Below, in pieces: positions 1 to 64,000 of a stretch of DNA of 64,000 bases. Position 1 is the first letter of the stretch; each line of letters starts with the position of its first letter. This stretch comes from Rufibacter roseolus (GTDB taxonomy: Bacteria; Bacteroidota; Bacteroidia; Cytophagales; Hymenobacteraceae), in the NCBI RefSeq assembly GCF_017916365.1, contig NZ_JAFMSU010000003.1, positions 124,001 through 188,000 on the forward strand, written 5' to 3'. The position numbers were made by a program, and so were the translations under genes. Under the pieces are notes generated by a model. That model saw only the letters and a program-made list of their open reading frames with translations, did not search any database and had not been told where the DNA came from.

Positions 1-98
1 TAACATGATTCTTAGTTCTTGGGATGAACCGCCGGCAGACTGGGTTAGACCACCGGTAGTTCTGAAAGGTTGAGTTGAAAAACTAAACTGTGATGTGC
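1..98. other. Left edge, downstream of the SusC gene
   Basis: This short stretch follows the stop codon of the SusC-like gene on the minus strand. An ATG reads leftwards from base 6 (ATG TTA) and could be the first codon of the SusD-like lipoprotein gene that normally follows susC. Only two codons lie inside the window, so this is a guess from family context. Confidence 0.3.
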
Positions 99-3000
99 TT
101 AGAATTTAAGGGTCACGTTCATGCCCATGGTTCTGGTAGAAGGCATCTGGCCCATTTCAATTCCCGGCATGATGTTGTTCCCGTTCAGGGCAGCCGTTTC
201 TGGGTCAAAAATCGGAAAGTCGGTGAGCATGGCCAGGTCACGGCCGTAGAGCGCAATGCTGGCGCCGTTGAAGAATTTAGTTCTGGCCAGAAGTGATTTA
301 GGCAGGCTGTACTCCAAGCGAACTTCCCTCAGTTTCAGGTAAGAGGCATCAAAGGAATTGGATTCCACGTTGGCGCGGCGGTAGTACCGGGTATAGTAGT
401 CAGCGGGGTTAACTTTTTTGGTGTTCTGGGTGTAGGTACCGTCACCGTTCAGCACCACGCCATCTCCAATGATAAAGCCTTCTTCGCGGCCCATTAAGGT
501 GTGTTTCAGCTTACCTTGCTCAGACATTTTGTGGTGGGTCTGGGAGTAGATGATGCCGCCGTAAGAAGCATCCAGCAGGAAGCTGAACCGGAAATTCTTA
601 TAAGAGACCTCGTTCAGGAAACCACCTTTCCAGTCGGCGTAGGCGTTCCCGATGTATTGTACTTCATCTGGGTACGCGGGCAAACCGCTGTTATCATACA
701 CAATCTGGCCATCGGGACTCCGCACAAACCCGAAGCCGTAGATGTCGCCGGTGGTACCGCCTACTTTGGCAATGATGGAGGCGTTACCTCCAACCCCCAA
801 CACCTGCTGGTCTTCAATGCCATCGGCGAGTCTCAGCACCTTGTTATCGTTTTTAGACCAGGTGACCGTTGATCTCCACTTGAAGTTGGCAAGGTCAATG
901 GGTTTGGCGTTCAGGACCAGTTCCAGACCTTGGTTCCGTACTTTACCCGCGTTCAAGACGGCTCGGGTATAACCGGTGGTAGGATCAACCGGAATCTCCA
1001 AAATCTGGTTCTTGGTGAAGTTTCTGTACACCGTGGCATCTAAGCCAATTCTACCGTTGAAGAGCATAAACTCCATCCCGGCCTCATAGCTGGTAGTGAT
1101 CTCGGGCTTGAAGTTGATGTTGTGGAGCGTGGTGGGCACGGAGCCCGAGCCGGCAAAGTCGCTTTGGCCGTAGTATTTTCTGGTTCTGTACGGATCCGTG
1201 TCACTTCCCACCTGGGCGGCAGATAACCTCAGTTTGGCAAAAGAAATGTCGGTGGGCAGTCTGAACAGATCGGTTAAGATAAAGCTGGTACTGATAGACG
1301 GATAGAAGAAAGAGCTGTTCTGCACTGGTAGCGTGCTGGACCAGTCATTACGGGCGGTCAGGTCCACAAAAATCTTATCTTCATAAGAGAAAGCGGCCAA
1401 GGCGTACAAGCTGTTCACTTCCCGGTTCCTGTGACGAGTAGTCATCATGGCGTTGCCTATCCCATTAGAAAGTTTGTACACCCCCGGAATCACCAAACCA
1501 TCCACCACGCCATCCGTGGCGCGGTACCGCTGGTTTCTCAGGTTACCCCCCACCGAGGTTCTCACGTCAATCTTGCTTCCCAGCTGCTCTTTATAGGTCA
1601 GCAAGGCATCTGTGTTGATCTCGTAATCAAAAATGTTCTGCTCTTTGTAGTACCCGTACGGGAAGTTGGCCGTGTTGAAAGGGCGGCGCATGGCCCGGTC
1701 CTCGGCAGTTAAATCAATCCCTGAGCGCACCATAACCTCCAGCTTGGGCGAGAACTCATAGGTAGCCGCCAGGTTCCCCACCACCGAGTAGTTGTTCAGG
1801 GAGTTGGTCATCTCATAGGCAATCACATACGGGTTGTCTATGAAAGAACTGAACGGATGGATCTGCTGCACTTGCTCCTGCCCTGCTTTCCATCTTGGCT
1901 CATACCAGGCCAGATCCACGTTGGGGTTCTGGAAAATCATGAAGTAGGCAATGGATTGGTTGCTGTAGCCTGTGCCTGGCAGGTTATCGCTCTTCTTGTT
2001 CGTGAAGTTGACTTTAGACGAAAGCTTTAACCTTTTAGAGATGTTTTGGTTCAAGCTCAAGGCCGCCGTTAAACGCTCAAAGCCGGTGTTGGGCATGATC
2101 CACTCGTTTTTAGAGTGCGTAAGGGAAGCCCTCACCGAGCCATTCTCTCCACCACCCTCTAAGGCCACATTGTTGGTGAGGGTGTACCCGGTTCTGAAAA
2201 AGCCTTTGATGTTGTCTTTGTAAGGTCTCCAAAGCTGTCTTTCCGCCGACTGACCTTCGCGGGTTGGATCATACTGGTAATAAGATTGACCATTAAACTT
2301 AGGACCGAAGGCGCTGCTGGTTCCCCCGGTGTTGGCTCCGTCGGCCGATGCGCCATACGAGTAATAAGGCTCCCCGGCGGCATTGAAGGATTTACCGGTT
2401 CCCTGGCCATATTCATACTGGTAATCGGGCCATTTCAGGACATCATTAAAGCTGATGTTGGTATTCACGGTAACTCCAATTCCTTTGTCTTTGCGGGCTC
2501 CTGATTTGGTGGTAATGATCAAGGCACCGTTCGCGGCGCGGCTTCCGTAAAGGGCGGCGGCGCTTGGGCCTTTCAAGACGGTAATGCTTTCAATGTCATT
2601 CGGGTTGATGTCAGCAATTCCGTTCCCAAAGTCCACCGGAATATCATTTCCAGAACCGGCGCCGTAGGCGTTATCCACCCCAGAACTGGTCATATCGCTG
2701 CTCATTGGTACCCCATCTAATACAATCAGGGCATTGTTCCCGCCTGGGTTCAGGGAGTTATCGCCTCGGAGGCTAATTCTAGTGGAGTTTACTGGGCCCG
2801 AGCCCGGAGAAATCAAATTCAAACCCGCTACTTTCCCAGACAGAGCCTGCGCGAAGTTATTGGGCATGGCATCGGTTAAGGCTTCGCTCGTCACCGTTTG
2901 GGTGGCATACCCCAACGCTTTCTGCTCGCGCTTGATACCCAAGGCCGTCACTACCACCTCAGATAACTGCTGACTATCCTGCACCAGGTTTATCGTAACA

Positions 3001-3464
3001 TTTCCCTCATTCTGCGTGAAGGTCCTTTTGAGCGAGGTATAGCCCACAAAAGAGAATACCAACTCCGCGCCTTTGGGCACCTCTATAGAGAAATCTCCCT
3101 CGCTTCCGGTGGCACCAACGGCTATCCCGTTTGACGTGATCACCACGCCTGGCATAGTGCCTAACTCGGCAGAAGAAACCGTCCCTGAGACCCTGATTCT
3201 CTCGGTTTGTTGGGCAGGAGTCGCCACTCCCGTCTTCGGTTGAAGTTGGATTTTACCTACTTGCCCCGACACCATTCTGGCAGGATCAGACGTCACTTGC
3301 ATCAGGCTGGATGGGGAACGTAGTTCGGTGGCATGCACCACCGTGTTGGTTGGTTGTCCCTGCGCTCCTGCCAAAGTTGGCAGAGCCAGAAATGAAACCC
3401 CCAAAATCGTCTTGTAGGGAAATAAGTTTATCCTCTTGGAAGAAGGACGTAAACGTTTTCTCAT
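99..3464 (-). CDS. SusC/RagA-family TonB-linked outer membrane protein
   Basis: This is a TonB-dependent outer-membrane porin that, with a SusD lipoprotein, imports an oligosaccharide or peptide. A signal peptide (FLALPTLAGAQG) is followed by an unusual linker of about 70 residues. Next come a carboxypeptidase-regulatory-like beta domain (RVSGTVSSAELGTMPGVV to INLVQD), the typical junction LSEVVVTALGIKREQKALGY, a plug domain (NPGGNNALIVLDGVP, GPSAAALYGSRAANGALIITTK) and a long beta-barrel ending in aromatic-rich MNVTLKF. The ATG at 3464 gives 1121 residues; an in-frame ATG 19 codons upstream adds a non-signal-like extension, so I reject it. No anti-sigma or sigma factor gene lies beside it. 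The substrate cannot be told from the sequence. Confidence 0.93.
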   Translation of the reverse strand: MRKRLRPSSKRINLFPYKTILGVSFLALPTLAGAQGQPTNTVVHATELRSPSSLMQVTSDPARMVSGQVGKIQLQPKTGVATPAQQTERIRVSGTVSSAELGTMPGVVITSNGIAVGATGSEGDFSIEVPKGAELVFSFVGYTSLKRTFTQNEGNVTINLVQDSQQLSEVVVTALGIKREQKALGYATQTVTSEALTDAMPNNFAQALSGKVAGLNLISPGSGPVNSTRISLRGDNSLNPGGNNALIVLDGVPMSSDMTSSGVDNAYGAGSGNDIPVDFGNGIADINPNDIESITVLKGPSAAALYGSRAANGALIITTKSGARKDKGIGVTVNTNISFNDVLKWPDYQYEYGQGTGKSFNAAGEPYYSYGASADGANTGGTSSAFGPKFNGQSYYQYDPTREGQSAERQLWRPYKDNIKGFFRTGYTLTNNVALEGGGENGSVRASLTHSKNEWIMPNTGFERLTAALSLNQNISKRLKLSSKVNFTNKKSDNLPGTGYSNQSIAYFMIFQNPNVDLAWYEPRWKAGQEQVQQIHPFSSFIDNPYVIAYEMTNSLNNYSVVGNLAATYEFSPKLEVMVRSGIDLTAEDRAMRRPFNTANFPYGYYKEQNIFDYEINTDALLTYKEQLGSKIDVRTSVGGNLRNQRYRATDGVVDGLVIPGVYKLSNGIGNAMMTTRHRNREVNSLYALAAFSYEDKIFVDLTARNDWSSTLPVQNSSFFYPSISTSFILTDLFRLPTDISFAKLRLSAAQVGSDTDPYRTRKYYGQSDFAGSGSVPTTLHNINFKPEITTSYEAGMEFMLFNGRIGLDATVYRNFTKNQILEIPVDPTTGYTRAVLNAGKVRNQGLELVLNAKPIDLANFKWRSTVTWSKNDNKVLRLADGIEDQQVLGVGGNASIIAKVGGTTGDIYGFGFVRSPDGQIVYDNSGLPAYPDEVQYIGNAYADWKGGFLNEVSYKNFRFSFLLDASYGGIIYSQTHHKMSEQGKLKHTLMGREEGFIIGDGVVLNGDGTYTQNTKKVNPADYYTRYYRRANVESNSFDASYLKLREVRLEYSLPKSLLARTKFFNGASIALYGRDLAMLTDFPIFDPETAALNGNNIMPGIEMGQMPSTRTMGMNVTLKF

Positions 3465-3842
3465 GATTGGGTTTATCTGTTTATGAAAGGTTGGAGATGG
3501 ACGATGTTGATGCACCGGCATGCTGAAGACTGACAGAAAATGTTAAATTTCCTATAAGCAAGACGCCTTGGTTTTGACACTTCAAAAGTAGTGGACTGGG
3601 TTGTGAGAGGATACACCTAACCAGTTATGCTTTTGTAAAGCTTTTATTACCGCAATGTTTTGGAGGAGAAATGGCAAGAAGTAACCTCCCGTTTTCAAGC
3701 CACTTTCTGGAAAACAGGCAGGAAATGCAGGGCAGCTTTGGGATGAATATGTTTTTAGCTACAGATCTACCAAGCTTTGAAAAGAGCACATTATCTGATT
3801 GTACCCGATGCGAAAGTGAGAGGAATTCATTCTCAGAAGAAC
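3465..3842. other. Non-coding stretch upstream of the SusC gene
   Basis: No supportable gene. It should hold the SusC promoter, but I found no convincing TTTG / TAnnTTTG pair. Short open frames here have no family features. Confidence 0.5.
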
Positions 3843-4102
3843 CTGGTTCAAGTTTTCAACTTGGACCTAAAATGGGCGGAAGTTTGCAACTTCCGTGAGG
3901 CGGCAGCCTCAAACATCTTGTGCAGACTGGTATAAGGTAGAGAGTGTTCTAAAAGGCATCAGCCCTTTCCTTGAAGGTGTAAGGCCGGTAAGTTCTAAAA
4001 TGATTGGTGAAGTCTCTGATATACTTAAGCATTTGAGGCTGTCGCCTCACGGAAGTTGCAAACTTCCGCCAATTTTAGGTCCAAGTTAGAAACTTGAACC
4101 AG
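3843..4102. repeat. Inverted repeat of 71-bp arms, each made of three small hairpins
   Basis: The left arm is 3843-3913 and the right arm 4032-4102, with a 118-bp spacer. The arms match in reverse complement at 67 of 71 positions. Each arm holds three hairpins in a row: CAAGTT/AACTTG, CGGAAGTT/AACTTCCG and GAGGC/GCCTC. Three of the four differences fall in hairpin loops and the fourth between hairpins, which suggests the structures are kept by selection or recent duplication. The layout resembles a paired REP (REPIN) or a MITE mobilised in trans. No transposase is present. Confidence 0.85.
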
Positions 4103-4201
4103 CTATATTCTTAGACCAATATGGCGCGGAAGTAACTTTCGTAACAAAGAAAGAAGATGATTCTCATGGATACCTGATCAGCAAGAGTAATCATCCCCCT
4201 C

Positions 4202-4216
4202 CCCCTTTCAAAGGGG
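4202..4216. repeat. C-rich/G-rich short hairpin
   Basis: CCCCTTT and AAAGGGG face each other across a single base. Similar C-run/G-run hairpins occur at 7001-7021 and 13136-13155, all in gaps around the ilv-leu operon, so this may be a dispersed short repeat. Confidence 0.5.
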
Positions 4217-4349
4217 ACGGAATGCGTGGATGGTTTGGGAGTGAATTGACAGCTAAAATTCGGCACTTGAGAACTGAAACTGTGAACTTTGTTTGGCCCC
4301 AATCTTAATTCCTGATTCTGGTGCCTTTTCAGAAAAACACCCTTCAAAC

Positions 4350-4385
4350 AGACCTGTGCTTAGACCTGTGCTTAGACCTGTGCTA
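4350..4385. repeat. Three tandem 12-bp repeats
   Basis: The unit AGACCTGTGCTT occurs three times head to tail, with only the last base of the third copy changed. It lies just beyond the ilvA terminator and may be simple slippage. Confidence 0.8.
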
Positions 4386-4386
4386 A

Positions 4387-4426
4387 AAGCTGAAAGCCCC
4401 GTCACCTTTTCAGGCGCGGGGCTTTC
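4387..4426 (-). terminator. Rho-independent terminator of the ilv-leu operon
   Basis: A perfect 10-bp stem (GAAAGCCCCG at 4392-4401, CGGGGCTTTC at 4417-4426) lies about 50 bp after the ilvA stop codon. On the minus strand it is followed by AGCTTTTA. This fits the end of the leu-ilv transcript, though the T-tract is short. Confidence 0.7.
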
Positions 4427-4474
4427 AACAACACACAAACTAAATAAACGAACTATAAACAAGCTAAAATGCCC

Positions 4475-5743
4475 TTACACAAATAGATTCAGGAAGTCCT
4501 GCCGGCCGTTGAGGTACTCATAGGCGAAGCCTTCTTCCAGCATCCGGAGTTTGATGTTCTCCACATCATGGGGGCGTTTCACTTCCACGCCAATAAACAC
4601 CGGACCTTTTTCCTTGTTGTTTTTCTTGATGTACTGGAAATGGATGATGTCATCCTCGGGGTCCAGCACGCGGTTCACAAAGGTGCGCAGGGCGCCGGGC
4701 TTCTGGTTGAAGGTCACCATGAAATAGTGCTTCAGGCCCTGGTGCTGCATGGCGCGCTCCTTGATATCCTCCATGCGGGTAATGTCATTGTTGCTGCCAC
4801 TGATAACGCAGACTACGTTCTTGCCTTTGATCTCCTCGGCCAGGGTTTTCAACGCCGAGATGGTCAACGTGCCGGCCGGTTCCAGGACCACACCTTCCTC
4901 GTTGTACATCTTCAGGATGTCTTCGCAGATTTGGCCCTCTGGCACCAGGATCACATCGTCTAGCAACTCGCGGCAAATCTCGAAGGTGATCTCGCCGGGG
5001 CATTTCACGGCGGCACCGTCCACGAAGGAGTCAATGGTTTCCAGCGACTGGCGCTTTTTCTCCCGGATGGAGTTGTACATAGATGGCGCCCCTAAAGGCT
5101 GCACGCCGATGAGCCTGGTTTGCGGACTCACCTGCTTGAACACGCTGGAAAGCCCTGAGGCCAATCCGCCGCCGCCAATGGGCATCAACAGATAATCAAT
5201 AGAAAAATCAGCGTCCTTGAAGATTTCCAGCCCCACGGTGGCCTGTCCTTCAATGATGGACAGGTCATCAAATGGCGGAATAAAGGTACTGCCGCGGCCG
5301 TCGCAGAATTCTTTGGCGGCCTGGAACGTATCATCGTAGGTGGCACCGGTGAGCACCACTTCCACCATGTCCTTCCCGAAGAGGCGCACTTTGTTCACCT
5401 TCTGGGCGGGCGTGGCGGCGGGCATGAAGATGTAGCCTTTGATACTCAGCAACTGGCAGGCATAGGCCACGCCCTGCGCGTGGTTCCCGGCGCTGGAGCA
5501 GACAATCTCCCGCTCTCTTTCCTCAGAGGACAAAGAGGAAATCTTGTTGTAAGCCCCCCTGATTTTATAGGAACGCACTACCTGCAAATCTTCACGCTTG
5601 AGGTAAATCTCGGCGCCATAGGTTTGCGAGAGCCACAGATTCTTCATCAAAGGCGTCTTGTAGATGACGCCTTTCAGGTTTTTAGCCGCCCTCTCAACAT
5701 TTCCCAACGCGACCACGGTATCTAAGGAAGCTTCTTTCTGCAT
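4475..5743 (-). CDS. ilvA: Threonine ammonia-lyase (threonine deaminase), biosynthetic
   Basis: This enzyme deaminates L-threonine to 2-oxobutanoate, the first committed step to isoleucine; it is PLP-dependent and cytoplasmic. The PLP lysine sits in RSYKIRGAYNKI, the substrate loop is CSSAGNHAQGVAYAC, and the glycine-rich phosphate-binding motif is MPIGGGGLASGLS. The last 90 residues or so (HYFMVTFNQKPGALRTF onward) form a single ACT-like regulatory domain, as in the medium-length form of about 420 residues. It is the last gene of the operon, 82 bp after ilvC. Isoleucine feedback through the ACT-like domain is expected from the family. Confidence 0.96.
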   Translation of the reverse strand: MQKEASLDTVVALGNVERAAKNLKGVIYKTPLMKNLWLSQTYGAEIYLKREDLQVVRSYKIRGAYNKISSLSSEEREREIVCSSAGNHAQGVAYACQLLSIKGYIFMPAATPAQKVNKVRLFGKDMVEVVLTGATYDDTFQAAKEFCDGRGSTFIPPFDDLSIIEGQATVGLEIFKDADFSIDYLLMPIGGGGLASGLSSVFKQVSPQTRLIGVQPLGAPSMYNSIREKKRQSLETIDSFVDGAAVKCPGEITFEICRELLDDVILVPEGQICEDILKMYNEEGVVLEPAGTLTISALKTLAEEIKGKNVVCVISGSNNDITRMEDIKERAMQHQGLKHYFMVTFNQKPGALRTFVNRVLDPEDDIIHFQYIKKNNKEKGPVFIGVEVKRPHDVENIKLRMLEEGFAYEYLNGRQDFLNLFV

Positions 5744-5769
5744 CTTGATTCTCTGTTTAAAGGAGAGAT

Positions 5770-5807
5770 GTTTCAGGTTCGATTTTCAGAAAACGGCCTG
5801 GAAACAC
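5770..5807. repeat. REP-like nested palindrome (copy between ilvC and ilvA)
   Basis: GTTTCAGG and GATTTTCAGAAAAC are followed by GGCC and GGAAAC, matching the dispersed family described under the copy at 11338-11375. It fills most of the ilvC-ilvA gap. Confidence 0.7.
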
Positions 5808-5825
5808 CTCTTTCGTTTTGTTGCC

Positions 5826-6869
5826 TTACCGGCCCGAGCGGAGTTTTCTTACTACCGCGCCGGTTTGCCACAATTCTGATTCGCGCACTTCTTTCAATTC
5901 GGCTTCCAGTTCCTGACGGTAGCCTGGGGTAGAACCGCGTTGGATGGTGCGCTCGGCTTCTTTCCCCGATGCTACGCTGTCATACAGTTCATTCAACACC
6001 GGAAGCGTCGCCTCGCGGAATTTGCTTTTCCAATCCAGGGCGCCGCGCTGGGCGGTTACGGAGCAGTTGCTGAACATCCAGTCCATGCCGTTCTCGCCTA
6101 CCAAAGGCACCAGGCTTTGGGTCAGTTCTTCCACGGTTTCGTTGAAGGCCTCAGACGGAGAGTGACCGCGCTGACGCAACACCTGGTACTGGGCCTCGAT
6201 GATACCGGCTAGGGCGCCCATCAAAACACCGCGCTCACCGGTTAAATCTGAGTACACCTCTTTCTTGAAATCGGTCTCGAATAGGTAGCCTGAGCCCACC
6301 CCAATGCCCATGGCAATGGCTTTCTCGTAGGCTTTGCCGGTGGCATCTTGGAACACGGCAAAAGAGGAGTTCAATCCACCACCCTCTAAGAACAGACGGC
6401 GCAAGCTGGTGCCACTGCCTTTAGGGGCCACTAAGATCACATCTACATCGGCGGGTGGAATGATGTTGGTCTGCTCCTTGAAGGTAATCCCGAAACCGTG
6501 CGAGAAATACAGAGTCTTGCCGGGCTTCAGTCTTTCTTTGATGGTAGGCCACACCGCAATCTGACCGGCGTCTGACAACAGGTTACAGATGATGGTACCA
6601 CGCTCTACGGCTTCTTCAATAGGGAACAAGGTCTGGCCTTCTACCCAACCGTCTTGCTTCGCCTTCTCCCAGGAAGCAGAATCCTGACGCTGGCCCACAA
6701 TCACGTTGAAGCCGTTGTCACGCATGTTCAATGCCTGACCGGGTCCTTGCACGCCGTAGCCAATCACGGCTATCACTTCGTCTTTCAGGGTTTCCTGGGC
6801 CTTTGCCAACGGATATTCACCGCGGGTCACAACGGTTTCTTCTACACCGCCGAAATTGATCTTTGCCAT
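5826..6869 (-). CDS. ilvC: Ketol-acid reductoisomerase (Bacteroidetes type)
   Basis: This enzyme converts 2-acetolactate or 2-aceto-2-hydroxybutanoate to the dihydroxy acids with NADPH and Mg2+. The dinucleotide-binding loop is VIGYGVQGPGQALNMRDNG, which has PGQ where most bacteria have HAH. The catalytic histidine is in FSHGF, and metal ligands D and E are in YSDLTGERGVLMG. The C-terminal helical domain includes NCSVTAQRGALDW. The loop wording and 347-residue length match the branch found in Bacteroides and relatives. It sits between ilvN (252-bp gap) and ilvA. Confidence 0.97.
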   Translation of the reverse strand: MAKINFGGVEETVVTRGEYPLAKAQETLKDEVIAVIGYGVQGPGQALNMRDNGFNVIVGQRQDSASWEKAKQDGWVEGQTLFPIEEAVERGTIICNLLSDAGQIAVWPTIKERLKPGKTLYFSHGFGITFKEQTNIIPPADVDVILVAPKGSGTSLRRLFLEGGGLNSSFAVFQDATGKAYEKAIAMGIGVGSGYLFETDFKKEVYSDLTGERGVLMGALAGIIEAQYQVLRQRGHSPSEAFNETVEELTQSLVPLVGENGMDWMFSNCSVTAQRGALDWKSKFREATLPVLNELYDSVASGKEAERTIQRGSTPGYRQELEAELKEVRESELWQTGAVVRKLRSGR

Positions 6870-6912
6870 TTTGTTTGGTTAATATGGGTTATGGTTTGAT
6901 TTACTCTTTTGT

Positions 6913-6953
6913 CGGTTTTGGGCTTGTTTTCAGGAAATCGGCCTCAAAACAGG
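6913..6953. repeat. REP-like nested palindrome (copy upstream of ilvC)
   Basis: GGTTTTGGGC and TTGTTTTCAGGAAA are followed by GGCCTCAAAAC, the same family as at 11338-11375. It lies in the ilvN-ilvC gap. Confidence 0.75.
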
Positions 6954-7000
6954 TTAGACATTCTCTGGCGTTGGTTTTTCACCACCCCGCCCTCCGGGCA

Positions 7001-7021
7001 CCCCTCCTTTATCAGGAGGGG
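7001..7021. repeat. C-rich/G-rich hairpin in the ilvN-ilvC gap
   Basis: CCCCTCC pairs with GGAGGGG across a 7-base loop. There is no T-tract, so it is more likely a dispersed repeat or an mRNA-stabilising hairpin than a terminator. Confidence 0.5.
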
Positions 7022-7121
7022 AGTTTCTGTTGGCTAACACTATACCGGTTGTTCAAAGGCCTTGCAGCATCCGGAGGTCCTGCGAGCGTTTGGGCCGATA
7101 ACTGCTTAGGCCAGCTTTAGT

Positions 7122-7730
7122 TCACATGGTGAACACCTTGTCCCGGCTGTTCAGGAATTCGTTTTCGATGGCGTCCTGGCCTGGCTCGGCACGTTCAAAC
7201 TCGCGGAGTTTGCGGTTGAAGCCGTCGCTGCCTTTGATGATGGCAATGCGGGCGCTGCGCACAAACTCTATCAACCCGAAAGGCTGCAAAACTTTGATTA
7301 GGTTATCAGTTTCTTCGCGGTGGCCGGTGGTTTCAAAGACTGTGTAGTCCTTCCGGATCACCACGGCCCGGGCCCCGTTCTCCCGGAGCAGGCGTTCTAC
7401 TTTGGCTTTCTCGGCGATGATATCCGTCGGCACTTTGTAGAGGGCCATCTCCTGCCAGATCACATCTTCGTTGGTGTTGTAATACACCTTCAAAACCTCC
7501 ACCTGCTTCTCAATCTGCCGGGCAATCTTGCTCACCACCTCCTCGGTCTCGTTGATCACGATGTTGAAGCGGTGGATGCCTTCAATCTCTGAGGGCGACA
7601 CGTTCAGGCTATCTATGTTGATCTTGCGGCGCGTGAAAATCATGGCGATGCGGTTCAGCAACCCCACATGGTTCTCGGTGTACACCGTAATATTATATTC
7701 CTGCTTTTCTATGGGCGCTTGCTCACTCAT
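7122..7730 (-). CDS. ilvN: Acetolactate synthase, small (regulatory) subunit
   Basis: This subunit binds the IlvB catalytic subunit and gives valine feedback control. An N-terminal ACT domain (YNITVYTENHVGLLNRIAMI, FTRRKINIDSLNVSPSE) is followed by the C-terminal AHAS-small-subunit domain, which includes VIRKDYTVFETTGH. At 202 residues it is longer than the roughly 160 of enterobacterial forms, with the extra length after residue 160. It follows ilvB by 19 bp. Confidence 0.95.
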   Translation of the reverse strand: MSEQAPIEKQEYNITVYTENHVGLLNRIAMIFTRRKINIDSLNVSPSEIEGIHRFNIVINETEEVVSKIARQIEKQVEVLKVYYNTNEDVIWQEMALYKVPTDIIAEKAKVERLLRENGARAVVIRKDYTVFETTGHREETDNLIKVLQPFGLIEFVRSARIAIIKGSDGFNRKLREFERAEPGQDAIENEFLNSRDKVFTM

Positions 7731-7749
7731 TTTCTTATCGGTTAGGCAC

Positions 7750-9483
7750 CTATTTCAATCTGATTTCACTCACGCTGCAACCCTGTGGCACCATGGGAAA
7801 CACATTGTTCTCTTTGGTCACCATCACTTCCAGGAGGAAGGAACCGGGATGTTCCAGCATTTCTTTCAGGGCATCGTTGAGGTCGGCGCGTTGGTTCACG
7901 CTTCTGCCTGAGATACCGTAGCCTTTGGCCACCTGCACGTAATCGGGGCTCTGGATATCCACGAAGGAGTAGCGGCGCTCGTGGAAAAGCTCCTGCCACT
8001 GCCGCACCATACCCAGAAACTGGTTGTTGAGGATGAGGATTTTCACGTCCACGCCGCTCTGCATGATGGTGCCCAGTTCCTGGATGGTCATCTGAACGCC
8101 ACCGTCGCCAATCACGGCTACTACGGTTCTATCCTCAGCTCCGAACTTGGCCCCAATGGCGGCCGGGAGCGCAAATCCCATGGTTCCCAATCCGCCGCTG
8201 GTGATGTTGCTGCGGGTGTGGTTCAGTTTGGCGTAGCGGCAGGCCACCATCTGGTGCTGACCCACATCGGATACAATGATGGCTTCACCTTTGGTGAGCT
8301 CATTCAGTTGCTGGATCACCTCGCCCATGGTCATTTCCCCTGAGGTGGGGAACAGCTCTTCCCGGATGACCGCGTCAATTTCTTGCTGCTCAAACTCCCG
8401 GAACTTGGCCAGCCACTCAGCGTGCTGTTTCTTTTCCACTAGTTGGGTCAGCAGCGGCAAAGTTTCTTTGCAGTCGCCCCACACCGGCACGGTGGTTTTC
8501 ACGTTCTTGTCGATCTCAGCAGGGTCAATGTCCAGGTGGATGATCTTGGCTTGTTTGGCGTATTTGTCCAGCCTACCAGTCACGCGGTCATCGAAGCGCA
8601 TGCCGATGGCAATCAAAACATCGCACTCATTCGTCATCACGTTGGGGCCGTAGTTGCCGTGCATGCCCAGCATCCCCACGTTCAGCGGGTGGTCACTTGG
8701 CAAAGCGCCCGCACCCATGATGGTCCAGGCCGCCGGAATGCCGGATTTCTCCAGAAACTCCCGGAACTCCTGCTCGGCCGCACCCAACATCACGCCCTGG
8801 CCCCACAGCACAAATGGCTTTTGAGCGCTGTTGATCAGTTCGGCGGCTCTTTCAATATATTCTTTCCGCACGATAGGCTTGGGCCGATAGCTGCGGATGT
8901 GGTCGCATCGCTTGTAGCCCTGGAAAGCGAACTTCTGTAACTGGGCATTCTTCGTAATGTCAATCAAAACCGGCCCGGGCCGACCCGTACGCGCTATATG
9001 AAACGCTTTGGCTAATACCTCGGGTATCTCCGTGGCATCGGTTACCTGGTAGTTCCACTTGGTCACCGGGGTAGTGATACCGATCACATCGGCTTCCTGA
9101 AACGCATCGGTGCCCAGTAAGTGCGCGAACACCTGGCCCGTGATGCAGACCAGCGGCGTACTGTCAATAAGGGCATCGGCGAGACCGGTGATCAGGTTCG
9201 TGGCGCCGGGTCCGCTGGTTGCGAACACCACGCCTACTTTGCCTGAGGCCCGGGCGTACCCCTGTCCCGCGTGGATGCCGCCTTGTTCATGGCGCACCAG
9301 CACGTGCTTCATGTTACCGGGGAAGTCGAACAGCGCATCGTAGATGGGCATGATGGCCCCACCGGGATAGCCAAAGATCGTGTCCACCCCTTCCACGGAA
9401 AGGGCGTGCAGCAGCGCCTGACTGCCGCTAATCATGGTGTCTGTTTCAGGCAAGGCTGGGGCTTGTTTCTCTTGCGTTAACAT
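7750..9483 (-). CDS. ilvB: Acetolactate synthase, large (catalytic) subunit
   Basis: This ThDP- and FAD-dependent enzyme condenses pyruvate with pyruvate or 2-oxobutanoate. It has the N-terminal ThDP-binding region with the catalytic glutamate in [15 protein letters not shown], a middle FAD-binding domain, and the ThDP motif [16 protein letters not shown] chose the ATG at 9483 because a purine-rich stretch (AGGAAGAAG) precedes it; it overlaps ilvD by 38 bp. An ATG at 9435 ([12 protein letters not shown]) would avoid the overlap and matches the E. coli IlvI start, so the start is uncertain by 16 codons. An ATG at 9528 is too deep inside ilvD. Confidence 0.96.
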
Positions 9484-11167
9484 AGGCTTCTTCCTGTAAA
9501 TCGGTGATACAACCGTGGCTGGCATCACTTACTGTTCTGATATATTTCAAAAGCACTCCTCCTTGCACGTTTGGCTTGGGTCTTTGCCATTGGCTTCTTC
9601 TAAGGGCAAGCACAGATTCATCTACCTGCACATCCATGGTATTGGTGGTAGCATCCAGCACAATCCAGTCGCCGTCTTCTACCAGGGCAATGGTTCCGCC
9701 GTCGTAGGCCTCGGGGCAGACGTGGCCGATGACGAATCCGTGCGTACCACCGGAGAAACGGCCATCGGTAATGAGGGCTACTTTATCGCCCAAGCCAGCA
9801 CCCATGATCGCCGAGGTGGGTTTCAGCATTTCGGGCATGCCGGGTCCGCCTTTTGGTCCCACATAGCGGATCACCACCACTTGACCGGGTTGGATTTTGC
9901 CATGGGTGATGCCCTCGTTTAGTTCTTCTTCTGAGTTGAAGACAATGGCCGGTCCTTCAAACCTTAGGCCTTCTTTGCCCGAGATTTTCGCCACCGCGCC
10001 TTTGCTGGCCAGGTTGCCATACAAGATCTGGATGTGGCCATCGGCTTTGATGGGGTTGGAAAGCGGTCTCAACAAGTCCTGCTCCTCGCCCAGCGGCTTC
10101 ACGTTTGCCAAGTTCTCGGCTAGCGTTTTGCCAGTGACGGTCATCAAGTCGCCTTTAAGCAACCCAGCTTCCAACAAGGTCTTCTGCACGGCGGGTACTC
10201 CTCCCAAAGCGGAAAGGTCTTCCATCAGGTATTTGCCGCTTGGTTTCAGATCGGCCAACACCGGAACGCGGTTACTCACCTCCTGGAAATCTTCCATGGC
10301 AAGTTTTACCCCGGCGGCGTGGGCAATGGCAATAAGGTGCAGAACGGCGTTGGTAGACCCACCCAAAACGGTAATCATGACCAACGCATTTTCAAAGGCC
10401 TCGCGCACCAGAATATCACGGGGCTTGATGTCTTTTTCCAATAGTTGCAAAATGTACGCGCCGGTATCCAGGGCTTCCTGGTTTTTCTCAGCGCTGACCG
10501 CGGTGGAGGAAGAAGAAAATGGAAGGCTCATGCCCAACGTCTCAATGGCGGCGGCCATGGTGTTGGCCGTGTACATGCCTCCGCATGCCCCCGGTCCCGG
10601 GCAGGCATTCCGGATAATGCCTCTATAGTCTTCGTCAGAGATAGCACCGTTCAGTTTTTTACCGTAGGCCTCAAAGCAGGACACAATGTTCAGCTTCTGG
10701 CCTTTGTACTCCCCGCCTTTGATGGTACCGCCGTACACCATCAATGACGGGCGGTTCAGGCGCGCCATGGCAATCAAAGCACCCGGCATGTTTTTGTCGC
10801 AGCCCACCACGGTAGCCACGGCATCATAGTAGTGGGCACCGGCCATGGCTTCAATAGAATCAGCGATCAGCTCCCGGGAAACCAGCGAGAATCGCATCCC
10901 GGCGTTGCCGTTGGTGATGCCGTCGCTCACGCCAATGGTGTTAAACCGGAGCCCCACCATACCATTGGCCTGCACCCCCATCTTCACGGCATCGGCCAAA
11001 CCATTGAGGTGCATGTTGCAGGTGTTTCCCTCAAAGCCCGTGGAGCAGATGCCCACAAACGGTTTGCGCAGATCTTCCTCCGGAATACCCGAGCCGATGA
11101 GCATGGCCTGGGAAGCCGGCAGGCTGTCGTCTTTGGTGTAGATGCTGCTGTATTTATTTAATGCCAT
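9446..11167 (-). CDS. ilvD: Dihydroxy-acid dehydratase
   Basis: This Fe-S enzyme dehydrates 2,3-dihydroxy-3-methylbutanoate and its homologue to the 2-oxo acids of the valine and isoleucine pathways. Cluster and active-site motifs are [27 protein letters not shown] and [18 protein letters not shown]; further conserved blocks are [10 protein letters not shown] and [16 protein letters not shown] near the C-terminus. At 573 residues it is of normal length. It is the first gene after the attenuator, so it and the genes behind it should follow that control. Confidence 0.97.
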
Positions 11168-11201
11168 GGTTCTTAATGCGGTGTTTTTGAGGTGTTTTTA
11201 C

Positions 11202-11241
11202 AAAAAAAAGAGCCTTTCTACCGGGTGGTGAGAAAGGCTCT
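11202..11241 (-). terminator. Attenuator terminator in front of ilvD
   Basis: On the minus strand an 11-bp perfect stem (AGAGCCTTTCT and AGAAAGGCTCT, 11-nt loop) is followed directly by eight Ts. It lies 23 bp after the leader-peptide stop and 34 bp before ilvD, inside the operon. A segment just after the leader (GGCCTCT) could pair with the 5' half of the stem (AGAGCC, one bulge) as an anti-terminator; that pairing is my inference. Confidence 0.88.
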
Positions 11242-11263
11242 GAATGGTTGTAAGAGGCCGTTC

Positions 11264-11323
11264 CTACCCACCTTGCGGCAGAGGAATAATGACAATAATG
11301 GAAATGACCGACTGTAGTCGCAT
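11264..11323 (-). CDS. Ile/Val-rich leader peptide of the ilvDBNCA attenuator
   Basis: The 19-codon frame reads MRLQSVISIIVIIPLPQGG and stops with TAG just before the terminator hairpin. Five isoleucines and two valines lie within eight residues (VISIIVII), the composition expected if ribosome stalling on scarce Ile or Val tRNA decides whether the downstream terminator forms. The isoleucine codons are all ATT and the valine codons all GTC, so two tRNAs would be sensed. Enterobacterial ilv and leu leaders work in this way. No ribosome-binding site stands out, as is usual in this phylum. Confidence 0.82.
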   Translation of the reverse strand: MRLQSVISIIVIIPLPQGG

Positions 11324-11337
11324 CTGGTATTATCTCT

Positions 11338-11375
11338 GGTTTTAGGCCTGTTTTCAGCAAAACTGGCCCTAAACG
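11338..11375. repeat. REP-like nested palindrome (reference copy)
   Basis: The element reads GGTTTTAGGCCTGTTTTC, then AGCAAAACTGGCCCTAAACG. Outer arms (TTTAGG/CCTAAA), middle arms (GGCC/GGCC) and inner arms (GTTTT/AAAAC) nest into one hairpin. About 17 copies of this pattern occur between genes in the window. This copy lies directly upstream of the ilv leader peptide. Confidence 0.8.
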
Positions 11376-11383
11376 TTTCTTCG

Positions 11384-12502
11384 TTAAATAATGGTGCTTA
11401 ACCCTATTTCTATGTTTTTCAAATGCCGGAAGCTTTCTCCACCTTCCTGCACGTAGTTAGCGATGAAGGCACCCACCTGCTCGGTTGTGAAAGGATGATC
11501 TTTTCTCAATTCCGGAGTTAGCACATTTTTCTCAAGGGTATAATCCACTGCTTCCCTCACCAGAACGGCCTCTTCCTGTAACCCGAAATGCTCCAGCATC
11601 ATGGCCACGGAAAGGATGGTGGCGATGGGGTTAGCGATGCCTTTGCCCTTGGCCTGCGGGAAAGAACCATGGATAGGCTCAAACAAGGCCGCAGTCTCTC
11701 CTACCGAAGCCGAAGGCAGCAAGCCAAGAGAGCCGGCAATAACCGAGGCCTCGTCTGAGATGATGTCACCGAACATGTTCTCGGTGAGAATCACGTCAAA
11801 CTGTTTCGGGTTCAGGATCATCTGCATGGCGGCATTGTCCACGAACAGGTAATCTACCGCAACCGATGGATATTCCGGGGCAATCTGCTGCACCACTTCA
11901 CGCCACAGGCGGGAGGTCTCCAGCACGTTGGCTTTGTCTACCAGGGTCAGTTTGTTCCGGCGGTTGGCCGCTGCCTGGAAGGCCAGGTGCGCGATGCGCA
12001 CGATCTCTTCCTTGGAATAAAAGCAATTGTCAAAAGCCCCATCCTCAGTGCGGCCTTTCTCCCCGAAATAAATACCGCCGGTCAGCTCCCGGTAGATCAC
12101 CATGTCTACGCCGGAGATACGGTCTGCTTTCAAAGGAGAATGCTCCAGCAACACATCATAAGCGGTAACCGGACGAATGTTGGCGTATAAACCCAAAGAT
12201 TTACGCAGGCGCAACAACCCTTGCTCTGGGCGTACTTTAGCGGCCGGGTTGTTGTCGTATTTAGGATCACCAATGGCCCCTAGCAGGATGGCATCGGCTT
12301 CAAAGCAGGCTTGGAGGGTTGATTCAGGCAGCGGGTTACCGGTGGCATCAATGGCGCAGGCGCCCATCAGCTGCACATCCAGTTCAAACTCATGCCCGAA
12401 GCGTTCAGAAACGGCTTCTAATACTTTGAGGGCCTCGGCACATACTTCTGGTCCAATTCCGTCACCGGGGAGAACGGCTATCTTTTTACTTAATACGCCC
12501 AT
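11384..12502 (-). CDS. leuB: 3-Isopropylmalate dehydrogenase
   Basis: This NAD-dependent enzyme oxidises and decarboxylates 3-isopropylmalate in leucine synthesis. Family marks are PGDGIGPEV near the N-terminus, the substrate-binding [33 protein letters not shown], the metal and active-site region [13 protein letters not shown], and [21 protein letters not shown]. The length of 372 residues is a little above usual. Its start overlaps the end of leuD by 13 bp, so translational coupling is likely. The attenuator follows it. Confidence 0.97.
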
Positions 12503-13086
12503 GGTCTGCTCTTTTCGTATTGTTCTATTGCGTCTTTCTGGTTTACTAAATAATCAATGTCATCATATCCATTGATCAGGCACTCTTTCTTGTAGGCGTC
12601 AATCTCAAACGAGATCTTCTCTTCCCAAGCCGGTACCTGTAATTCCTGTTTCACTAAGTCCACCACCAGGGTGGTCTGCGGGTCTTCTTCAATCTGGCCC
12701 AACAATCTTGCCAAAACCTCATCTGAGACCTGCAGCGGTAACAATCCGTTGTTCAGGGCGTTGCCCTTGAAAATATCAGCAAAGAAGCTGGAAATCACCA
12801 CTTTGAACCCAGCATCATAGATAGCCCAGGCGGCGTGCTCGCGGCTACTGCCGCACCCGAAGTTCTTGCCTGCCACCAGAATCTGACCGCTGTAAAGGCT
12901 GTTGTTCAGCACGAAATCGGCTTTTGGCTGACCGGCGTTGTCAAAGCGCCAGTCGCGGAATAAATTCCCTCCGAAACCTTCGCGCGAAGTAGCCTTCAGG
13001 AAGCGGGCCGGGATAATCTGGTCGGTATCTATATTCTCAATCGGGAGCGGAACCGCCGTGGATTGAAGCACTTCAAACTTTTCCAT
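12490..13086 (-). CDS. leuD: 3-Isopropylmalate dehydratase, small subunit
   Basis: This is the swivelling-domain partner of LeuC in the isomerisation of 2- to 3-isopropylmalate. Typical features are the N-terminal [19 protein letters not shown] and the central [18 protein letters not shown]. Its length, 198 residues, is normal. It overlaps leuB by 13 bp and follows leuC after a 92-bp gap that holds a short G/C hairpin. Confidence 0.97.
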
Positions 13087-13135
13087 CTAACTGTTTTATG
13101 TGCCACAAGGGCACTTTACAATTCTTTATCTGACC

Positions 13136-13155
13136 GTCCCCCTCTGAAGGGGGAC
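13136..13155. repeat. Perfect 8-bp hairpin in the leuC-leuD gap
   Basis: GTCCCCCT and AGGGGGAC flank a CTGA loop. No T-run follows on either strand, so an intercistronic stabiliser or dispersed repeat is more likely than a terminator. Confidence 0.55.
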
Positions 13156-13178
13156 GACCCAATATGCGTACCTAAAGG

Positions 13179-14576
13179 TTAGTTCAGGTATTGGGTAATG
13201 TCCACAATCTTTCCTTCCACAGCGGTGATGGCCGCCACCAGTGGACTGGCCAGCAAGGTGCGGGAACCTGGGCCCTGACGGCCTTCAAAGTTGCGGTTTG
13301 AGGTGGATACACAGTAGGCGCCGGCCGGAATCTTGTCTTCGTTCATCGCCAGACAAGCGCTGCAGCCCGGCTCACGGAGTTCAAAACCAGCCTCAGCCAA
13401 GACTTTGTCAATGCCTTCCTCAATGGCTTGCTTCTCCACGTGCTTGGAACCCGGTACAATAATGGCCTCCACATGCGGCGCTTTGTGCTTCCCTTTCACG
13501 AATTTGGCTACCTGGCGCAGATCCTCAATGCGGGAGTTGGTGCAGGACCCGATGAACACGTACTGGATTTCTTTGCCCAGCAAAGATTCGCCCGGCTGAA
13601 AGCCCATGTAGTTCAACGATTTGTTATAGCTGGCTACTTCGCTGGCCGGAACATCAGTAGGGATCACCTCATTGATGGCCATGCCCATGCCCGGGTTGGT
13701 GCCGAAGGTGATCATTGGCGCGATTTCCTGCGCATCAAAGAAGAACTCTTTGTCAAAGGTGGCGTCTTCGTCGGTGTACAAGGTAGTCCAGTAAGCCACG
13801 GCCTGTTCCCAACGCTCACCCTGCGGCGCGAACTGACGGCCTTTCAGGTATTCAAACGTGGTTTGGTCCGGTGCAATCATGCCACCACGGGCACCCATTT
13901 CAATACTCATGTTGCAGACGGTCATGCGGCCTTCCATGCTCAGGGCACGGAAAGCACTACCGGCATACTCTACAAAGTACCCCGTAGCACCACCGGTGCC
14001 TAATTTAGAGATCACGTACAGGATGACGTCTTTGGCCGATACGCCGTTTCTTACCTCACCCTCTACCGTGATGCGCATGCTCTTTGGTTTGCTCAACAGC
14101 AAGCACTGCGAGGCCATTACCTGCGCTACCTGGCTGGTTCCTATCCCGAAGGCAATTGCCCCGAACGCGCCGTGGGTGGACGTGTGGCTGTCGCCGCATA
14201 CGATGGTCATGCCCGGTTGGGTAATGCCCAGTTCCGGCCCCATTACGTGCACTATGCCCTGGTTTTCGTGACCCAGGCCGTATAATTCAATGTTGTGCTT
14301 GGCGCAATTCTCGGTGAGTTTATCCACCTGAAAACGGGAAAGCGGCTCCTCAATGGGGAGGTGCTGGTTTTTAGTGGGTACGTTATGGTCGGCGGTAGCC
14401 ACAATCTGCTCCTTGCGGAACAAAGGCAAACTGCGGTGTTCAATCTCGTCAAATGCTTGCGGGCTGGTTACCTCGTGGATAAGGTGGCGGTCAATGTAAA
14501 ACACGTCCAATCCACCTCCAGGAATGGATTTCACCACGTGGGCAGCCCAAATCTTATCTAATAATGTTTTCGCCAT
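13179..14576 (-). CDS. leuC: 3-Isopropylmalate dehydratase, large subunit
   Basis: This aconitase-family 4Fe-4S subunit is catalytic with LeuD. Cluster cysteines are visible in [12 protein letters not shown] and in [25 protein letters not shown] and the C-terminal [17 protein letters not shown] are typical substrate-binding blocks. The length of 465 residues is normal. It starts one base after the leuA stop codon. Confidence 0.97.
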
Positions 14577-14577
14577 A

Positions 14578-15744
14578 TTAATTTGCAGAAACCAAATTAT
14601 CCTGCTCCACCATTAAATGGAGGTCTTCGTCTACTACTTCTTTCTTTTTATCTGCCACTGCCAGGAACGAGGCATACGCTTTGTCCAAGGCTGCTTTCTC
14701 CAGGGAATAACCCAGCTTCTGCATGCGGTAGGCCAAGGCGGCCCTGCCGGAGCGGGCGGTTAATACAATAGAGGAATCTTCGGCACCTACTTCTTTGGGA
14801 TCAATGATCTCATAGGTCTCGCGGTGCTTGATCACGCCGTCCTGGTGGATGCCACTGGAGTGCGCAAAGGCGTTGGCACCTACAATAGCCTTGTTAGGTT
14901 GCACCTGCATGCGCATCATGTGCGAAACCAGGTGCGAGGTCTCGGTTAACAGGCGCGTGTTTACGCTGCTGTCCAGGTTCAGGTACGGGTGTTGGCGGAG
15001 AATCATGACGACTTCCTCCAGGGCCGTATTACCGGCGCGCTCCCCTACCCCGTTGATGGTACATTCAATCTGGCGGGCTCCGTTGATGACCCCGGAAATG
15101 GAGTTGGCAGTTGCCAAGCCTAAATCATTGTGGCAGTGGGTGGAAAGGGTTACGTTCTGTACGCCGCGCACATTCTCGTAGAGGTACCTGATCTTGGCGC
15201 CGTATTCTTCGGGCAGGCAATAACCGGTGGTATCCGGAATGTTCAATACAGTGGCTCCGGCTTTGATGGCTGCTTCGCAAACCATGGCCAGAAACTCGTT
15301 ATCGGTGCGGCCGGCGTCTTCGGCATAGAATTCTACGTCTTCTACAAAGCTTTTCGCTAACTTCACGGCAGCCACGGCACGCTCAATCACATCGGCTTGG
15401 GTGGTGCGCAATTTGAATTTGACGTGCGACTCAGAAGTACCAATTCCGGTATGGATTCTGGGGAAACGGGCAGCTTTCAAAGCCTCGGCAGCTACCCTGA
15501 TGTCGTTTTCCACGGCGCGGGTAAGGCCACAAACAGTAGCTTCCTTGGTTTGAGCCGCAATTGCCCGAACCGCCTCAAAATCGCCGGGGCTGGAAACGGG
15601 GAACCCAGCCTCAATCACGTTCACGCCCAGAAGCTCCAGTTGACGTGCGATGACCAACTTCTCCTCCATGTTCAATTTGCAGCCAGGCACCTGTTCGCCA
15701 TCGCGCAACGTTGTATCAAATATTTGTATCTTCTGAGCTGACAT
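14578..15744 (-). CDS. leuA: 2-Isopropylmalate synthase, short form without the leucine-sensing domain
   Basis: This enzyme condenses 2-oxoisovalerate with acetyl-CoA, committing carbon to leucine. The catalytic TIM barrel is complete: [10 protein letters not shown] (metal and substrate), [16 protein letters not shown], and [16 protein letters not shown] helical linker follows ([19 protein letters not shown]). The protein stops at residue 388, where full-length LeuA (about 510 residues) goes on into the LeuA-dimer allosteric domain. Loss of leucine feedback is therefore predicted. The LeuA-like relatives homocitrate and citramalate synthase are possible in principle, but the leuCDB context argues for LeuA. 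It is the first gene of the operon. Confidence 0.94.
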
Positions 15745-15769
15745 CGTTATTTTGGCTTCTATTCGGATA

Positions 15770-15802
15770 CAAAGAAGCGCGTACTAATACGGAAGCAAAA
15801 AA
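15770..15802 (-). promoter_or_regulatory. Possible Bacteroidetes-type promoter of the leu-ilv operon
   Basis: On the minus strand TTTTTTG, a 20-bp spacer and TTCTTTG lie 26 bp upstream of the leuA start. This approximates the phylum's -33 TTTG and -7 TAnnTTTG pattern, with a mismatch in the TA pair. No leader peptide or terminator separates it from leuA. Confidence 0.4.
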
Positions 15803-15890
15803 TTATTTTTCAGCATTCTACTATTTCTAAGCGCCCCTATTTAAAAGTTATCAATCTGGAAATCAATATTTTAGTTCCTTTTCTCATACA

Positions 15891-17438
15891 ATGCCTAATC
15901 AAAATATTGATCCTATTTTTCAATTGATAAAATCTCTGACGCCCTCTGAGAAACGCCATTTCAGGCTGAACACCAACAAGAGCGGCTCCAGCGAAGACTT
16001 GAAGTTTTTGCAGTTGTTTGATGCCCTGGAACAGCAGGACACCCTCAATGAGACCCAGATTCTGAAGCAGGTACCCAGCATTAAGAAGACTCAACTGGCC
16101 AACCTGAAGAACAACCTGTACAAGCACCTGCTTTCCAGCTTAAGAACGTTCCATGCGCCGCAGAACCTGGACATCCAACTGCATGAGCAACTGGATTATG
16201 CGCGCGTACTATATAATAAAGGGTTTTACCAGCAGAGCCTGAAAATACTGGAAAAAGTAAAAGTATTGGCGCTGGAGTATGAGTTGCCGCACATTGCCCT
16301 TACAGCCATTGACTTTGAGAAACTCATTGAGAGTCAATACATCACGCGCAGTTTGAGCGGCCGGGCCGAGGACCTTACCCAACAGGCCACCCAGGTATCT
16401 TCGCACATCTACCGGATGCACCAGCTCTCCAACGTAGCCCTGCGCCTGTACGGCCATTACCTGAAGGTAGGCCTGGCCCGGAACCAGGAAGACTATGAAT
16501 CTATCACGGCTTTCTTCCTGGAGAACCTGCCGGAGATTGATTACCAGAATGCCGGGTTTTACGAGAAACTGTATTTCTACCAGGCCCACGTATGGTACCA
16601 CCTCATGACCCAGGACCTGAAGGCCTGCTACCGGTACGCCCAGAAGTGGGTGGATCTGTTTGACGAGTACCCGCACATGAAGGAGCGGCGGCCGGTGCTG
16701 TACATCAAAGGCATGCACAACCTGCTCAACGCCCTCTACAACCTGCTGTACCATTCTAAGTTTGTGCAGGTGTTGCAGCAACTGGAGGAGTTTGCCGATG
16801 ATCCAAAGCGCCGCTCCAACGCTAACATTGACACGCTGCTTTTCCTTTATATTTATACCAATAAGATCAACGCCTATTTTCTGGAAGGGAAGTTCACCGA
16901 GGGGTTGAAGGTGATTCCGGGTGTCTTGAAGAACCTGGAAGGTTTCCAGGCGCAACTGGATCCGCACCGTATGCTGGTGTTCTATTACAAAATTGCCAGC
17001 TTGTACTTTGGCAGCGGCGATTTCAAAAAAGCGATTGAGTACCTGAACAAGGTCATCCACCACAGCAACACCAGCCTGCGCGAAGATCTGCAGTGCTTCG
17101 CCCGCATCCTGAACCTGATTGCCCACTACGAGGCCGGCTACGACGACGATGCCCTGGATTACCAGATCCGGACGGTGTACCACTTCCTGGGCAAGATGGA
17201 CAACCAACAGCAGATGCAGGTAGAGATTTTCCGTTTTCTGCGCAATGTGGGAAATATAGCCCCGAATCAGGTGAGAGAGGCTTTCATCACCCTCAAGGAA
17301 AAGCTCATTGCCATCTCCGAGAACCCCTACGAGCGGCGTCCTTTCATGTACCTAGACATCATCTCCTGGCTGGAAAGCAAGATTGAGAACGTGCCGGTAC
17401 AGGAGATTATGAAAAGGAAGGCGGGTAGGTTGAAGTAG
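15891..17438 (+). CDS. Helical-repeat (TPR-like) protein of unknown function
   Basis: A 515-residue soluble protein with no signal peptide or membrane segment. It is almost wholly alpha-helical with TPR-like repeats, for example YNKGFYQQSLKILEKVKVLA and YFGSGDFKKAIEYLNKVIHH. The N-terminus (FQLIKSLTPSEKRHFRL) and basic C-terminus (MKRKAGRLK) look conserved. I recognise it only as a Bacteroidetes hypothetical type. It diverges from leuA across 146 bp. Two decayed copies of its 3' end lie at 29468-29619 and 34019-34096, and the cassette arrays start just behind this gene and behind its first remnant. Confidence 0.85.
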   Translation: MPNQNIDPIFQLIKSLTPSEKRHFRLNTNKSGSSEDLKFLQLFDALEQQDTLNETQILKQVPSIKKTQLANLKNNLYKHLLSSLRTFHAPQNLDIQLHEQLDYARVLYNKGFYQQSLKILEKVKVLALEYELPHIALTAIDFEKLIESQYITRSLSGRAEDLTQQATQVSSHIYRMHQLSNVALRLYGHYLKVGLARNQEDYESITAFFLENLPEIDYQNAGFYEKLYFYQAHVWYHLMTQDLKACYRYAQKWVDLFDEYPHMKERRPVLYIKGMHNLLNALYNLLYHSKFVQVLQQLEEFADDPKRRSNANIDTLLFLYIYTNKINAYFLEGKFTEGLKVIPGVLKNLEGFQAQLDPHRMLVFYYKIASLYFGSGDFKKAIEYLNKVIHHSNTSLREDLQCFARILNLIAHYEAGYDDDALDYQIRTVYHFLGKMDNQQQMQVEIFRFLRNVGNIAPNQVREAFITLKEKLIAISENPYERRPFMYLDIISWLESKIENVPVQEIMKRKAGRLK

Positions 17439-17442
17439 GATG

Positions 17443-17482
17443 GTGTTTCAGTGCTGTTTTAGTGAAAACAGACCTGCAACAG
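17443..17482. repeat. REP-like nested palindrome after the 515-residue gene
   Basis: GTGTTTCAGTGCTGTTTTAG and TGAAAACAGACCTGCAAC form a degenerate copy of the dispersed family. The equivalent element follows the remnant copies at 29625-29662 and 34108-34145. Confidence 0.65.
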
Positions 17483-17532
17483 AGTAAGCAGTTCTTACCT
17501 TGGTCATTTGGAAAAAACTATTAAGTATGTTT

Positions 17533-17640
17533 GGCAGTGCAGTTCCGGTCATCCGACCTACGGTGGTTGTATGTCCGGAACTTTGACACTATACAAAGTA
17601 CCAATAACCGGAACAGCTCCTTATACACAGTAGTTGGCAG
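17533..17640 (+). other. Leader of cassette array 1 (attI-like candidate)
   Basis: This 108-bp segment matches 29713-29820 at 78 of 108 positions with no gap, by hand alignment. The match ends exactly at the first recombination-like box (GTTGGCAG here, GTTAGACG there). It contains a split inverted repeat, GTTCCGGT near its start and ACCGGAAC near its end. Both copies stand between a gene or gene remnant of the same family and the first cassette, the place of an attI or anchoring site. No integrase gene adjoins it. A degenerate attC of a lost cassette is the main alternative. Confidence 0.6.
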
Positions 17641-17651
17641 AAATTATAAGA

Positions 17652-18032
17652 ATGGAAGATTACTCTGAATTAGTCGGTGACAGCAGGATAGAAAAACTAT
17701 GTCATGACTTTAAATTGAAAACCATCATCTTCAACTTGACTCGGTACAGAGACGAATTAGAAGAAATAGAGGTAAGATTTGAAGGAGTAGTAAACCAAGA
17801 TTTTCAATGCATCGACAGCGATAACATTGTTTTCGGGATTGAAGAGACAGATTGGGACGGATTACAAATCCAGTTTCCTGATTTAATGAAATACTATAAG
17901 CATTACAAAAGCATTGACCCTGAAGATAGGAAAAGATTAGATAATGGAACTATAAAATGCTACCATATAAGAGGTTCTGTTGGGCTTGAAGGGTATGTAA
18001 TTGCAGAAGCTATAAGAATTACTGAAAAATAA
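17652..18032 (+). CDS. Cassette 1: small protein of unknown function
   Basis: A 126-residue acidic soluble protein (MEDYSELVGDSRIEKLCHDF onward, ending YVIAEAIRITEK). No family recognised; the predicted alternation of strands (TIIFNLTRYRDELEEIEVRF) suggests a small alpha/beta fold. I start it at the ATG of 17652. A TTG six codons upstream lies inside the R' box of the leader, so a start there is unlikely. It is the only gene of its cassette and is transcribed in the array direction. Confidence 0.7.
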   Translation: MEDYSELVGDSRIEKLCHDFKLKTIIFNLTRYRDELEEIEVRFEGVVNQDFQCIDSDNIVFGIEETDWDGLQIQFPDLMKYYKHYKSIDPEDRKRLDNGTIKCYHIRGSVGLEGYVIAEAIRITEK

Positions 18033-18035
18033 CAT

Positions 18036-18105
18036 CTGCCAACATTGTATAAACATCAAGCCACGGCCGACGGCCTTGCTCGTTGTTTATACGAGGCCGT
18101 TGGTG
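18036..18105 (+). repeat. attC-like site A
   Basis: R'' CTGCCAAC (18036-18043), L'' GTATAAAC (18047-18054), core with GGCCGACGGCC, L' GTTTATAC (18085-18092), R' GTTGGTG (18099-18105). L'' and L' are perfect complements and the outer CCAAC/GTTGG pair. Spacers are 3 nt (R''-L'') and 6 nt (L'-R'). R'' is the exact reverse complement of the start of its own cassette. Confidence 0.82.
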
Positions 18106-18184
18106 GTAATAAATAACATGAAATTATTATGGAAAATAGACAAAAAGTGAATCTATACTAAACAAGCTATTTCCCATAACCATA

Positions 18185-18823
18185 ATGAAAAAGATATTCT
18201 TTACCATAGTCCTTCTGCATCTTTATACATTCTCTTTCGGTTGCATGTGTACTAAAGCTCCTGAAACCACCTTGGAAGATTGGGAGAAAAGTGATTTAAT
18301 ACTTGTTGGAAAAGCAACGGAAATAATCGAAAACTCAAGGTTATTCGACAAAGATGGACAGCAACTAAGAATCATCAACTTCCAGATATTGGAGGGTTTT
18401 AAAAATATAGAGAAAGAGCAGAAAGTAATTTCTTTTGACTATTCAGACAATTCCTGTCAGTACACTTTTGAGGTTGGTAAAACATATGTGATTTACGGAC
18501 ATCAAATGCCCTCGGGACTTGCTTTTACTAATTCTTGCACCAACACCAAGAACCTTCCCAACAACTTCGCACAACTTCCAGCTATAAAAGAGTTAAGGGA
18601 AATTTCTAAAGAAAGGGACATCAAGCAGCCGAAGGGTGAAGCATTCGCAATGATTGAAACCTCTACTTTAGAAAAGCTCCAAAGAGATGGTAGCGAACTT
18701 GCAGAATCAAAGGATAGGATAAAGTACTTGTATTATGCTCTTGGCGTCTCAGCATTTTTTAACGTCATTTTAGCTATGCTGGCATATAAAAAAAGAAAAA
18801 TTACTACCCCCAACATTGTATAA
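18185..18823 (+). CDS. Cassette 2: lipoprotein-like protein with a C-terminal membrane anchor
   Basis: A 212-residue protein. The N-terminal signal ends in FSFGCMCTKAPE, which fits a lipobox; alternatively the early Cys pair could make a disulfide-bonded, TIMP/NTR-like domain (CMCTKAP, later CQYTF and NSCTNTKN). The middle resembles a small beta domain (DLILVGKATEI, KVISFDYSDNSCQYTFEVGK). A coiled segment and one membrane helix (YYALGVSAFFNVILAMLAY) precede a basic tail. Its stop codon lies inside the L'' box of site B, so the last five residues are encoded by the attC-like site. Function unknown. Confidence 0.78.
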   Translation: MKKIFFTIVLLHLYTFSFGCMCTKAPETTLEDWEKSDLILVGKATEIIENSRLFDKDGQQLRIINFQILEGFKNIEKEQKVISFDYSDNSCQYTFEVGKTYVIYGHQMPSGLAFTNSCTNTKNLPNNFAQLPAIKELREISKERDIKQPKGEAFAMIETSTLEKLQRDGSELAESKDRIKYLYYALGVSAFFNVILAMLAYKKRKITTPNIV

Positions 18824-18876
18824 ACACCATGCCACGGCCGACGGCCTTGCACGCTGTTTATACTAGCCCGTTCGTG
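18808..18876 (+). repeat. attC-like site B, overlapping the end of cassette 2
   Basis: R'' CCCCAAC (18808-18814), L'' GTATAAAC (18818-18825), core GGCCGACGGCC, L' GTTTATAC (18856-18863), R' GTTCGTG (18870-18876). The region ending in R'' matches the start of cassette 2 at 10 of 12 positions in reverse complement. The R' box has C instead of the purine expected at position 4. Confidence 0.8.
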
Positions 18877-18909
18877 GTAACCTTAAAATAAAAATCAAAT
18901 TTAAATTGA

Positions 18910-19380
18910 ATGAATACAAAGCCAAACCTAGAACAGCTCCTTGAAGCGGAAGACACGAACAGTAGTATTATCAAATTGGACGACTATATCTGCAAATTAT
19001 GCTCTTGGGGAGAAAAAATGGATGCCCTCTCCCAACCCCAAAAGTTGTTCTTCTTCAACCAAAACTTAGAAAGGGAGATAAACAACGGCGGATTCAATCA
19101 ATTCTATTACAATTCCTCGGGGGACTTTGCGCACCAGACTGTCGAATCCCTTAATGCGATCGGGGCAGACAAGACAGCTGAAATCCTGAAAAAAGCAAAC
19201 GGCCAGTTCCCAAACCAGACAGTTCCAAAGGATAGAGCGGAAAGACAAGAAATTGTAGAACAGATTGAGGAAGAGGCTAACGTGGTATGGGAGGAACTTG
19301 ACCAGCAATTCTTCGACTACGAAGATGACCTGAATTCATTAAACTTGGAATTTGTAAGAAAGAACAAAAGTTTCTTCTAA
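18910..19380 (+). CDS. Cassette 3: DUF4375 (DMP19-like) family protein
   Basis: A 156-residue acidic soluble protein. The block NQNLEREINNGGFNQFYYN is the family mark of DUF4375, followed by the usual SSGDFAHQTVESLNAIGA. The family's activity is not known to me; DMP19 names an unrelated-sounding DNA-mimic protein to which the domain has been linked. The gene fills its cassette, with an acidic C-terminus (DYEDDLNSLNLEFVRKN). Confidence 0.78.
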   Translation: MNTKPNLEQLLEAEDTNSSIIKLDDYICKLCSWGEKMDALSQPQKLFFFNQNLEREINNGGFNQFYYNSSGDFAHQTVESLNAIGADKTAEILKKANGQFPNQTVPKDRAERQEIVEQIEEEANVVWEELDQQFFDYEDDLNSLNLEFVRKNKSFF

Positions 19381-19400
19381 CTAAAAAGAAAAAGGGCTTC

Positions 19401-19470
19401 CACCAACGTCTAGTGTAACCGTCAGCCTTCGGCCGACGGCCTCACCCGCCGCTTACACTAGACGTTGGCA
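19401..19470 (+). repeat. attC-like site C
   Basis: The outer stem is nearly perfect over 17 bp: CCAACGTCTAGTGTAAC on the left, GCTTACACTAGACGTTGG on the right. The core holds GGCCGACGGCC. R'' is CACCAAC (19401-19407) and R' is GTTGGCA (19464-19470). The start of cassette 3 matches this R'' region at 8 of 10 positions. Confidence 0.8.
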
Positions 19471-19489
19471 AGATTATAAGATATTTAGA

Positions 19490-19935
19490 ATGAACTTTGG
19501 AATAGCGCAAAACTCAAATCTTTCAATAGATCAATCATCTTGGATTAATGATTTGTCAAATGAACTAAAGTTATTTTTTGAAGAAAAGAACTATGGAGAA
19601 GACTTGAACGAGCTTTATTTCGGACTAATTACAGTTAAACCAGAGTTTGACCAATTTTTTAGAAAAAAAAACCTAGATATTTATCTGGGGAGAAAAGTTC
19701 GTCTGTTGACGGAATAACGATCAAAACTATTAATTGCGCCGAAATAGATGTAAAGCTTGACTATTCTGAAGTATTTAAACTTGGACAAACAGAATTGATT
19801 GAGATAATTTGCAAAGCATTATTATCTAAAATTAGCTGTTTAACAAGGTTATCTAAACTAAAGAAATTTGATTTTACATTATTCAAGTCGGATTTAAAAG
19901 ATTATCTTATTAAACAATCTTATTTAAAAGGATAA
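19490..19935 (+). CDS. Cassette 4: hypothetical protein split by a frameshift at A AAA AAC
   Basis: The zero-frame product ends at 19717 after 75 residues. A nine-A run near 19663-19671 reads AAA AAA AAC in frame, which is a classic -1 slippery heptamer (A AAA AAC). In the -1 frame translation continues (PRYLSGEKSSSVDGITIK) to a stop at 19933-19935, giving about 148 residues; the extension looks genuinely coding, ending DYLIKQSYLKG. Programmed -1 frameshifting, polymerase slippage, a real indel or an A-count error in the data would all fit. No family recognised. The N-terminal half is acidic, the C-terminal half lysine-rich. Confidence 0.6.
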
Positions 19936-19945
19936 ATACTTTTGC

Positions 19946-20008
19946 CATCAACAGCTAAACGCCAGCATTGGCCTACGGCCTCATACGCTGTTTATACTTA
20001 CCGAAGTA
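19946..20008 (+). repeat. attC-like site D, degenerate right side
   Basis: R'' CATCAAC (19946-19952), partial L'' AGCTAAAC, core GGCCTACGGCC, and L' GTTTATAC (19990-19997) are present. The R' position holds GAAGTAC rather than GTTRRRY. This decayed site closes sub-array 1. Confidence 0.65.
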
Positions 20009-20155
20009 CGCCATTGTAAAATGGACCGGTTGCGAAATTCACATTTTTTGCTTGACCTACTTTAACGAAGGCAGCAGTCTTCAGCATCTACAACTGCACG
20101 TACTTTTTTGCGGTAAACTTGCTCAATAATAAATGGCCAGTTAATTCTAATAACC

Positions 20156-21070
20156 TCAGTTTGGAACGGGAAGATTTTCTAAACTGCCAATCTCAAGCTT
20201 ATATCCTTTGCCGCGTATAGCAGCAATTTTGATAGTTGGATCAGGTTCCAGTTTCTTTCTAAGTTTTGAAATGAACATATCCAGACTGCGGCCTACTATA
20301 ACCCCCTCATCTTCCCATATTTCCTTTTGTAACCGGCTCCGCTCTATTATCTCATTAGGTGACAGCGCAAAAATGCGTAGTACGCGGGTTTCAGTCTTGG
20401 TTAAGTCCAGGGAATTTCCATGTATCACAAGTTTACGAGCCTCCGCGTCGAACGACATCGACCCCAAAGGGATTATACCGGTAGGCTGACTGGCAGGTAA
20501 GGTCTTCCGCGGCTTAGCAGATCCTATTAAAATAAAGCCAACAAAGGCTAAAACTGTCAGGCTGCCCAGAAGATATCCATTCTTTGCTGTGATTATTCCT
20601 TGCGGTTTGAATTTGATGCTAATCTTGTAACACGCTACGGGTTGCCTTCTTCCTATACAGGCTACAATATCTTCTTTCTTATTTTTTGATATAGCGTATC
20701 CATAGGCTACACTAGCATTGGCACAGTTCAGTACATTAACCACATAATCACTTGTGAGCGGGTCTTGGGCTAACAAACGCTGAGTAGTATTCACCAAGGA
20801 TTCAGGCTGAAAAGAAAAGGCATTCTCAAAACTGATCAGGTATTCATTTCCAGCGATCTTTTTTACCGGTAGTACCCGTGATACACTGTCGCCCGACTGC
20901 AAGAGTATTTCATGTCCGATCCGGCGAAGTAAAACCTCCCTTCTAGCAAAGTCATAGTCATCATTGCCCGCCATGCTGAAAGCCACGCAGATTATCGAAA
21001 TAAACATGAGTAGTAACAACCCGCCCAGGTGCTTTCGATTGACGGGCAAGGGATTTCTTCTAACAGGCAT
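20156..21070 (-). CDS. Membrane-anchored winged-helix transcription regulator
   Basis: Residues 15-35 form a signal anchor, 36-164 an extracytoplasmic domain with three cysteines (NCANAS, VACIG, PVACYK), 165-183 a second membrane helix, and 200-293 an OmpR/PhoB-type winged helix (LDLTKTETRVLRIFALSPNE, VIVGRSLDMFISKLRKKLEP, IAAIRGKGYKLEIG). The protein would sense outside the membrane and bind DNA directly, as ToxR and CadC do, but with the DNA-binding domain at the C-terminus. It diverges from the secreted-protein gene at 21253, a plausible target. No kinase or receiver domain is present. Confidence 0.85.
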   Translation of the reverse strand: MPVRRNPLPVNRKHLGGLLLLMFISIICVAFSMAGNDDYDFARREVLLRRIGHEILLQSGDSVSRVLPVKKIAGNEYLISFENAFSFQPESLVNTTQRLLAQDPLTSDYVVNVLNCANASVAYGYAISKNKKEDIVACIGRRQPVACYKISIKFKPQGIITAKNGYLLGSLTVLAFVGFILIGSAKPRKTLPASQPTGIIPLGSMSFDAEARKLVIHGNSLDLTKTETRVLRIFALSPNEIIERSRLQKEIWEDEGVIVGRSLDMFISKLRKKLEPDPTIKIAAIRGKGYKLEIGSLENLPVPN

Positions 21071-21252
21071 GATGTCAAGATATTATTTACAAAGTTTACA
21101 TTCTTATTTACGAACCAAGTCCCTGAGGCTGAAATAAATCAACGTATTTTTATTGCACCAACTTCAAGAGGATTCGAAAAATAAACGAAAAGCCTTAAAC
21201 GAATCTGATGTATCAGGAGAGGGGTCTATGTTAATTAAAACTACAACGAATT

Positions 21253-21792
21253 ATGAAAAAGGTTATGTATGCGCTGATCTTACCGCTGGTGGTGGTAAGC
21301 GGACTAGTATTCGCCAATCGCGAAAACAAAAACGAAACTTCCAAAAGACCAACCCCCAAGCCGCTCTCTGCTGCTGAAAGGGAGGCCGCATTGAAAAAAT
21401 GGGAGGCTACCCCTGAAGGTATCATGTACAAAAAATGGGAAGCGTCTCCTGCTGGGGAAAAAGTGTTTGCCAGTGAGGCTAAAATAAGAAAATCCCTTAG
21501 AGATTATACCAATATGGAGGGAGTGATAACCTCTCTTTCTCTTCCGCAAGGCTCACGATTAGGTTTTGGAGTGATGGTCAGGATTAATGGTGACGATTAT
21601 ATTCTCAATTTTGAGCCAGAAAAGTCTCAACTTGAGCAATTGCTTAGCCTGAAAGTGAACGACAAAATAATTATCAAAAGCCGTACCGTATCACATGCGC
21701 CCAAGTATTCCTATCCAATTGTGCGGGGCGACTATGTAGAACGCGATGGTAAAGTTATTTATCAACGTATCCCTCGCAAAGGCGGTTGCTGA
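21253..21792 (+). CDS. Secreted protein of unknown function
   Basis: A 179-residue protein with a clear signal peptide (MKKVMYALILPLVVVSGLVFA). The mature part starts with a lysine/proline-rich linker and a repeated block KKWEATPEG / KKWEASPAG eleven residues apart. A compact beta-rich region follows (MEGVITSLSLP, GVMVRINGDDYILNF, VNDKIIIKSRTV), perhaps an OB-like fold. Divergent with the membrane-bound regulator at 20156-21070, 182 bp away. Confidence 0.75.
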   Translation: MKKVMYALILPLVVVSGLVFANRENKNETSKRPTPKPLSAAEREAALKKWEATPEGIMYKKWEASPAGEKVFASEAKIRKSLRDYTNMEGVITSLSLPQGSRLGFGVMVRINGDDYILNFEPEKSQLEQLLSLKVNDKIIIKSRTVSHAPKYSYPIVRGDYVERDGKVIYQRIPRKGGC

Positions 21793-22246
21793 GTAAATTT
21801 ATGATAAAAGACCTTTACTGAATTTAAAGGTAAAGAGAGTCATGAATTACTTTTTCAGCCGGCACTTTTAAGAGGACATATTGCTTCAGGCTGTACATTT
21901 TTCGGCAAAAACAAGCGGCTGATATTTTTACCCGGTGGACTTTTATTTTAGATTTTAAAAGTAAAATTTAAACAGATTAACCATAAGTTAATCCTGAAGA
22001 AAGAAAAACAGCGGTTTACATCTAAAGATTATGGCAGCACGTCAAGGGATCAACTTAATACCACTATTTTGATTTTGCGGTTAATTGAACTTGGCTTTTC
22101 TTCAGATACCACAAACTTTAACGATCTTCTGCTGCGGCCCTTACAAGTACTAACCATTTTAAAGGTGTACCTTAGCCGAACCAATTCTCACCAATGAAAG
22201 ATGTTTCCTGGAAGAGTACATCTTAAAAGTTTTTAATTCTTAATTA
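21793..22246. other. Non-coding gap
   Basis: AT-rich, with no convincing gene. A weak inverted repeat (AAAGACCTTTACTGAATTTAA region, not listed in full) follows the upstream stop. I see no RNA gene and no clear promoter. Confidence 0.5.
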
Positions 22247-22741
22247 ATGAGTGATTCAACCAATATCTGTTTGTCTTGTGGACTATGTTGTGACGGTACC
22301 GTGATTGGTTTTGTACAGGTTGGTTGTGAAGAGCTGCCCTTGTTGAGAGATGTAATAGATATTGAGAATACCAATGGGGATGGTTTCTTTCTTCAACCTT
22401 GTAAAAAATATTGCGATGGTTGTACTATCTACTCTAGAAGGCCGAAACAGTGCGCCAGCTTTGAGTGTGGAATTCTAAAATCAATTGAAAAACAGGAATT
22501 AGACTTTGATTCAGCCCTTGATATCATTAACGTAGTTAAACAAAAGAAATTTACTATAGAAAGAGAGTTGGCAGTACAGCAATTTAATCTACAATCCCAG
22601 TCGTTTTACTTTAAAATGGGAGAAGTTAAAAAGCTGTTTCAAAAAAAATCTCCTGATTTAGCGTTAACACCAAGCCAACTAAATTTAATTGAGGAAATCA
22701 AGCAACTTGACAATCTACTGGCAAACGAGTTTGATGTCTAA
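22247..22741 (+). CDS. YkgJ-family cysteine-cluster protein
   Basis: A 164-residue soluble protein with eight N-terminal cysteines in the pattern of the YkgJ/UPF0153 group: CLSCGLCCDG near residue 9, then CKKYCDGCTIYSRRPKQCASFECG around residues 50-73. Such proteins are thought to bind zinc or an Fe-S cluster; the biochemical role is unknown. The C-terminal half is helical (FDSALDIINVVKQKKFTIER). Its last codons form the left arm of a perfect palindrome. Confidence 0.85.
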   Translation: MSDSTNICLSCGLCCDGTVIGFVQVGCEELPLLRDVIDIENTNGDGFFLQPCKKYCDGCTIYSRRPKQCASFECGILKSIEKQELDFDSALDIINVVKQKKFTIERELAVQQFNLQSQSFYFKMGEVKKLFQKKSPDLALTPSQLNLIEEIKQLDNLLANEFDV

Positions 22742-22765
22742 AAATTTTTAGACATCAAACTCGTT
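22724..22765. terminator. Perfect 42-bp palindrome across the stop codon
   Basis: Two 21-bp arms meet at AAAAATTTTT with no mismatch. The left arm encodes the last residues and stop (TTT GAT GTC TAA) of the YkgJ-type gene. The 3' part supplies TTTTT on either strand, so it could act as a bidirectional terminator between this gene and the convergent cytochrome gene, though the T-run lies inside the palindrome rather than after it. Confidence 0.65.
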
Positions 22766-22834
22766 AAATATCATTGATAAACTACGATAAACCAGCTGCT
22801 ACCCATGAGCTGTAGAGACTGGGTAATAAGCTAG

Positions 22835-25153
22835 TTATAAGGCATTCAACTCTCCCATGGTGAATGCTTTCTGCCTGCCTTTGTACACTTTGCGAGCCTG
22901 CTCCACATCTGCTGTCTCTATTTTTCCGGCATTGTTGTTCCAGGACTTCCTGATAAAGCTTAACAGTTCGGCTATATTCTTATCAGACAAAGCCTTGTTG
23001 TGGCCAATGCCGGGCATCTCACCAATAACATCCGGGGTTTGGTAAAGCATTCCATTTACTTTGACGGGGCCGGTCATGCCATACAGGACAATGGGTATCA
23101 ACTTGCTTTTGCTGCCGGTTACCCAGTTAGAGTTATTCAGAGGCGGCGCCAGGCGCTTTACGCCATTGCCATCTGCCCCGTGGCAGGACTGGCAGGTGGA
23201 GGTATACAGTTTGGCACCCACAGGAAATTCCTTTGCCAGCAGTTCAGGATTTTTACTGCGCTTTGCTTTACGCATATCTTTCAACACTTCTCCCAGCCGC
23301 ACGTGTAGCACAGAACTTGTATCCTTGGCAGCCATGGCTTTGTGATAGAATACCTCTTCCCTGCCCTGCATACTGCTGATGGCGGCATCGGCCACATATT
23401 TGTTACCAGGATACTTCTTTACAACCGCCTGCACCAGTCTGTCGGCAGCAGGCCTATTGAACTGACGGATACTGGGTGCCAGAAAGGCCACATACGGGGC
23501 CGCAAGCGAGTCATGTTGTGCGACAAGTTGCCCAAGTGCCTTCACAAACGTGGTGTAGTTCTTTGCCGTCATAACGGAAGGCAATACACTTAGGGCCTGC
23601 ATCCTGATAGACCATTGTGCCTGTTTAAGCAGGGGCAGTACGTCTTCGTACCGCAAGGCATTCATTCCTTCTAGGACCCACAGCGCATGAGCGGCCGCTA
23701 CCGGTTGCGTTGTCTCTTTCAGGAGCTGACGCAAGGCAGGGACAGCCTGCGGATACTTTTTATCTACCAGCAACTGCTGTGCTTTGTCACGCACCCATCC
23801 GTTTTCATGCTGTAGCAGCTCTACCAGTTGTACCGGGGCATGCGGCACCACCACCGGTTTAGCTTCTTTTTTTGCTGGAACAATCCTGTATATGCGCCCA
23901 CAGGTGATAGGTTGTTCCAGTTTCCTTTGGGCTATCTCATTCGCCAGGTAGTCGGTTAGGTAGAATTTATGCTGTATCACACCCCGATACATATCCAGCA
24001 CATACAAACCACCATCGGGACCGTCGTACAGGTTGACGGGCCGGAAACGCTCATCTGTGCTTGCCAGGAACTCACGACCTTCGTAAGCCTGTGCGCCCCG
24101 CATTTGGTATCCATTTTCTGTTAGGATGTTGCGTTTGATCAGGTTAGCAGCCGGCTCAGCTACAAAAGCGTTTTGGGAGTACTTTTCTCCAAACAACCCG
24201 CCCCGGTAAATAACTGGTCCGCAGGCCGCGGTGAAGTTTACCAGGCGCAGTTTTTTGTCTAAAATGCCCTCCTGATAGCCCCGATTTACCCCGGTGGTAG
24301 CCCTGGCCGGATATACCCTGTTGTTGCCTACCAAGTCCACATCAAAGCCTGCCACCGTCTGTTGGTTCGCGTTAGTGGCTCCCATGCCCGGGGCGAAACA
24401 ATCGCCTAACAGGTTTTGGGAGTTGTTGTTGTAATAAAGCCTGCCATGATCATCCTGGGCAATGCCCCACTGGCCCCTGAAATGCGTTTTCTCAATAAGC
24501 CACTTATCTCCTTTTTTACGGTAGCGCTTGGTGAATTTGGCGCTGTAGATCCAGTTATCCATGGCACGCAGCAGTCCGTTCGGTTCATGCTCCACATTGC
24601 CGCCCTGGGTGTATTTATTATCTACCAGGGTCTTTTTGCCGGACTTGTCCTGCTTTCTTTCATAATACCACAGGTTGGGCGGCATGGCCACCAGCAAGCC
24701 ATCTTCTATCAGGCAGAGCGCCCGTGGCAACACCAGAGAGTCCAGGAATACTTTGCGGTCATCAAATTTCCCATCTCCGTTCTTGTCTTCCAGAATGACA
24801 ATCTTGCCCGTGGGCAGTTCTTCGCCGGTGCCTGCTGTATCGGGCATGTAGTTCTGCATTTCTGCTACCCACATGCGGCCTTTCTCATCAAAGGTCATGG
24901 CTACGGGCGAATTGATTAGGGGCTCTGCTGCCACTAGTTCTACCATAAATCCCTCCTCTACCTGCATCTTCTTCAGCGATTCTTCCGGCGACAACACAGG
25001 CGAGGAAGCATACATCTCCCTTATTTTAACTGAGTCTGTTTCAATTTGCTCCCCTCCCTCCTGCACAACCTGATTATTACTGTTCGGCTGACAAGCCTGC
25101 AACATGCCTGCACAGGTGATGGTCAACAAGGCACTATAAATAAAACTTTTCAT
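22835..25153 (-). CDS. PmbD-type dehydrogenase/c-type cytochrome lipoprotein
   Basis: A 772-residue secreted lipoprotein (lipobox GMLQACQPN). The N-terminal half is a six-bladed sugar-dehydrogenase-like propeller of the 'putative membrane-bound dehydrogenase' type (VAMTFDEKGRMWVAEMQNY, ILEDKNGDGKFDDRKVF, DGPDGGLYVLDMYRG). A HEAT-like helical stretch follows (VPALRQLLKETTQP). The C-terminus is a cytochrome c domain with haem motif CQSCH at about residue 654 and a likely axial Met in GEMPGIGH. Likely a periplasmic electron acceptor or sugar-binding oxidoreductase for the keto-sugar cluster that follows at higher coordinates on the same strand. Confidence 0.88.
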   Translation of the reverse strand: MKSFIYSALLTITCAGMLQACQPNSNNQVVQEGGEQIETDSVKIREMYASSPVLSPEESLKKMQVEEGFMVELVAAEPLINSPVAMTFDEKGRMWVAEMQNYMPDTAGTGEELPTGKIVILEDKNGDGKFDDRKVFLDSLVLPRALCLIEDGLLVAMPPNLWYYERKQDKSGKKTLVDNKYTQGGNVEHEPNGLLRAMDNWIYSAKFTKRYRKKGDKWLIEKTHFRGQWGIAQDDHGRLYYNNNSQNLLGDCFAPGMGATNANQQTVAGFDVDLVGNNRVYPARATTGVNRGYQEGILDKKLRLVNFTAACGPVIYRGGLFGEKYSQNAFVAEPAANLIKRNILTENGYQMRGAQAYEGREFLASTDERFRPVNLYDGPDGGLYVLDMYRGVIQHKFYLTDYLANEIAQRKLEQPITCGRIYRIVPAKKEAKPVVVPHAPVQLVELLQHENGWVRDKAQQLLVDKKYPQAVPALRQLLKETTQPVAAAHALWVLEGMNALRYEDVLPLLKQAQWSIRMQALSVLPSVMTAKNYTTFVKALGQLVAQHDSLAAPYVAFLAPSIRQFNRPAADRLVQAVVKKYPGNKYVADAAISSMQGREEVFYHKAMAAKDTSSVLHVRLGEVLKDMRKAKRSKNPELLAKEFPVGAKLYTSTCQSCHGADGNGVKRLAPPLNNSNWVTGSKSKLIPIVLYGMTGPVKVNGMLYQTPDVIGEMPGIGHNKALSDKNIAELLSFIRKSWNNNAGKIETADVEQARKVYKGRQKAFTMGELNAL

Positions 25154-25176
25154 GCGGTACTGCTACTTTCCTAATA

Positions 25177-25227
25177 CAGATGGTGCGGTGCCTGCTAAAT
25201 TGCACATAGCAGGCACCGCACCATCTG
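25177..25227. repeat. Perfect 21-bp stem hairpin with 9-nt loop
   Basis: CAGATGGTGCGGTGCCTGC and its exact complement flank AATTGCACA (arms 25177-25197 and 25207-25227). It lies 24 bp upstream of the cytochrome start, between it and the PmoA-like pseudogene. No T-run follows on the minus strand. It may be a dispersed mobile repeat or a processing hairpin. Confidence 0.8.
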
Positions 25228-25290
25228 GTAGTGAACATGATACTGATACTTGATTTTACTTTTTACCTATGAACTTTTGGTACTTAATAT

Positions 25291-25524
25291 TTACTTGGTC
25301 CTCGTGCGAATGGGAAACAACACGGGCTTTTTCAATACATCCGGATAGACATACGAGGTTACAAAATTGCCCTTTACTGCTAAGTCTATCCACTTCACCT
25401 GCTTGTTTTCCGTAAGTACAAAGCGCTATGCCTTCTTCTGCGCGGCCACCTGTAAGTTGCTGCCCATCAGCAAAGCCATGGCCAGCAGTGGTGCTACAAT
25501 ATATTGTATCGGTTTGGATTTCAT
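25291..25524 (-). pseudogene. Truncated PmoA-like (DUF6807) gene
   Basis: The minus-strand frame starts with a signal peptide (MKSKPIQYIVAPLLAMALLM), meets TAG at codon 33 (25426-25428), then continues in frame as RFVLTENKQVKWIDLAVKGN and FVTSYVYPDVLKKPVLFPIR to a stop at 25291. The second part matches the opening of the PmoA-family (DUF6807) proteins common in keto-sugar clusters, which are about 300 residues long. So both a nonsense codon and a large 3' deletion are present. The family call is from memory of its N-terminal motif. Confidence 0.7.
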
Positions 25525-25600
25525 ATGCCTTCAGGTTTGTAGAACCTAATCCGGCTGCAGCCTTAGGAGCCGGTAATATGTTGCCTCTTCTAAAATTGAA

Positions 25601-26953
25601 TTAGCTTACCACAACCTCCTGTTTGGCATCATCAAAGGTGACGCGTTTGCCGGTTTGCAGGGCTATGCGGGTCATGATGGTAGCAAGGGAATGGTTATAG
25701 CCCGCCCGCACAGAGGCATTGGGCGTTTTGCGGCTGCGCACACATTCCATCCAGTTACGCATGTGCAGTGAGGTCATGGGGTCGCCGCCGGTGTTGGCAT
25801 CGGTAGATACTTTTTCAGAGCGGGTGGGCAAGGTATAATCTGCCAGCAAATTAGCTTTCATGCCCATTTCATCGGCCATACTCTGCGTGAGGCCGCCTTC
25901 TGAGGTAACCCTATTTGTGTCCAGGTTCAGCATACCGCCGTTTGAGTAGTACAGCTCTCTCACGCCGCCGGCACTGTTGGTGAACCGGGAAGTATACACC
26001 ACTTGGAAGCCTTTTTTAGGGTCGTTTAGCGGCCCATAATCGAAAACTGCCGTCAAAGTATCCGGGTTTTCGCGGCCATCCTGCCACAAATAAGTACCGC
26101 CATTGGCTACCACGCTGCGTGGGTGCTCCAGGTCGGTGAACCAATGCACGGTATCAATCTGGTGCGACATCCACTGGCCAGGTATGCCCGAAGAGTAAGG
26201 CCAGAACAAACGGTACTCCAGGTACTTGCGCGGGTCCCAGGCCACTTTAGGGCGGTTCATCAGGAAGCGGTCCCAGTCGGTGTCTTCCTGCCGGATTTCA
26301 CTTACCAGCTTAGGCAAACGCCAGCGGCCCGGCTGGTTCACGTTCCAGCTCATCTCTACCATTTTAATGTCACCAAACTTGCCAGATTTGATATATTCGT
26401 TCGCAGAAATGTAGTTGGGCGCGCTGCGGCGCTGAGAACCTATCTGTACAATTTTACCGGATTCCTCTACGGCCTTTAGTACCGCACGGGCATCTTCCAT
26501 AGTTTCTGCCAGCGGCTTTTCAATATAGGCATCCTTGCCATTGCGCACTGCCTCTACTCCCATAAGGGCATGCTGGAAGTCGGCGGTACTGATGATCACG
26601 GCATCCAGGTTCTTGGAAGCGTACAGCTCATCGTTGTTGCGGTATTTTTTGATCTTACCCCCTGATTTCTCCCTAATAAAGGCTTCCGCCTCATCGCGGC
26701 GACGGTTCCAGATGTCTGAAACCGAGACAAACTCAAAGTTCAGCTCTTTGGAATGGCTCACGAACGCCGGGTACAACGAGTGCTTAAACCTGTTTGAAAA
26801 CCCTACAATACCTACCTGTACGCGGTCATTGGCACCTAAAATTCTGCCGTAACTTCTTGCGCTCATGCCCATGCCCATTAAAGAAAAACCTAATGTTCCG
26901 AGCGCAGCTTTCTTTATAAAGTCCCGGCGGGAGTTGTTTTCATTGTTGTCCAT
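25601..26953 (-). CDS. Gfo/Idh/MocA-family oxidoreductase, twin-arginine exported
   Basis: A 450-residue NAD(P)-dependent sugar oxidoreductase. A twin-arginine signal (NSRRDFIKKAALGTLGFSLM) is followed by the nucleotide-binding fold (VQVGIVGFSNRF), the EKPLAET motif that carries the catalytic lysine, and the C-terminal Gfo/Idh alpha/beta domain. Relatives in Bacteroidetes oxidise glycosides to 3-keto sugars in the periplasm and carry their own bound NAD. The neighbouring DUF1080 hydrolase and sugar isomerase agree with that role. Confidence 0.92.
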   Translation of the reverse strand: MDNNENNSRRDFIKKAALGTLGFSLMGMGMSARSYGRILGANDRVQVGIVGFSNRFKHSLYPAFVSHSKELNFEFVSVSDIWNRRRDEAEAFIREKSGGKIKKYRNNDELYASKNLDAVIISTADFQHALMGVEAVRNGKDAYIEKPLAETMEDARAVLKAVEESGKIVQIGSQRRSAPNYISANEYIKSGKFGDIKMVEMSWNVNQPGRWRLPKLVSEIRQEDTDWDRFLMNRPKVAWDPRKYLEYRLFWPYSSGIPGQWMSHQIDTVHWFTDLEHPRSVVANGGTYLWQDGRENPDTLTAVFDYGPLNDPKKGFQVVYTSRFTNSAGGVRELYYSNGGMLNLDTNRVTSEGGLTQSMADEMGMKANLLADYTLPTRSEKVSTDANTGGDPMTSLHMRNWMECVRSRKTPNASVRAGYNHSLATIMTRIALQTGKRVTFDDAKQEVVVS

Positions 26954-27029
26954 AGGTATTGCTGATTTATGTTTTGATTTTACAGGTTATTCAGGATGAG
27001 ATAGCACCTTCAACTAGTGCTAATGCTGA

Positions 27030-27500
27030 TTAATACTCGTTGTTTATTTCCAGCCAGTAGCCGTCCGGGTCCTGGATGTAAATCTGCTTCACGCCGTCGG
27101 TCCGCACATTTACCTTATCGGGCTCCCCCTTTGAGTTGTAGTACCTGATGTTGTGTTTTCGTATGCGCTCCATGAAGGCATCAAGCGAGGGCACGCTGAA
27201 ACAAAAATGGCGGGTGATGTCCTGGTAAATCTCTTTTGGTGCGCCTTGTATCAGGTGGAGCTGGTAAGGGTCGCCTATGCTGAACCAGTCGTGCAGACCG
27301 TCTTTGAAAGGCTCCGGAATCTTTTTGAACTGCATCACCTGCTCGTAAAAAGCAGAGCTCTTTTTCAGGTCGTGCACGTGCAAAGCAAGGTGGTTGAATC
27401 TGATGGCGGGTTTCTCTGTAGCAGCTGTGGTCTGTGCCTGCGCAGGAGTTAGTTGGGTCATAAATAAGCCAATTAATAAGAACTTGAGAAGTAGTTTCAT
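27030..27500 (-). CDS. Exported VOC (glyoxalase/bleomycin-resistance fold) protein
   Basis: A 156-residue protein with a signal peptide (LLIGLFMTQLTPAQAQ) and one VOC domain: FNHLALHVHDLKKSSAFYEQ near the start and IQDPDGYWLEINNEY at the end. His and Glu of these blocks are the usual metal ligands. The substrate is unknown; position in the cluster suggests action on a keto-sugar or aldehyde intermediate outside the cytoplasm. Confidence 0.88.
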   Translation of the reverse strand: MKLLLKFLLIGLFMTQLTPAQAQTTAATEKPAIRFNHLALHVHDLKKSSAFYEQVMQFKKIPEPFKDGLHDWFSIGDPYQLHLIQGAPKEIYQDITRHFCFSVPSLDAFMERIRKHNIRYYNSKGEPDKVNVRTDGVKQIYIQDPDGYWLEINNEY

Positions 27501-27556
27501 ATGGTAGAGGGGTAAGCTTCCTGTCAGGAAACCCTATTCTGAAGTTCTGTTATGTT

Positions 27557-28357
27557 TTACTTCGTATTCAGATTCAGAAGTTTGATGTTGCGGTAACGCA
27601 CTTCATCGCCGTGGTCCTGTAGCAGGATGTGGCCTTGGGGCGCTTCCCCAAATGCTTCAAACTTCTGGTACTTGCTGGCAGCCACCAAATCTCTGAACTC
27701 CTGGCTACCCCGCTCATACTCCACCACCTTCACCCCATTCAGCCAGTGCTCCACGTGTTTGTTGTTTGACACAATGCGAACTTTGTTCCACTCGCCAATG
27801 GGCATTACTTTTTTGTTTCGGGCAGTAATCAGGTCATATAGTGAGCCAATGGTGCGGTTGCCGTCTTTTCCCATTTTTGCATCGGGGTGCAGGTCGTCGT
27901 CCAAAATCTGGAACTCCAGGCCAATGGCAGAGCCCGGGCTTTTAGGCAGGCGCTCCGTTACAAAGTACTTGACGCCGCTGTTGGCGCCCGGGGTTAATTT
28001 TGCCTCAAGGGTCAGTTCAAAGTTGTCGTACTGCTGCTCTGTGATAATGTCGCCTCCGTTCCTGGATTCTCCGCCCCCCGATTTGAGGACGACCAGTTCT
28101 CCGTTTTCTATCTTCCAGCCTTGCTCCGGGAAGCCATCTTTGTAGGCTCCTCGCCAGCCTTTGGTTGTTTTGCCGTCAAAGAGCAACTTCCAGCCTGCCT
28201 TTTTTTCCTTTTCTGTTAGGGTGTTATGGCTTTCAGGTGCTGTCATTCCTTCAGCAGTAGAAGTTGCACTTGCTGTCATCTGCTGCTGGCTATTGCAGGC
28301 TACTACCGTTCCAATTGCCATAGCGCTTATTAATATGTTTATTCTTAAGTTTTTCAT
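27557..28357 (-). CDS. DUF1080 (3-keto-disaccharide hydrolase-like) lipoprotein
   Basis: A 266-residue protein with lipobox TVVACNSQQ. The DUF1080 concanavalin-like jelly roll opens with WKLLFDGKTTKGWRG and includes NFELTLEAKLTPGANSGVKY, FQILDDDLHPDA and GHILLQDHGDEVRYRNIKL. Members of this family have been shown to cleave or hydrate 3-keto glycosides after oxidation by a Gfo/Idh/MocA partner. Both partner types are present here. Confidence 0.9.
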   Translation of the reverse strand: MKNLRINILISAMAIGTVVACNSQQQMTASATSTAEGMTAPESHNTLTEKEKKAGWKLLFDGKTTKGWRGAYKDGFPEQGWKIENGELVVLKSGGGESRNGGDIITEQQYDNFELTLEAKLTPGANSGVKYFVTERLPKSPGSAIGLEFQILDDDLHPDAKMGKDGNRTIGSLYDLITARNKKVMPIGEWNKVRIVSNNKHVEHWLNGVKVVEYERGSQEFRDLVAASKYQKFEAFGEAPQGHILLQDHGDEVRYRNIKLLNLNTK

Positions 28358-28381
28358 TTATGGCCTGTTTTACAGAAATCA

Positions 28382-29296
28382 TTAAACTTTTACTCCTTTA
28401 GACTTCAGGTACGCATGGCTGATTTTAGCACATTCCAGCGGCGTCTTGTCCTTCTCAGGCACCGCATCTAACTCGATGATTCCCCAGCCTTTGAATTTGA
28501 TTTCCTGAAGGGCCGCCAGCACATTTGGCAGGTTTACCTCTCCCTGTCCAAGTTCCACAAATTTGTACGCCTTGGGTCCTGCTTCCGGGGTCTGCCGCAC
28601 GTCTTTCAGGTGCAAGGCCTTTATCCTGCTTTTATATTGTTTGATGGCCGCTTCCGGATTTCCTCCCCCCTGTTGGTAATGGGCGATATCCAGCAGTAGG
28701 TTCACATACTTTTCATCACAACTATCCATAATAACCGCTATCTCCTCAGGTGTTTCCCCTAGCTGGTGCATGTGGTTATGGTAGACTGTCTGTACACCCA
28801 GGTCGAGCGTACGCTTGCCTATTTCGTTTAATAGGCGGCCATAGCTTTTCAGGTCGGCCGTGCTGGGAGCACCTTCTTTGGGACGTGAGGAATTGGTAAC
28901 CTGCAGCAACTGGCCTCCTAGTTTCTTGATGAATCTGGCATTATTAAGATGCTGTTCAATCACCTCATTATCGTTGCCCGTGTTGATATTGGCATTCCCG
29001 CTGGAGAACATGCACAGTTCCAGTTTATACGTTTTGAGAAGTTCCAGCAGGGCATCTGGTTTTTCACCGTACTCCTTCAGAATAGTAGAACGCAACTGTA
29101 TTCCTTTAAAGCCCAGAGAAGAAATATCTTTAATGGCCTGTACATCATTCCCACCCCAGGTAATAGAGGCATACCCTACTTTCAAACCCGGCACCGAAAC
29201 TGATCCGGCACTGCCTATAAAGGACAAAGCCGGAAGTGCCAGCGCTGCCACTCCTGCTCTTACAATAAACTCTCTGCGCGAGATTTCTGAAGCCAT
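28382..29296 (-). CDS. Sugar phosphate isomerase/epimerase, twin-arginine exported
   Basis: A xylose-isomerase-like TIM barrel of about 304 residues (AP endonuclease 2 superfamily). The twin-arginine signal is SRREFIVRAGVAALALPALS. Barrel motifs include GFKGIQLR, TVYHNHMHQLGETPEE, VNLLLDIAHYQQGGG and WGIIELDAVPEKDKTP; His, Asp and Glu of these bind the metal. I use the ATG at 29296; one three codons upstream (29305) is equally open. It is the first gene of the minus-strand cluster and probably isomerises a keto sugar. Confidence 0.88.
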   Translation of the reverse strand: MASEISRREFIVRAGVAALALPALSFIGSAGSVSVPGLKVGYASITWGGNDVQAIKDISSLGFKGIQLRSTILKEYGEKPDALLELLKTYKLELCMFSSGNANINTGNDNEVIEQHLNNARFIKKLGGQLLQVTNSSRPKEGAPSTADLKSYGRLLNEIGKRTLDLGVQTVYHNHMHQLGETPEEIAVIMDSCDEKYVNLLLDIAHYQQGGGNPEAAIKQYKSRIKALHLKDVRQTPEAGPKAYKFVELGQGEVNLPNVLAALQEIKFKGWGIIELDAVPEKDKTPLECAKISHAYLKSKGVKV

Positions 29297-29305
29297 AAAA
29301 TTCAA

Positions 29306-29467
29306 GGAAATAGTTGCGTGAACGAACTAACAAAAGCGGGTATAACTACAAACCGCAGTTATACCCTTGAATATAGTAAAACAACAGGAGCGGACAATAG
29401 GAAGTGACCATCTTTGAGAATCAGCTATATCAGGAGCATTTCCCCTTTCCAGTTAAAGGATGCTAAT
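29306..29467. other. Gap before the gene-end remnant
   Basis: No gene seen. It should hold the minus-strand promoter of the keto-sugar cluster. A short inverted repeat (ACTGCGGTTTG-like pair around 29342-29362) is not convincing. Confidence 0.4.
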
Positions 29468-29619
29468 ATTACCCTCAAAAAAATGCTGATCGTCATTCCC
29501 CAAAGTCCTTCGGGCGGCGTTCTTTCCTTTTAATAGGCATTATTTCCTGGCTGGAGAGCAAGATGGAGAATATACTGGCCTTGGAGATCATGCACCGCAA
29601 AGCCGCCAAGTTGAAGTAG
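29468..29619 (+). pseudogene. Decayed copy of the 3' end of the 515-residue gene
   Basis: It encodes ITLKKMLIV, then after frame damage IISWLESKMENILALEIM and HRKAAKLK-stop. The intact gene at 15891-17438 ends ITLKEKLIAI..., IISWLESKIENVPVQEIM, KRKAGRLK. Homology carries on past the stop through the REP-like element into the array leader. So the whole gene-end plus leader unit was duplicated, or the rest of a second gene copy was lost. Confidence 0.85.
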
Positions 29620-29624
29620 AGATA

Positions 29625-29662
29625 CGTTTCAGGTCTGTTTTAGGCAAAGTAGGCCAGAAACG
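29625..29662. repeat. REP-like nested palindrome after remnant 1
   Basis: CGTTTCAGGTCTGTTTTAGG, then CAAAGTAGGCCAGAAACG. Same position relative to the gene end as the copy at 17443-17482. Confidence 0.75.
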
Positions 29663-29712
29663 AGGTTGGCGGTTCTTTCCTTTGTTATTAGGAAAGACTA
29701 TATCGTATATTC

Positions 29713-29820
29713 GGCAGTGCAGTTCCGGTTATCGGATCAACGGTAGGTGGATAAACGGAAGTTTGGCTCCCTACATAGGGCAATTAACCGGAATTGTTCT
29801 GTTTATACAGTAGTTAGACG
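29713..29820 (+). other. Leader of cassette array 2 (attI-like candidate)
   Basis: Counterpart of 17533-17640: same length, about 72% identical without gaps, with blocks GGCAGTGCAGTTCCGGT, TAACCGGA and CAGTAGTT kept. It ends with GTTTATAC (29801-29808) and the box GTTAGACG (29813-29820), which fits the integron consensus GTTRRRY. Confidence 0.62.
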
Positions 29821-29825
29821 TAATT

Positions 29826-30428
29826 ATGAAAACAGTCATCACTACACTAATTGCGTTTATGTTTTATGGCTGTTCAGGCATTGCTAACATCAATCAGAAG
29901 ATATATGATGCGCAACTTAAGGCAATTGAGCAATCCCCATATAAAAGTGCTAATGGAAAAAGCCCTTTCTTAAAAGTACAAAGGGAGTATCGTTTGAATA
30001 GGTCTCTACCGCTTATTGAAGGTAAGCTTAAAGAAATTTCAAACATTAACGACACGCTCTGGATGACCGAATACTTCGATGCAACTTGCTGGGATTGCCC
30101 GAGTACCGTTACGAACCTAATGCTTAGAGACACTGTCTACACCGTAACCTGGGAAATCTTGGGGCATAAGGGTGGGGCAACGTACAATGTTGAGGTTAAT
30201 CCCTTTCACGGTCTCTCAAGGGATTTGCGACAGGAGCCTAGCGAACTTGTTGAGATTGTGGAAAAAACTAGGGATGGAGAGCCTTTGACAAGGAATCCGC
30301 TTCAATATGGTGATGATAATTGCAATGATGGCGGATACACCATCGCAACAGTTATTTATCCAGACAGGAAAATTGAGGCCATATATGTTCGCTGTTGGCT
30401 ACCTTTATCTCTAAGAAAATTAAAATAA
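29826..30428 (+). CDS. Cassette 5: lipoprotein of unknown function
   Basis: A 200-residue protein with a signal peptide and lipobox FMFYGCSGIAN. Two further cysteine groups (FDATCWDCPS, DDNCNDGG) suggest metal or disulfide binding. No family recognised. The ATG lies 6 bp after the leader box, so no room exists for a promoter of its own; transcription must come from upstream, typical of cassette genes. Confidence 0.75.
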   Translation: MKTVITTLIAFMFYGCSGIANINQKIYDAQLKAIEQSPYKSANGKSPFLKVQREYRLNRSLPLIEGKLKEISNINDTLWMTEYFDATCWDCPSTVTNLMLRDTVYTVTWEILGHKGGATYNVEVNPFHGLSRDLRQEPSELVEIVEKTRDGEPLTRNPLQYGDDNCNDGGYTIATVIYPDRKIEAIYVRCWLPLSLRKLK

Positions 30429-30431
30429 CTT

Positions 30432-30500
30432 CGTCTAACATTGCATAAACGACAGCCTCGGCCGACGGCCTCCACCGCCGTTTATACTAGACCGTTAGCG
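30432..30500 (+). repeat. attC-like site E
   Basis: R'' CGTCTAAC (30432-30439), L'' GCATAAAC (30443-30450), core GGCCGACGGCC, L' GTTTATAC (30480-30487), R' GTTAGCG (30494-30500). R'' is the exact 8-base complement of the start of cassette 5 (GTTAGACG) and clearly differs from the neighbouring R' box. Confidence 0.85.
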
Positions 30501-30530
30501 GTAAGTTAAAATTTCAAAATTGAAAAAAAT

Positions 30531-31019
30531 ATGAAATACCAGCTCCCATTCTTCGATGAATTAGACCTCAGTAAGCTAGAAGAATACTATGAAATTGACA
30601 TTGAATTTGAAGGAAGAACAATTCAGATTGATTTGAACTTTGAAAATACCAGCATCGGGGTAGAAAAGCTTGACCTAATCAATAAGCAACTATCCGACAT
30701 TGAAAGTTTAAACCTAGAGAACAGAAAAGAAATAAACAAAGACTTTCAAGAAGGCGGGAATGTTGAGTTCTACGTTGACGAAATCCTGGAACAACTGGAT
30801 GATGATTTGGAAGAGATTTTAGCAGAAGCCGAATCATCTAAATCAAAGAAGGAACAGGTTCTGGAAGTTGTAAAACTAAAGAGAATCGGATTTTACCCAG
30901 AAGTTGAGAATGCGGGAATTGTTTCCGACTACACGATTAGCGAAGAACTTACAGATGACCTCGTGGTCGTGTGCAGAAAACTTGATAGAACCTTTGACGG
31001 CATCTCAATAGAAAGTTAA
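30531..31019 (+). CDS. Cassette 6: DUF2004-like acidic protein
   Basis: A 162-residue soluble acidic protein. An N-terminal beta segment (YYEIDIEFEGRTIQIDLNFE) precedes a helical middle (EFYVDEILEQLDDDLEEILA). The C-terminal part, RIGFYPEVENAGIVSDYTIS and EELTDDLVVVCRKLD, resembles DUF2004 proteins, several of which sit beside polymorphic toxins; the match is from memory. Single gene of its cassette. Confidence 0.72.
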   Translation: MKYQLPFFDELDLSKLEEYYEIDIEFEGRTIQIDLNFENTSIGVEKLDLINKQLSDIESLNLENRKEINKDFQEGGNVEFYVDEILEQLDDDLEEILAEAESSKSKKEQVLEVVKLKRIGFYPEVENAGIVSDYTISEELTDDLVVVCRKLDRTFDGISIES

Positions 31020-31037
31020 AAAAGAAAGAAAACCTAC

Positions 31038-31106
31038 CGCTAACATTGTGCAAACACCATGCTTCGGCCTACGGCCTCGCACGCTGTTTGCACGAGGCCG
31101 TTGATG
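31038..31106 (+). repeat. attC-like site F
   Basis: R'' CGCTAAC (31038-31044), L'' GTGCAAAC (31048-31055), core GGCCTACGGCC, L' GTTTGCAC (31086-31093), R' GTTGATG (31100-31106). L'' and L' changed together relative to other sites (GTGCAAAC/GTTTGCAC instead of GTATAAAC/GTTTATAC), a compensatory change that supports a functional stem. The R'' region matches the cassette 6 start at 10 of 11 positions. Confidence 0.85.
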
Positions 31107-31130
31107 GCAAGCATGAAAATGAATACTTAA

Positions 31131-31655
31131 ATGAAAGTCGGCTTTGACAATATCAGAGATTTCACAATTCCTTTGGAGCAGTTCACTATGAGCTGGCGGT
31201 TCATGGAAGAAAATTTCGATAAGATGCCCGATTTGCATCTGGAACAGCTGAAGCCGTTGAATGAGGATGCTTCTGAATTTCTTTGGAAGTTCATTCAGGG
31301 CAATAAGCTTCATGAAGACGCACCGTTTAAAAAAGGTCTCTTTAGGAATCTTGACAAAGCTGAAGTTAGAGAAGGTAACCAGAAAGAAGTAAAAAGATGG
31401 CTTTTCTAACGTGGTATTCCATTCGGAAAAGAGGATTTTCTTTCCTGGCAACCATCAGAAGCGATGATAGTACCTTGGAAACTTCTAATAAAATATTTTG
31501 ACAGCTTCTATTACCCGATTTCAGACGACCTAACTGTAATTGACGATAGCCTAAATTGGGCATTGCTGTTCTTTCATGAACATGAAATCTACTTCGGGAC
31601 TAATAAGGATTTTAAACCAAGCAGCATTTTTGAAGAATATGATAGCATTTGGTAA
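31131..31655 (+). pseudogene. Cassette 7: one gene broken by an in-frame TAA
   Basis: The reading frame opens MKVGFDNIRDFTIPLEQF and runs 92 codons to TAA at 31407-31409, then stays open in the same frame (RGIPFGKEDFLSWQPSEAMI, then LTVIDDSLNWALLFFHEHEI) to 31655. Without the stop it would encode about 174 residues. The second half resembles the DUF2947 type, which I name with low certainty. A nonsense mutation is likeliest; stop read-through is less likely. Confidence 0.68.
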
Positions 31656-31677
31656 AAAATAAATAAAAAAAATTTTC

Positions 31678-31740
31678 CACCAACAAGTTGTAAACGTCAG
31701 CTCGTTCGACGGCCTCGCCCCCTTACAATAAACTTTATAT
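31678..31740 (+). repeat. attC-like site G, degenerate right side
   Basis: R'' CACCAAC (31678-31684), L'' TTGTAAAC (31688-31695), shortened core CGACGGCC, L' CTTACAAT (31722-31729). R' is not recognisable. R'' region matches the cassette 7 start at 9 of 12 positions. Confidence 0.65.
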
Positions 31741-31758
31741 GGTATTGATAGAACAAAA

Positions 31759-32154
31759 ATGAAAAGCTTTATTCCAAAATACTCCATAGGAACATACCTG
31801 TATTATCCACTGACCATAGGAGTGTCATTTTGGTTGATCAAGGGAGCCTTGGATAGCTATCAGAATGGAAAAATTGCCTTGTATACAGTGATTTTCTTTA
31901 TTGCTGTAGGCCTTATTCTGCTTTCTTGGATTTACCTTTTTACAAAAAACAAATTTAGCACCATTGATTTTCATGAAGATGCATTAGTTTTTACAAATGT
32001 TTTAGGAACAGTAACAAAGGTTAAAAATGAAGAAATAAGAAATATTACTTCTTTGGGGATAAGGACCAAAACTCAAATTATGCCGATCTCCTTTTACTTC
32101 ATGGACAATAATTCTGAATTGTACTTCTGTTTGGAAGAATGGAGAAATAATTGA
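31759..32154 (+). CDS. Cassette 8: small membrane protein
   Basis: A 131-residue protein with two membrane helices (YYPLTIGVSFWLIKGAL, and YTVIFFIAVGLILLSWIYLF), then a cytoplasmic beta-rich tail (STIDFHEDALVFTNVLGTVT) reminiscent of a bacterial PH-like domain. It ends in LEEWRNN, perhaps shortened. No family named. The next 87 bp contain no clear attC-like site. Confidence 0.65.
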   Translation: MKSFIPKYSIGTYLYYPLTIGVSFWLIKGALDSYQNGKIALYTVIFFIAVGLILLSWIYLFTKNKFSTIDFHEDALVFTNVLGTVTKVKNEEIRNITSLGIRTKTQIMPISFYFMDNNSELYFCLEEWRNN

Positions 32155-32241
32155 ATAAAATAAGAATACCACCACCAAATATAATATATACAGAACCCTT
32201 GATTCGCAGCAGGGATTGCAATGAACGATATACTTTAATAC

Positions 32242-32799
32242 ATGAGAAAAGTAATTGCCGCAATAAACATGACGCTTGACGGGGTTTGCGACCATACAGC
32301 GGGTATCCCCGATGAAGATTTACATCAACATTATGCCGAGCTTCTGGACAATGCGGAAGTTATATTATATGGACGGACAACTTACCAGCTTATGCAATTC
32401 TGGCAAACGCTGTTAAAAAATCCTTCAGGTCAGAAATCAATGGACGACTTCGCTTTAGCAATAGACAGAGTACCAAAAATCGTTTTTTCGCAGACCTTGA
32501 AGAATACCGAATGGGACAGTGCGAAACTTGCAACAAAAGAAATTGAAAAGGAGGTTTTAGAACTCAAACAACAATCTGAATCAGGCAAAGATATTTTAGT
32601 TGGCAGCCGGAGTTTAATTATTCAGCTTATGAACCTTAATCTAATTGATGAGTTCCAGCTTTGTATTCACCCAATGATAGAAGGAAAAGGTCTGCCGTTG
32701 TTTGATAAAATAAAAAACAGGACAACTTTTAACCTTTTAAAAACCAAAACCTTTGATTCAGGCGCAATCCTCCTCTATTACAAACCGAAACAACAGTAA
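32242..32799 (+). CDS. Cassette 9: dihydrofolate reductase-like (RibD C-terminal fold) protein
   Basis: A 185-residue protein opening RKVIAAINMTLDGVCDHTAG, with EVILYGRTTYQLM, GKDILVGSRSLIIQLMNLNL, FQLCIHPMIEGKGLPLFD and a C-terminal strand GAILLYYKPK. These are marks of the RibD_C/DHFR-like reductase family (YyaP/YwjB type); an NADPH-dependent reductase is expected, substrate unknown. It is not the DfrA or DfrB type of resistance cassettes. The gene is complete. Confidence 0.85.
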   Translation: MRKVIAAINMTLDGVCDHTAGIPDEDLHQHYAELLDNAEVILYGRTTYQLMQFWQTLLKNPSGQKSMDDFALAIDRVPKIVFSQTLKNTEWDSAKLATKEIEKEVLELKQQSESGKDILVGSRSLIIQLMNLNLIDEFQLCIHPMIEGKGLPLFDKIKNRTTFNLLKTKTFDSGAILLYYKPKQQ

Positions 32800-32805
32800 A
32801 CAACG

Positions 32806-32860
32806 AACTGCTAATAATACACCATGCCACGACGACGGCCTCTCACGTCTCACGCACAAG
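32806..32860 (+). repeat. attC-like site, strongly degenerate
   Basis: The core ACACCATGCCACGACGACGG followed by CCTCTCACG clearly matches the core of site B, but L'', L' and R' are lost. It is read as a dead site after cassette 9. Confidence 0.5.
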
Positions 32861-32886
32861 ATCGCTATAATTAAAAAACAAACTCC

Positions 32887-33351
32887 ATGGAAATCAACAA
32901 ATTAAACCAGAGGCCAGACCTTGGGGAAAATACCAGAGAAAGCAAAGCGTACCTTCAGTTTGAGAAACTTCTAAGTGAATTATCAAAAAGGAATTTACCC
33001 GATGAAGTTCTGTCTTCCATCAATAAGGAGATAGGGGAAATAAACTCAATTTCTGTTTCTGGATCTATTTTGACAAAAGAGGTCAAAAAAAGGCAAACAA
33101 GTATTCTCAAATTAGTTGAAAAGGAACTCAAGTTGGTGCCCAAAGCACATTACCGCAACATGGGGCTCGCAGGGGGTATGTCTGCCATTGGGCTCCCAAT
33201 TGGGGTTGTTTTTGGATTGACGCTTGGGAACATGGCTTTTCTGGGCTTAGGACTTCCCATAGGACTGGCCATTGGTAGTGCCGTTGGTGCGGGAATGGAC
33301 AAAAAGGCCTTTGAAGAAGGAAGACAACTAGATGTAGAAATCAAATACTAA
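32887..33351 (+). CDS. Cassette 10: protein with a glycine-zipper membrane segment
   Basis: A 154-residue protein. The first 85 residues are helical and charged (LQFEKLLSELSKRNLPDEVL). The C-terminal part is a glycine-rich hydrophobic region (GLAGGMSAIGLPIGVVFGLT, then LGLGLPIGLAIGSAVGAGMD) that could form one or two membrane helices or a pore-like zipper. Function unknown. A possible last, weak attC-like remnant follows at 33352-33395 (GTTTAAGC facing GCTAAAC). Confidence 0.68.
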   Translation: MEINKLNQRPDLGENTRESKAYLQFEKLLSELSKRNLPDEVLSSINKEIGEINSISVSGSILTKEVKKRQTSILKLVEKELKLVPKAHYRNMGLAGGMSAIGLPIGVVFGLTLGNMAFLGLGLPIGLAIGSAVGAGMDKKAFEEGRQLDVEIKY

Positions 33352-33395
33352 GCACAACATTGTTTAAGCGCATTGCGGGCTAAACAACTGAGCTT

Positions 33396-33619
33396 TGGCC
33401 TTTTTATTTTACCTATATCTCCTAGCGGCAGATCTGTGAATTGCTCTAGATTCAGACTTCGCTTATTATTGTCCGGTAGTTCTCCTGGAAGACGAATTGA
33501 CCGGTAGCTACGCCTGAAAGATATCAGCAAGGGCGCCAGGAGATAAAAAGCAGTATCATTAGATTTCTGTAGAAAAGCAATAGAACGGCCAACAGAATGT
33601 TACATCAATACCACCCTTA
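33396..33619. other. Gap after the cassette array
   Basis: No gene. An imperfect inverted repeat (TATCTCCTAGCG at 33416-33427, CGCCAGGAGATA at 33534-33545, 11 of 12) frames a 106-bp spacer that contains a direct repeat CCGGTAG. Meaning unknown. Confidence 0.4.
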
Positions 33620-33988
33620 ATGGACTTTACACCTAAAAACATCCGCACCTTTATTGGGGCAAAAGATTACGAAACATCAAGGTCGTTCTACCGGTCGCTT
33701 GACTTTGAAGAAGTTATTCTCAGTGATAAGATGAGCTTGTTTAAGGTGAATGAGCACTTAGGTTTTTATTTGCAGGACTATTATGTAGCCGACTGGATAG
33801 ATAACTCCATGGTGTTTATGGAAGTAGATGACATAGAAAAATGCGAAGCAGAACTACTCAGCAAAGACTTACCCAGTAAATACCAGGGCGTAAAACTGAC
33901 GGAGATAAAGCAATTTGACTGGGGAAGAGAACTATTCTTGATTGACCCATCCGGGGTTCTATGGCATTTTGGCCAGTTCGGCAAATAA
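33620..33988 (+). CDS. VOC (bleomycin-resistance-like) family protein
   Basis: A 122-residue single-domain VOC protein (RTFIGAKDYETSRSFYRSLD, ending LIDPSGVLWHFGQFGK). The terminal WHFGQF matches the glyoxalase/bleomycin-resistance subgroup. It may be an eleventh cassette gene or ordinary chromosome: no attC-like site follows, and a remnant of the 515-residue gene end lies directly behind it. Confidence 0.82.
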   Translation: MDFTPKNIRTFIGAKDYETSRSFYRSLDFEEVILSDKMSLFKVNEHLGFYLQDYYVADWIDNSMVFMEVDDIEKCEAELLSKDLPSKYQGVKLTEIKQFDWGRELFLIDPSGVLWHFGQFGK

Positions 33989-34018
33989 ACTCAGGTCACC
34001 TTACCTGAAGGCATAAAA

Positions 34019-34096
34019 GCTTTTCCCTTGATCTGGAATGAAAGGAATGTGCCGATGCAGGAGACCATGCGGAAGAAGGCGGACAGACTCAGGTAA
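34019..34096 (+). pseudogene. Second remnant of the 3' end of the 515-residue gene
   Basis: The frame encodes IWNERNVPMQETMRKKADRL-R-stop, which aligns with SKIENVPVQEIMKRKAGRLK of the intact gene. About 20 bases upstream show weaker similarity. A REP-like element follows here too. Unlike the first remnant, no array leader follows. Confidence 0.7.
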
Positions 34097-34107
34097 AAGT
34101 AGGCCTG

Positions 34108-34145
34108 CGATTTGAGTCTACTTTTCAAAAAACAGCCCGAAAACG
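34108..34145. repeat. REP-like nested palindrome after remnant 2
   Basis: CGATTTGAGTCTACTTTTC, then AAAAAACAGCCCGAAAACG; degenerate middle arms. Another, clearer copy lies at 34251-34290. Confidence 0.6.
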
Positions 34146-34250
34146 GCATGCTCTTTCAATTTTCCTCGGAAAGCCTTTTGTCCTGTAGCTTCTACTTATC
34201 CTATCTACTTCCCCATTTTGCAAGAACTTTTTACAAGTCCTTTCTTATAC

Positions 34251-34290
34251 TGTTTTTGGCTTTGTTTCAGGAAACCAGGCCCAAAACAGG
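34251..34290. repeat. REP-like nested palindrome
   Basis: TGTTTTTGGCTTTGTTTC, then AGGAAACCAGGCCCAAAACA. It stands 100 bp downstream of the response-regulator stop codon. Confidence 0.7.
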
Positions 34291-34393
34291 ATAAGGAATT
34301 TTGTGAAATCAGAATAAGTACTCCTTGTCAAATCCCTTGCTTTTGAATGTGCGATGCCATTGGTGCCAAATACTTAAAGTAACCTCCAGAAAG

Positions 34394-35143
34394 CTATTTC
34401 TGCCTGATGGAAGCCAGGCCTGTTTCTTTCTCCAAAACCGCCAATACTCTTCTTTGATACATCCGCCCGATGGGAAGTTGGAGGTGATGCAACCACACGT
34501 ATTTGTGGGAAAAACCGTTAAGGTTAGCCAGGGAAATGATAAATGATCGGTGAATCCGCAGAAAGCCAGGTTCCGGCAACTTCTCCTCCATTTCTGAGAT
34601 AGATTGGTAGGTTTTAAACACTTCGGTTTTGGTGCAGATGAGCAGGTAGTTTCGCTGGGCCTCCAGGTACAGAATCTCTTCGGTGAAAATCTTCATCATC
34701 TGCCGATCGCACTTTATGAGAACAAAGGGGCGGGCCGACTCCGAGGAAGTGCGTTCAGAGGGCAAAGCAGAGGGGACGGAAAGGGCCCAAAACCGCTGCA
34801 CGGCTTGGGAAAAACGCTCAAAGGAAATGGGTTTCAGCAGGAAATCTACGGCCTGCACGTTGAACCCCTCCACGGCGTACTCAGAGTAGGCGGTCGTGAA
34901 GATGAGGGCGGGCAGGTTTTGCTGCGTTTTGGCAAAATCAATGCCCGACAGCCCCGGCAGGTTTATGTCCAGAAACACCAGATCCAAGTTGCCTGCTTGC
35001 AGAAAGGGCTGGGCCTGCCGGATACTGGTACAAACGCCCGCCAACTGCAACGAGGGGGTGTGGTCTATGTGCAGCCTTAGAATGGTGGCGGCAGGCGCCT
35101 CATCTTCAATGATCAGGCAGGAGGCAATCTTATTGGGGTCCAT
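34394..35143 (-). CDS. LytTR-family response regulator
   Basis: A 249-residue two-domain regulator. The receiver has acidic pocket IIEDE, phosphoacceptor D59 in LVFLDINLPG, T83-T84 and K104 in DFLLKPIS. The C-terminal LytTR DNA-binding domain spans about 145-245 (RPFVLIKCDRQMMKIFTEEI, YLEAQRNYLLICTK, FLRIHRSFIISLANLNGF). Its start overlaps the end of the histidine kinase gene by 14 bp, so the two form one unit. Targets are unknown. Confidence 0.95.
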   Translation of the reverse strand: MDPNKIASCLIIEDEAPAATILRLHIDHTPSLQLAGVCTSIRQAQPFLQAGNLDLVFLDINLPGLSGIDFAKTQQNLPALIFTTAYSEYAVEGFNVQAVDFLLKPISFERFSQAVQRFWALSVPSALPSERTSSESARPFVLIKCDRQMMKIFTEEILYLEAQRNYLLICTKTEVFKTYQSISEMEEKLPEPGFLRIHRSFIISLANLNGFSHKYVWLHHLQLPIGRMYQRRVLAVLEKETGLASIRQK

Positions 35144-36206
35144 GCAACCGTACCGTTAGATGAATGGAGAAACTTTCCTCTTTTTTCTGCGCCAGTAATT
35201 CATGGTCATGGGGATAAAGCATTTCCAACCGCTTTTTGACATGGCGCAATCCAAAACGGCTGCTCCCCTCCTGCCCCACCAGAACTGATCCAGAATCAGA
35301 TGGGGAGGGCAAACTGTTTTCCAGGACCACATTCAGCTTATCGTGTTCCACAGCGAGGTTCAGTTTGATCCAGCCGGTGCCCAGGTCATTGTCCAGGCAG
35401 TATTTAAAGCTGTTCTCCAGAAAGGGCTGGATCAGAAACGGCTCCAGGTATTTGCCCTCCACCTCCCCCGATACGGAAAAACAGATGTCCAGCCTATCTT
35501 CAAACCGAAGTTTCTGGAGAAAGATATAGTTGCGAAGGTAGGTGATTTCGTCCGTTAACCGGAGGCGCTGGTGCGGCACCTGGTACACCGAAAACCGGAG
35601 CAGTTCAGAGATTTTTAAAACGATTTCGGCGGATTGGTCAGACTTCTCCAGAATCTTTGCATACAGCCCGTTGAGCACATTGAAAAGAAAATGCGGATGA
35701 AACTGCCCCCGGAGGTAATCCAATTCCGCTTGTACCTTTTCGGTCTGTATCTCCTGCACTTTGCCCGTGGCGGCGGCCCACTGGTGAAAAAGCTTCAGGC
35801 AAAAAGGCAAGGTCACCACAAACTGCAGCTTGAGCACATTATATAAAAAGGGGGGAATGCTGAGGAGCGGCTCGCGGGCATAATCAGTGAGGAAATAAGG
35901 CAGAATCAGGTAGTTGTCTATGATGCGCAGCACTCCGGCAAAAAGCAGCAGCAAGGAGACGTACCCCACCAGGAAAGCGCCTCGCCGGTTTCCGAAAAAC
36001 AGCCGATCCATGAGGGGGCCGGTGATCAGTTCCACAAACAGCACCTTGGGCAACAGGCTGATGAGTTCATTGATCAAAGAGATACCCACCCGCCCAGACG
36101 GAAGGCCCTGTACCAACCCAAAAAGCAGCACATACGCGACCCAGTACATCACCGAGGCGCGGCCAGTCAAAGAGCCTGTGGGGTTGAACAGCTTTTTTAT
36201 TTCCAT
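35130..36206 (-). CDS. LytS/YehU-type sensor histidine kinase
   Basis: A membrane kinase of about 358 residues. Four hydrophobic helices fill residues 20-140 with no large outside domain. The His_kinase (PF06580-type) domain carries the phospho-histidine in GQFHPHFLFNVLNG (about residue 172), and the ATPase part has IQPFLENSFKYCLD and GSSRFGLRHVKKRL. The ATG at 36206 gives MEIKKLF; an in-frame ATG 38 codons upstream adds a sequence with no conserved look. It pairs with the LytTR regulator. Confidence 0.93.
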   Translation of the reverse strand: MEIKKLFNPTGSLTGRASVMYWVAYVLLFGLVQGLPSGRVGISLINELISLLPKVLFVELITGPLMDRLFFGNRRGAFLVGYVSLLLLFAGVLRIIDNYLILPYFLTDYAREPLLSIPPFLYNVLKLQFVVTLPFCLKLFHQWAAATGKVQEIQTEKVQAELDYLRGQFHPHFLFNVLNGLYAKILEKSDQSAEIVLKISELLRFSVYQVPHQRLRLTDEITYLRNYIFLQKLRFEDRLDICFSVSGEVEGKYLEPFLIQPFLENSFKYCLDNDLGTGWIKLNLAVEHDKLNVVLENSLPSPSDSGSVLVGQEGSSRFGLRHVKKRLEMLYPHDHELLAQKKEESFSIHLTVRLHGPQ

Positions 36207-36397
36207 ACAGCAGCCTGAAAGGTAATAGTTTCTGGAAAGAAGTAAATGCCCCTTAAGCCTCAACAAAGGAGATTTCTGGAAGCGGTTGGTTGTCTGTCCT
36301 GCAAAACAGGCTGTTTGCATAAGGAATTTTCAGGGCGAGGGTTCTGCGGCTATTTTCATGAAATAACCTCTAAAACCTTTCACACCCTAGCTTGCTT

Positions 36398-38254
36398 ATG
36401 AAAAAACTACCCTTCCTTTTGCTCTTCTTCCTGGTGCTGGCCACCACTACGTTGCGGGCGCAGTCTACGGCGGTCTACCCAACCAACTGGTGGGTGGGCA
36501 TGAAGATGAACAAACTCCAGCTGCTTCTGCGCAACCTCAGCCAGAACATTGGGCAGCAGAACGTAAGCATTCAGTACCCCGGCGTGACGGTGGTCAAAAC
36601 CCATCGGTTTGAAAACCCGCACTACCTGGCGGTAAACGTAGAAATTTCCCCCAGTGCCCCGCCCGGTCAGGTGCCCATTACGCTGAAAGGGAAAGGCAAA
36701 ACCCAGACCTTGAAATGGCCGCTGCGGCAACAGCGCGAAGGCAAAGGAACGACCTACGCCCAAGGCGTCACCTCCAGCGACTTCATTAACCTGCTCATCA
36801 CGGATCGTTTCAGCAATGGAAACCCGGCCAATGACCGAATTCCCGGCCTGCGCGACCAATCCCTGAACCGTGACTCCATGTACCTGCGCCACGGAGGTGA
36901 TTTTCAGGGCATCACCAACCACCTGGATTACTTTCAGGAATTGGGCGTAACCGCCTTGTGGCTGCTGCCGGTTCAAATCAATGACCGCCCCAACCGTACG
37001 GAGCACGGCTACGCCATCACTGACCATTACCGCATTGATCCGCGGCTGGGCGGCGAAGAGGCCTACAAAAAGCTGAGCGAGAGCCTGCACCAAAGAGGCA
37101 TGAAACTGGTCATGGACGCGGTGTACAACCACGTGGGGCTGCAGCATTTCCTGGAAATGGACCCACCCGCCTCTGATTGGATGCACCGCTGGCCCACCTA
37201 TACCCAGACCACCTATAAAGAGCAAACCCTCTTTGACCCTTATGCCGCGCCCTCAGACCGCAAGAAGATGAGCGACGGCTGGTTCGATGACGGCATGCCT
37301 GACATCAACCACCACAATCCATTCATGGCCAACTACATCATCCAGAACCTGGTGTGGTACGTGCAGGAGTTCGGCATTGACGGCATCCGGATTGACACCT
37401 ACACTTACAGCGACCTGGAATTTGCGAACCGTTGCAACCAGGCGTTGATGGAGGAATACCCTAAGCTTACGCTGTTCGGGGAAACCCGGGTATTCGGGAC
37501 GCCCAACCAGGCTTATTTCAACCAGAACGTAATGAATCTGCCCTACAAGAGCAACCTGCCCGGCTCCGTGGATTTTCAGCTGCTCTACCATGGAATTATT
37601 CCGGCTTTGACGCAGCCCTTCGGGTGGACCGACGGCGTCAATAAAATGTACAACACGCTCACCAACGATTTCCTGAACCAGGACGCCACCCGCAACGTGC
37701 TGCTGCTGGACAACCACGACGAGCCACGCTTTTTCTCGGTGGTGGGCGAGAACGTGGAAAAACAAAAAATGGGCTATAAATGGCTGCTCACCTGCCGCGG
37801 CGTACCGCAGATGTACTATGGGTCAGAGGTGCTGCTGAAAGGCTTCACCAATCCTGACGGGCTGGTAAGGTCTGATTTCCCGGGCGGTTGGCCATCAGAC
37901 AAAAAGAACGCCTTCACGGGCCAGGGCCTGACCACCGATGAAAAAGCCGTGCAGGACCTGGTCAAAAAACTGGGGCAGTTCCGGAAAACGTCCTCGGCGC
38001 TGAAAACCGGCAAGCTGATGCATTATGTGCCCAACCAGGGCTTGTACGTTTACTTCCGCTATGATGCAGACCAAACCATCATGTGCGTGATGAACACAGA
38101 CACCAAGCCCCGTACCCTCAACTTCGGCCACTACGCTGAGCGCACCCAGGGTTTCTCTCAGGCCCAGGACATCCTGGAAGCTAAATCCCTGAGCTTGTCT
38201 TCTTCCCCTACTATTCCGGCCATGCAGATGTGGGTGCTGGAACTGAAGAAATAG
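36398..38254 (+). CDS. Secreted GH13 alpha-amylase/cyclomaltodextrinase-like enzyme
   Basis: A 618-residue glycoside hydrolase with signal peptide (LLFFLVLATTTLRAQ). An N-terminal beta-sandwich of the cyclomaltodextrinase type (YPTNWWVGMKMNKLQLLLRN) precedes the GH13 barrel. The catalytic triad is D333 (DGIRIDTYT), E362 (FGETRVF) and D441 (LLDNHDEPR); the calcium/His region is MDAVYNHVG. A C-terminal beta domain ends MQMWVLELKK. It cleaves alpha-1,4 glucans or cyclodextrins in the periplasm. I use ATG 36398; a TTG two codons before it is less likely. Divergent from the LytTR/LytS pair, which may regulate it. Confidence 0.93.
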   Translation: MKKLPFLLLFFLVLATTTLRAQSTAVYPTNWWVGMKMNKLQLLLRNLSQNIGQQNVSIQYPGVTVVKTHRFENPHYLAVNVEISPSAPPGQVPITLKGKGKTQTLKWPLRQQREGKGTTYAQGVTSSDFINLLITDRFSNGNPANDRIPGLRDQSLNRDSMYLRHGGDFQGITNHLDYFQELGVTALWLLPVQINDRPNRTEHGYAITDHYRIDPRLGGEEAYKKLSESLHQRGMKLVMDAVYNHVGLQHFLEMDPPASDWMHRWPTYTQTTYKEQTLFDPYAAPSDRKKMSDGWFDDGMPDINHHNPFMANYIIQNLVWYVQEFGIDGIRIDTYTYSDLEFANRCNQALMEEYPKLTLFGETRVFGTPNQAYFNQNVMNLPYKSNLPGSVDFQLLYHGIIPALTQPFGWTDGVNKMYNTLTNDFLNQDATRNVLLLDNHDEPRFFSVVGENVEKQKMGYKWLLTCRGVPQMYYGSEVLLKGFTNPDGLVRSDFPGGWPSDKKNAFTGQGLTTDEKAVQDLVKKLGQFRKTSSALKTGKLMHYVPNQGLYVYFRYDADQTIMCVMNTDTKPRTLNFGHYAERTQGFSQAQDILEAKSLSLSSSPTIPAMQMWVLELKK

Positions 38255-38280
38255 CAAACTGAATTTGACTTTTATCCTCA

Positions 38281-38320
38281 AAAGGATAGAACTGGCTTGG
38301 CCCGGTTCTATCCTTTTTTT
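38281..38320 (+). terminator. Terminator of the GH13 gene
   Basis: A 12-bp perfect stem (AAAGGATAGAAC, GTTCTATCCTTT) with a 12-nt loop ends in a run of Ts, 26 bp after the stop codon. Confidence 0.9.
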
Positions 38321-38658
38321 ATTGAAACCAATGCTATCTCGTAGATGGAATAGTCTTCATTTGAATTCAAGGTTTATCACCTCGGAACTGGCAAAGAAAT
38401 GGATGCCTAAGAGATCTCAGGCCTGGGAGTCAATTGGAATTTATTACTCTATCGGGGTTATCATTTTTACGTTCATATAAAGGTGAGATCGTAGTAAAGA
38501 AGATTTAAACGGACTACCTGTTAATGAAAAGGCAATCCTCCCTTCTGGCGGAGAGTAACCTATCTTTTCCAGACTCAAATAAGCCTTTTGACCTAGATGT
38601 GCATTGACACCATAGGAGTTTCTGATGTGAGCTAAAACGCTGCGAAAAGGGGAATCTC
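38321..38658. other. Non-coding gap
   Basis: A short open frame overlaps the terminator but has no protein-like features. No repeat or RNA recognised. Confidence 0.5.
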
Positions 38659-39579
38659 ATGAAAAAACATACACTTCCAGAGAATGATAAACATGAAATT
38701 CTGAACATAGGCACTCTTGAAATGTTTGAACGCCTGATCAACCATGATTCAAACTTTCATGATGCTGATTTGATGGTGATGCCAGGCACCCTGGAAGACA
38801 AACACAAGAACTGTGATTCCATTCCGGCTCTGAGGAGGCAGTTCAACCTCATTTACCTATTGCTCAGCGGCGAGCATGACGTAAAGCTAGGCGCAGATCA
38901 TCTGCAGTTGAATCCCAATGACCTGGTCATTGTCCCAGAAAACATGCTTTACGCCAGTGACCATATCAAAGACTGCCAGGGGTACTGCATCCATTTCAAG
39001 TCTGAGTTCCTGCAGCCCCACCTTTCCAGGCCCTTGCCGGAAGAATTCCCCTTTTTCCACTTTGACGCACCGCATATTGTGAACCTCAATCAGAGTGAGA
39101 GCGACCTGGTGCAGATCGCGTTCAAAAACATTATTGAGGAAAATGAGTGCTCTTCGCCGGAGAAGAACTTCCTGCTCTGCCACCTTATTCTCATTCTGCT
39201 ATTAAGGGTGCGCGAAATCTACCGGAAGCACGTGATGGAGTTGAAGCAAAACCTGAGCAGGCATGAGCACTTAGCCAACCAGTTCAAACTGCTGGTGGAG
39301 AAACACTTTATCCAAAGCAGAACGGTAAATGACTATGCCGAGATGCTGAACATCTCCCCCAGGCACCTGTCAGAGGTGGTGAGCCAGACCTTCGGGCGTT
39401 CTCCTTTGCAGATCATCCATGACTTGCTGCTGCTGGAGGCCAAGGTCCAACTGGTTTCCACAGACAAGTCGGTGTCAGAGATCGCCTATTACCTCAATTT
39501 TGACGACCAACCCCATTTCACGCACTTCATAAAAAAAAGGACCGGCTATTCCCCATTAGCGCTGCGCAGGAAAGGGTGA
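38659..39579 (+). CDS. AraC-family transcription regulator with cupin sensor
   Basis: A 306-residue regulator. The N-terminal cupin-like domain (FNLIYLLLSGEHDVKLGADH, LNPNDLVIVPENMLYASDH) would bind a small ligand. The C-terminal AraC domain has both helix-turn-helix units: TVNDYAEMLNISPRHLSEVV and KSVSEIAYYLNFDDQPHFTH, ending FIKKRTGYSPLALRRKG. It is a likely local regulator of the small cupin and VOC genes that follow. Confidence 0.93.
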   Translation: MKKHTLPENDKHEILNIGTLEMFERLINHDSNFHDADLMVMPGTLEDKHKNCDSIPALRRQFNLIYLLLSGEHDVKLGADHLQLNPNDLVIVPENMLYASDHIKDCQGYCIHFKSEFLQPHLSRPLPEEFPFFHFDAPHIVNLNQSESDLVQIAFKNIIEENECSSPEKNFLLCHLILILLLRVREIYRKHVMELKQNLSRHEHLANQFKLLVEKHFIQSRTVNDYAEMLNISPRHLSEVVSQTFGRSPLQIIHDLLLLEAKVQLVSTDKSVSEIAYYLNFDDQPHFTHFIKKRTGYSPLALRRKG

Positions 39580-39663
39580 ATTTATACATGCATTGCCCAC
39601 TTATTTACAATTCCGGGTCAGGCTTACTTCTTTCATTTGCAGTGTACAAAAGTTACCAATGTC

Positions 39664-40044
39664 ATGGAAAAAGTAATCACCGAATCGAAAAAAGCGGAAT
39701 GGAAAAACTTCGGCGAGGCCGATGAGGTCCGCTGGTTCCCTAATGGAAGGCTTGAACTGGTGAAAGTTGGCGGGGCCACCGTGGGCCGGGCTTTTTTGGA
39801 ACCTGGCTGGCGCTGGTCCACCTCCGTGCAACCCATCGCTAAAACCCATAGTTGCGAGGCTGCTCACTTTCAATACCACGTAGCAGGAATCTTGCATGTG
39901 GTGATGGATGACGGAACAGAATTCGATTGCAAACCAGGCGATGTATCTCTTTTACCTCCTGGCCATGATGCCTGGACCGTGGGCGATGAAACAGCCATTG
40001 TGGTCGATTTTCAAGGAATGGTTGACTACGCCAAAGAATTGTAG
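39664..40044 (+). CDS. Cupin-domain protein
   Basis: A 126-residue single-cupin protein (GRAFLEPGWRWSTSVQPI, HFQYHVAGILHVVMDDGTEF, KPGDVSLLPPGHDAWTVGDE). Function unknown; such proteins bind a metal and small molecule. The ATG at 39664 is preferred over a TTG nine codons earlier. It follows the AraC gene by 84 bp. Confidence 0.86.
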   Translation: MEKVITESKKAEWKNFGEADEVRWFPNGRLELVKVGGATVGRAFLEPGWRWSTSVQPIAKTHSCEAAHFQYHVAGILHVVMDDGTEFDCKPGDVSLLPPGHDAWTVGDETAIVVDFQGMVDYAKEL

Positions 40045-40193
40045 ACCGCCCTTCATTGGATTTCAATGTTTTACCACCCAATTTTAGGTAGATTTACGCT
40101 CTTCCTGTAACTGATGCCTGAAAAGTAAGTGCTCTGTACCCGCCAGGAATCAACTTAACCCAGGGCCATTAACCAAATAGACGCTTACTTTCC

Positions 40194-40649
40194 TTGACTT
40201 CAGCCGCCCAGACCTACCCCAAGTTTTACCTTTACAGCCGCATTGTAAAGGCAAAACTCTTTATTGACTCAAATTACCACCAGAACCTGGACCTGGAGAA
40301 TATCTCTGATGAGGCCTCCTTCTCAAAGTTCCATTTCATCAGGCTCTTCAAATCCATCTACGGCAAAACGCCGCACCATTATCTCACCCAGGTAAGGATT
40401 GAAAAGGCCAAGCATTTCCTGCAGAGCAACTGCACCGTAACCGATACCTGCTTTAAAGTGGGTTTTGACAGCATCACCTCTTTTACCGGCCTTTTCAAAA
40501 AAACAGTAGGGAAAACACCCTCAGAATACCAGCAACTGTACTGTTTAAGGCAAGACCAAATCAAGGCGCAGCCGCTTAGGTTTATTCCGGGTTGTTTTGC
40601 CTCGCAGAAAGGCTGGGCCGAGAAAAGCAATTTTGAAGAGGTCCGGTAA
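40194..40649 (+). CDS. Small AraC-type DNA-binding protein, probable TTG start
   Basis: A protein of about 151 residues with only the AraC DNA-binding domain: LDLENISDEASFSKFHFIRL, FKSIYGKTPHHYLTQVRIEK, TVTDTCFKVGFDSITSFTGL, FKKTVGKTPSEYQQ. No ATG lies between the previous in-frame stop and the domain, so TTG at 40194 is the likely start. No sensor domain is present. A VOC gene follows after 50 bp. Confidence 0.83.
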   Translation: MTSAAQTYPKFYLYSRIVKAKLFIDSNYHQNLDLENISDEASFSKFHFIRLFKSIYGKTPHHYLTQVRIEKAKHFLQSNCTVTDTCFKVGFDSITSFTGLFKKTVGKTPSEYQQLYCLRQDQIKAQPLRFIPGCFASQKGWAEKSNFEEVR

Positions 40650-40699
40650 AGATAAACTTCAGACTTTTGTGTCATTGTAAAACAGAAACCAGGAAAGCA

Positions 40700-41116
40700 A
40701 TGATTACAAAAATGAACCACGTGAGCGTATTTGTTCTGAACCAGGACAGTGCTTATGACTTTTATGTGAACAAACTCGGCTTTAAAGTACATACAGATGC
40801 CTCCATGGAGCCAGGGATGAGGTGGCTGACCGTCTGCCCCCCAGAACAACCCGATCTGCAGATTTCTTTGATGTCTATTGAAGAAGGAATGATGTTCAAA
40901 GGCGAGGCTGCGAATCAAATGAGAGAGTTGGTAAAGAATGGCACCTTTGGCTTCGGGATTTTTGAATGCAACGACCTGAACGCCACTTACGAGGAAATGA
41001 AAGCCAAAGGCGTGGTCTTCAAGAAGCCGCCCACCAAAGAATTCTACGGCTACGAGGCCCTGTTCTCTGATGACTCAGGCAACTGGTTTTCTTTAGGCGA
41101 AAAGCAGGAAGCATAA
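40700..41116 (+). CDS. VOC-family protein
   Basis: A 138-residue VOC protein (MNHVSVFVLNQDSAYDFYVN, GMRWLTVCPPEQPDLQISLM, YEALFSDDSGNWFSLGEKQ). The pairing of a small AraC regulator with such a VOC protein is common in Bacteroidetes and Firmicutes, with a suspected detoxifying role. ATG 40700 is chosen over an upstream TTG. Confidence 0.88.
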   Translation: MITKMNHVSVFVLNQDSAYDFYVNKLGFKVHTDASMEPGMRWLTVCPPEQPDLQISLMSIEEGMMFKGEAANQMRELVKNGTFGFGIFECNDLNATYEEMKAKGVVFKKPPTKEFYGYEALFSDDSGNWFSLGEKQEA

Positions 41117-41178
41117 CTCACAATTAGGTAAGCCACCGGATAGTTAGACCAGACTAACTATACTTTGCCAGATAATAG

Positions 41179-41220
41179 GTCCGGGCAGTCTCCCTAAGCA
41201 GAGGCTGCCCGGACTTTTTT
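41179..41220 (+). terminator. Terminator after the VOC gene
   Basis: GTCCGGGCAG and CTGCCCGGAC form a perfect 10-bp stem followed by six Ts. Confidence 0.9.
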
Positions 41221-41344
41221 GCTGGAAAATCCTCTTCCCTTCTGTCACCCTGTATCTTTTAGCACCAGCTTTGCGGCAAAGCATTCCTTGCTGTATTTCC
41301 CTCCAATCCAAAATAGGTGCTGAGTTTTACAGATTCCTTTCTTA

Positions 41345-41381
41345 GTTTCAAGGCCGATTTAACCAAAACACCTCTGAAACC
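41345..41381. repeat. REP-like nested palindrome, degenerate
   Basis: GTTTCAAGGCCGATTTAAC, then CAAAACACCTCTGAAACC; outer arms intact, middle weak. It ends 12 bp before the SRPBCC gene. Confidence 0.55.
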
Positions 41382-41393
41382 AACTCTGTAAAA

Positions 41394-41828
41394 ATGGAAA
41401 GCACCCCGATCTTAGTAGAAAGTACCGTAAATGCCCCTTCAGAAACCGTCTGGCAAGCCCTTACCCACAAGGAGCAGATGAAAGAATGGTACTTTGACCT
41501 GGCAGAGTTCAGACCAGAGGTTGGTTTTGAGTTCCAGTTCTCCGGTGGCCCCGAAGACAGAAGCTATCTGCACCTGTGCCAGATAACGGAAGTGGAGCAA
41601 GGCCGCAAAATCGGCTATAGCTGGCACTACGATGGCTATCCCGGCAACACCCTGGTAACCTTTGAACTGTTTCCCCAGGGTGACAAAACCAAAGTAAGGC
41701 TCACCCATACCGGGCTGGAAACCTTCCCCTCCAGTAACCCAGATTTTGCCCGTACCAACTTTGAGGCGGGTTGGAATGAGATCATTGGTCAGCTCCTGCC
41801 TGCCTATCTTGAGAAGAAAACTGCTTAG
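41394..41828 (+). CDS. SRPBCC-fold protein (AHSA1-like)
   Basis: A 144-residue START/SRPBCC protein: VESTVNAPSETVWQALTHKE, GFEFQFSGGPEDRSYLHLCQ, HTGLETFPSSNPDFARTNFE and GWNEIIGQLLPAYLEKK. The fold binds hydrophobic ligands; the AHSA1-like bacterial group has no assigned substrate. Probably transcribed alone. Confidence 0.88.
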   Translation: MESTPILVESTVNAPSETVWQALTHKEQMKEWYFDLAEFRPEVGFEFQFSGGPEDRSYLHLCQITEVEQGRKIGYSWHYDGYPGNTLVTFELFPQGDKTKVRLTHTGLETFPSSNPDFARTNFEAGWNEIIGQLLPAYLEKKTA

Positions 41829-42661
41829 ATTATCTTCCTTCCCTAACAACAGACTTTCTGAAGGGAGCCTATAAGTTTAGTATTTTCACTTTGTTTATGC
41901 TTGGCCAGCCTTGCTTTGGGGATGTTTTCTGAAAAACACCCCAAAAGCAAGGCTGGCTCTACTTTGAAAAGTAAGGCCATTTTCTTACACCTAACTCTCT
42001 CACCCGTACGTGTCTGAAACGCCCATGAAGCGACAGCCCTACGCCTCTCATCAGCAACGAAAACCAACCTTCTTCTTTAAAACCCGCAGTTGGGTTCCGG
42101 TATTAGGTCTACTGGTGGAATCAGGGATTCTGGCAGACTTCAGAACTGCTACTGCCCCAAAGTAGCCATTCTGTAGCGCATAAAGGCACCGGTCATTCCC
42201 AGCAAAGGATTGTATCAATCAATTTAAAAGCGCATACACCAACTGCATCAACTGGAAACCAGCGTTAAACAAACGCCACGCAGCAGGTGAATAAGAGCAA
42301 AGGCTAGGGTTCATGCGGGCACGGACCGGATCAACGTCCCTAATCACTTCCAGTCAAACACCGAACTGCACTTGCAGGAAGGCGCCAATTTGCTATTCAG
42401 TTCTGATACTTGGTAACTCCTGTGATTCGCTGATAACAGCGAAGAAAGCTTGTTTAATCCAAGCAGTTTCCCTCATTGATTTACTTGTCCCGGCCACTCT
42501 TCTATTACGCGTCAGACAAGAAGAACCTTTGTTCAGCCCTGATCCTTTTCTTCTCCCTCTAAGCGAAGGAAAATTATAACAGAATTTTCGTGGCCCTTGT
42601 AAAATCCGGTGGCAATTACAGGTCGTAGGTTCTGTCATTCAATCACTTAAACCTATGAAAT
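41829..42661. other. Long non-coding gap with one large hairpin
   Basis: Beyond the palindrome at 41904-41957 I see no gene, RNA or clear promoter. Short frames on both strands lack protein-like character. Confidence 0.5.
41904..41957. repeat. Extended 54-bp hairpin built on a REP-like core
   Basis: Outer arms GCCAGCCTTGCTTT and AAAGCAAGGCTGGC are perfect; inside lie GGGGATGTTTTCT and GAAAAACACCCC, the core of the dispersed family. One bulge is needed. It is the longest hairpin of this family in the window. Confidence 0.78.
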
Positions 42662-44242
42662 ATGAAAAAGAATTATCGCTTTCACGTATGGGTTTCGGGC
42701 CTGTTCTGCTTTTCTAGTCTTCTAACATCCTGTTCAGAAGACGTACTGGAATCTAAAGACCATCTAAACGCTACATCTGGCTTAGAAGCGGTGGTGCAAA
42801 GTGATGTAACCTTTTACGCCCTCACAGACAATAATCAACTGGTGAAGTACACCACCGGTGGCAAGGTGCAGGAAGCAGGAGAGGTGAATATCACGGGCCT
42901 GAGAAGTGGTGAAAAACTCCTGGCCATCGACTTCAGGCCGGCTACCGGGCAACTCTACGGGGTGAGCAACCAGAGTTACCTGTACGTGATCAACCAAAAC
43001 ACCGGAATGGCCACCCAGGTGGGCACCATGCCTTTCTCGCCGGCCATAGATGGTCCGCAGGTAGGGTTCGACTTTAACCCAACGGTAGACCGCATCCGGC
43101 TGGTGACGGATAAAAACCAAAACCTCAGACTGAACCCAGAAACGGGAGCGGTAGCAGCCACAGACGGAGCCCTGAACCCCGGCGACCCAGATGTGGTGGC
43201 GGTGGCCTATACCAACAGCATGGCAGGCGCTACTTCTACTACCCTCTATGACATAGATGTAAAAAGCGATAAGCTGTATATCCAGAATCCGCCTAACGCC
43301 GGTACGCTGGTGGAAGTTGGTCGCCTGAATGTACAGGCGGTGGGCGAAGGAGGCTTTGACATCGCCCCGGATAATTCGCTGGCCCTTGCGGTGCTGTTCG
43401 GGCGGGGCGGCGGAAGCGAGAACCAGAAAGAAGCTTCCAACGGAAACAAATACCGCTTCTATAGCATTGACCTGGCTACCGGCAAAGCCATGAACCTGGG
43501 CAAAACAGACCGTACCCTTCTGGGCATTGCCATTCCTACTAACCCAGTGGCCTACGGGGTAGATGCCAGCAACAATCTGCTCATCTTCAATCCGTACAGT
43601 GCCTCCATGGTGATCTCCAAAGCCATTACCGACCTTAAACCCGGTGAACGAGTGTTGGGCATAGACATGCGCCCGGCCACTTCACAGCTTTACGCGCTGG
43701 GCAGCACCAGCCAACTGTATACCGTGAACCTGGCGTCGGGTGCCGCCAGCCCCGTAGGTACGCCGTTCACCCCTACCTTGTCCGGGGAGTATTTCGGGTT
43801 TGATTTTAACCCTACAGTAGACAGAATACGGGTAGTGAGCAATACCGGCCAGAACCTGCGCCTGAACCCCAACACCGGCACGGTAGCCATGGCAGACGTG
43901 ATGCTCAATCCGGGTAGCCCAGCGGTAGACGCCAGCGCTTATACCAATAACTTCGCCGGGGCTACCACCACCGCGCTGTATAACATTGATTACAATACAG
44001 ATGGTCTTTACCTGCAGAACCCACCTAACGCCGGAACCCAGGTGTTCATTGGCAGCCTGGGACTAGCCACCGGCCCTAACAACGGGTTTGACATTGGAGG
44101 CGTAAGCGGCACCGCGTTGGCTCTTTTGCAAACCGGCGCACAATCCGGCATTTACCGCATCAACCTGAGTACCGGTAGTGCTACCCTGGTGTCTACCCTT
44201 TCGCAGACTCCGGTAAGTTTTGCCCTGGGCTTAGGCTTTTAA
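42662..44242 (+). CDS. Lipoprotein with two tandem DUF4394 domains
   Basis: A 526-residue secreted lipoprotein (lipobox SLLTSCSED). Two DUF4394 beta-propeller-like domains follow one another, roughly 45-285 and 290-526. Each has the same ordered marks: ALTDNNQLVKY / GVDASNNLLIF, VGFDFNPTVDRIRLVTD / FGFDFNPTVDRIRVVSN, QNLRLNPETGAVAA / QNLRLNPNTGTVAM and YIQNPPNAGTLVEVG / YLQNPPNAGTQVFIG. The domain's role is unknown; an internal duplication is evident. Confidence 0.93.
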   Translation: MKKNYRFHVWVSGLFCFSSLLTSCSEDVLESKDHLNATSGLEAVVQSDVTFYALTDNNQLVKYTTGGKVQEAGEVNITGLRSGEKLLAIDFRPATGQLYGVSNQSYLYVINQNTGMATQVGTMPFSPAIDGPQVGFDFNPTVDRIRLVTDKNQNLRLNPETGAVAATDGALNPGDPDVVAVAYTNSMAGATSTTLYDIDVKSDKLYIQNPPNAGTLVEVGRLNVQAVGEGGFDIAPDNSLALAVLFGRGGGSENQKEASNGNKYRFYSIDLATGKAMNLGKTDRTLLGIAIPTNPVAYGVDASNNLLIFNPYSASMVISKAITDLKPGERVLGIDMRPATSQLYALGSTSQLYTVNLASGAASPVGTPFTPTLSGEYFGFDFNPTVDRIRVVSNTGQNLRLNPNTGTVAMADVMLNPGSPAVDASAYTNNFAGATTTALYNIDYNTDGLYLQNPPNAGTQVFIGSLGLATGPNNGFDIGGVSGTALALLQTGAQSGIYRINLSTGSATLVSTLSQTPVSFALGLGF

Positions 44243-44260
44243 TCAACCCAGTCTATTCTT

Positions 44261-44304
44261 AAAATCGTTTGGTCCTACCCGAAAAGTAGGATCAACCGAT
44301 TTTT
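44261..44304 (+). terminator. Terminator after the DUF4394 gene
   Basis: AAAATCGTTTGGTCCTAC and GTAGGATCAACCGATTTT pair with only wobble mismatches across a 7-nt loop and run into Ts. Confidence 0.8.
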
Positions 44305-44328
44305 GGTATATGAGTCAACAGGTAGGGT

Positions 44329-44367
44329 TATTTTAAGGCAGTTTTCAGGAAAACGGAGCCAAAACGG
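44329..44367. repeat. REP-like nested palindrome
   Basis: TATTTTAAGGCAGTTTTCAG, then GAAAACGGAGCCAAAACGG, in the gap before the bestrophin gene. Confidence 0.7.
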
Positions 44368-44499
44368 TGCCAGTAAGCTTATCCTCGGCAAACCCCTGCA
44401 GCCATCAACAGAAAACAGGAAGCCAAACTAAATCCTTTATATTTGAGGCACCTCTACACTAGCACTGGCCCTTTTTAACCGCTGCAGCGTACCTCTTCT

Positions 44500-45360
44500 A
44501 TGATCAATTACAATCCCAAAGACTGGTTTGTCTTCATTTTCCGCTTCTCCAGATCAGACACCTTCCGGCAGTTGCTCCCGCTTTTATTTGCGGTTGGGGT
44601 TTATTCTGGATTGGTAGCGTACCTGGAGCTAAACTATCTGCAGGAAGAAGCGGCAAACCACCTCAAAAATTTGGGGCTGATGCACAGCGTACTGGGATTT
44701 GTGATTTCCCTTTTGTTGGTGTTCAGGACCAATACGGCGTATGACCGCTGGTGGGAAGGCCGCAAAGTGTGGGGCAGCCTTACCAACTGCTCCCGCAATC
44801 TGGCCCTGAAACTGCAAGCCTGCCTCCAGGAGCCGGAAGACAAACTCTTTTTCCGCCAGATGATTCCCAACTTTGCCTTCGCCCTGAAGAACCATCTGCG
44901 CGAGAACGAAGACTATCAGGAGCTGGATTCTGTTTTGGACCTGAAAACGGAAAAACACCTCCCAAACCAAATAGCCAGCGCTATCTTTTCAAAAGTAAAC
45001 GAACTGCACCAAACCGGTACCCTTTCTGCGGGGCAGTTGATGATTCTGGACCAGGAGATCAGGAACCTGACCGATGTAACCGGCGCCAGTGAGCGCATCA
45101 AGAACACACCTATCCCCTTCACCTACAGCGTCTTCATCAAGAAATTCATCTTCTTCTATGTCATGACACTGCCGTTTGGGTGGGCGTTCAGTATGGGCTA
45201 TTACGTAATCCCTATGGTGATGCTGGTCTTGTACGCCATGGCTAGCCTGGAATTGATAGCCGAGGAAATTGAGAACCCCTTCGGCTCTGATGACAATGAT
45301 TTGCCGTTAGACCAGATCTGCGCCAACATCCGGAAGCACGTGGGCGAACTGCTGGGGTAA
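44500..45360 (+). CDS. Bestrophin-family ion channel protein
   Basis: A 286-residue integral membrane protein of the bestrophin/UPF0187 family. Marks are LGLMHSVLGFVISLLLVFRT followed by NTAYDRWWEGRKVWG, IPFTYSVFIKKFIFFYVMTL and ELIAEEIENPFGSDDNDLPL. Bacterial homologues form pentameric channels conducting cations or anions. A single-gene unit with no evident partner. Confidence 0.93.
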   Translation: MINYNPKDWFVFIFRFSRSDTFRQLLPLLFAVGVYSGLVAYLELNYLQEEAANHLKNLGLMHSVLGFVISLLLVFRTNTAYDRWWEGRKVWGSLTNCSRNLALKLQACLQEPEDKLFFRQMIPNFAFALKNHLRENEDYQELDSVLDLKTEKHLPNQIASAIFSKVNELHQTGTLSAGQLMILDQEIRNLTDVTGASERIKNTPIPFTYSVFIKKFIFFYVMTLPFGWAFSMGYYVIPMVMLVLYAMASLELIAEEIENPFGSDDNDLPLDQICANIRKHVGELLG

Positions 45361-45417
45361 ACCGTTTCAAACCCTTTTTTACCAAAAGAGCCCCAAAGCA
45401 GGGAAAGCACATGAAAA

Positions 45418-45440
45418 GAAAAAAAAGAGCCATGAGCTCT
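45418..45440 (-). terminator. Short terminator after the small membrane-protein gene
   Basis: On the minus strand AGAGC and GCTCT flank a 5-nt loop and are followed by about eight Ts. The stem is short but the T-run is strong. Confidence 0.55.
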
Positions 45441-45473
45441 CCTTTTAGTTATATCCTCATCAGGTCTACTCCA

Positions 45474-45875
45474 TTACCTTGGTGGTGGCCCGGTGTCTAC
45501 GTTTTTGGTCAGGTACCTGGTGAGTAAGCTGCCAATGGCCCCCGAGCCGGCGTACTTGGCCAGGTTATCCAAGACTTCAACCTGTTCCTTGGTCAGCCAC
45601 TTCCACTCCTCGGCGGCAATGAGGTGGAAACCCCGCACCCCAATACAGATGGCAATGACAATACCCGCTATGATGATGTTCCCCTGAATGGCCCAGTGGA
45701 TGATGGTTTTGGCCCCTTGCTCCCGTTGGTGCTCCCTTTTGCGCCGGTCGCTGGCAAACCATTCATCCTCTTCCTTAGCCTTCCTTAATGCTGCCGGCGG
45801 CGGCGGTGATGCCCTGATGGCGGCAAGATCAAGGTTGGAAGACGGACTAGGCTGATTGGGCTGCATGGGGGGCAT
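45474..45875 (-). CDS. Small membrane protein overlapping the Panacea gene
   Basis: A 133-residue protein. A proline-rich N-terminus and a charged helix (KEEDEWFASDRRKREHQREQ) lead to one membrane helix (IQGNIIIAGIVIAICIGVRG) and a second weakly hydrophobic stretch (LAKYAGSGAIGSLLTRYL). No family recognised. Its first 29 bp overlap the end of the Panacea-domain gene, so the two are cotranscribed. In Panacea toxin-antitoxin pairs the partner is often a short membrane-active protein; that role is inferred here only from position and topology. Confidence 0.72.
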   Translation of the reverse strand: MPPMQPNQPSPSSNLDLAAIRASPPPPAALRKAKEEDEWFASDRRKREHQREQGAKTIIHWAIQGNIIIAGIVIAICIGVRGFHLIAAEEWKWLTKEQVEVLDNLAKYAGSGAIGSLLTRYLTKNVDTGPPPR

Positions 45876-46353
45876 TCACTAGCTTCTGATAATATTCCTT
45901 TATGAGATCGTTGGGGATGATGACATTGTTACTGTGCTTTCCTTGCGTGTCCCAGACCTGTTTCCAGGGCGTGTTGTCCTGGTGGGTCATGGCTGAAAGG
46001 TCAACGCCCGAGAACTGTCCGTACACTTCCCAGATTTTCTCCAGGAACGGCACCAGGTCGGGGTCAGAGAGGGTCACCAGGGCAGACTCGTTGGCGTTGC
46101 CCGCCGTCACCATCTGCTTTATGGTTTCGCCCCCGTAGTCTTTGAAACTGTAATAAATGGAAGGAACCACCGGGCCGTATTTCCAGGCCTCCACAGGTTC
46201 AGTCAGCAGCGGTTGCCCCGATAGGCCCAGGTACCACCCATGGGCGATGTACACCAGTTTCACCAGCTTCATATTGGTCACGGGTTCGCCGGTGTCAAAA
46301 GACTTCTTGATAAAGAAGTTGGCCACTGCCAGAGCATTTTCCATGACTATCAA
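45847..46353 (-). CDS. Panacea-domain (DUF4065) protein, possible antitoxin
   Basis: A 168-residue soluble protein with the Panacea/DUF4065 core: NMKLVKLVYIAHGWYLGLSG, then QPLLTEPVEAWKYGPVVPSI. The domain is found in SocA-like proteolysis adaptors, phage GepA proteins, and antitoxins that neutralise many unrelated small toxins. The translationally coupled downstream gene makes the antitoxin reading plausible. The start is ATG 46353 or the ATG three codons on. Confidence 0.85.
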   Translation of the reverse strand: MIVMENALAVANFFIKKSFDTGEPVTNMKLVKLVYIAHGWYLGLSGQPLLTEPVEAWKYGPVVPSIYYSFKDYGGETIKQMVTAGNANESALVTLSDPDLVPFLEKIWEVYGQFSGVDLSAMTHQDNTPWKQVWDTQGKHSNNVIIPNDLIKEYYQKLVNAPHAAQSA

Positions 46354-46539
46354 TTATTTACCTCTATTAAAGTAACGCCCAGCCTGAAAGGAAGGTTGGG
46401 CAGTTACCAATACAAAAATATAAAGATAAAGCTGGGAAAACAAAAGGAACGGGGGCCTTTATCCCTTGAAAAGCAGCATGATAACGGGGCACCCCGTTAC
46501 TGGCAGACAGGGCACTTCTAACGCCTAAACAGGGCCAAA

Positions 46540-46574
46540 CAAAAAGCCTGAACAGGGATTTTGCTCAGGCTTTT
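46540..46574 (-). terminator. Terminator of the GAF-domain gene
   Basis: On the minus strand AAAAGCCTGA and TCAGGCTTTT pair across a 13-nt loop and run into TTTTTGTTT. It follows the GAF gene stop by about 40 bp. Confidence 0.78.
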
Positions 46575-46608
46575 AAAGGGTAATTTCTGCAAAACAGCTC
46601 TAAAACGG
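46567..46608. repeat. REP-like palindrome, degenerate
   Basis: AGGCTTTTAAAGGGTAATTT, then CTGCAAAACAGCTCTAAAACGG; overlaps the terminator arm by a few bases. Confidence 0.5.
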
Positions 46609-46613
46609 AAGAC

Positions 46614-47150
46614 TCAGATCATGGTTTGGGTATAGAGCTGGCACTTCCAGAGGTCCAGTTCGTCCATAACCAGCTTAGCCATGTATTCCAGCGTGATTTT
46701 GTCATCAATGGTGAATTCACGGGGTTCTTTGTCTAAAATGCATACCGCCCCCAGGTTATAGCCGTCATAGGTGGTAATGGGCACCGCCGCATAGAACCTG
46801 AGTCCGAATTCACCGGCCACCAGCGGATTCTTCGCCAGGCATGGCTCATGAAGGGCATTCTTGAAAATGGTGGCTTCCTGCCGCAAGATGGATAAGGAGC
46901 ACAGGCTCTGACCTCTATCTACCTCATTGGTGTCTTCCATGCCCACGTTGCCTTTAAACCAAACCCGGTCCGCATCCACAAAGGATACCAGGGCAATGGG
47001 CACCTTGAAGATATGCGCCGCCAGCGCCGCGATGTGCTTGAAAGGACCGTCTGTTTCTGTATCTAAAATCTGGTAATCATGCAGTTTCCTCAACCTCTCT
47101 GCTTCATTTTGAGGGATAATATCTACCCCAAAAGTATTTGTCATGGCCAT
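46614..47150 (-). CDS. Stand-alone GAF-domain protein
   Basis: A 178-residue protein made of one GAF domain: NEAERLRKLHDYQILDTETD, LVSFVDADRVWFKGNVGMED, LRFYAAVPITTYDGYNLGAV, CILDKEPREFT. This type usually heads a histidine kinase or diguanylate cyclase but stands alone here. The ligand is unknown. Confidence 0.88.
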   Translation of the reverse strand: MAMTNTFGVDIIPQNEAERLRKLHDYQILDTETDGPFKHIAALAAHIFKVPIALVSFVDADRVWFKGNVGMEDTNEVDRGQSLCSLSILRQEATIFKNALHEPCLAKNPLVAGEFGLRFYAAVPITTYDGYNLGAVCILDKEPREFTIDDKITLEYMAKLVMDELDLWKCQLYTQTMI

Positions 47151-47568
47151 GTACGCTTGTCTGTTCTTTTCCCACTACTGCTTTAAGATTTCCGTCTTTA
47201 CGTCCAATTCAAATCAAGGTTAAATGAAATATTAAATAAAGTATAGGAAAAGTTATAAGTTGCTATTTCCCAAGGCTTAGCTTAATATTAAAGAAATCTT
47301 GTATTTGCCCATGCAGCACCCATAAAACCGGTAAACACCCCCTAATAAAGCAGGTAGTAAGGCCGCAATATAAGGGTTTAGAAGCCATAGCAAGAAACAT
47401 ACCCAAACTGATTTGACAACCTGTTTTCCTGCAAACCGAAAGGAAAGCCTCTGGTGAACGGTACCCCTACCTTGCGCATCGTCCCATTTAAGCCTGCATT
47501 TCTCAAAAACAGGCGCTAAACAGGAAAACCAGTAAAACCTGCTGCTCTACCTGCAGGAAAGTAGTTAC
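47151..47568. other. Non-coding gap
   Basis: Contains only half-copies of the dispersed repeat (around 47418-47440 and 47503-47525). It should carry the GAF-gene promoter on the minus strand; none is clear. Confidence 0.4.
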
Positions 47569-49734
47569 TTAAGTCTTGCTCACTTGCTCGCCTTGCAGCA
47601 CGGCAGAGATCTTGGCGATATCGGTGGAGACCTTCTTGATGAACTCCAGCTGTTCTTTTAGCAGGAGCTCGTCTGAGGAAAGGCCGGCTGGTTCGGGCAC
47701 TTCGGGCTCGGGCAGGTGCACGGTGCTCTCACAGGCTTTTTCAGCGGGGTCTAAGGTTTGCAGCGCCTCGGAGAGGGAAAACTCTGCCCGCCGCAGGATT
47801 TTGAAAAAAGCGGTAGGATAGGTTTCCGGTACCCGGTTTCTTCTGGACGAAAAAATGGTGGCTATGTAGGAAGAGAGAATATGGTTCAGAACCACGAACT
47901 GGAAGATTTCCTGGCGGTGCAGCTGTTTGCTGCGGGGTTCATCGGTCATGCGCTGGAAAGCCGCCGATAGGTTCGCTGAGTTGACGTATACTTCCTTGCG
48001 GGACAGCTTGTACTGCACCTCGGTGATCTCCTTACCGGCCAGCCTCTCGGCCAGCACCTGCAGGTACCGCAGGTTGGCTTGCACTACGTTATTGAGCAAT
48101 CGGCCCACCTGCTTGGACTCCCAGTTAGGAAACACGAAATAAGTAGCCGCAAAGGCGATAGCGCAGCCCACCACAGTATCTACTATACGTTCCTGCACAA
48201 TGGTCATACCCCCGCCGCCCAGGAAACTGAACAGGATGAGCATGAAAGGTGTCATGAGCGTCACGCTCAGCATGTAGTTGATGCGCTGCACGCTGTAGAA
48301 ACCCGTCATGAACACCAGCATAAACGCAAACTGCAGCCGCGTATCCTGCACCAGGTACAAGATCAGCAGCCCCAGCACCCCTCCCGCCACCGTCCCGATG
48401 ATCCTTTCTTTGTTCCGTTGTTTGGTCAGGCTGAAGGCGGGCTTTAGCAGGAAAATCACGGTGAGCAGGACCCAGTAACTGTGCTGCCCGTACGGGAACA
48501 GCTTGGTCAAGGCATAGGCGAACAGCGCCACCAGCGCCACCCTGAACGAGAACCTGAACACCGATGCCCCAAAGGTGAGGTTGTTCAGAAACACTTTGGG
48601 GTCAATGGTCTGGTGCGAGATAAAGAGCGAGAACTCTATCTCCCGGGACCTTTTCCTAAGTTCCTCTTTATCCAGGCTGAAGTAAGACCTGATTACCGTG
48701 AGCCGTTGGGCAATGGACCTGATGTTCACGAAAATCTTGCGCAGAACCAGGTGGCTGGTTTGGTCTTCCTTCTCGGCCACTGCGTCTATGCCGGTTTTGA
48801 GTTGATCCAGCCGGGAGGTCAGGTCCTGGGTGTTGCGGTGCGGCAGGTTAGCCTGCACGGCAAAGGCAATGTTGTCCAGCTCATCGGCGAGTAGTTCTAT
48901 GAGGCCCGCAAACTCCGGCAGCAGTCCCATATGCCCGTATTTCTCCCTGATGGATCCGTAATCATAATGGATGGCGGTGACCTGTTCATACAGATCCACC
49001 AGGTCTACAAACGCCATGAGCAGCGTGCGGCCCGTATCCGTGGATTCTTTCAGGAGCTGGCGGCTCTTGAACATGAGCTCGCGCAGGGCATCCATCTTTT
49101 CACTCACCAGGATCTGCTGCGAGATCAACTGGCGGTAATCATCCTCCAGATTGTTCTGGGAATGGTAAAAGGCGGCTTTCAGCCGAAGGAACTTAGCGAC
49201 CTCCTTCACGCATTCGCCCAGGGCCTGTTGTGCGGGCCGATAAGGCATAAACCGGTTAGAGACCAGGCTCAGGAGCATGTACCACACGCCACCCGCCATC
49301 ACTAGGCCGCTGTAGATAAAAACCTGCTCCGGCGTGAGCGGCCGGTCCATGGTCATGACCAGCACAAGCAAGCCGCCCAGCCCAATAAAGGAGGCCCGCA
49401 TCCCGTACACCAGCAGCATAGAGCAAAGAAAGCTGGACACCAGAATGGCCAGGCCCAAGGTGAGCACGTGCATACGGGCGAAGCCAATGACCAGCGCCAT
49501 CACCGTGCAGAGGCCAATACTCAGGAGCATGGCGTTGCGCTTGTGTCGCTCCGGCCCCGGCGAATCTGCCAGACTCACGCTAATGGCCCCCAGGGAGATG
49601 GTGATTCCCGACTCAAAATGGCCCAACTGCGAAAAGAGCAGGGAAGGCAACAGCGCCGCCACAGTGGTGCGGATGCCATCATAGAAGTTCTGGCTGTAGA
49701 AAAAAGACTGGAGCTCCCTTACTTTCCTGTTCAT
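47569..49734 (-). CDS. FUSC/YccS-family membrane protein
   Basis: A 721-residue inner-membrane protein. Two blocks of about six helices each (TTVAALLPSLLFSQLGHFES onward; then FRFSFRVALVALFAYALTKL onward) enclose a cytoplasmic helical domain, the plan of YccS/FUSC proteins related to the aromatic-acid exporter AaeB. The repeated FUSC motif is visible as HYDGIRT-like and GQHSYWVLLTVIFLLKPAFS. The C-terminal 100 residues are helical and acidic. The exported substrate is unknown. Confidence 0.9.
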   Translation of the reverse strand: MNRKVRELQSFFYSQNFYDGIRTTVAALLPSLLFSQLGHFESGITISLGAISVSLADSPGPERHKRNAMLLSIGLCTVMALVIGFARMHVLTLGLAILVSSFLCSMLLVYGMRASFIGLGGLLVLVMTMDRPLTPEQVFIYSGLVMAGGVWYMLLSLVSNRFMPYRPAQQALGECVKEVAKFLRLKAAFYHSQNNLEDDYRQLISQQILVSEKMDALRELMFKSRQLLKESTDTGRTLLMAFVDLVDLYEQVTAIHYDYGSIREKYGHMGLLPEFAGLIELLADELDNIAFAVQANLPHRNTQDLTSRLDQLKTGIDAVAEKEDQTSHLVLRKIFVNIRSIAQRLTVIRSYFSLDKEELRKRSREIEFSLFISHQTIDPKVFLNNLTFGASVFRFSFRVALVALFAYALTKLFPYGQHSYWVLLTVIFLLKPAFSLTKQRNKERIIGTVAGGVLGLLILYLVQDTRLQFAFMLVFMTGFYSVQRINYMLSVTLMTPFMLILFSFLGGGGMTIVQERIVDTVVGCAIAFAATYFVFPNWESKQVGRLLNNVVQANLRYLQVLAERLAGKEITEVQYKLSRKEVYVNSANLSAAFQRMTDEPRSKQLHRQEIFQFVVLNHILSSYIATIFSSRRNRVPETYPTAFFKILRRAEFSLSEALQTLDPAEKACESTVHLPEPEVPEPAGLSSDELLLKEQLEFIKKVSTDIAKISAVLQGEQVSKT

Positions 49735-49872
49735 TCTTTACTAATGGGTGAATGCGTGATGGTGCGGCTGCGTGAAGACGAATCAAAGTTTGAAGGTACT
49801 AACTTCCAGAGAAGCAGAAGGACTTCCCCTTAAATCAGGTTGGCAGCCCTTCAACTCAGCAGCCGTCTCTTT

Positions 49873-49908
49873 ATTTGGGCTACTTTTACGGAAACAGCGT
49901 AAAAACGT
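49873..49908. repeat. REP-like palindrome, degenerate
   Basis: ATTTGGGCTACTTTTACG, then GAAACAGCGTAAAAACG, in the divergent gap between the FUSC gene and the YpdA-like gene. The rest of the gap (49735-50124) shows no gene. Confidence 0.5.
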
Positions 49909-50124
49909 CAGGTGCAACCCAAAGCCTTAACGTAATAGACACAAGTGAGGATTTGGGTCAAAAGGAGCAGCTATCCTTCAAGGCATTGACCAGCAGGGTT
50001 CCCAGATTAAGCCTAAAATCATTTTCTGCGTATTATTTTTATTTGTTTGAATCACCTACATCTGTTCCTCTAAATTCATTCGTTCTCTCACCCTCTCCTT
50101 CAATCATTGAATTACCTTTACGGC

Positions 50125-51108
50125 ATGCGTACCTCTTCAGAATTTGATATTGTCATCATCGGGGCTGGCCCCATTGGCCTGACCTGCGGTATTGAGGCCC
50201 AGAAAGCCGGCCTCTCTTACGTGATCATTGACAAAGGCACCCTGGTCAACTCGCTCTACAACTACCCGGTGACCATGTCGTTTTTCTCCACCTCAGAGAA
50301 GCTGGAGATTGGGGGCGTGCCTTTTATCTCTGACAACCCCAAGCCGCGCCGCAACGAGGCACTGGAGTACTACCGCCGCGTCACGCTCAAGTTTCACCTG
50401 AACCTGCGGCTGTTTGAGGAAGTATTGTCGGTGCAGAAGTCCGGAGAGCAGTTTGAGGTAAAAACCATTAAGGAAACCTACCGTGCCCGCAAAGTCATTG
50501 TCTCCACCGGTTTCTATGACTTGCCCGCGCTCATGGAGGTGCCCGGTGAGGATTTGCCGCACGTGACCCATTACTACAAAGACCCGCATTACTATGCCCT
50601 GCAGAAAGTAGTGGTGGTAGGCGCGAGCAATTCCTCAGTAGATGCGGCGCTGGAAACCTACCGCAAAGGCGCCGAGGTCACCATGGTGGTGCGAGGCCCG
50701 GAGATTGGTCGCCGGGTAAAATACTGGGTGCGGCCCGATGTGGAGAACCGTATCAAGGAGGGCAGCATCAAGGCTCACTTCAACTCCTGCATCACGGCCA
50801 TCCGCCCAGGTGAGGTGGACATCAACACCCCCGATGGGCCTATCACGCTGGAGAACGACTTTGTGCTGGCGCTCACCGGCTACAAACCCAACTTTGAGCT
50901 CCTCCGGAAATTTGGCGTAGAACTCTCCCCAGACGACAAACTGTACCCGCAGCACAACACCCAAACCATGGAAACAAACCAGCCAGGGCTCTACCTGGCG
51001 GGCGTGGTCTGCGGCGGCATGGACACACACCTCTGGTTCATTGAGAACTCCCGTGATCACGCCGAAAAGATTGTGCAGCACATCCTTGCCCAGGATCGGG
51101 TTTCTTAG
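50125..51108 (+). CDS. YpdA-type FAD-dependent (bacillithiol) disulfide reductase
   Basis: A 327-residue flavoprotein. The FAD-binding motif FDIVIIGAGPIGLTCGIEAQ is at the N-terminus, the NAD(P)-binding motif VVVVGASNSSVDAALETYRK lies in the middle, and the C-terminal FAD contact is PGLYLAGVVCGG. There is no redox-active CxxC, as is normal for YpdA, which reduces bacillithiol disulfide with NADPH. Bacillithiol occurs in many Bacteroidetes, so the role is likely. ATG 50125 is preferred to a frame-open start six codons upstream. Confidence 0.9.
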   Translation: MRTSSEFDIVIIGAGPIGLTCGIEAQKAGLSYVIIDKGTLVNSLYNYPVTMSFFSTSEKLEIGGVPFISDNPKPRRNEALEYYRRVTLKFHLNLRLFEEVLSVQKSGEQFEVKTIKETYRARKVIVSTGFYDLPALMEVPGEDLPHVTHYYKDPHYYALQKVVVVGASNSSVDAALETYRKGAEVTMVVRGPEIGRRVKYWVRPDVENRIKEGSIKAHFNSCITAIRPGEVDINTPDGPITLENDFVLALTGYKPNFELLRKFGVELSPDDKLYPQHNTQTMETNQPGLYLAGVVCGGMDTHLWFIENSRDHAEKIVQHILAQDRVS

Positions 51109-51117
51109 CCCCTTTCT

Positions 51118-51156
51118 CGTTTAGGGGTTGATTTTCTGAAAACGGCCCCCAAAACG
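51118..51156. repeat. REP-like nested palindrome after the YpdA-like gene
   Basis: CGTTTAGGGGTTGATTTTC, then TGAAAACGGCCCCCAAAACG; outer, middle and inner arms all pair. Confidence 0.75.
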
Positions 51157-51226
51157 AAAGCTTTACAGTTACAGAGAAAAAGGAGGACTTCAAGTTCACC
51201 TATTTCCCCGTTTCCTTGATCTGTCG

Positions 51227-51277
51227 CCTGACAGACCAACCCTGTAGGTTTTTAAGTCAACCTTTTGGTCTGTCAGG
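51227..51277. repeat. Inverted repeat with 13-bp perfect arms
   Basis: CCTGACAGACCAA (51227-51239) and TTGGTCTGTCAGG (51265-51277) enclose a 25-bp spacer. The half-unit CAGACC recurs right after (GGGACAGACC). It resembles CCTGACAGG-type palindromes dispersed in this phylum. Confidence 0.75.
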
Positions 51278-51548
51278 GACAGACCGAGGATAGGCCAAGT
51301 CTCGGAAAAATGGCCCTGAAACCAACACAGGCCTTCTCCAATTCAAAGGACAAGCTTCACCTTGCAAATGCTGAAAGGTTACCTAACACCAGCCAGATGC
51401 TTTCCAGCCGGTCAATGCCAATGATTTTGCATAAAGCCAACAGACTAGCACCTGCCTCCTGCACAATAAGGAAATTCCTGAACCGGCCTTGTCTGAAAAC
51501 ATACAAGCCACTCCTCCAACTCCCCTCCCATTCTTTTAGAAAGCCTCT

Positions 51549-51585
51549 GTTCCGGGCCTGATTTTGGAAGAACAGACCCGGAATA
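51549..51585. repeat. REP-like palindrome, variant arms
   Basis: GTTCCGGGCCTGATTTTGG, then AAGAACAGACCCGGAATAGG. The outer arms changed together (TTCCGGG/CCCGGAA), a compensated change that supports selection on the hairpin. Confidence 0.6.
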
Positions 51586-51770
51586 GGTAATTGTCTGAAA
51601 TCCAATGGCCTTAGGGTATCCCGGAGGTAACCAAAAGATAACACCACCTCAATAAACTGATTAACAAATAGTTACACATTATACAAGTGCTTTCCGCTTT
51701 CCTCTCTATTGAATAAAACAAACAATGGCTTGTATAAACAGGGTTAAGCTGCTTTACTTTGCACACCGAA

Positions 51771-51780
51771 TGAACGTTCA
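51771..51780. promoter_or_regulatory. Possible TetR operator
   Basis: TGAACGTTCA is a perfect 10-bp palindrome 18 bp before the TetR start codon, where autoregulation of the efflux operon would be expected. A single short palindrome is weak evidence. Confidence 0.45.
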
Positions 51781-51797
51781 ATAGACAGAAAAAGACC

Positions 51798-52370
51798 TTG
51801 GAGATTATTGCAGAGAAGAAGAAAGCGATTCTGGAGAGTACGCTGAAATTGATCAAGGAAAACGGCTTCCATGGCACGCCCATGAGCATGGTGGCCAAAA
51901 GAGCGGGGGTAGCCGCGGGCACCATCTACCACTATTTTGACAGCAAAGACACCCTCATCATGGACCTGTTTGCCTACACCCAGCAACAGGTGCAGGAAGC
52001 TGTGCACAAAGACCTCCGCGAGGGCATGGACCTGAAGGAGAATTTCTTTCTGCGCTGGATCAGCCGCTGCCAGTTCTACATCCAGCACCCCGATGTGCTT
52101 TTCTTTATTGAGCAGTTTGTAAGCTCGCCTTACTACCCGCGCTGCCCCGCCGACCAGAATGACCGCATCCAGAACGATATCAAAGAATTTATCCTCCTGG
52201 GCCACCAGCATGGTATCCTGCGGGAGGTAGACCATAAACTCATGTCCATCATGATCCACAGCAGCATCATGACCGCCGCCCGGGTTCACCTGGACGGTAG
52301 AGTGCAACTGGGAGACAAGGAGTTCCAGCAACTGGCCCAGATGATCTGGGACAGCATTCGTAAACTGTAA
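51798..52370 (+). CDS. TetR-family regulator of the efflux operon, TTG start
   Basis: A 190-residue regulator: N-terminal helix-turn-helix KKAILESTLKLIKENGFHGT, MSMVAKRAGVAAGTIYHYFD, SKDTLIMDLFAYTQQQVQEA; the rest is the all-helical ligand domain. No ATG exists between the upstream in-frame TGA (51771) and the domain, so TTG 51798 is the likely start. It precedes tolC-, adaptor- and RND-type genes on the same strand by 43 bp and probably represses them. Confidence 0.9.
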   Translation: MEIIAEKKKAILESTLKLIKENGFHGTPMSMVAKRAGVAAGTIYHYFDSKDTLIMDLFAYTQQQVQEAVHKDLREGMDLKENFFLRWISRCQFYIQHPDVLFFIEQFVSSPYYPRCPADQNDRIQNDIKEFILLGHQHGILREVDHKLMSIMIHSSIMTAARVHLDGRVQLGDKEFQQLAQMIWDSIRKL

Positions 52371-52413
52371 ATCACCCCCTAATCAGCTTCTAATACATTT
52401 ATCACCCTCACTT

Positions 52414-53742
52414 ATGAAAAAAACAAAATATCTGGTGCCCCTGCTGCTGAGTTGCCTTCTGGCTCCTTTGGCCTTGTGGGCACAGGTGACCCCAGATAGC
52501 ACCGCTGGCAGGCTATCCCTGCAGCAGTGTGTGGAGTACGCCCTGAAAAACCAAGCCCAGGTACAACAGGCACAGATAGACGAAGAGATTGGCGAGCGCC
52601 AGATCAGGGCGCAGTTATCGGGTTGGTTGCCGCAGGTGTCTGCGAACTACGCGCTTACCCACAACATCAAGCGGCAGCAGAGTGTGTTCGGGGACCAGGT
52701 CATCACCATCGGGCAGAAATACACCTCCAACATCAACTTCCAGGCAAACCAGACCCTGTACAGCAATGACCTGCTGCTGGCCTCCCGGGCTGCGCGCTTT
52801 ACCCGCTCGGCGCTGGACCTGAACACACAGGCAACCAAGATCAACACGGTGGTAGACGTGAGCAAGGCCTTTTACAACATCCTTTTGAGCCAGGAACAGC
52901 TCCGGATTCTGGAGGAGAACATCCTGCGCCAGGAGAAACAGTACCGCGATGCCCGCGCCCAGTATGAGCAGGGGCTGGTAGACAAGACCGATTACCAGCG
53001 CGCCAGCATCACGCTCAACAGCATCAGGGCAGACCGCAAAAGAACCCAGGAGGCCATCAAGTCCAGCACCGCCGTGCTGCAGGAGCTCATGGGTCTGCCG
53101 GTGGGTTCCCCTCTCACCCTGGCTTATGATTACAACCAGATGCAGCAGAACATCCTCATGGATACCACCCAGAACGTGACCTTCGCCAACCGGGTAGAGT
53201 TCCAGCAGGTGCAGACGCAGCGCCAGATCCAGGGCCTGAACACCCGCTACTACCGGTGGGGATTCCTGCCTACGGCCTCGGCGTTTGTGAATTACAACCC
53301 TACGTTCTTCAGCTCCACCTTCTCAGACATCTACAGCCAGTCTTACCCCACCTCGGCTTTAGGGCTGCAGATAGGCATCCCTATATTCCAGGGGGGCCGC
53401 AGACTGCAGAACGTGCGCATCTCTGAACTACAGGAAGAAAGCCTGAACGTGGAATTGCAGAATATCCAGCGCCGCATCAATACCGAGTACCAGACCGCCC
53501 TGGCCAACTACAAGAGCGATTACAATGACTGGCTGACCCTGCAAAGCAACGTGCAGCTGGCGGAGGATGTCTACAACGTGATCAAGCTCCAGTACAACGA
53601 GGGCATCAAAACCTACCTGGACCTGATTGTGGCCGAGACCGACCTCAGAACCGCCCAGCTCAATTATTACAATGCCCTGTACAACGTGCTGTCCAGCAAA
53701 CTGGATGTGCAGCGCGCCCTGGGCACCATTGCAGTTAACTAA
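52414..53742 (+). CDS. TolC-family outer membrane efflux protein
   Basis: A 442-residue outer-membrane channel subunit with signal peptide (LLLSCLLAPLALWAQ). Two homologous halves of long helices and strands are typical: SLQQCVEYALKNQAQVQQAQ, DVSKAFYNILLSQEQLRILE, YDYNQMQ for the first half; GLQIGIPIFQGGRRLQNVRI and EGIKTYLDLIVAETDLRTAQ for the second. It exports with the adaptor and RND pump next to it. Confidence 0.94.
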   Translation: MKKTKYLVPLLLSCLLAPLALWAQVTPDSTAGRLSLQQCVEYALKNQAQVQQAQIDEEIGERQIRAQLSGWLPQVSANYALTHNIKRQQSVFGDQVITIGQKYTSNINFQANQTLYSNDLLLASRAARFTRSALDLNTQATKINTVVDVSKAFYNILLSQEQLRILEENILRQEKQYRDARAQYEQGLVDKTDYQRASITLNSIRADRKRTQEAIKSSTAVLQELMGLPVGSPLTLAYDYNQMQQNILMDTTQNVTFANRVEFQQVQTQRQIQGLNTRYYRWGFLPTASAFVNYNPTFFSSTFSDIYSQSYPTSALGLQIGIPIFQGGRRLQNVRISELQEESLNVELQNIQRRINTEYQTALANYKSDYNDWLTLQSNVQLAEDVYNVIKLQYNEGIKTYLDLIVAETDLRTAQLNYYNALYNVLSSKLDVQRALGTIAVN

Positions 53743-53764
53743 CCGAGAGAAAAACCATAGTATC

Positions 53765-54907
53765 ATGAAGATAAATCTATCCACCTTAACGGCGCTCACT
53801 TTGTCTGGCGCGTTTTTGATTTCCTGTGGCAAAAAGGAAGCCGCCCCTGCCGGCCCTATGATGGGCGGCCCGGTTCCCGTGAACACCATTACCGTTGCTG
53901 AAGAAAACGTGGTAGGCACGGACACTTACCCCGGTACCGTGGTGCCGCTCAGCGAAGTGGAATTGCGCCCCCAGGTAAGCGGTTATATTTCCCAGATTTT
54001 TGTAAAAGACGGTCAGCGGGTAACCAAAGGCCAGCGGCTGTACGAGATTGACCGCACCAAGTACCAGGCCGCTTACCGCCAGGCCCAGGCCAACGTGCGC
54101 AGCGCCCAGGCCAACCTCAACCGAGTGCAGAAAGACCTGGAACGCTATGAGAACCTGGCCAAGCAGGACGCCATCGCCCGCCAGCGCGTAGACTACGCCC
54201 GCGCCGATGTGGAAACCGCCCGTTCCCAGGTGGCCGTAGCCCGCGCCCAGGTAGCCAGTGCCGCCACAGATTTGGGTTACTCCTTGATCAACGCCCCTTT
54301 CAGCGGCACCATCGGGATCTCGCAGGTGCGCGTGGGTTCGCAGGTGAGCCCGGGCCAGACGCTCCTGAACACCATCTCTTCAGACGGACCTACCGGCGTG
54401 GACTTCGTGATCAATGAGCAGGAACTTCCCCGTTTCAACCGCCTCAAGCAAGGCAACCAGCCAGACTCCCTTTTCACGCTGACCCTTGCAGATGGCTCCA
54501 GATATCCGCACACCGGTAAATTAACGGCCATTGACCGCGCCATCGGCACGCAGACCGGTACCATCACCGTGCGCGTGAGTTTCCCTAACCCAGACCGCCA
54601 GCTGGTTTCCGGCATGACCGTGACCCTGAACGTGCTGAACCAGGACATAGGAAACCAGATCACCCTGCCATTCAAAGCCGTGACCGAGCAGCTGGGCGAG
54701 TTCTACGTGTACAAAGTGCAGGGCGATTCTGTGCAGCAGCAGAACATCAAGCTAGGCACCCGCTTCCAGGACAAGATCGTGGCCCGCGAAGGCCTCAAAC
54801 CCGGTGATGTGATTGTGGTGGAAGGTATCCAGAAGCTGCGCCAGGGCGCGAAAATCCAGGTAGGTGCACCGCAACCGGCCGCCGGAGCCCCAGTTGGCGC
54901 CAGATAA
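53765..54907 (+). CDS. RND efflux periplasmic adaptor lipoprotein
   Basis: A 380-residue membrane-fusion protein (MexA/AcrA type) with lipobox FLISCGKKE. Order of parts: lipoyl-like hairpin (VVPLSEVELRPQVSGYISQI, KDGQRVTKGQRLYEIDRTKY), an alpha hairpin (QANVRSAQANLNRVQKDLER), beta-barrel (FSGTIGISQVRVGSQVSPGQ) and membrane-proximal domain (LPFKAVTEQLGEFYVYKVQG). The ATG at 53765 follows the tolC-type stop by 22 bp; upstream in-frame codons belong to the tolC-type gene in another frame. Confidence 0.94.
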   Translation: MKINLSTLTALTLSGAFLISCGKKEAAPAGPMMGGPVPVNTITVAEENVVGTDTYPGTVVPLSEVELRPQVSGYISQIFVKDGQRVTKGQRLYEIDRTKYQAAYRQAQANVRSAQANLNRVQKDLERYENLAKQDAIARQRVDYARADVETARSQVAVARAQVASAATDLGYSLINAPFSGTIGISQVRVGSQVSPGQTLLNTISSDGPTGVDFVINEQELPRFNRLKQGNQPDSLFTLTLADGSRYPHTGKLTAIDRAIGTQTGTITVRVSFPNPDRQLVSGMTVTLNVLNQDIGNQITLPFKAVTEQLGEFYVYKVQGDSVQQQNIKLGTRFQDKIVAREGLKPGDVIVVEGIQKLRQGAKIQVGAPQPAAGAPVGAR

Positions 54908-54940
54908 AAATATTTAAAATATAGTTTTTTCAGAAAGAGT

Positions 54941-57900
54941 ATGATATCTGAAGTATTTATAAGACGGCCCATCACCGCCATCGTGATCTCCATTGTGATC
55001 GTGTTGGTAGGAACGCTGGCCATGATGAACCTGCCCGTCACCCAGTACCCGGACATCTCCCCGCCCACGGTATCGGTTTCGGCGAACTACACCGGTGCCG
55101 ATGCGCAGACGGTGGAGCAGACGGTGGCCACGCCCATAGAAACCCAGATCAACGGTACGCCGGGTATGGCTTATCTGACCTCCACCAACACCAGTACCGG
55201 GCAGATGAACATGAGCGTGATCTTTGAGGTGGGCACTGACATTGACATCGCTACCCTGGACGTGCAGAACCGCGCCAGCGTGGCTGAGCCCAGCCTCCCA
55301 GAAGAAGTGCGTCGTTTGGGCGTGACCGTTAGAAAGCGAAACCCCAGTATCCTGATGGTGGTGGGGATCTACTCCCCTAACAAAACCCACGACATCCAGT
55401 ACCTGGACAACTACACCAACATCTACGTTAAGGATGCCTTGCTGCGGGTGAAAGGGGTAGGTGACGTGACTTCCATTGGACAGGACTTCAGTATGCGCCT
55501 GTGGCTGCAGCCAGATAAAATGGCGCAGTACAACCTGAGCGCAAACCAGATTGTAACGGCCATCCAGGAACAGAACTTGCAGGTAGCCGCTGGTACCGTG
55601 GGCGGCAGGCCGCAGTACAACACCCAGGCTTTCCAGTACCCGATCACTGTAAGCGGACGTCTGGCAACCCAGGAGGAGTTCGGGAATGTGATCATCCGCA
55701 CGAACCCCGAGGACGGCTCGCTGGTGTATTTGAAAGATGTTGCCCGTATTGAGTTCGGTCAGTTTGACTACGGACGGCAAGCTACCATCAACAGCAACCC
55801 GTCTGGGATTATGCTGATTTACCAGGCGCCGGGTTCCAACGCAGTAGAGACTGCAGAGGGCATCTACGCGGCCCTCACAGAAATGAAAAAGACCTTCCCC
55901 GCCGACGTGGATTACATTGTCTCTTTTGAGTCAGTGTCTGTGGTGGAGGTTTCTATCAATGAGGTGGTGCATACGCTGTTGGAGGCCCTGGTGCTTGTGA
56001 TCATTGTGGTATTCCTGTTCCTGCAGAGCTGGCGCGCCACGCTGGTACCAATCCTGGCTATTCCGGTTTCCATCATCGGGACGTTCATCTTCTTTATCCC
56101 ACTGGGCTTCACCATCAACACGTTGACCTTGTTCGGGTTCGTGCTGGCCATTGGTATTGTGGTGGATGACGCCATTGTGGTGGTAGAGGCCGTGCAGCAC
56201 TATATTGACCATGAGCGGTTATCGCCAAGGGAGGCTACCCGCCGCGCCATGAAAGACATCACCGCGCCGGTAATCGCCATTGCCTTGATCCTGGCGGCGG
56301 TTTTCATCCCGGTGGGCTTTATCCCCGGCATCGTGGGCCGTCTGTACCAGCAGTTCGCTATCACCATCGCTATCTCCGTGTTGATCTCGGCGTTTGTGGC
56401 CTTGACGCTGACCCCAGCACTTTGCTCGCTCATGCTGCGCCCTATGAACGTGAGCCGCGAGTCAAGAGGTCTGAACAAGTTCTTTTACCGGTTCAACAAT
56501 TGGTTTGCCAGGACCACCGAGTCTTACTCAGGCGGCGTGCGCCGAAGCATCAAGGCAGCGCCTTTGGCTTTGATTCTACTCGCCTGCTTGTATGTGGGCA
56601 CCGTGGGCTTGTTCGCGAATAAACCAACCGGCTTTATTCCTACCGAGGATGAAGGACGTCTGTTTATCTCCGTTGAATTACCGGAGGGTTCCTCTGCGAA
56701 CCGCACCCAGGCGATTCTTGAGAGAATGGCCGTGATCCTGCGCGATGTGCCGGCTATCAAGAACTCCACCTCTATCTCAGGTCTGAATGCCATCAACTTC
56801 TCGTTCAAATCTAACAGTGGTACCTTCTTTATTCAGATGCACCCCTGGGAGAAAAGACAGGAAGAATCCATGCGCTTGCAAGGGGTAATGGCCGATCTGA
56901 ACAAACGTTTCAGCGCCATTAAAGAAGCCAACATCATTGTGGTGGCGCCGCCGGCCATTCCGGGTCTGGGTCAGTCGGGTGGTTTCAGCTTCATGCTGGA
57001 GCAGCGCACGGCTGGTGACATCAAGGAGATGGAGCGCGTGATGGGTCAGTTCCTGGGCGCCGCGAACCAACGTCCCGAAATTGCCATGGCCTACAGCTTC
57101 TTCAACACCCGCACCCCTGGTTACCACGTGGATGTGGACCGCGAAAAAGTGAAGAAACTGGGCATCAACCTCACCGATGTTTTCGCGACGATGTCTTCTT
57201 ACATGGGTAGCCGCTACATCAACGACTTCACCCGCTACGGCCGAAACTACCGCGTAGTAGCCCAGGCAGACACCGCCTACCGCATGGACATCCAGAACAT
57301 GAACCAGTTCTACGTGCTCAACCGCCAGGGAGAATCAGTGCCACTGAGTGCCCTCATCACCACCAAGGTGGAAGAGAATCCGGCGGTGATCTCGCACTAT
57401 AACCTGTTCCGGTCTGTGGAGATCTCGGGTAGCGCCAAACCCGGTTACAGTAGCGGTCAGGCTTTGCAGGCTCTGGAAGAAGTGGCCGCGCAAACCCTGC
57501 CAGCCGGTTACGGTTACGACTTCTCGGGCCTGAGCCGCGAGGAATTAGCGGCCGGTAACAGTACCGTCTACATTTTCGCGCTGTCTATTGTGCTGGTACT
57601 GCTCTTGCTGGCCGCCCTTTATGAAAGCTGGTCAGTTCCGTTCTCTATCTTGTTTGCCATTCCGCTGGGGATGTTCGGGGCGATCCTGGCCCTCACCTTC
57701 CTGCCTAAACTGGACAACAACGTGTACGCCCAGATCGGGATGATTACCCTTATTGGTCTGGCCGCCAAAAACGCCATCCTGATTGTGGAGTTCGCCAAAG
57801 AGCGGGTAGACAAAGGCATGGAGCTGATTGAGGCGACCATTGAAGCGGTAAGGCTGCGTCTGCGCCCGATCATCATGACCTCGCTGGCTTTTATTCTGGG

Positions 57901-58111
57901 GGTGGTACCGCTGGTACTGGCTTCCGGTGCGGGCGCCGTGTCAAGACAGACCATTGGTTGGGTGGTAATTGGCGGTATGCTGGCGGCTACGTTCCTGGCC
58001 ATCTTTATTGTGCCGGTGCTGTACGTGGTGATCACGCGTCTGGCTTACGGTAAAAAAGGCCTGGCTGCACTGCGCGAAAGATACCGCGACGTTGACTTTG
58101 ACCACCACTAG
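54941..58111 (+). CDS. RND multidrug efflux permease, HAE1 (AcrB/MexB) family
   Basis: A 1056-residue trimeric inner-membrane proton/drug antiporter. Family blocks are FIRRPITAIVISIVIVLVGT at the start, YPDISPPTVSVSANYTGADA, the TM4 proton-relay aspartates in GIVVDDAIVVVEAVQHY, VFIPVGFIPGIVGRLYQQFA and, in the second half, GLAAKNAILIVEFAKER. Twelve membrane helices and two large periplasmic loops are of normal size. It ends the TetR-controlled operon and is closed by a terminator. Confidence 0.96.
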   Translation: MISEVFIRRPITAIVISIVIVLVGTLAMMNLPVTQYPDISPPTVSVSANYTGADAQTVEQTVATPIETQINGTPGMAYLTSTNTSTGQMNMSVIFEVGTDIDIATLDVQNRASVAEPSLPEEVRRLGVTVRKRNPSILMVVGIYSPNKTHDIQYLDNYTNIYVKDALLRVKGVGDVTSIGQDFSMRLWLQPDKMAQYNLSANQIVTAIQEQNLQVAAGTVGGRPQYNTQAFQYPITVSGRLATQEEFGNVIIRTNPEDGSLVYLKDVARIEFGQFDYGRQATINSNPSGIMLIYQAPGSNAVETAEGIYAALTEMKKTFPADVDYIVSFESVSVVEVSINEVVHTLLEALVLVIIVVFLFLQSWRATLVPILAIPVSIIGTFIFFIPLGFTINTLTLFGFVLAIGIVVDDAIVVVEAVQHYIDHERLSPREATRRAMKDITAPVIAIALILAAVFIPVGFIPGIVGRLYQQFAITIAISVLISAFVALTLTPALCSLMLRPMNVSRESRGLNKFFYRFNNWFARTTESYSGGVRRSIKAAPLALILLACLYVGTVGLFANKPTGFIPTEDEGRLFISVELPEGSSANRTQAILERMAVILRDVPAIKNSTSISGLNAINFSFKSNSGTFFIQMHPWEKRQEESMRLQGVMADLNKRFSAIKEANIIVVAPPAIPGLGQSGGFSFMLEQRTAGDIKEMERVMGQFLGAANQRPEIAMAYSFFNTRTPGYHVDVDREKVKKLGINLTDVFATMSSYMGSRYINDFTRYGRNYRVVAQADTAYRMDIQNMNQFYVLNRQGESVPLSALITTKVEENPAVISHYNLFRSVEISGSAKPGYSSGQALQALEEVAAQTLPAGYGYDFSGLSREELAAGNSTVYIFALSIVLVLLLLAALYESWSVPFSILFAIPLGMFGAILALTFLPKLDNNVYAQIGMITLIGLAAKNAILIVEFAKERVDKGMELIEATIEAVRLRLRPIIMTSLAFILGVVPLVLASGAGAVSRQTIGWVVIGGMLAATFLAIFIVPVLYVVITRLAYGKKGLAALRERYRDVDFDHH

Positions 58112-58130
58112 GTTATATAAACTTTAAACC

Positions 58131-58161
58131 AAAAGCCCCGGCTCCTGAGACCGGGGCTTTT
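58131..58161 (+). terminator. Terminator of the RND operon
   Basis: AAAAGCCCCGG and CCGGGGCTTTT form a perfect 11-bp stem with a 9-nt loop and end in Ts, 19 bp after the stop codon. Confidence 0.92.
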
Positions 58162-58175
58162 TACTAAACACAAGC

Positions 58176-58682
58176 ATGCTGTTTATGAGCCAATTTTCGC
58201 AAAACGCCCCTAAAACCGCTTTTACCCTTTCTTCCGCTATAGGCGTGTACCAACTGGTGGGAGGTCTGCTGGGCCTGGGCTTATTCCTGAAGTTGATTCC
58301 GGCTTTGGAGAATCCATCGGCCACCACCTGGGTGGGCATTCTGCTGGCGGCCCTGCTCTACGGCTTCTCTATCTGGTGCGGCTTTTCGCTTTTGAAGAAG
58401 ACCCGCTCCGCCTACACCTTGTCTATGGTGAACCAGATTCTGCAGGCGTTCAGCTTCGGGATGAGTGGCGTGGCTTACAATTACGTGGCAGGTCTCAAGG
58501 TGGGGGTAGGCATTGATTTCCTGGCCAGCTGGGTATTCAAGCTCCGGTTCTCGTTATCATCCTTCAACTTCAGCTTTGGAACTCACGCGGGCATTTCCTT
58601 CGTGTCGGTGAATCTGTTGGCCTTGCTGCTGCTTTACCTGCTGGAACGTACCAAAGACGAGGCGAAAGGAACACTCCGGTAA
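58176..58682 (+). CDS. Small four-helix membrane protein
   Basis: A 168-residue protein with four hydrophobic segments (IGVYQLVGGLLGLGLFLKLI, TTWVGILLAALLYGFSIWCG, LSMVNQILQAFSFGMSGVAY, ISFVSVNLLALLLLYLLERT). No family recognised. The first ten codons coincide with a REP-like element (58180-58218), so either the repeat has been taken into the coding region or the true start lies further in. Confidence 0.65.
   Translation: MLFMSQFSQNAPKTAFTLSSAIGVYQLVGGLLGLGLFLKLIPALENPSATTWVGILLAALLYGFSIWCGFSLLKKTRSAYTLSMVNQILQAFSFGMSGVAYNYVAGLKVGVGIDFLASWVFKLRFSLSSFNFSFGTHAGISFVSVNLLALLLLYLLERTKDEAKGTLR
58180..58218. repeat. REP-like palindrome inside the 5' end of a gene
   Basis: TGTTTATGAGCCAATTTTC, then GCAAAACGCCCCTAAAACCG. 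It is the only copy that overlaps a predicted coding region. Confidence 0.6.
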
Positions 58683-59096
58683 GGCTATTTCATTCTCATG
58701 TGGCAACCAGACAGGTAATCGGCTGATTTCACCTCCAGTCGCTTCCTTCTTTTCACGCCTGGTTTTCTGTTTTAAGCTTGTTTTCCCAAAAACAGGCACA
58801 AAGCAGAAAGTCAGGCTTTTACCGTTTTAAGCCCAGTTTTAAATTTCAGGCCGATTTCACAAGGCATTAATTATCAAATACTTAAAAATTTATTTATTCC
58901 TCTATTTCTATTTTCATAATGAAAGCCCAATCAGCTACAATTATTTTAAAATATTTAAAGCAAACAAAACATTAACTTACTAATTCATTAATACTAACAC
59001 TTGTTTGTTAATTATTCTTCAAAATAGAGCTTGATTCTTTAGAAAATACCCCATAAATTACTGATTCACCCTTACCCGAACAAGACAAACAAAGGA
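58683..59096. other. AT-rich gap upstream of gltB
   Basis: It begins with a REP-like copy (58767-58810: GGTTTTCTGTTTTAAGC, then TTGTTTTCCCAAAAACAGGC). Bases 58850-59096 are strongly AT-rich and must hold the gltBD promoter. A weak TTTG / TAGAGCTTG pair lies near 59006-59036; I do not trust it enough to list it alone. Confidence 0.5.
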
Positions 59097-62000
59097 ATGA
59101 ATCAGGCCGATGAACTTAATAGAGGGTTATATACCCCCGAGCTAGAGCACGATGCTTGCGGTGTTGGATGTGTAGTCAATTTAGACGGCCATAAATCACA
59201 TGCTACGGTTAAAGACGCCCTCACCATGCTCAAAAACATGGAGCACCGTGGCGCCACCGGCAGCGACCCCGAGACCGGCGACGGTGCCGGTATCTTAGTG
59301 CAATTGCCCCACGAGTTCTTCAAGAAAGAACTGGCCGAGTTTGCCATCACCCTGCCGCCTGAGGGTAGCTACGGTGTGGGCATGGTCTTTTTCCCCATCG
59401 TTTACGAGGTGCGGGAGAAGTCTCGCAAGATTCTGAACAACTGCCTGCGCAAACTGGGCCTCAGCCTTATTGGCTACCGCCTGGTGCCGGTCAACAGCCA
59501 GGTGCCCGGGCACGGCGCCAAAGCCGTGGAGCCGTACATTGAGCAGGTGTTTGTGCAGCCGGTAGACCCTACCATCAAAGGTGAGGACCTGGAGCGCAAG
59601 CTGTTTGTACTGCGCAACCTCATCAGCAATGAAACCCGCAAAAACGTGCGCGGCGAGAACGGCACCTTCTACATCGCCAGTTTCTCTTCCCGTACCATCA
59701 TCTACAAAGGCCAGCTCAAAACCGATCAGCTGGAGCGCTATTACCATGACCTGCGCCACCCAGATTTCAAATCAGCGATAGCGGTGGTGCACTCCCGATT
59801 CTCTACGAACACTTTTCCCAACTGGCGCCTGGCCCAGCCGTTCCGCTTCATTGCGCACAACGGTGAGATCAACACCATCCGGGGGAACGTGAACAAGATG
59901 AAGTCCAAAGAAGCACTCATGTCTTCTCCCCTTTTCACCGAGGAAGAGATGCAGTGGCTCTTGCCCGTGACTAACCCAGAGGACTCTGACTCTGCCAACC
60001 TGGATGCCTTGGTGGAACTGCTCACGCTGTCCGGCCGGCCCTTGCCGCACGTGATGATGATGCTGGTGCCTGAGGCCTGGCAGAACAACCCGCACATGGA
60101 TACCTATAAAAAGGCGTTCTACAAATTCCACGCGTCTCTGATGGAGCCCTGGGACGGCCCGGCCGCCCTGTTCTTCACCGATGGTACCCAGATTGGCGCC
60201 ACCCTGGACCGGAACGGCCTGCGACCCGTGCGGTACTGCCTCACCAAGCAAGGCCGCCTGATCATGGCATCCGAGACGGGTGCCTTGCCAGTAGACCCCA
60301 AAGACGTGATCAAACGCGGCCGCCTGCAGCCTGGCAAAATGCTCTTAGCTGATATTTCCCAGAACCGCGTGATTGAAGATGAGGAGATCAAACAGCTGGT
60401 CTGCAATGACAAGCCGTATTTTGACTGGATTCAGAAAAACCGCATCAAACTGAGACTGCGCCCCGAGCCCGCGGTGCTCCTGGAGCCCTGCACGCCCGAG
60501 GAGCTGCGCCAGCGCCAGAAAGCGTACGGCTACACCCGTGAGGACCTTAAAATGGTGGTGGAGCCCATGGCCGCTACCGCTTATGAGCCTGTGGGCAGCA
60601 TGGGCTCAGATACGCCCTTGGCCGTACTCTCGCACCAAAGTCAGCACGTGTCCAACTACTTCAAGCAGTTCTTCGCGCAGGTGAGTAACCCGCCTATTGA
60701 CTCCATCCGGGAGCGATTGGTCATGTCTTTGTTCACGCGCGTGGGTGAGTCTTTGAATATCCTGGATGAGTCTGAGGCGCACACCCGCCAGATCCATATC
60801 TCGCAGCCGGTCATGGATCCCGTGGAGTTCCAGAAACTGGTATTCCTGAAAGAGGAAGGCTTTGAGCACGAAACCCTGGACGCCACTTTCTCTACCCGCG
60901 AGACGGGCAACCTGCAACGCGAGATAGACCGGATCTGCGCCGAGGCCGAGGCTGCCGTACGCGCCGGCAAGAAAATCCTGATCATCTCTAACCGCAACAT
61001 CCAGGCACAGCGGGCGGCTATTCCGTCTTTGCTGGCGGTAGGCGCGGTGCACCACCACTTAATTGAGAAACGCCTCCGTACCAAGGCGGGGCTGGTGGTT
61101 GAAGCCGGCGATGCCTGGGAAACTCACCACTTCGCTACCATCATCGGGTACGGGGCCAGCGCGGTGTATCCGTTCCTGGTGTATGACACCATCAAGGGTC
61201 TGCACGACCAGCAGAAGCTGGACAACAAGCATCCGTACACCCATTATTTCCAGAACTTCATCTACGCAGTAGACAACGGTTTGCTCAAGATCCTGTCCAA
61301 AATGGGCATCAGCACGCTGCAGTCTTACCAGAGCTCCCAGATATTTGAGATTCTGGGGCTGAGCCAGGAAGTGATTGCGAAATGCTTTAAAGGCACCACC
61401 AACCGCCTGGAAGGGCTAAACTTTGAGGACCTGGAGCGCGAGACGTTGACCAAGCACCAATCGGCGTACCCAGACCATGAGAACCTGCTGGAATCCGGCG
61501 GGTATTACCAGTGGCGCCGCGATGGCGAAGAGCATTTGCTCACGCCCAAGGTGATTCACCTGCTGCAGAAATCCACCCGCCTGAACGACTACTTATTATA
61601 TAAAGAGTATTCCAAGTCCATAAGGGAGCACCAGCAGGAAACCGCTATCACGCTGCGCAACCTGTTTGAGTTCCGGAAGCGGCAGTCGGTGCCTCTGGAT
61701 GAGGTGGAGCCTGTTTCCTGCATCCTCAAGCGGTTCGCTACGGGCGCTATGTCATTTGGCTCTATTTCCTATGAGGCGCACAGCACGCTGGCTATTGCCA
61801 TGAACCGCATCGGGGGCAAAAGTAACAGCGGCGAGGGCGGCGAGGATGAGGCCCGCTTCATCCGGAAGCCTAACGGTGATTCTGAGATTTCACGCGTAAA
61901 ACAGGTGGCCTCAGGCCGATTTGGCGTCACGAGCCACTACCTGGCGAACGCCGATGAAATCCAGATCAAAATCGCCCAAGGCGCGAAACCCGGTGAAGGC

Positions 62001-63602
62001 GGTCAGCTGCCTGGCCACAAAGTAGACCACTGGATTGCCCGCGTGCGCTGCTCTACGCCTGGCGTAGGCCTGATCTCACCGCCGCCGCACCATGACATCT
62101 ACTCCATTGAGGACTTAAAACAGTTGATCTTCGACCTGAAGAATGCCAACCCCAGAGCGCGCATCAACGTGAAGCTGGTGGCCGAGGCCGGCGTGGGCAC
62201 CATCGCCTCAGGCGTGGCCAAAGCCAAAGCTGATGCCATCATGATCTCCGGCGCTGACGGTGGTACAGGGGCCAGTCCGCTGAGTTCTATCCGCCACACC
62301 GGTCTGCCCTGGGAAATTGGTTTAGCCGAGGCGCACCAGACGCTCATCAAAAACAACCTGCGCAGCCGCGTGGTGCTCCAGACCGATGGCAAGATTCTGA
62401 CCGGCTATGACCTGGCCGTGGCCACTTTGCTGGGCGCCGAGGAATACGGGGTAGCCACCGCCGCGCTTATCACCGAAGGTTGTATCATGATGCGCAAGTG
62501 CCACCTGAACACCTGCCCGGTTGGTATTGCTACCCAGAACCCTGAACTGCGCGCTCTTTTCACCGGCGACCCTGACCACGTGGTGAATCTGTTCACCTTC
62601 ATGGCCATGGAGTTGCGGCAGATCATGGCCTCCCTGGGCTTCCGGACCATCAACGAGATGGTGGGCCAGTCACAGGTGCTCAAGATCAGAACCGACCTGA
62701 ACCACTGGAAACTCAAGAACCTGGACCTCTCTCCTATCTTCCACCAGGAGTACGCGCCCAGAAACGTAGGTACCTACAAACAGATTGAGCAGGACCACGA
62801 GATTGCCAAAGTGTTGGACAAAAAACTTATCCGGGACCTGAAGAGAGGCAACACCGAGGTGGAATACCGCATCAACAACGTGGACCGCGCGGTGGGCACC
62901 ATGCTCTCGTATGAAATCTCCCGCAACTTCGGGAAACACGGCTTGCCCGAAGACTCTTTCCGGGCTACGTTCTACGGGTCGGCGGGACAGAGTTTGGGCG
63001 CTTTCCTGGCCCCGGGCATTACCATCAAGTTGTACGGCGAAGCCAACGACTACCTGGGCAAAGGGCTTTCGGGCGGAAAACTGATTTTGCAGCCCTTCAA
63101 GGAAAGCCAGTACCTGGCGCATGAGCACATCATCACGGGCAACGTGGCGCTGTACGGCGCTACCGCCGGCAAGGTATACATCAACGGTTTGGCTGGTGAG
63201 CGTTTCTGCGTGCGGAACTCGGGTGCCGAGGCCGTGGTGGAAGGCATCGGCGACCATGGTTGCGAGTACATGACCGGCGGGAAAGTGCTGGTGCTGGGTG
63301 AGATCGGGAAGAACTTCGCGGCGGGTATGAGCGGTGGCATGGCATACATCTACGCTCCAGATCCTAACCATGTAGACCAATTGAACCTGGACATGGTAGG
63401 CATGGAAGAACCAGACGCCGATGACCTGCTCTGGATTGTGGAGAAACTACAGGAGCACGTGGCCTACACCGGCAGTGTCCTGGCCCGCGAGTTCCTGGAA
63501 AACTGGGAAATCCACCGCGACCACTTCCGGAAAGTAATGCCGCATGACCTGAAGAAGGCCCTGCAATTAAAAGATAAAGAAACTGAAAGAATATTGGCGT
63601 AA
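59097..63602 (+). CDS. gltB: Glutamate synthase, large subunit
   Basis: This 1501-residue enzyme transfers the amide of glutamine to 2-oxoglutarate. An N-terminal propeptide of 20 residues precedes the catalytic Cys21 (HDACGVGC) of the class II amidotransferase domain. A central linking domain is followed by the FMN-binding TIM barrel (GEGGEDEARF, AQGAKPGEGGQLPGHKVDHW, GADGGTGASPLSS). The 3Fe-4S cysteines C1129, C1135 and C1140 have the canonical spacing (x5, x4). The C-terminal GXGXG beta-helix (GEANDYLGKGLSGGKL, MTGGKVLVLGEIGKNFAAGM) is complete. Its stop overlaps the gltD start by one base. Confidence 0.97.
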   Translation: MNQADELNRGLYTPELEHDACGVGCVVNLDGHKSHATVKDALTMLKNMEHRGATGSDPETGDGAGILVQLPHEFFKKELAEFAITLPPEGSYGVGMVFFPIVYEVREKSRKILNNCLRKLGLSLIGYRLVPVNSQVPGHGAKAVEPYIEQVFVQPVDPTIKGEDLERKLFVLRNLISNETRKNVRGENGTFYIASFSSRTIIYKGQLKTDQLERYYHDLRHPDFKSAIAVVHSRFSTNTFPNWRLAQPFRFIAHNGEINTIRGNVNKMKSKEALMSSPLFTEEEMQWLLPVTNPEDSDSANLDALVELLTLSGRPLPHVMMMLVPEAWQNNPHMDTYKKAFYKFHASLMEPWDGPAALFFTDGTQIGATLDRNGLRPVRYCLTKQGRLIMASETGALPVDPKDVIKRGRLQPGKMLLADISQNRVIEDEEIKQLVCNDKPYFDWIQKNRIKLRLRPEPAVLLEPCTPEELRQRQKAYGYTREDLKMVVEPMAATAYEPVGSMGSDTPLAVLSHQSQHVSNYFKQFFAQVSNPPIDSIRERLVMSLFTRVGESLNILDESEAHTRQIHISQPVMDPVEFQKLVFLKEEGFEHETLDATFSTRETGNLQREIDRICAEAEAAVRAGKKILIISNRNIQAQRAAIPSLLAVGAVHHHLIEKRLRTKAGLVVEAGDAWETHHFATIIGYGASAVYPFLVYDTIKGLHDQQKLDNKHPYTHYFQNFIYAVDNGLLKILSKMGISTLQSYQSSQIFEILGLSQEVIAKCFKGTTNRLEGLNFEDLERETLTKHQSAYPDHENLLESGGYYQWRRDGEEHLLTPKVIHLLQKSTRLNDYLLYKEYSKSIREHQQETAITLRNLFEFRKRQSVPLDEVEPVSCILKRFATGAMSFGSISYEAHSTLAIAMNRIGGKSNSGEGGEDEARFIRKPNGDSEISRVKQVASGRFGVTSHYLANADEIQIKIAQGAKPGEGGQLPGHKVDHWIARVRCSTPGVGLISPPPHHDIYSIEDLKQLIFDLKNANPRARINVKLVAEAGVGTIASGVAKAKADAIMISGADGGTGASPLSSIRHTGLPWEIGLAEAHQTLIKNNLRSRVVLQTDGKILTGYDLAVATLLGAEEYGVATAALITEGCIMMRKCHLNTCPVGIATQNPELRALFTGDPDHVVNLFTFMAMELRQIMASLGFRTINEMVGQSQVLKIRTDLNHWKLKNLDLSPIFHQEYAPRNVGTYKQIEQDHEIAKVLDKKLIRDLKRGNTEVEYRINNVDRAVGTMLSYEISRNFGKHGLPEDSFRATFYGSAGQSLGAFLAPGITIKLYGEANDYLGKGLSGGKLILQPFKESQYLAHEHIITGNVALYGATAGKVYINGLAGERFCVRNSGAEAVVEGIGDHGCEYMTGGKVLVLGEIGKNFAAGMSGGMAYIYAPDPNHVDQLNLDMVGMEEPDADDLLWIVEKLQEHVAYTGSVLAREFLENWEIHRDHFRKVMPHDLKKALQLKDKETERILA

Positions 63603-64000
63603 TGGGAATAGCAGACGGATTCTTGAAATACAACCGCGAGGTGCCGGGCACCCGCGACCCTAAGGTTCGGGTAAACGACTCCAACGAGATATACCTTCCT
63701 TTTCCGGAAGAAAAGACGAAACAACAGGCCTCCCGCTGCATGGATTGCGGCATCCCTTTCTGTCACAACGGCTGTCCGCTGGGCAACCTGATCCCGGATT
63801 TCAACGATGCGGTGTCTGAGGGTGATTGGGAACGGGCCGTGCGCGTGCTTTATAGCACAAACAACTTCCCGGAGTTCACCGGCCGCATCTGCCCCGCCCC
63901 GTGCGAGAGCAGTTGTGTGCTGGCCATCAACAAACCGGCCGTAGCCATTGAGCACATTGAGAAATCCATAGCCGAGAAGTCCTTTGAGCTGGGTCTGGTG
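63602..64000 (+). CDS. gltD: Glutamate synthase, small subunit (cut by the window end)
   Basis: The first 133 codons are present. They carry the two 4Fe-4S motifs of the N-terminal domain: RCMDCGIPFCHNGCPLGN and GRICPAPCESSC. GltD supplies electrons from NAD(P)H via FAD to GltB. The ATG shares its first base with the gltB stop codon, so translation is coupled. The FAD and NAD(P) domains lie beyond the window. Confidence 0.96.
   Translation, partial: MGIADGFLKYNREVPGTRDPKVRVNDSNEIYLPFPEEKTKQQASRCMDCGIPFCHNGCPLGNLIPDFNDAVSEGDWERAVRVLYSTNNFPEFTGRICPAPCESSCVLAINKPAVAIEHIEKSIAEKSFELGLV

Follow-up and report, generated by a model that had tools for sequence, protein, structure and literature searches.

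Does the 64,000-nt stretch of the Rufibacter roseolus genome analysed here (the window) hold integron cassettes, and if so, what moves them? The original prediction described one run of integron-type cassettes, at 17633..33395, in which small plus-strand genes are each followed by an attC-like site of R''-L''-L'-R' layout. Sites A to F were recovered as strong matches, and G as a weaker one (E 0.0012), where it had placed them and in a common orientation. Two degraded sites, one near 32800-32870 and a terminal one near 33343-33395, can be made out by eye but gave no model match. What had been taken for a single stretch has real sites but is in fact two arrays, 17634 to about 20004 and 29814 to about 33395, with ordinary minus-strand genes between them (Table 1). 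Both are headed by one type of leader, carrying a promoter-like box and an attI-like core, which had escaped the prediction; array 2 is partly decayed, as in the broken frame of its third cassette.

Table 1. Cassette arrays of the window and their neighbours.
Feature	Position	Strand	Remarks
TPR-repeat gene, array 1 neighbour, outside array	15891..17438	+	in 14/16 Rufibacter genomes
Leader 1: promoter-like box TATGTTTG; hairpin (predicted); attI-like core with CTTATACACAGTAG|TT at its end	17524..17633	+	17-leader alignment
Leader 1, inferred crossover	between 17633 and 17634	+	leader alignment, own-genome copies
Array 1, cassette 1: 132-aa ORF 17634-18032, no Pfam family; site A 18033-18108	17634..18099	+	
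Array 1, cassette 2: 212-aa ORF 18185-18823; site B 18804-18879	18100..18870	+	
Array 1, cassette 3: 156-aa DMP19-family ORF 18910-19380; site C 19397-19473	18871..19464	+	
Array 1, cassette 4: 75-aa ORF 19490-19717, probably decayed; terminal site D 19939-20013, R' degraded	19465..20004	+	
Leader 2: degenerate copy of TPR gene 3' end, promoter-like box, attI-like core	29507..29813	+	
Leader 2, inferred crossover	29813/29814	+	
Array 2, cassette 1: 200-aa ORF 29826-30428; site E 30429-30503	29814..30494	+	
Array 2, cassette 2: 162-aa ORF 30531-31019; site F 31034-31109	30495..31100	+	
Array 2, cassette 3: broken frame 31131-31655; weak site G 31674-31744	31101..31744	+	
Array 2, decayed tail: ORFs 31759-32154, 32242-32799 (RibD_C), 32887-33351; two degraded sites	31745..33395	+	

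When the 5.5-Mb genome was searched with a model built from sites A-F, 49 matches had E<=1e-3, corresponding to 48 distinct places; since 42 of these lie outside the set from which the model was built, chance is ruled out, and the expectation of many more such sites elsewhere in the genome is borne out. At E<=1, 51 of the 54 distinct matches sit in eleven multi-site arrays and three are single, and all 11 matches on the opposite strand overlap places already found: the isolated occurrence and random orientation by which ordinary repeats were to be recognized are not the pattern here. An Rfam scan of the 64-kb window returned no family match. The arrays consist, as in integrons, of one-gene cassettes in tandem, uniformly oriented and each with an attC-like end. 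The longest ORF runs forward in 45 of 48 inter-site intervals (ORF lengths in some intervals being underestimated, as with the 162-aa ORF of array 2, which was missed), and mean GC is 0.38, against 0.50 for the window. Ten cassette proteins yielded one Pfam family above cut-off, DUF6756, and, with PADLOC, one weak match.

The ends of the cassettes belong together. In the 45 of 54 sites for which both partners are available, the complementarity of R'' and R' over five variable positions averages 4.51/5 when the two ends of one cassette are compared, and 2.33/5 when the ends that lie side by side in place, those of neighbours, are compared; own ends pair better in 41 of the 45, worse in two and equally in two. 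None of 20,000 shuffles matched the own-end value. The in-place ends, too, are a little more complementary than chance predicts: their value was reached by 71 of 20,000 shuffles. Complementarity of R'' and R' within one cassette, with the crossover at G|TT, is the integron arrangement.

Computed folds agree with a second expectation of the original prediction: of 43 sites, 41 fold more stably on the bottom strand, a predicted strand preference like that of integrons. Paired positions covary (0.280 vs 0.152 when shuffled), with changes on both sides in 18 of 23 pairs. In 26 of the 43 folds both arms of the L stem are free of internal unpaired bases; seven folds have one on each arm, three have one on the R''-L'' arm alone, and seven are irregular; a purine-purine mismatch lies just within the stem in 38. 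Extrahelical bases are read by the I2 helix of IntI, and in these 43 sites, which alone make up the fold set, most lack such a base on the R''-L'' arm.

The recombinase linked to these sites is encoded outside the window, at C2:1476378-1477844 of the same genome. It belongs to a set of tyrosine recombinases that keep the R-K-H-R-Y residues (R, K, H and R in 79/79, Y in 78/79) and in which box I and box II are separated by 89-90 residues in all 79, that is, without the IntI insertion (I2, around patch III); this spacing is 131-136 in 21 of 22 IntI proteins, 123 in the remaining one, and 94-96 in 7/7 Xer proteins. The recombinase scores 206 bits with the TIGR02249 profile, below the cut-off of 265, and nothing in the Rufibacter genome exceeds that cut-off. 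In a midpoint-rooted tree IntI is monophyletic (support 1.0) and the Bacteroidia recombinases lie outside it, in a clade with support 0.657; the Xer sequences do not form a clade. (Loci L061, L013, L163, L118 and L135, duplicates or fragments, were omitted, and L155 and L159-L162 provided no usable ORF.) The best sequence matches in the PDB are 4a8e and 5hxy; the best Foldseek matches are tyrosine recombinases, IntI4 among them, and are uninformative on the N-terminal region, residues ~1-210. This region seems dispensable, since the Flavobacterium matches begin at query residue 196 or beyond.

Linkage of recombinase and sites was followed with a second site model, R2, made from 43 sites after 11 of the 54, weak or odd, had been removed by hand. 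R2 matched 60 of 148 genomes (per-genome counts of 32 meaning at least 32), and none from genera g5 and g6, which supply 36 of the 148. A close homologue of the recombinase is present in 46 genomes, and sites in all 46, which are not independent observations because the genomes are related; among the 102 genomes without such a homologue, eight have sites. Another 28 genomes, with a more distant relative (E between about 1e-54 and 1e-89), gave 0-3 matches each to R2, which is specific to Rufibacter-type sites. In several lineages the recombinase gene immediately precedes arrays, and the same layout with different sites is found in Flavobacterium and Tangfeifania; as R2 has no match to the Flavobacterium sites and one weak match (E 0.0075) in Tangfeifania, their sameness rests on layout and end complementarity.

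Leaders are present in eight copies in the genome. When 17 leaders were aligned, conservation ended at GTAGTT, and in comparison with the first cassette all eight leaders agree at 8/8 positions. One array lies directly behind the tyrosine recombinase gene, where the leader copy has no promoter-like box; the Rufibacter genome has, as integrons do, an attI-like core beside the integrase gene. Because a de novo attC finder proved too noisy at distant loci, it was dropped for L111-L162 in favour of a repeat search and an attI end test. In its strict form (9-nt matches, 70-170 nt behind the recombinase gene; 37 loci, 15 of 52 having been left out for little downstream sequence or no ORF), an attI-like match to a later cassette end was found in 11 loci, with 0.53 expected. 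It failed in 26. Of the ten loci from Rufibacter and Pontibacter nine are among these failures, and eight of the nine nonetheless have sites. A first version, with 10-nt matches, was positive in 10 of 36 loci vs 2 of 36 in an upstream control, though two of the ten, L118 and L152, look accidental.

Cassettes are also exchanged in nature. Compared with other recombinase loci, those of the Rufibacter genome gave two weak partial matches outside it; a search of genomes then recovered them in other genomes. Nine of 14 long matches (>=420 nt) have their start no more than 4 nt from the inferred crossover, a zone comprising 1.7% of positions by chance; with matches of >=359 nt it is 9 of 16, and in an earlier set of 13 it was eight. 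At the other end, only two of the 14 stop 5 nt or less from a boundary. In G012, another Rufibacter genome, the flanks, the leader and the last site of array 1 (site D) are kept, and different cassettes lie between them, contrary to the conserved gene order that was to mark these sites as repeats.

We consider it probable, at roughly 85%, that these are integron-type cassette arrays and that the recombinase at C2:1476378-1477844 is most likely their agent. It would excise a cassette by recombining two attC-like sites folded from the bottom strand, at G|TT, the substrate presumably being single-stranded DNA; the excised circle would then enter the attI core behind the recombinase's own gene or that in one of the seven other leader copies, which may serve as attI in trans. 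The promoter-like box, if it acts as a promoter, would express the most recent cassette first. The prediction's term "integron-type" is sustained as to mode of working, by sites, folding, arrays and turnover; strict membership among integrons fails on one defining point, in that the linked recombinase lacks the IntI insertion and falls outside the IntI clade. The sequences are best read as a Bacteroidia class of integron without the I2 domain, in which one integrase would serve many attI platforms.

Could the recombinase be a passenger, and the arrays CALIN-like relics built by a canonical IntI that was plasmid-borne or has been lost? The eight genomes with sites and no close homologue, the decay in array 2 and the occurrence of IntI above cut-off in 105 of 395 genomes sampled from the phylum would suit such a history. 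It is nevertheless improbable: the Rufibacter genome has no IntI over the cut-off, and one of the 105 IntI genomes is labelled as of the same class or nearer (a count given with no same-class total for the sample), whereas a close homologue of the recombinase is always accompanied by sites in the 148 genomes, and the recombinase heads arrays in several lineages, with a matching later cassette end in 11/37 loci. The bulge that IntI reads is, besides, missing from most site stems.

A canonical IntI at work was likewise considered and dropped. That we are looking at a plain canonical integron from a poorly sampled lineage is suggested by the shared site plan, the GTT motif at the crossover, the bias towards the bottom strand, the attI-like core and the cassettes, and by IntI4 among the best structural matches, but is very unlikely given the missing insertion in 79/79 recombinases, the separate and fully supported IntI clade, the mostly unbulged L stems and the eight attI-like leaders in a single genome. 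Hardly credible is that the sites are common repeats scattered between genes, or RNA hairpins 3' of genes, with no cassette mobility. They are indeed hairpins after genes, and three matches are single; repeats, however, would pair inside a site, and here pairing runs across the cassette, a contradiction on which we discarded them. Cassettes are moreover replaced between conserved flanks, nine of 14 cassette matches begin at the crossover, and the sites match no Rfam family.

The I2-free cassette system that we favour shares with sedentary chromosomal integrons (IntI, attI, attC) the arrays, the R''-L''-L'-R' sites, the GTT motif, the folding bias and the attI-like core, and differs from them in its recombinase without the IntI insertion, its mostly bulge-free L stems and its several attI-like platforms in one genome. 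Xer proteins resolve chromosome dimers; the archaeal XerA and bacterial Xer (4a8e, 5hxy, 1a0p) have the same compact catalytic domain without insertion, but Rufibacter-type recombinases instead head cassette arrays. In Treponema integrons, as excerpted from PMC3607928, the integrase is likewise transcribed toward attI and the cassettes run in the same direction, but the recombinase, unlike that of Rufibacter, is IntI. Passages of PMC8138268 define an "integron-like" subgroup of tyrosine recombinases with an incompletely conserved insertion, which is termed essential to integron function; those passages describe no arrays in Bacteroidia. Integrons have been reported in Bacteroidota (excerpts of PMC8618304 and PMC2426708), and the IntegronFinder 2.0 paper, in the part available (PMC9024848), names one complete Bacteroidetes integron, that of Salinibacter. 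In the open-licence literature, preprints excluded, we found no published description of Bacteroidia cassette arrays whose recombinase lacks the insertion.

In the portions available, PMC7790495 ascribes the shift of IntI from double- to single-strand recombination to gain of the I2 helix, and PMC4792948 calls the order of the I2 and extrahelical-base events a chicken-egg paradox. We lean towards the view that Bacteroidia invented, or retained from pre-I2 times, a complete I2-free integron with attC sites lacking extrahelical bases and with a single enzyme serving many attI-promoter platforms dispersed along the chromosome. If true, this would supply either the intermediate missing from that problem or a second invention; the order becomes directly testable, because I2 is missing, the bulge is mostly missing, and cassettes nevertheless turn over. 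The arrays also point to a big, overlooked pool of cassettes, and the lack of a domain held to be essential bears on the evolution of gene-collecting systems.

A related recombinase adjoins tet(X3). When this gene was examined as a possible cassette, its ends gave no exact match of 8 nt or longer. The recombinase's position beside that gene offers a lead on the gene's route of travel.

The attC-like sites predicted for positions 17633 to 33395 are there, six strong and one weak and all in a single orientation, but as two separate arrays with ordinary minus-strand genes in between rather than as one stretch.

Arrays of attC-like sites in the window
Feature	Position	Strand	Type
Array 1	17634-about 20004	+	attC-like sites
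Array 2	29814-about 33395	+	attC-like sites

A search for further sites of this type elsewhere in the genome (5.5 Mb) had been proposed as a check, and a covariance model from six sites gave 49 matches at E<=1e-3, amounting to 48 distinct places, 42 of them outside the model-building set. Nor are the sites mostly single: with arrays grouped by strand, 51 of 54 distinct matches at E<=1 lie in eleven multi-site arrays, leaving three single sites; and since all 11 opposite-strand matches overlap places already matched, no array is of mixed orientation. Eight of the 11 arrays are headed by a copy of the leader (promoter-like box plus attI-like core), the same leader type heading both arrays of the window. 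The cassettes carry small, AT-rich genes: the median interval is 620 bp, and mean GC is 0.38 vs 0.50 for the window. Of 19 cassette proteins scanned, 9 from the window and 10 others, three reached a Pfam cut-off (DMP19, RibD_C, DUF6756).

The two ends of an integron cassette once made up one site, and R'' is therefore expected to be complementary to the R' that opens the same cassette rather than to the adjacent R'. Among the 45 sites for which both partners were available, own ends were complementary at 4.51 of 5 variable positions and in-place ends at 2.33; own pairing was better in 41 sites, worse in 2 and no different in 2. Of 20,000 shuffles, 71 reached the in-place value and none the own-end value. 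Leader and first cassette matched at 8/8 positions in all eight leaders. The bottom strand, whose folding the original prediction had singled out, folds more stably than the top strand in 41 of the 43 sites; both sides have changed in 18 of the 23 pairs of the named structure, with covariation of 0.280, compared with 0.152 after shuffling and no more than 0.094 when the pairings are slid.

Conserved cassette order would be expected of ordinary repeats, and it was not found. Fourteen of 16 Rufibacter genomes have the TPR gene that adjoins array 1. In one of them, G012, its DNA is 94.6% identical to that of the window and four downstream genes are 88-94% identical; the leader and the final site persist, but the locus holds two different cassettes and none of the window's four array 1 cassettes was matched. 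No site was reported in the stretch examined at this locus in seven other Rufibacter genomes, and in G006 the locus holds the recombinase gene itself and a long array. A 7.2-kb stretch of the array behind the recombinase gene was compared with 59 genomes, and its cassettes were found elsewhere at 66-94% identity, in most rows a single cassette matching alone. Among the 14 matches of >=420 nt, similarity starts <=4 nt from the inferred crossover in nine (1.7% of positions by chance) and 36-62 nt earlier, within the preceding site, in five; two end <=5 nt from a boundary. G012 has two of these cassettes in the same order, the middle one replaced by other sequence.

One leader-headed array sits behind the gene of a 489-aa tyrosine recombinase, encoded outside the window; that leader copy keeps the attI-like core and lacks the upstream part. 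Taking E<=1e-100 as a close homologue and at least five sites as site-positive, we found both in 46 of 148 related genomes (counted regardless of kinship), a homologue without sites in none, sites without a homologue in 8 and neither in 94. A second model, R2, built from 43 sites and specific to Rufibacter-type sites, gave 0-3 matches in 28 further genomes with a more distant relative. At nine of ten Rufibacter and Pontibacter recombinase loci (L111-L120) it found sites, 43 in total, every one of them lying downstream of the gene and oriented like it; the remaining locus, a 4-kb contig, had no R2 match. A mobilizable R. tibetensis plasmid with traM (NZ_CP012644.1, 20001-26797) carries the recombinase and seven same-direction sites. 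Flavobacterium saccharophilum and Tangfeifania (F. geliluteum in part) share the layout, but with different, longer sites. At 11 of 37 loci, vs 0.53 expected, an attI-like GTT located 70-170 nt past the recombinase gene matched the end of a later cassette over nine exact bases. These loci were one Pontibacter, four Flavobacterium (one a MAG), Tangfeifania, Rhabdobacter and four MAGs of other Bacteroidota. Of the 395 genomes sampled from the phylum, 105 have a canonical IntI above its cut-off, and 1 of these 105 is labelled same class or nearer.

The recombinase, whose nearest named relatives are in R. latericius (78%) and on the R. tibetensis plasmid (77.5%), matches both XerA-type and IntI proteins. 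R, K, H and R are conserved in 79/79 relatives and the tyrosine in 78/79. Boxes I and II lie 89-90 residues apart in all 79, unlike canonical IntI (131-136 in 21/22) and Xer (94-96 in 7/7); a pattern-based count agrees. In a midpoint-rooted tree IntI forms one clade (support 1.0) and the recombinase relatives another (0.657), the seven Xer sequences forming none. The IntI insertion, I2, is described in a passage of PMC9668308 as a defining feature of IntI, and in one of PMC4792948 as reading extrahelical bases of attC. Of 43 L stems, 26 contain no internal unpaired base, 7 have one on both arms, 3 have one only on the relevant arm, and 7 fold irregularly. The protein part is therefore missing, and its DNA partner mostly missing too. 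The N-terminal region of the L111 recombinase (residues 10-179) was modelled as two similar beta-beta-alpha units; its homologue in the Rufibacter roseolus genome has no Pfam family there.

Judged by its sequences, the system of integron-type cassettes originally proposed very likely works like an integron; it is not an IntI integron, because the tested insertion is absent. Most likely the recombinase would pair the folded bottom strands of two sites, freeing a cassette circle; this would most likely be inserted at a leader, whose promoter-like box would drive its expression. Site spacers are asymmetric (5-6 nt vs 3 nt), and a purine-purine mismatch lies directly inside the L stem in 38/43 sites; either feature may serve to avoid an abortive second cut without I2. 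A cassette system free of I2 yields a testable claim on integron origins.

Integrons have one attI each, according to a passage of PMC3607928; the present genome, in contrast, has several attI-like platforms. At E<=1e-6, leader copies numbered 8 in this genome, 9 in G012, 6 in G004 and 1-3 in six others, with none in 7 of the 16 genomes searched. In an alignment of 17 of the 19 supplied leaders, from this and related genomes (the script's pattern dropped two), conservation begins in most at CTATATAGTATATTCGG, spans a predicted hairpin and ends at GTAGTT. The Bacteroidota -7 box is TAnnTTTG, which CTATATAGTATATTCGG resembles. The hairpin, TTCCGTTTATC..GATAAACGGAA (e.g. 17543-17582), has half-stems similar to L boxes; no such hairpin was seen in the leader copy behind the recombinase gene. 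The leader 2 region at 29507-29620 is a diverged copy of the TPR gene 3' end at 17326-17438, beside leader 1; leader modules therefore seem to spread together with adjoining gene ends. The leaders at C2:473k and C2:493k have another upstream stretch in common.

Eight near-equal-score matches to a related recombinase in genome G093 (ORFs of 297-326 aa) are probably a transposon. Behind a relative of the recombinase in Flavobacterium covae (L154, 11287-13023 and 17571-19718) lie a roughly 157-nt repeat in eleven tandem copies and three direct repeats spaced 923 nt (99%). The tet(X3) gene of an Acinetobacter baylyi plasmid (NZ_CP104735.1, 2967-4988) is preceded, across a gap of about 190 nt, by a recombinase gene whose product shares about 51% identity with the Rufibacter-type family in its C-terminal part. 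Visual inspection places an attI-like GTTATGTGCC in this gap and GGCTACTAAC on the far side of tet(X3), the two being complementary at 7/10 positions; an exact test of these ends gave no match of 8 nt. The arrangement is suggestive of tet(X3) as a former cassette. On a Chryseobacterium plasmid (NZ_CP041688.1, 8786-8990) an attI-like GTTGGGAAAAATCG is followed directly by its inverse, CGATTTTTCCCAAC, as if the pair were a geneless cassette.
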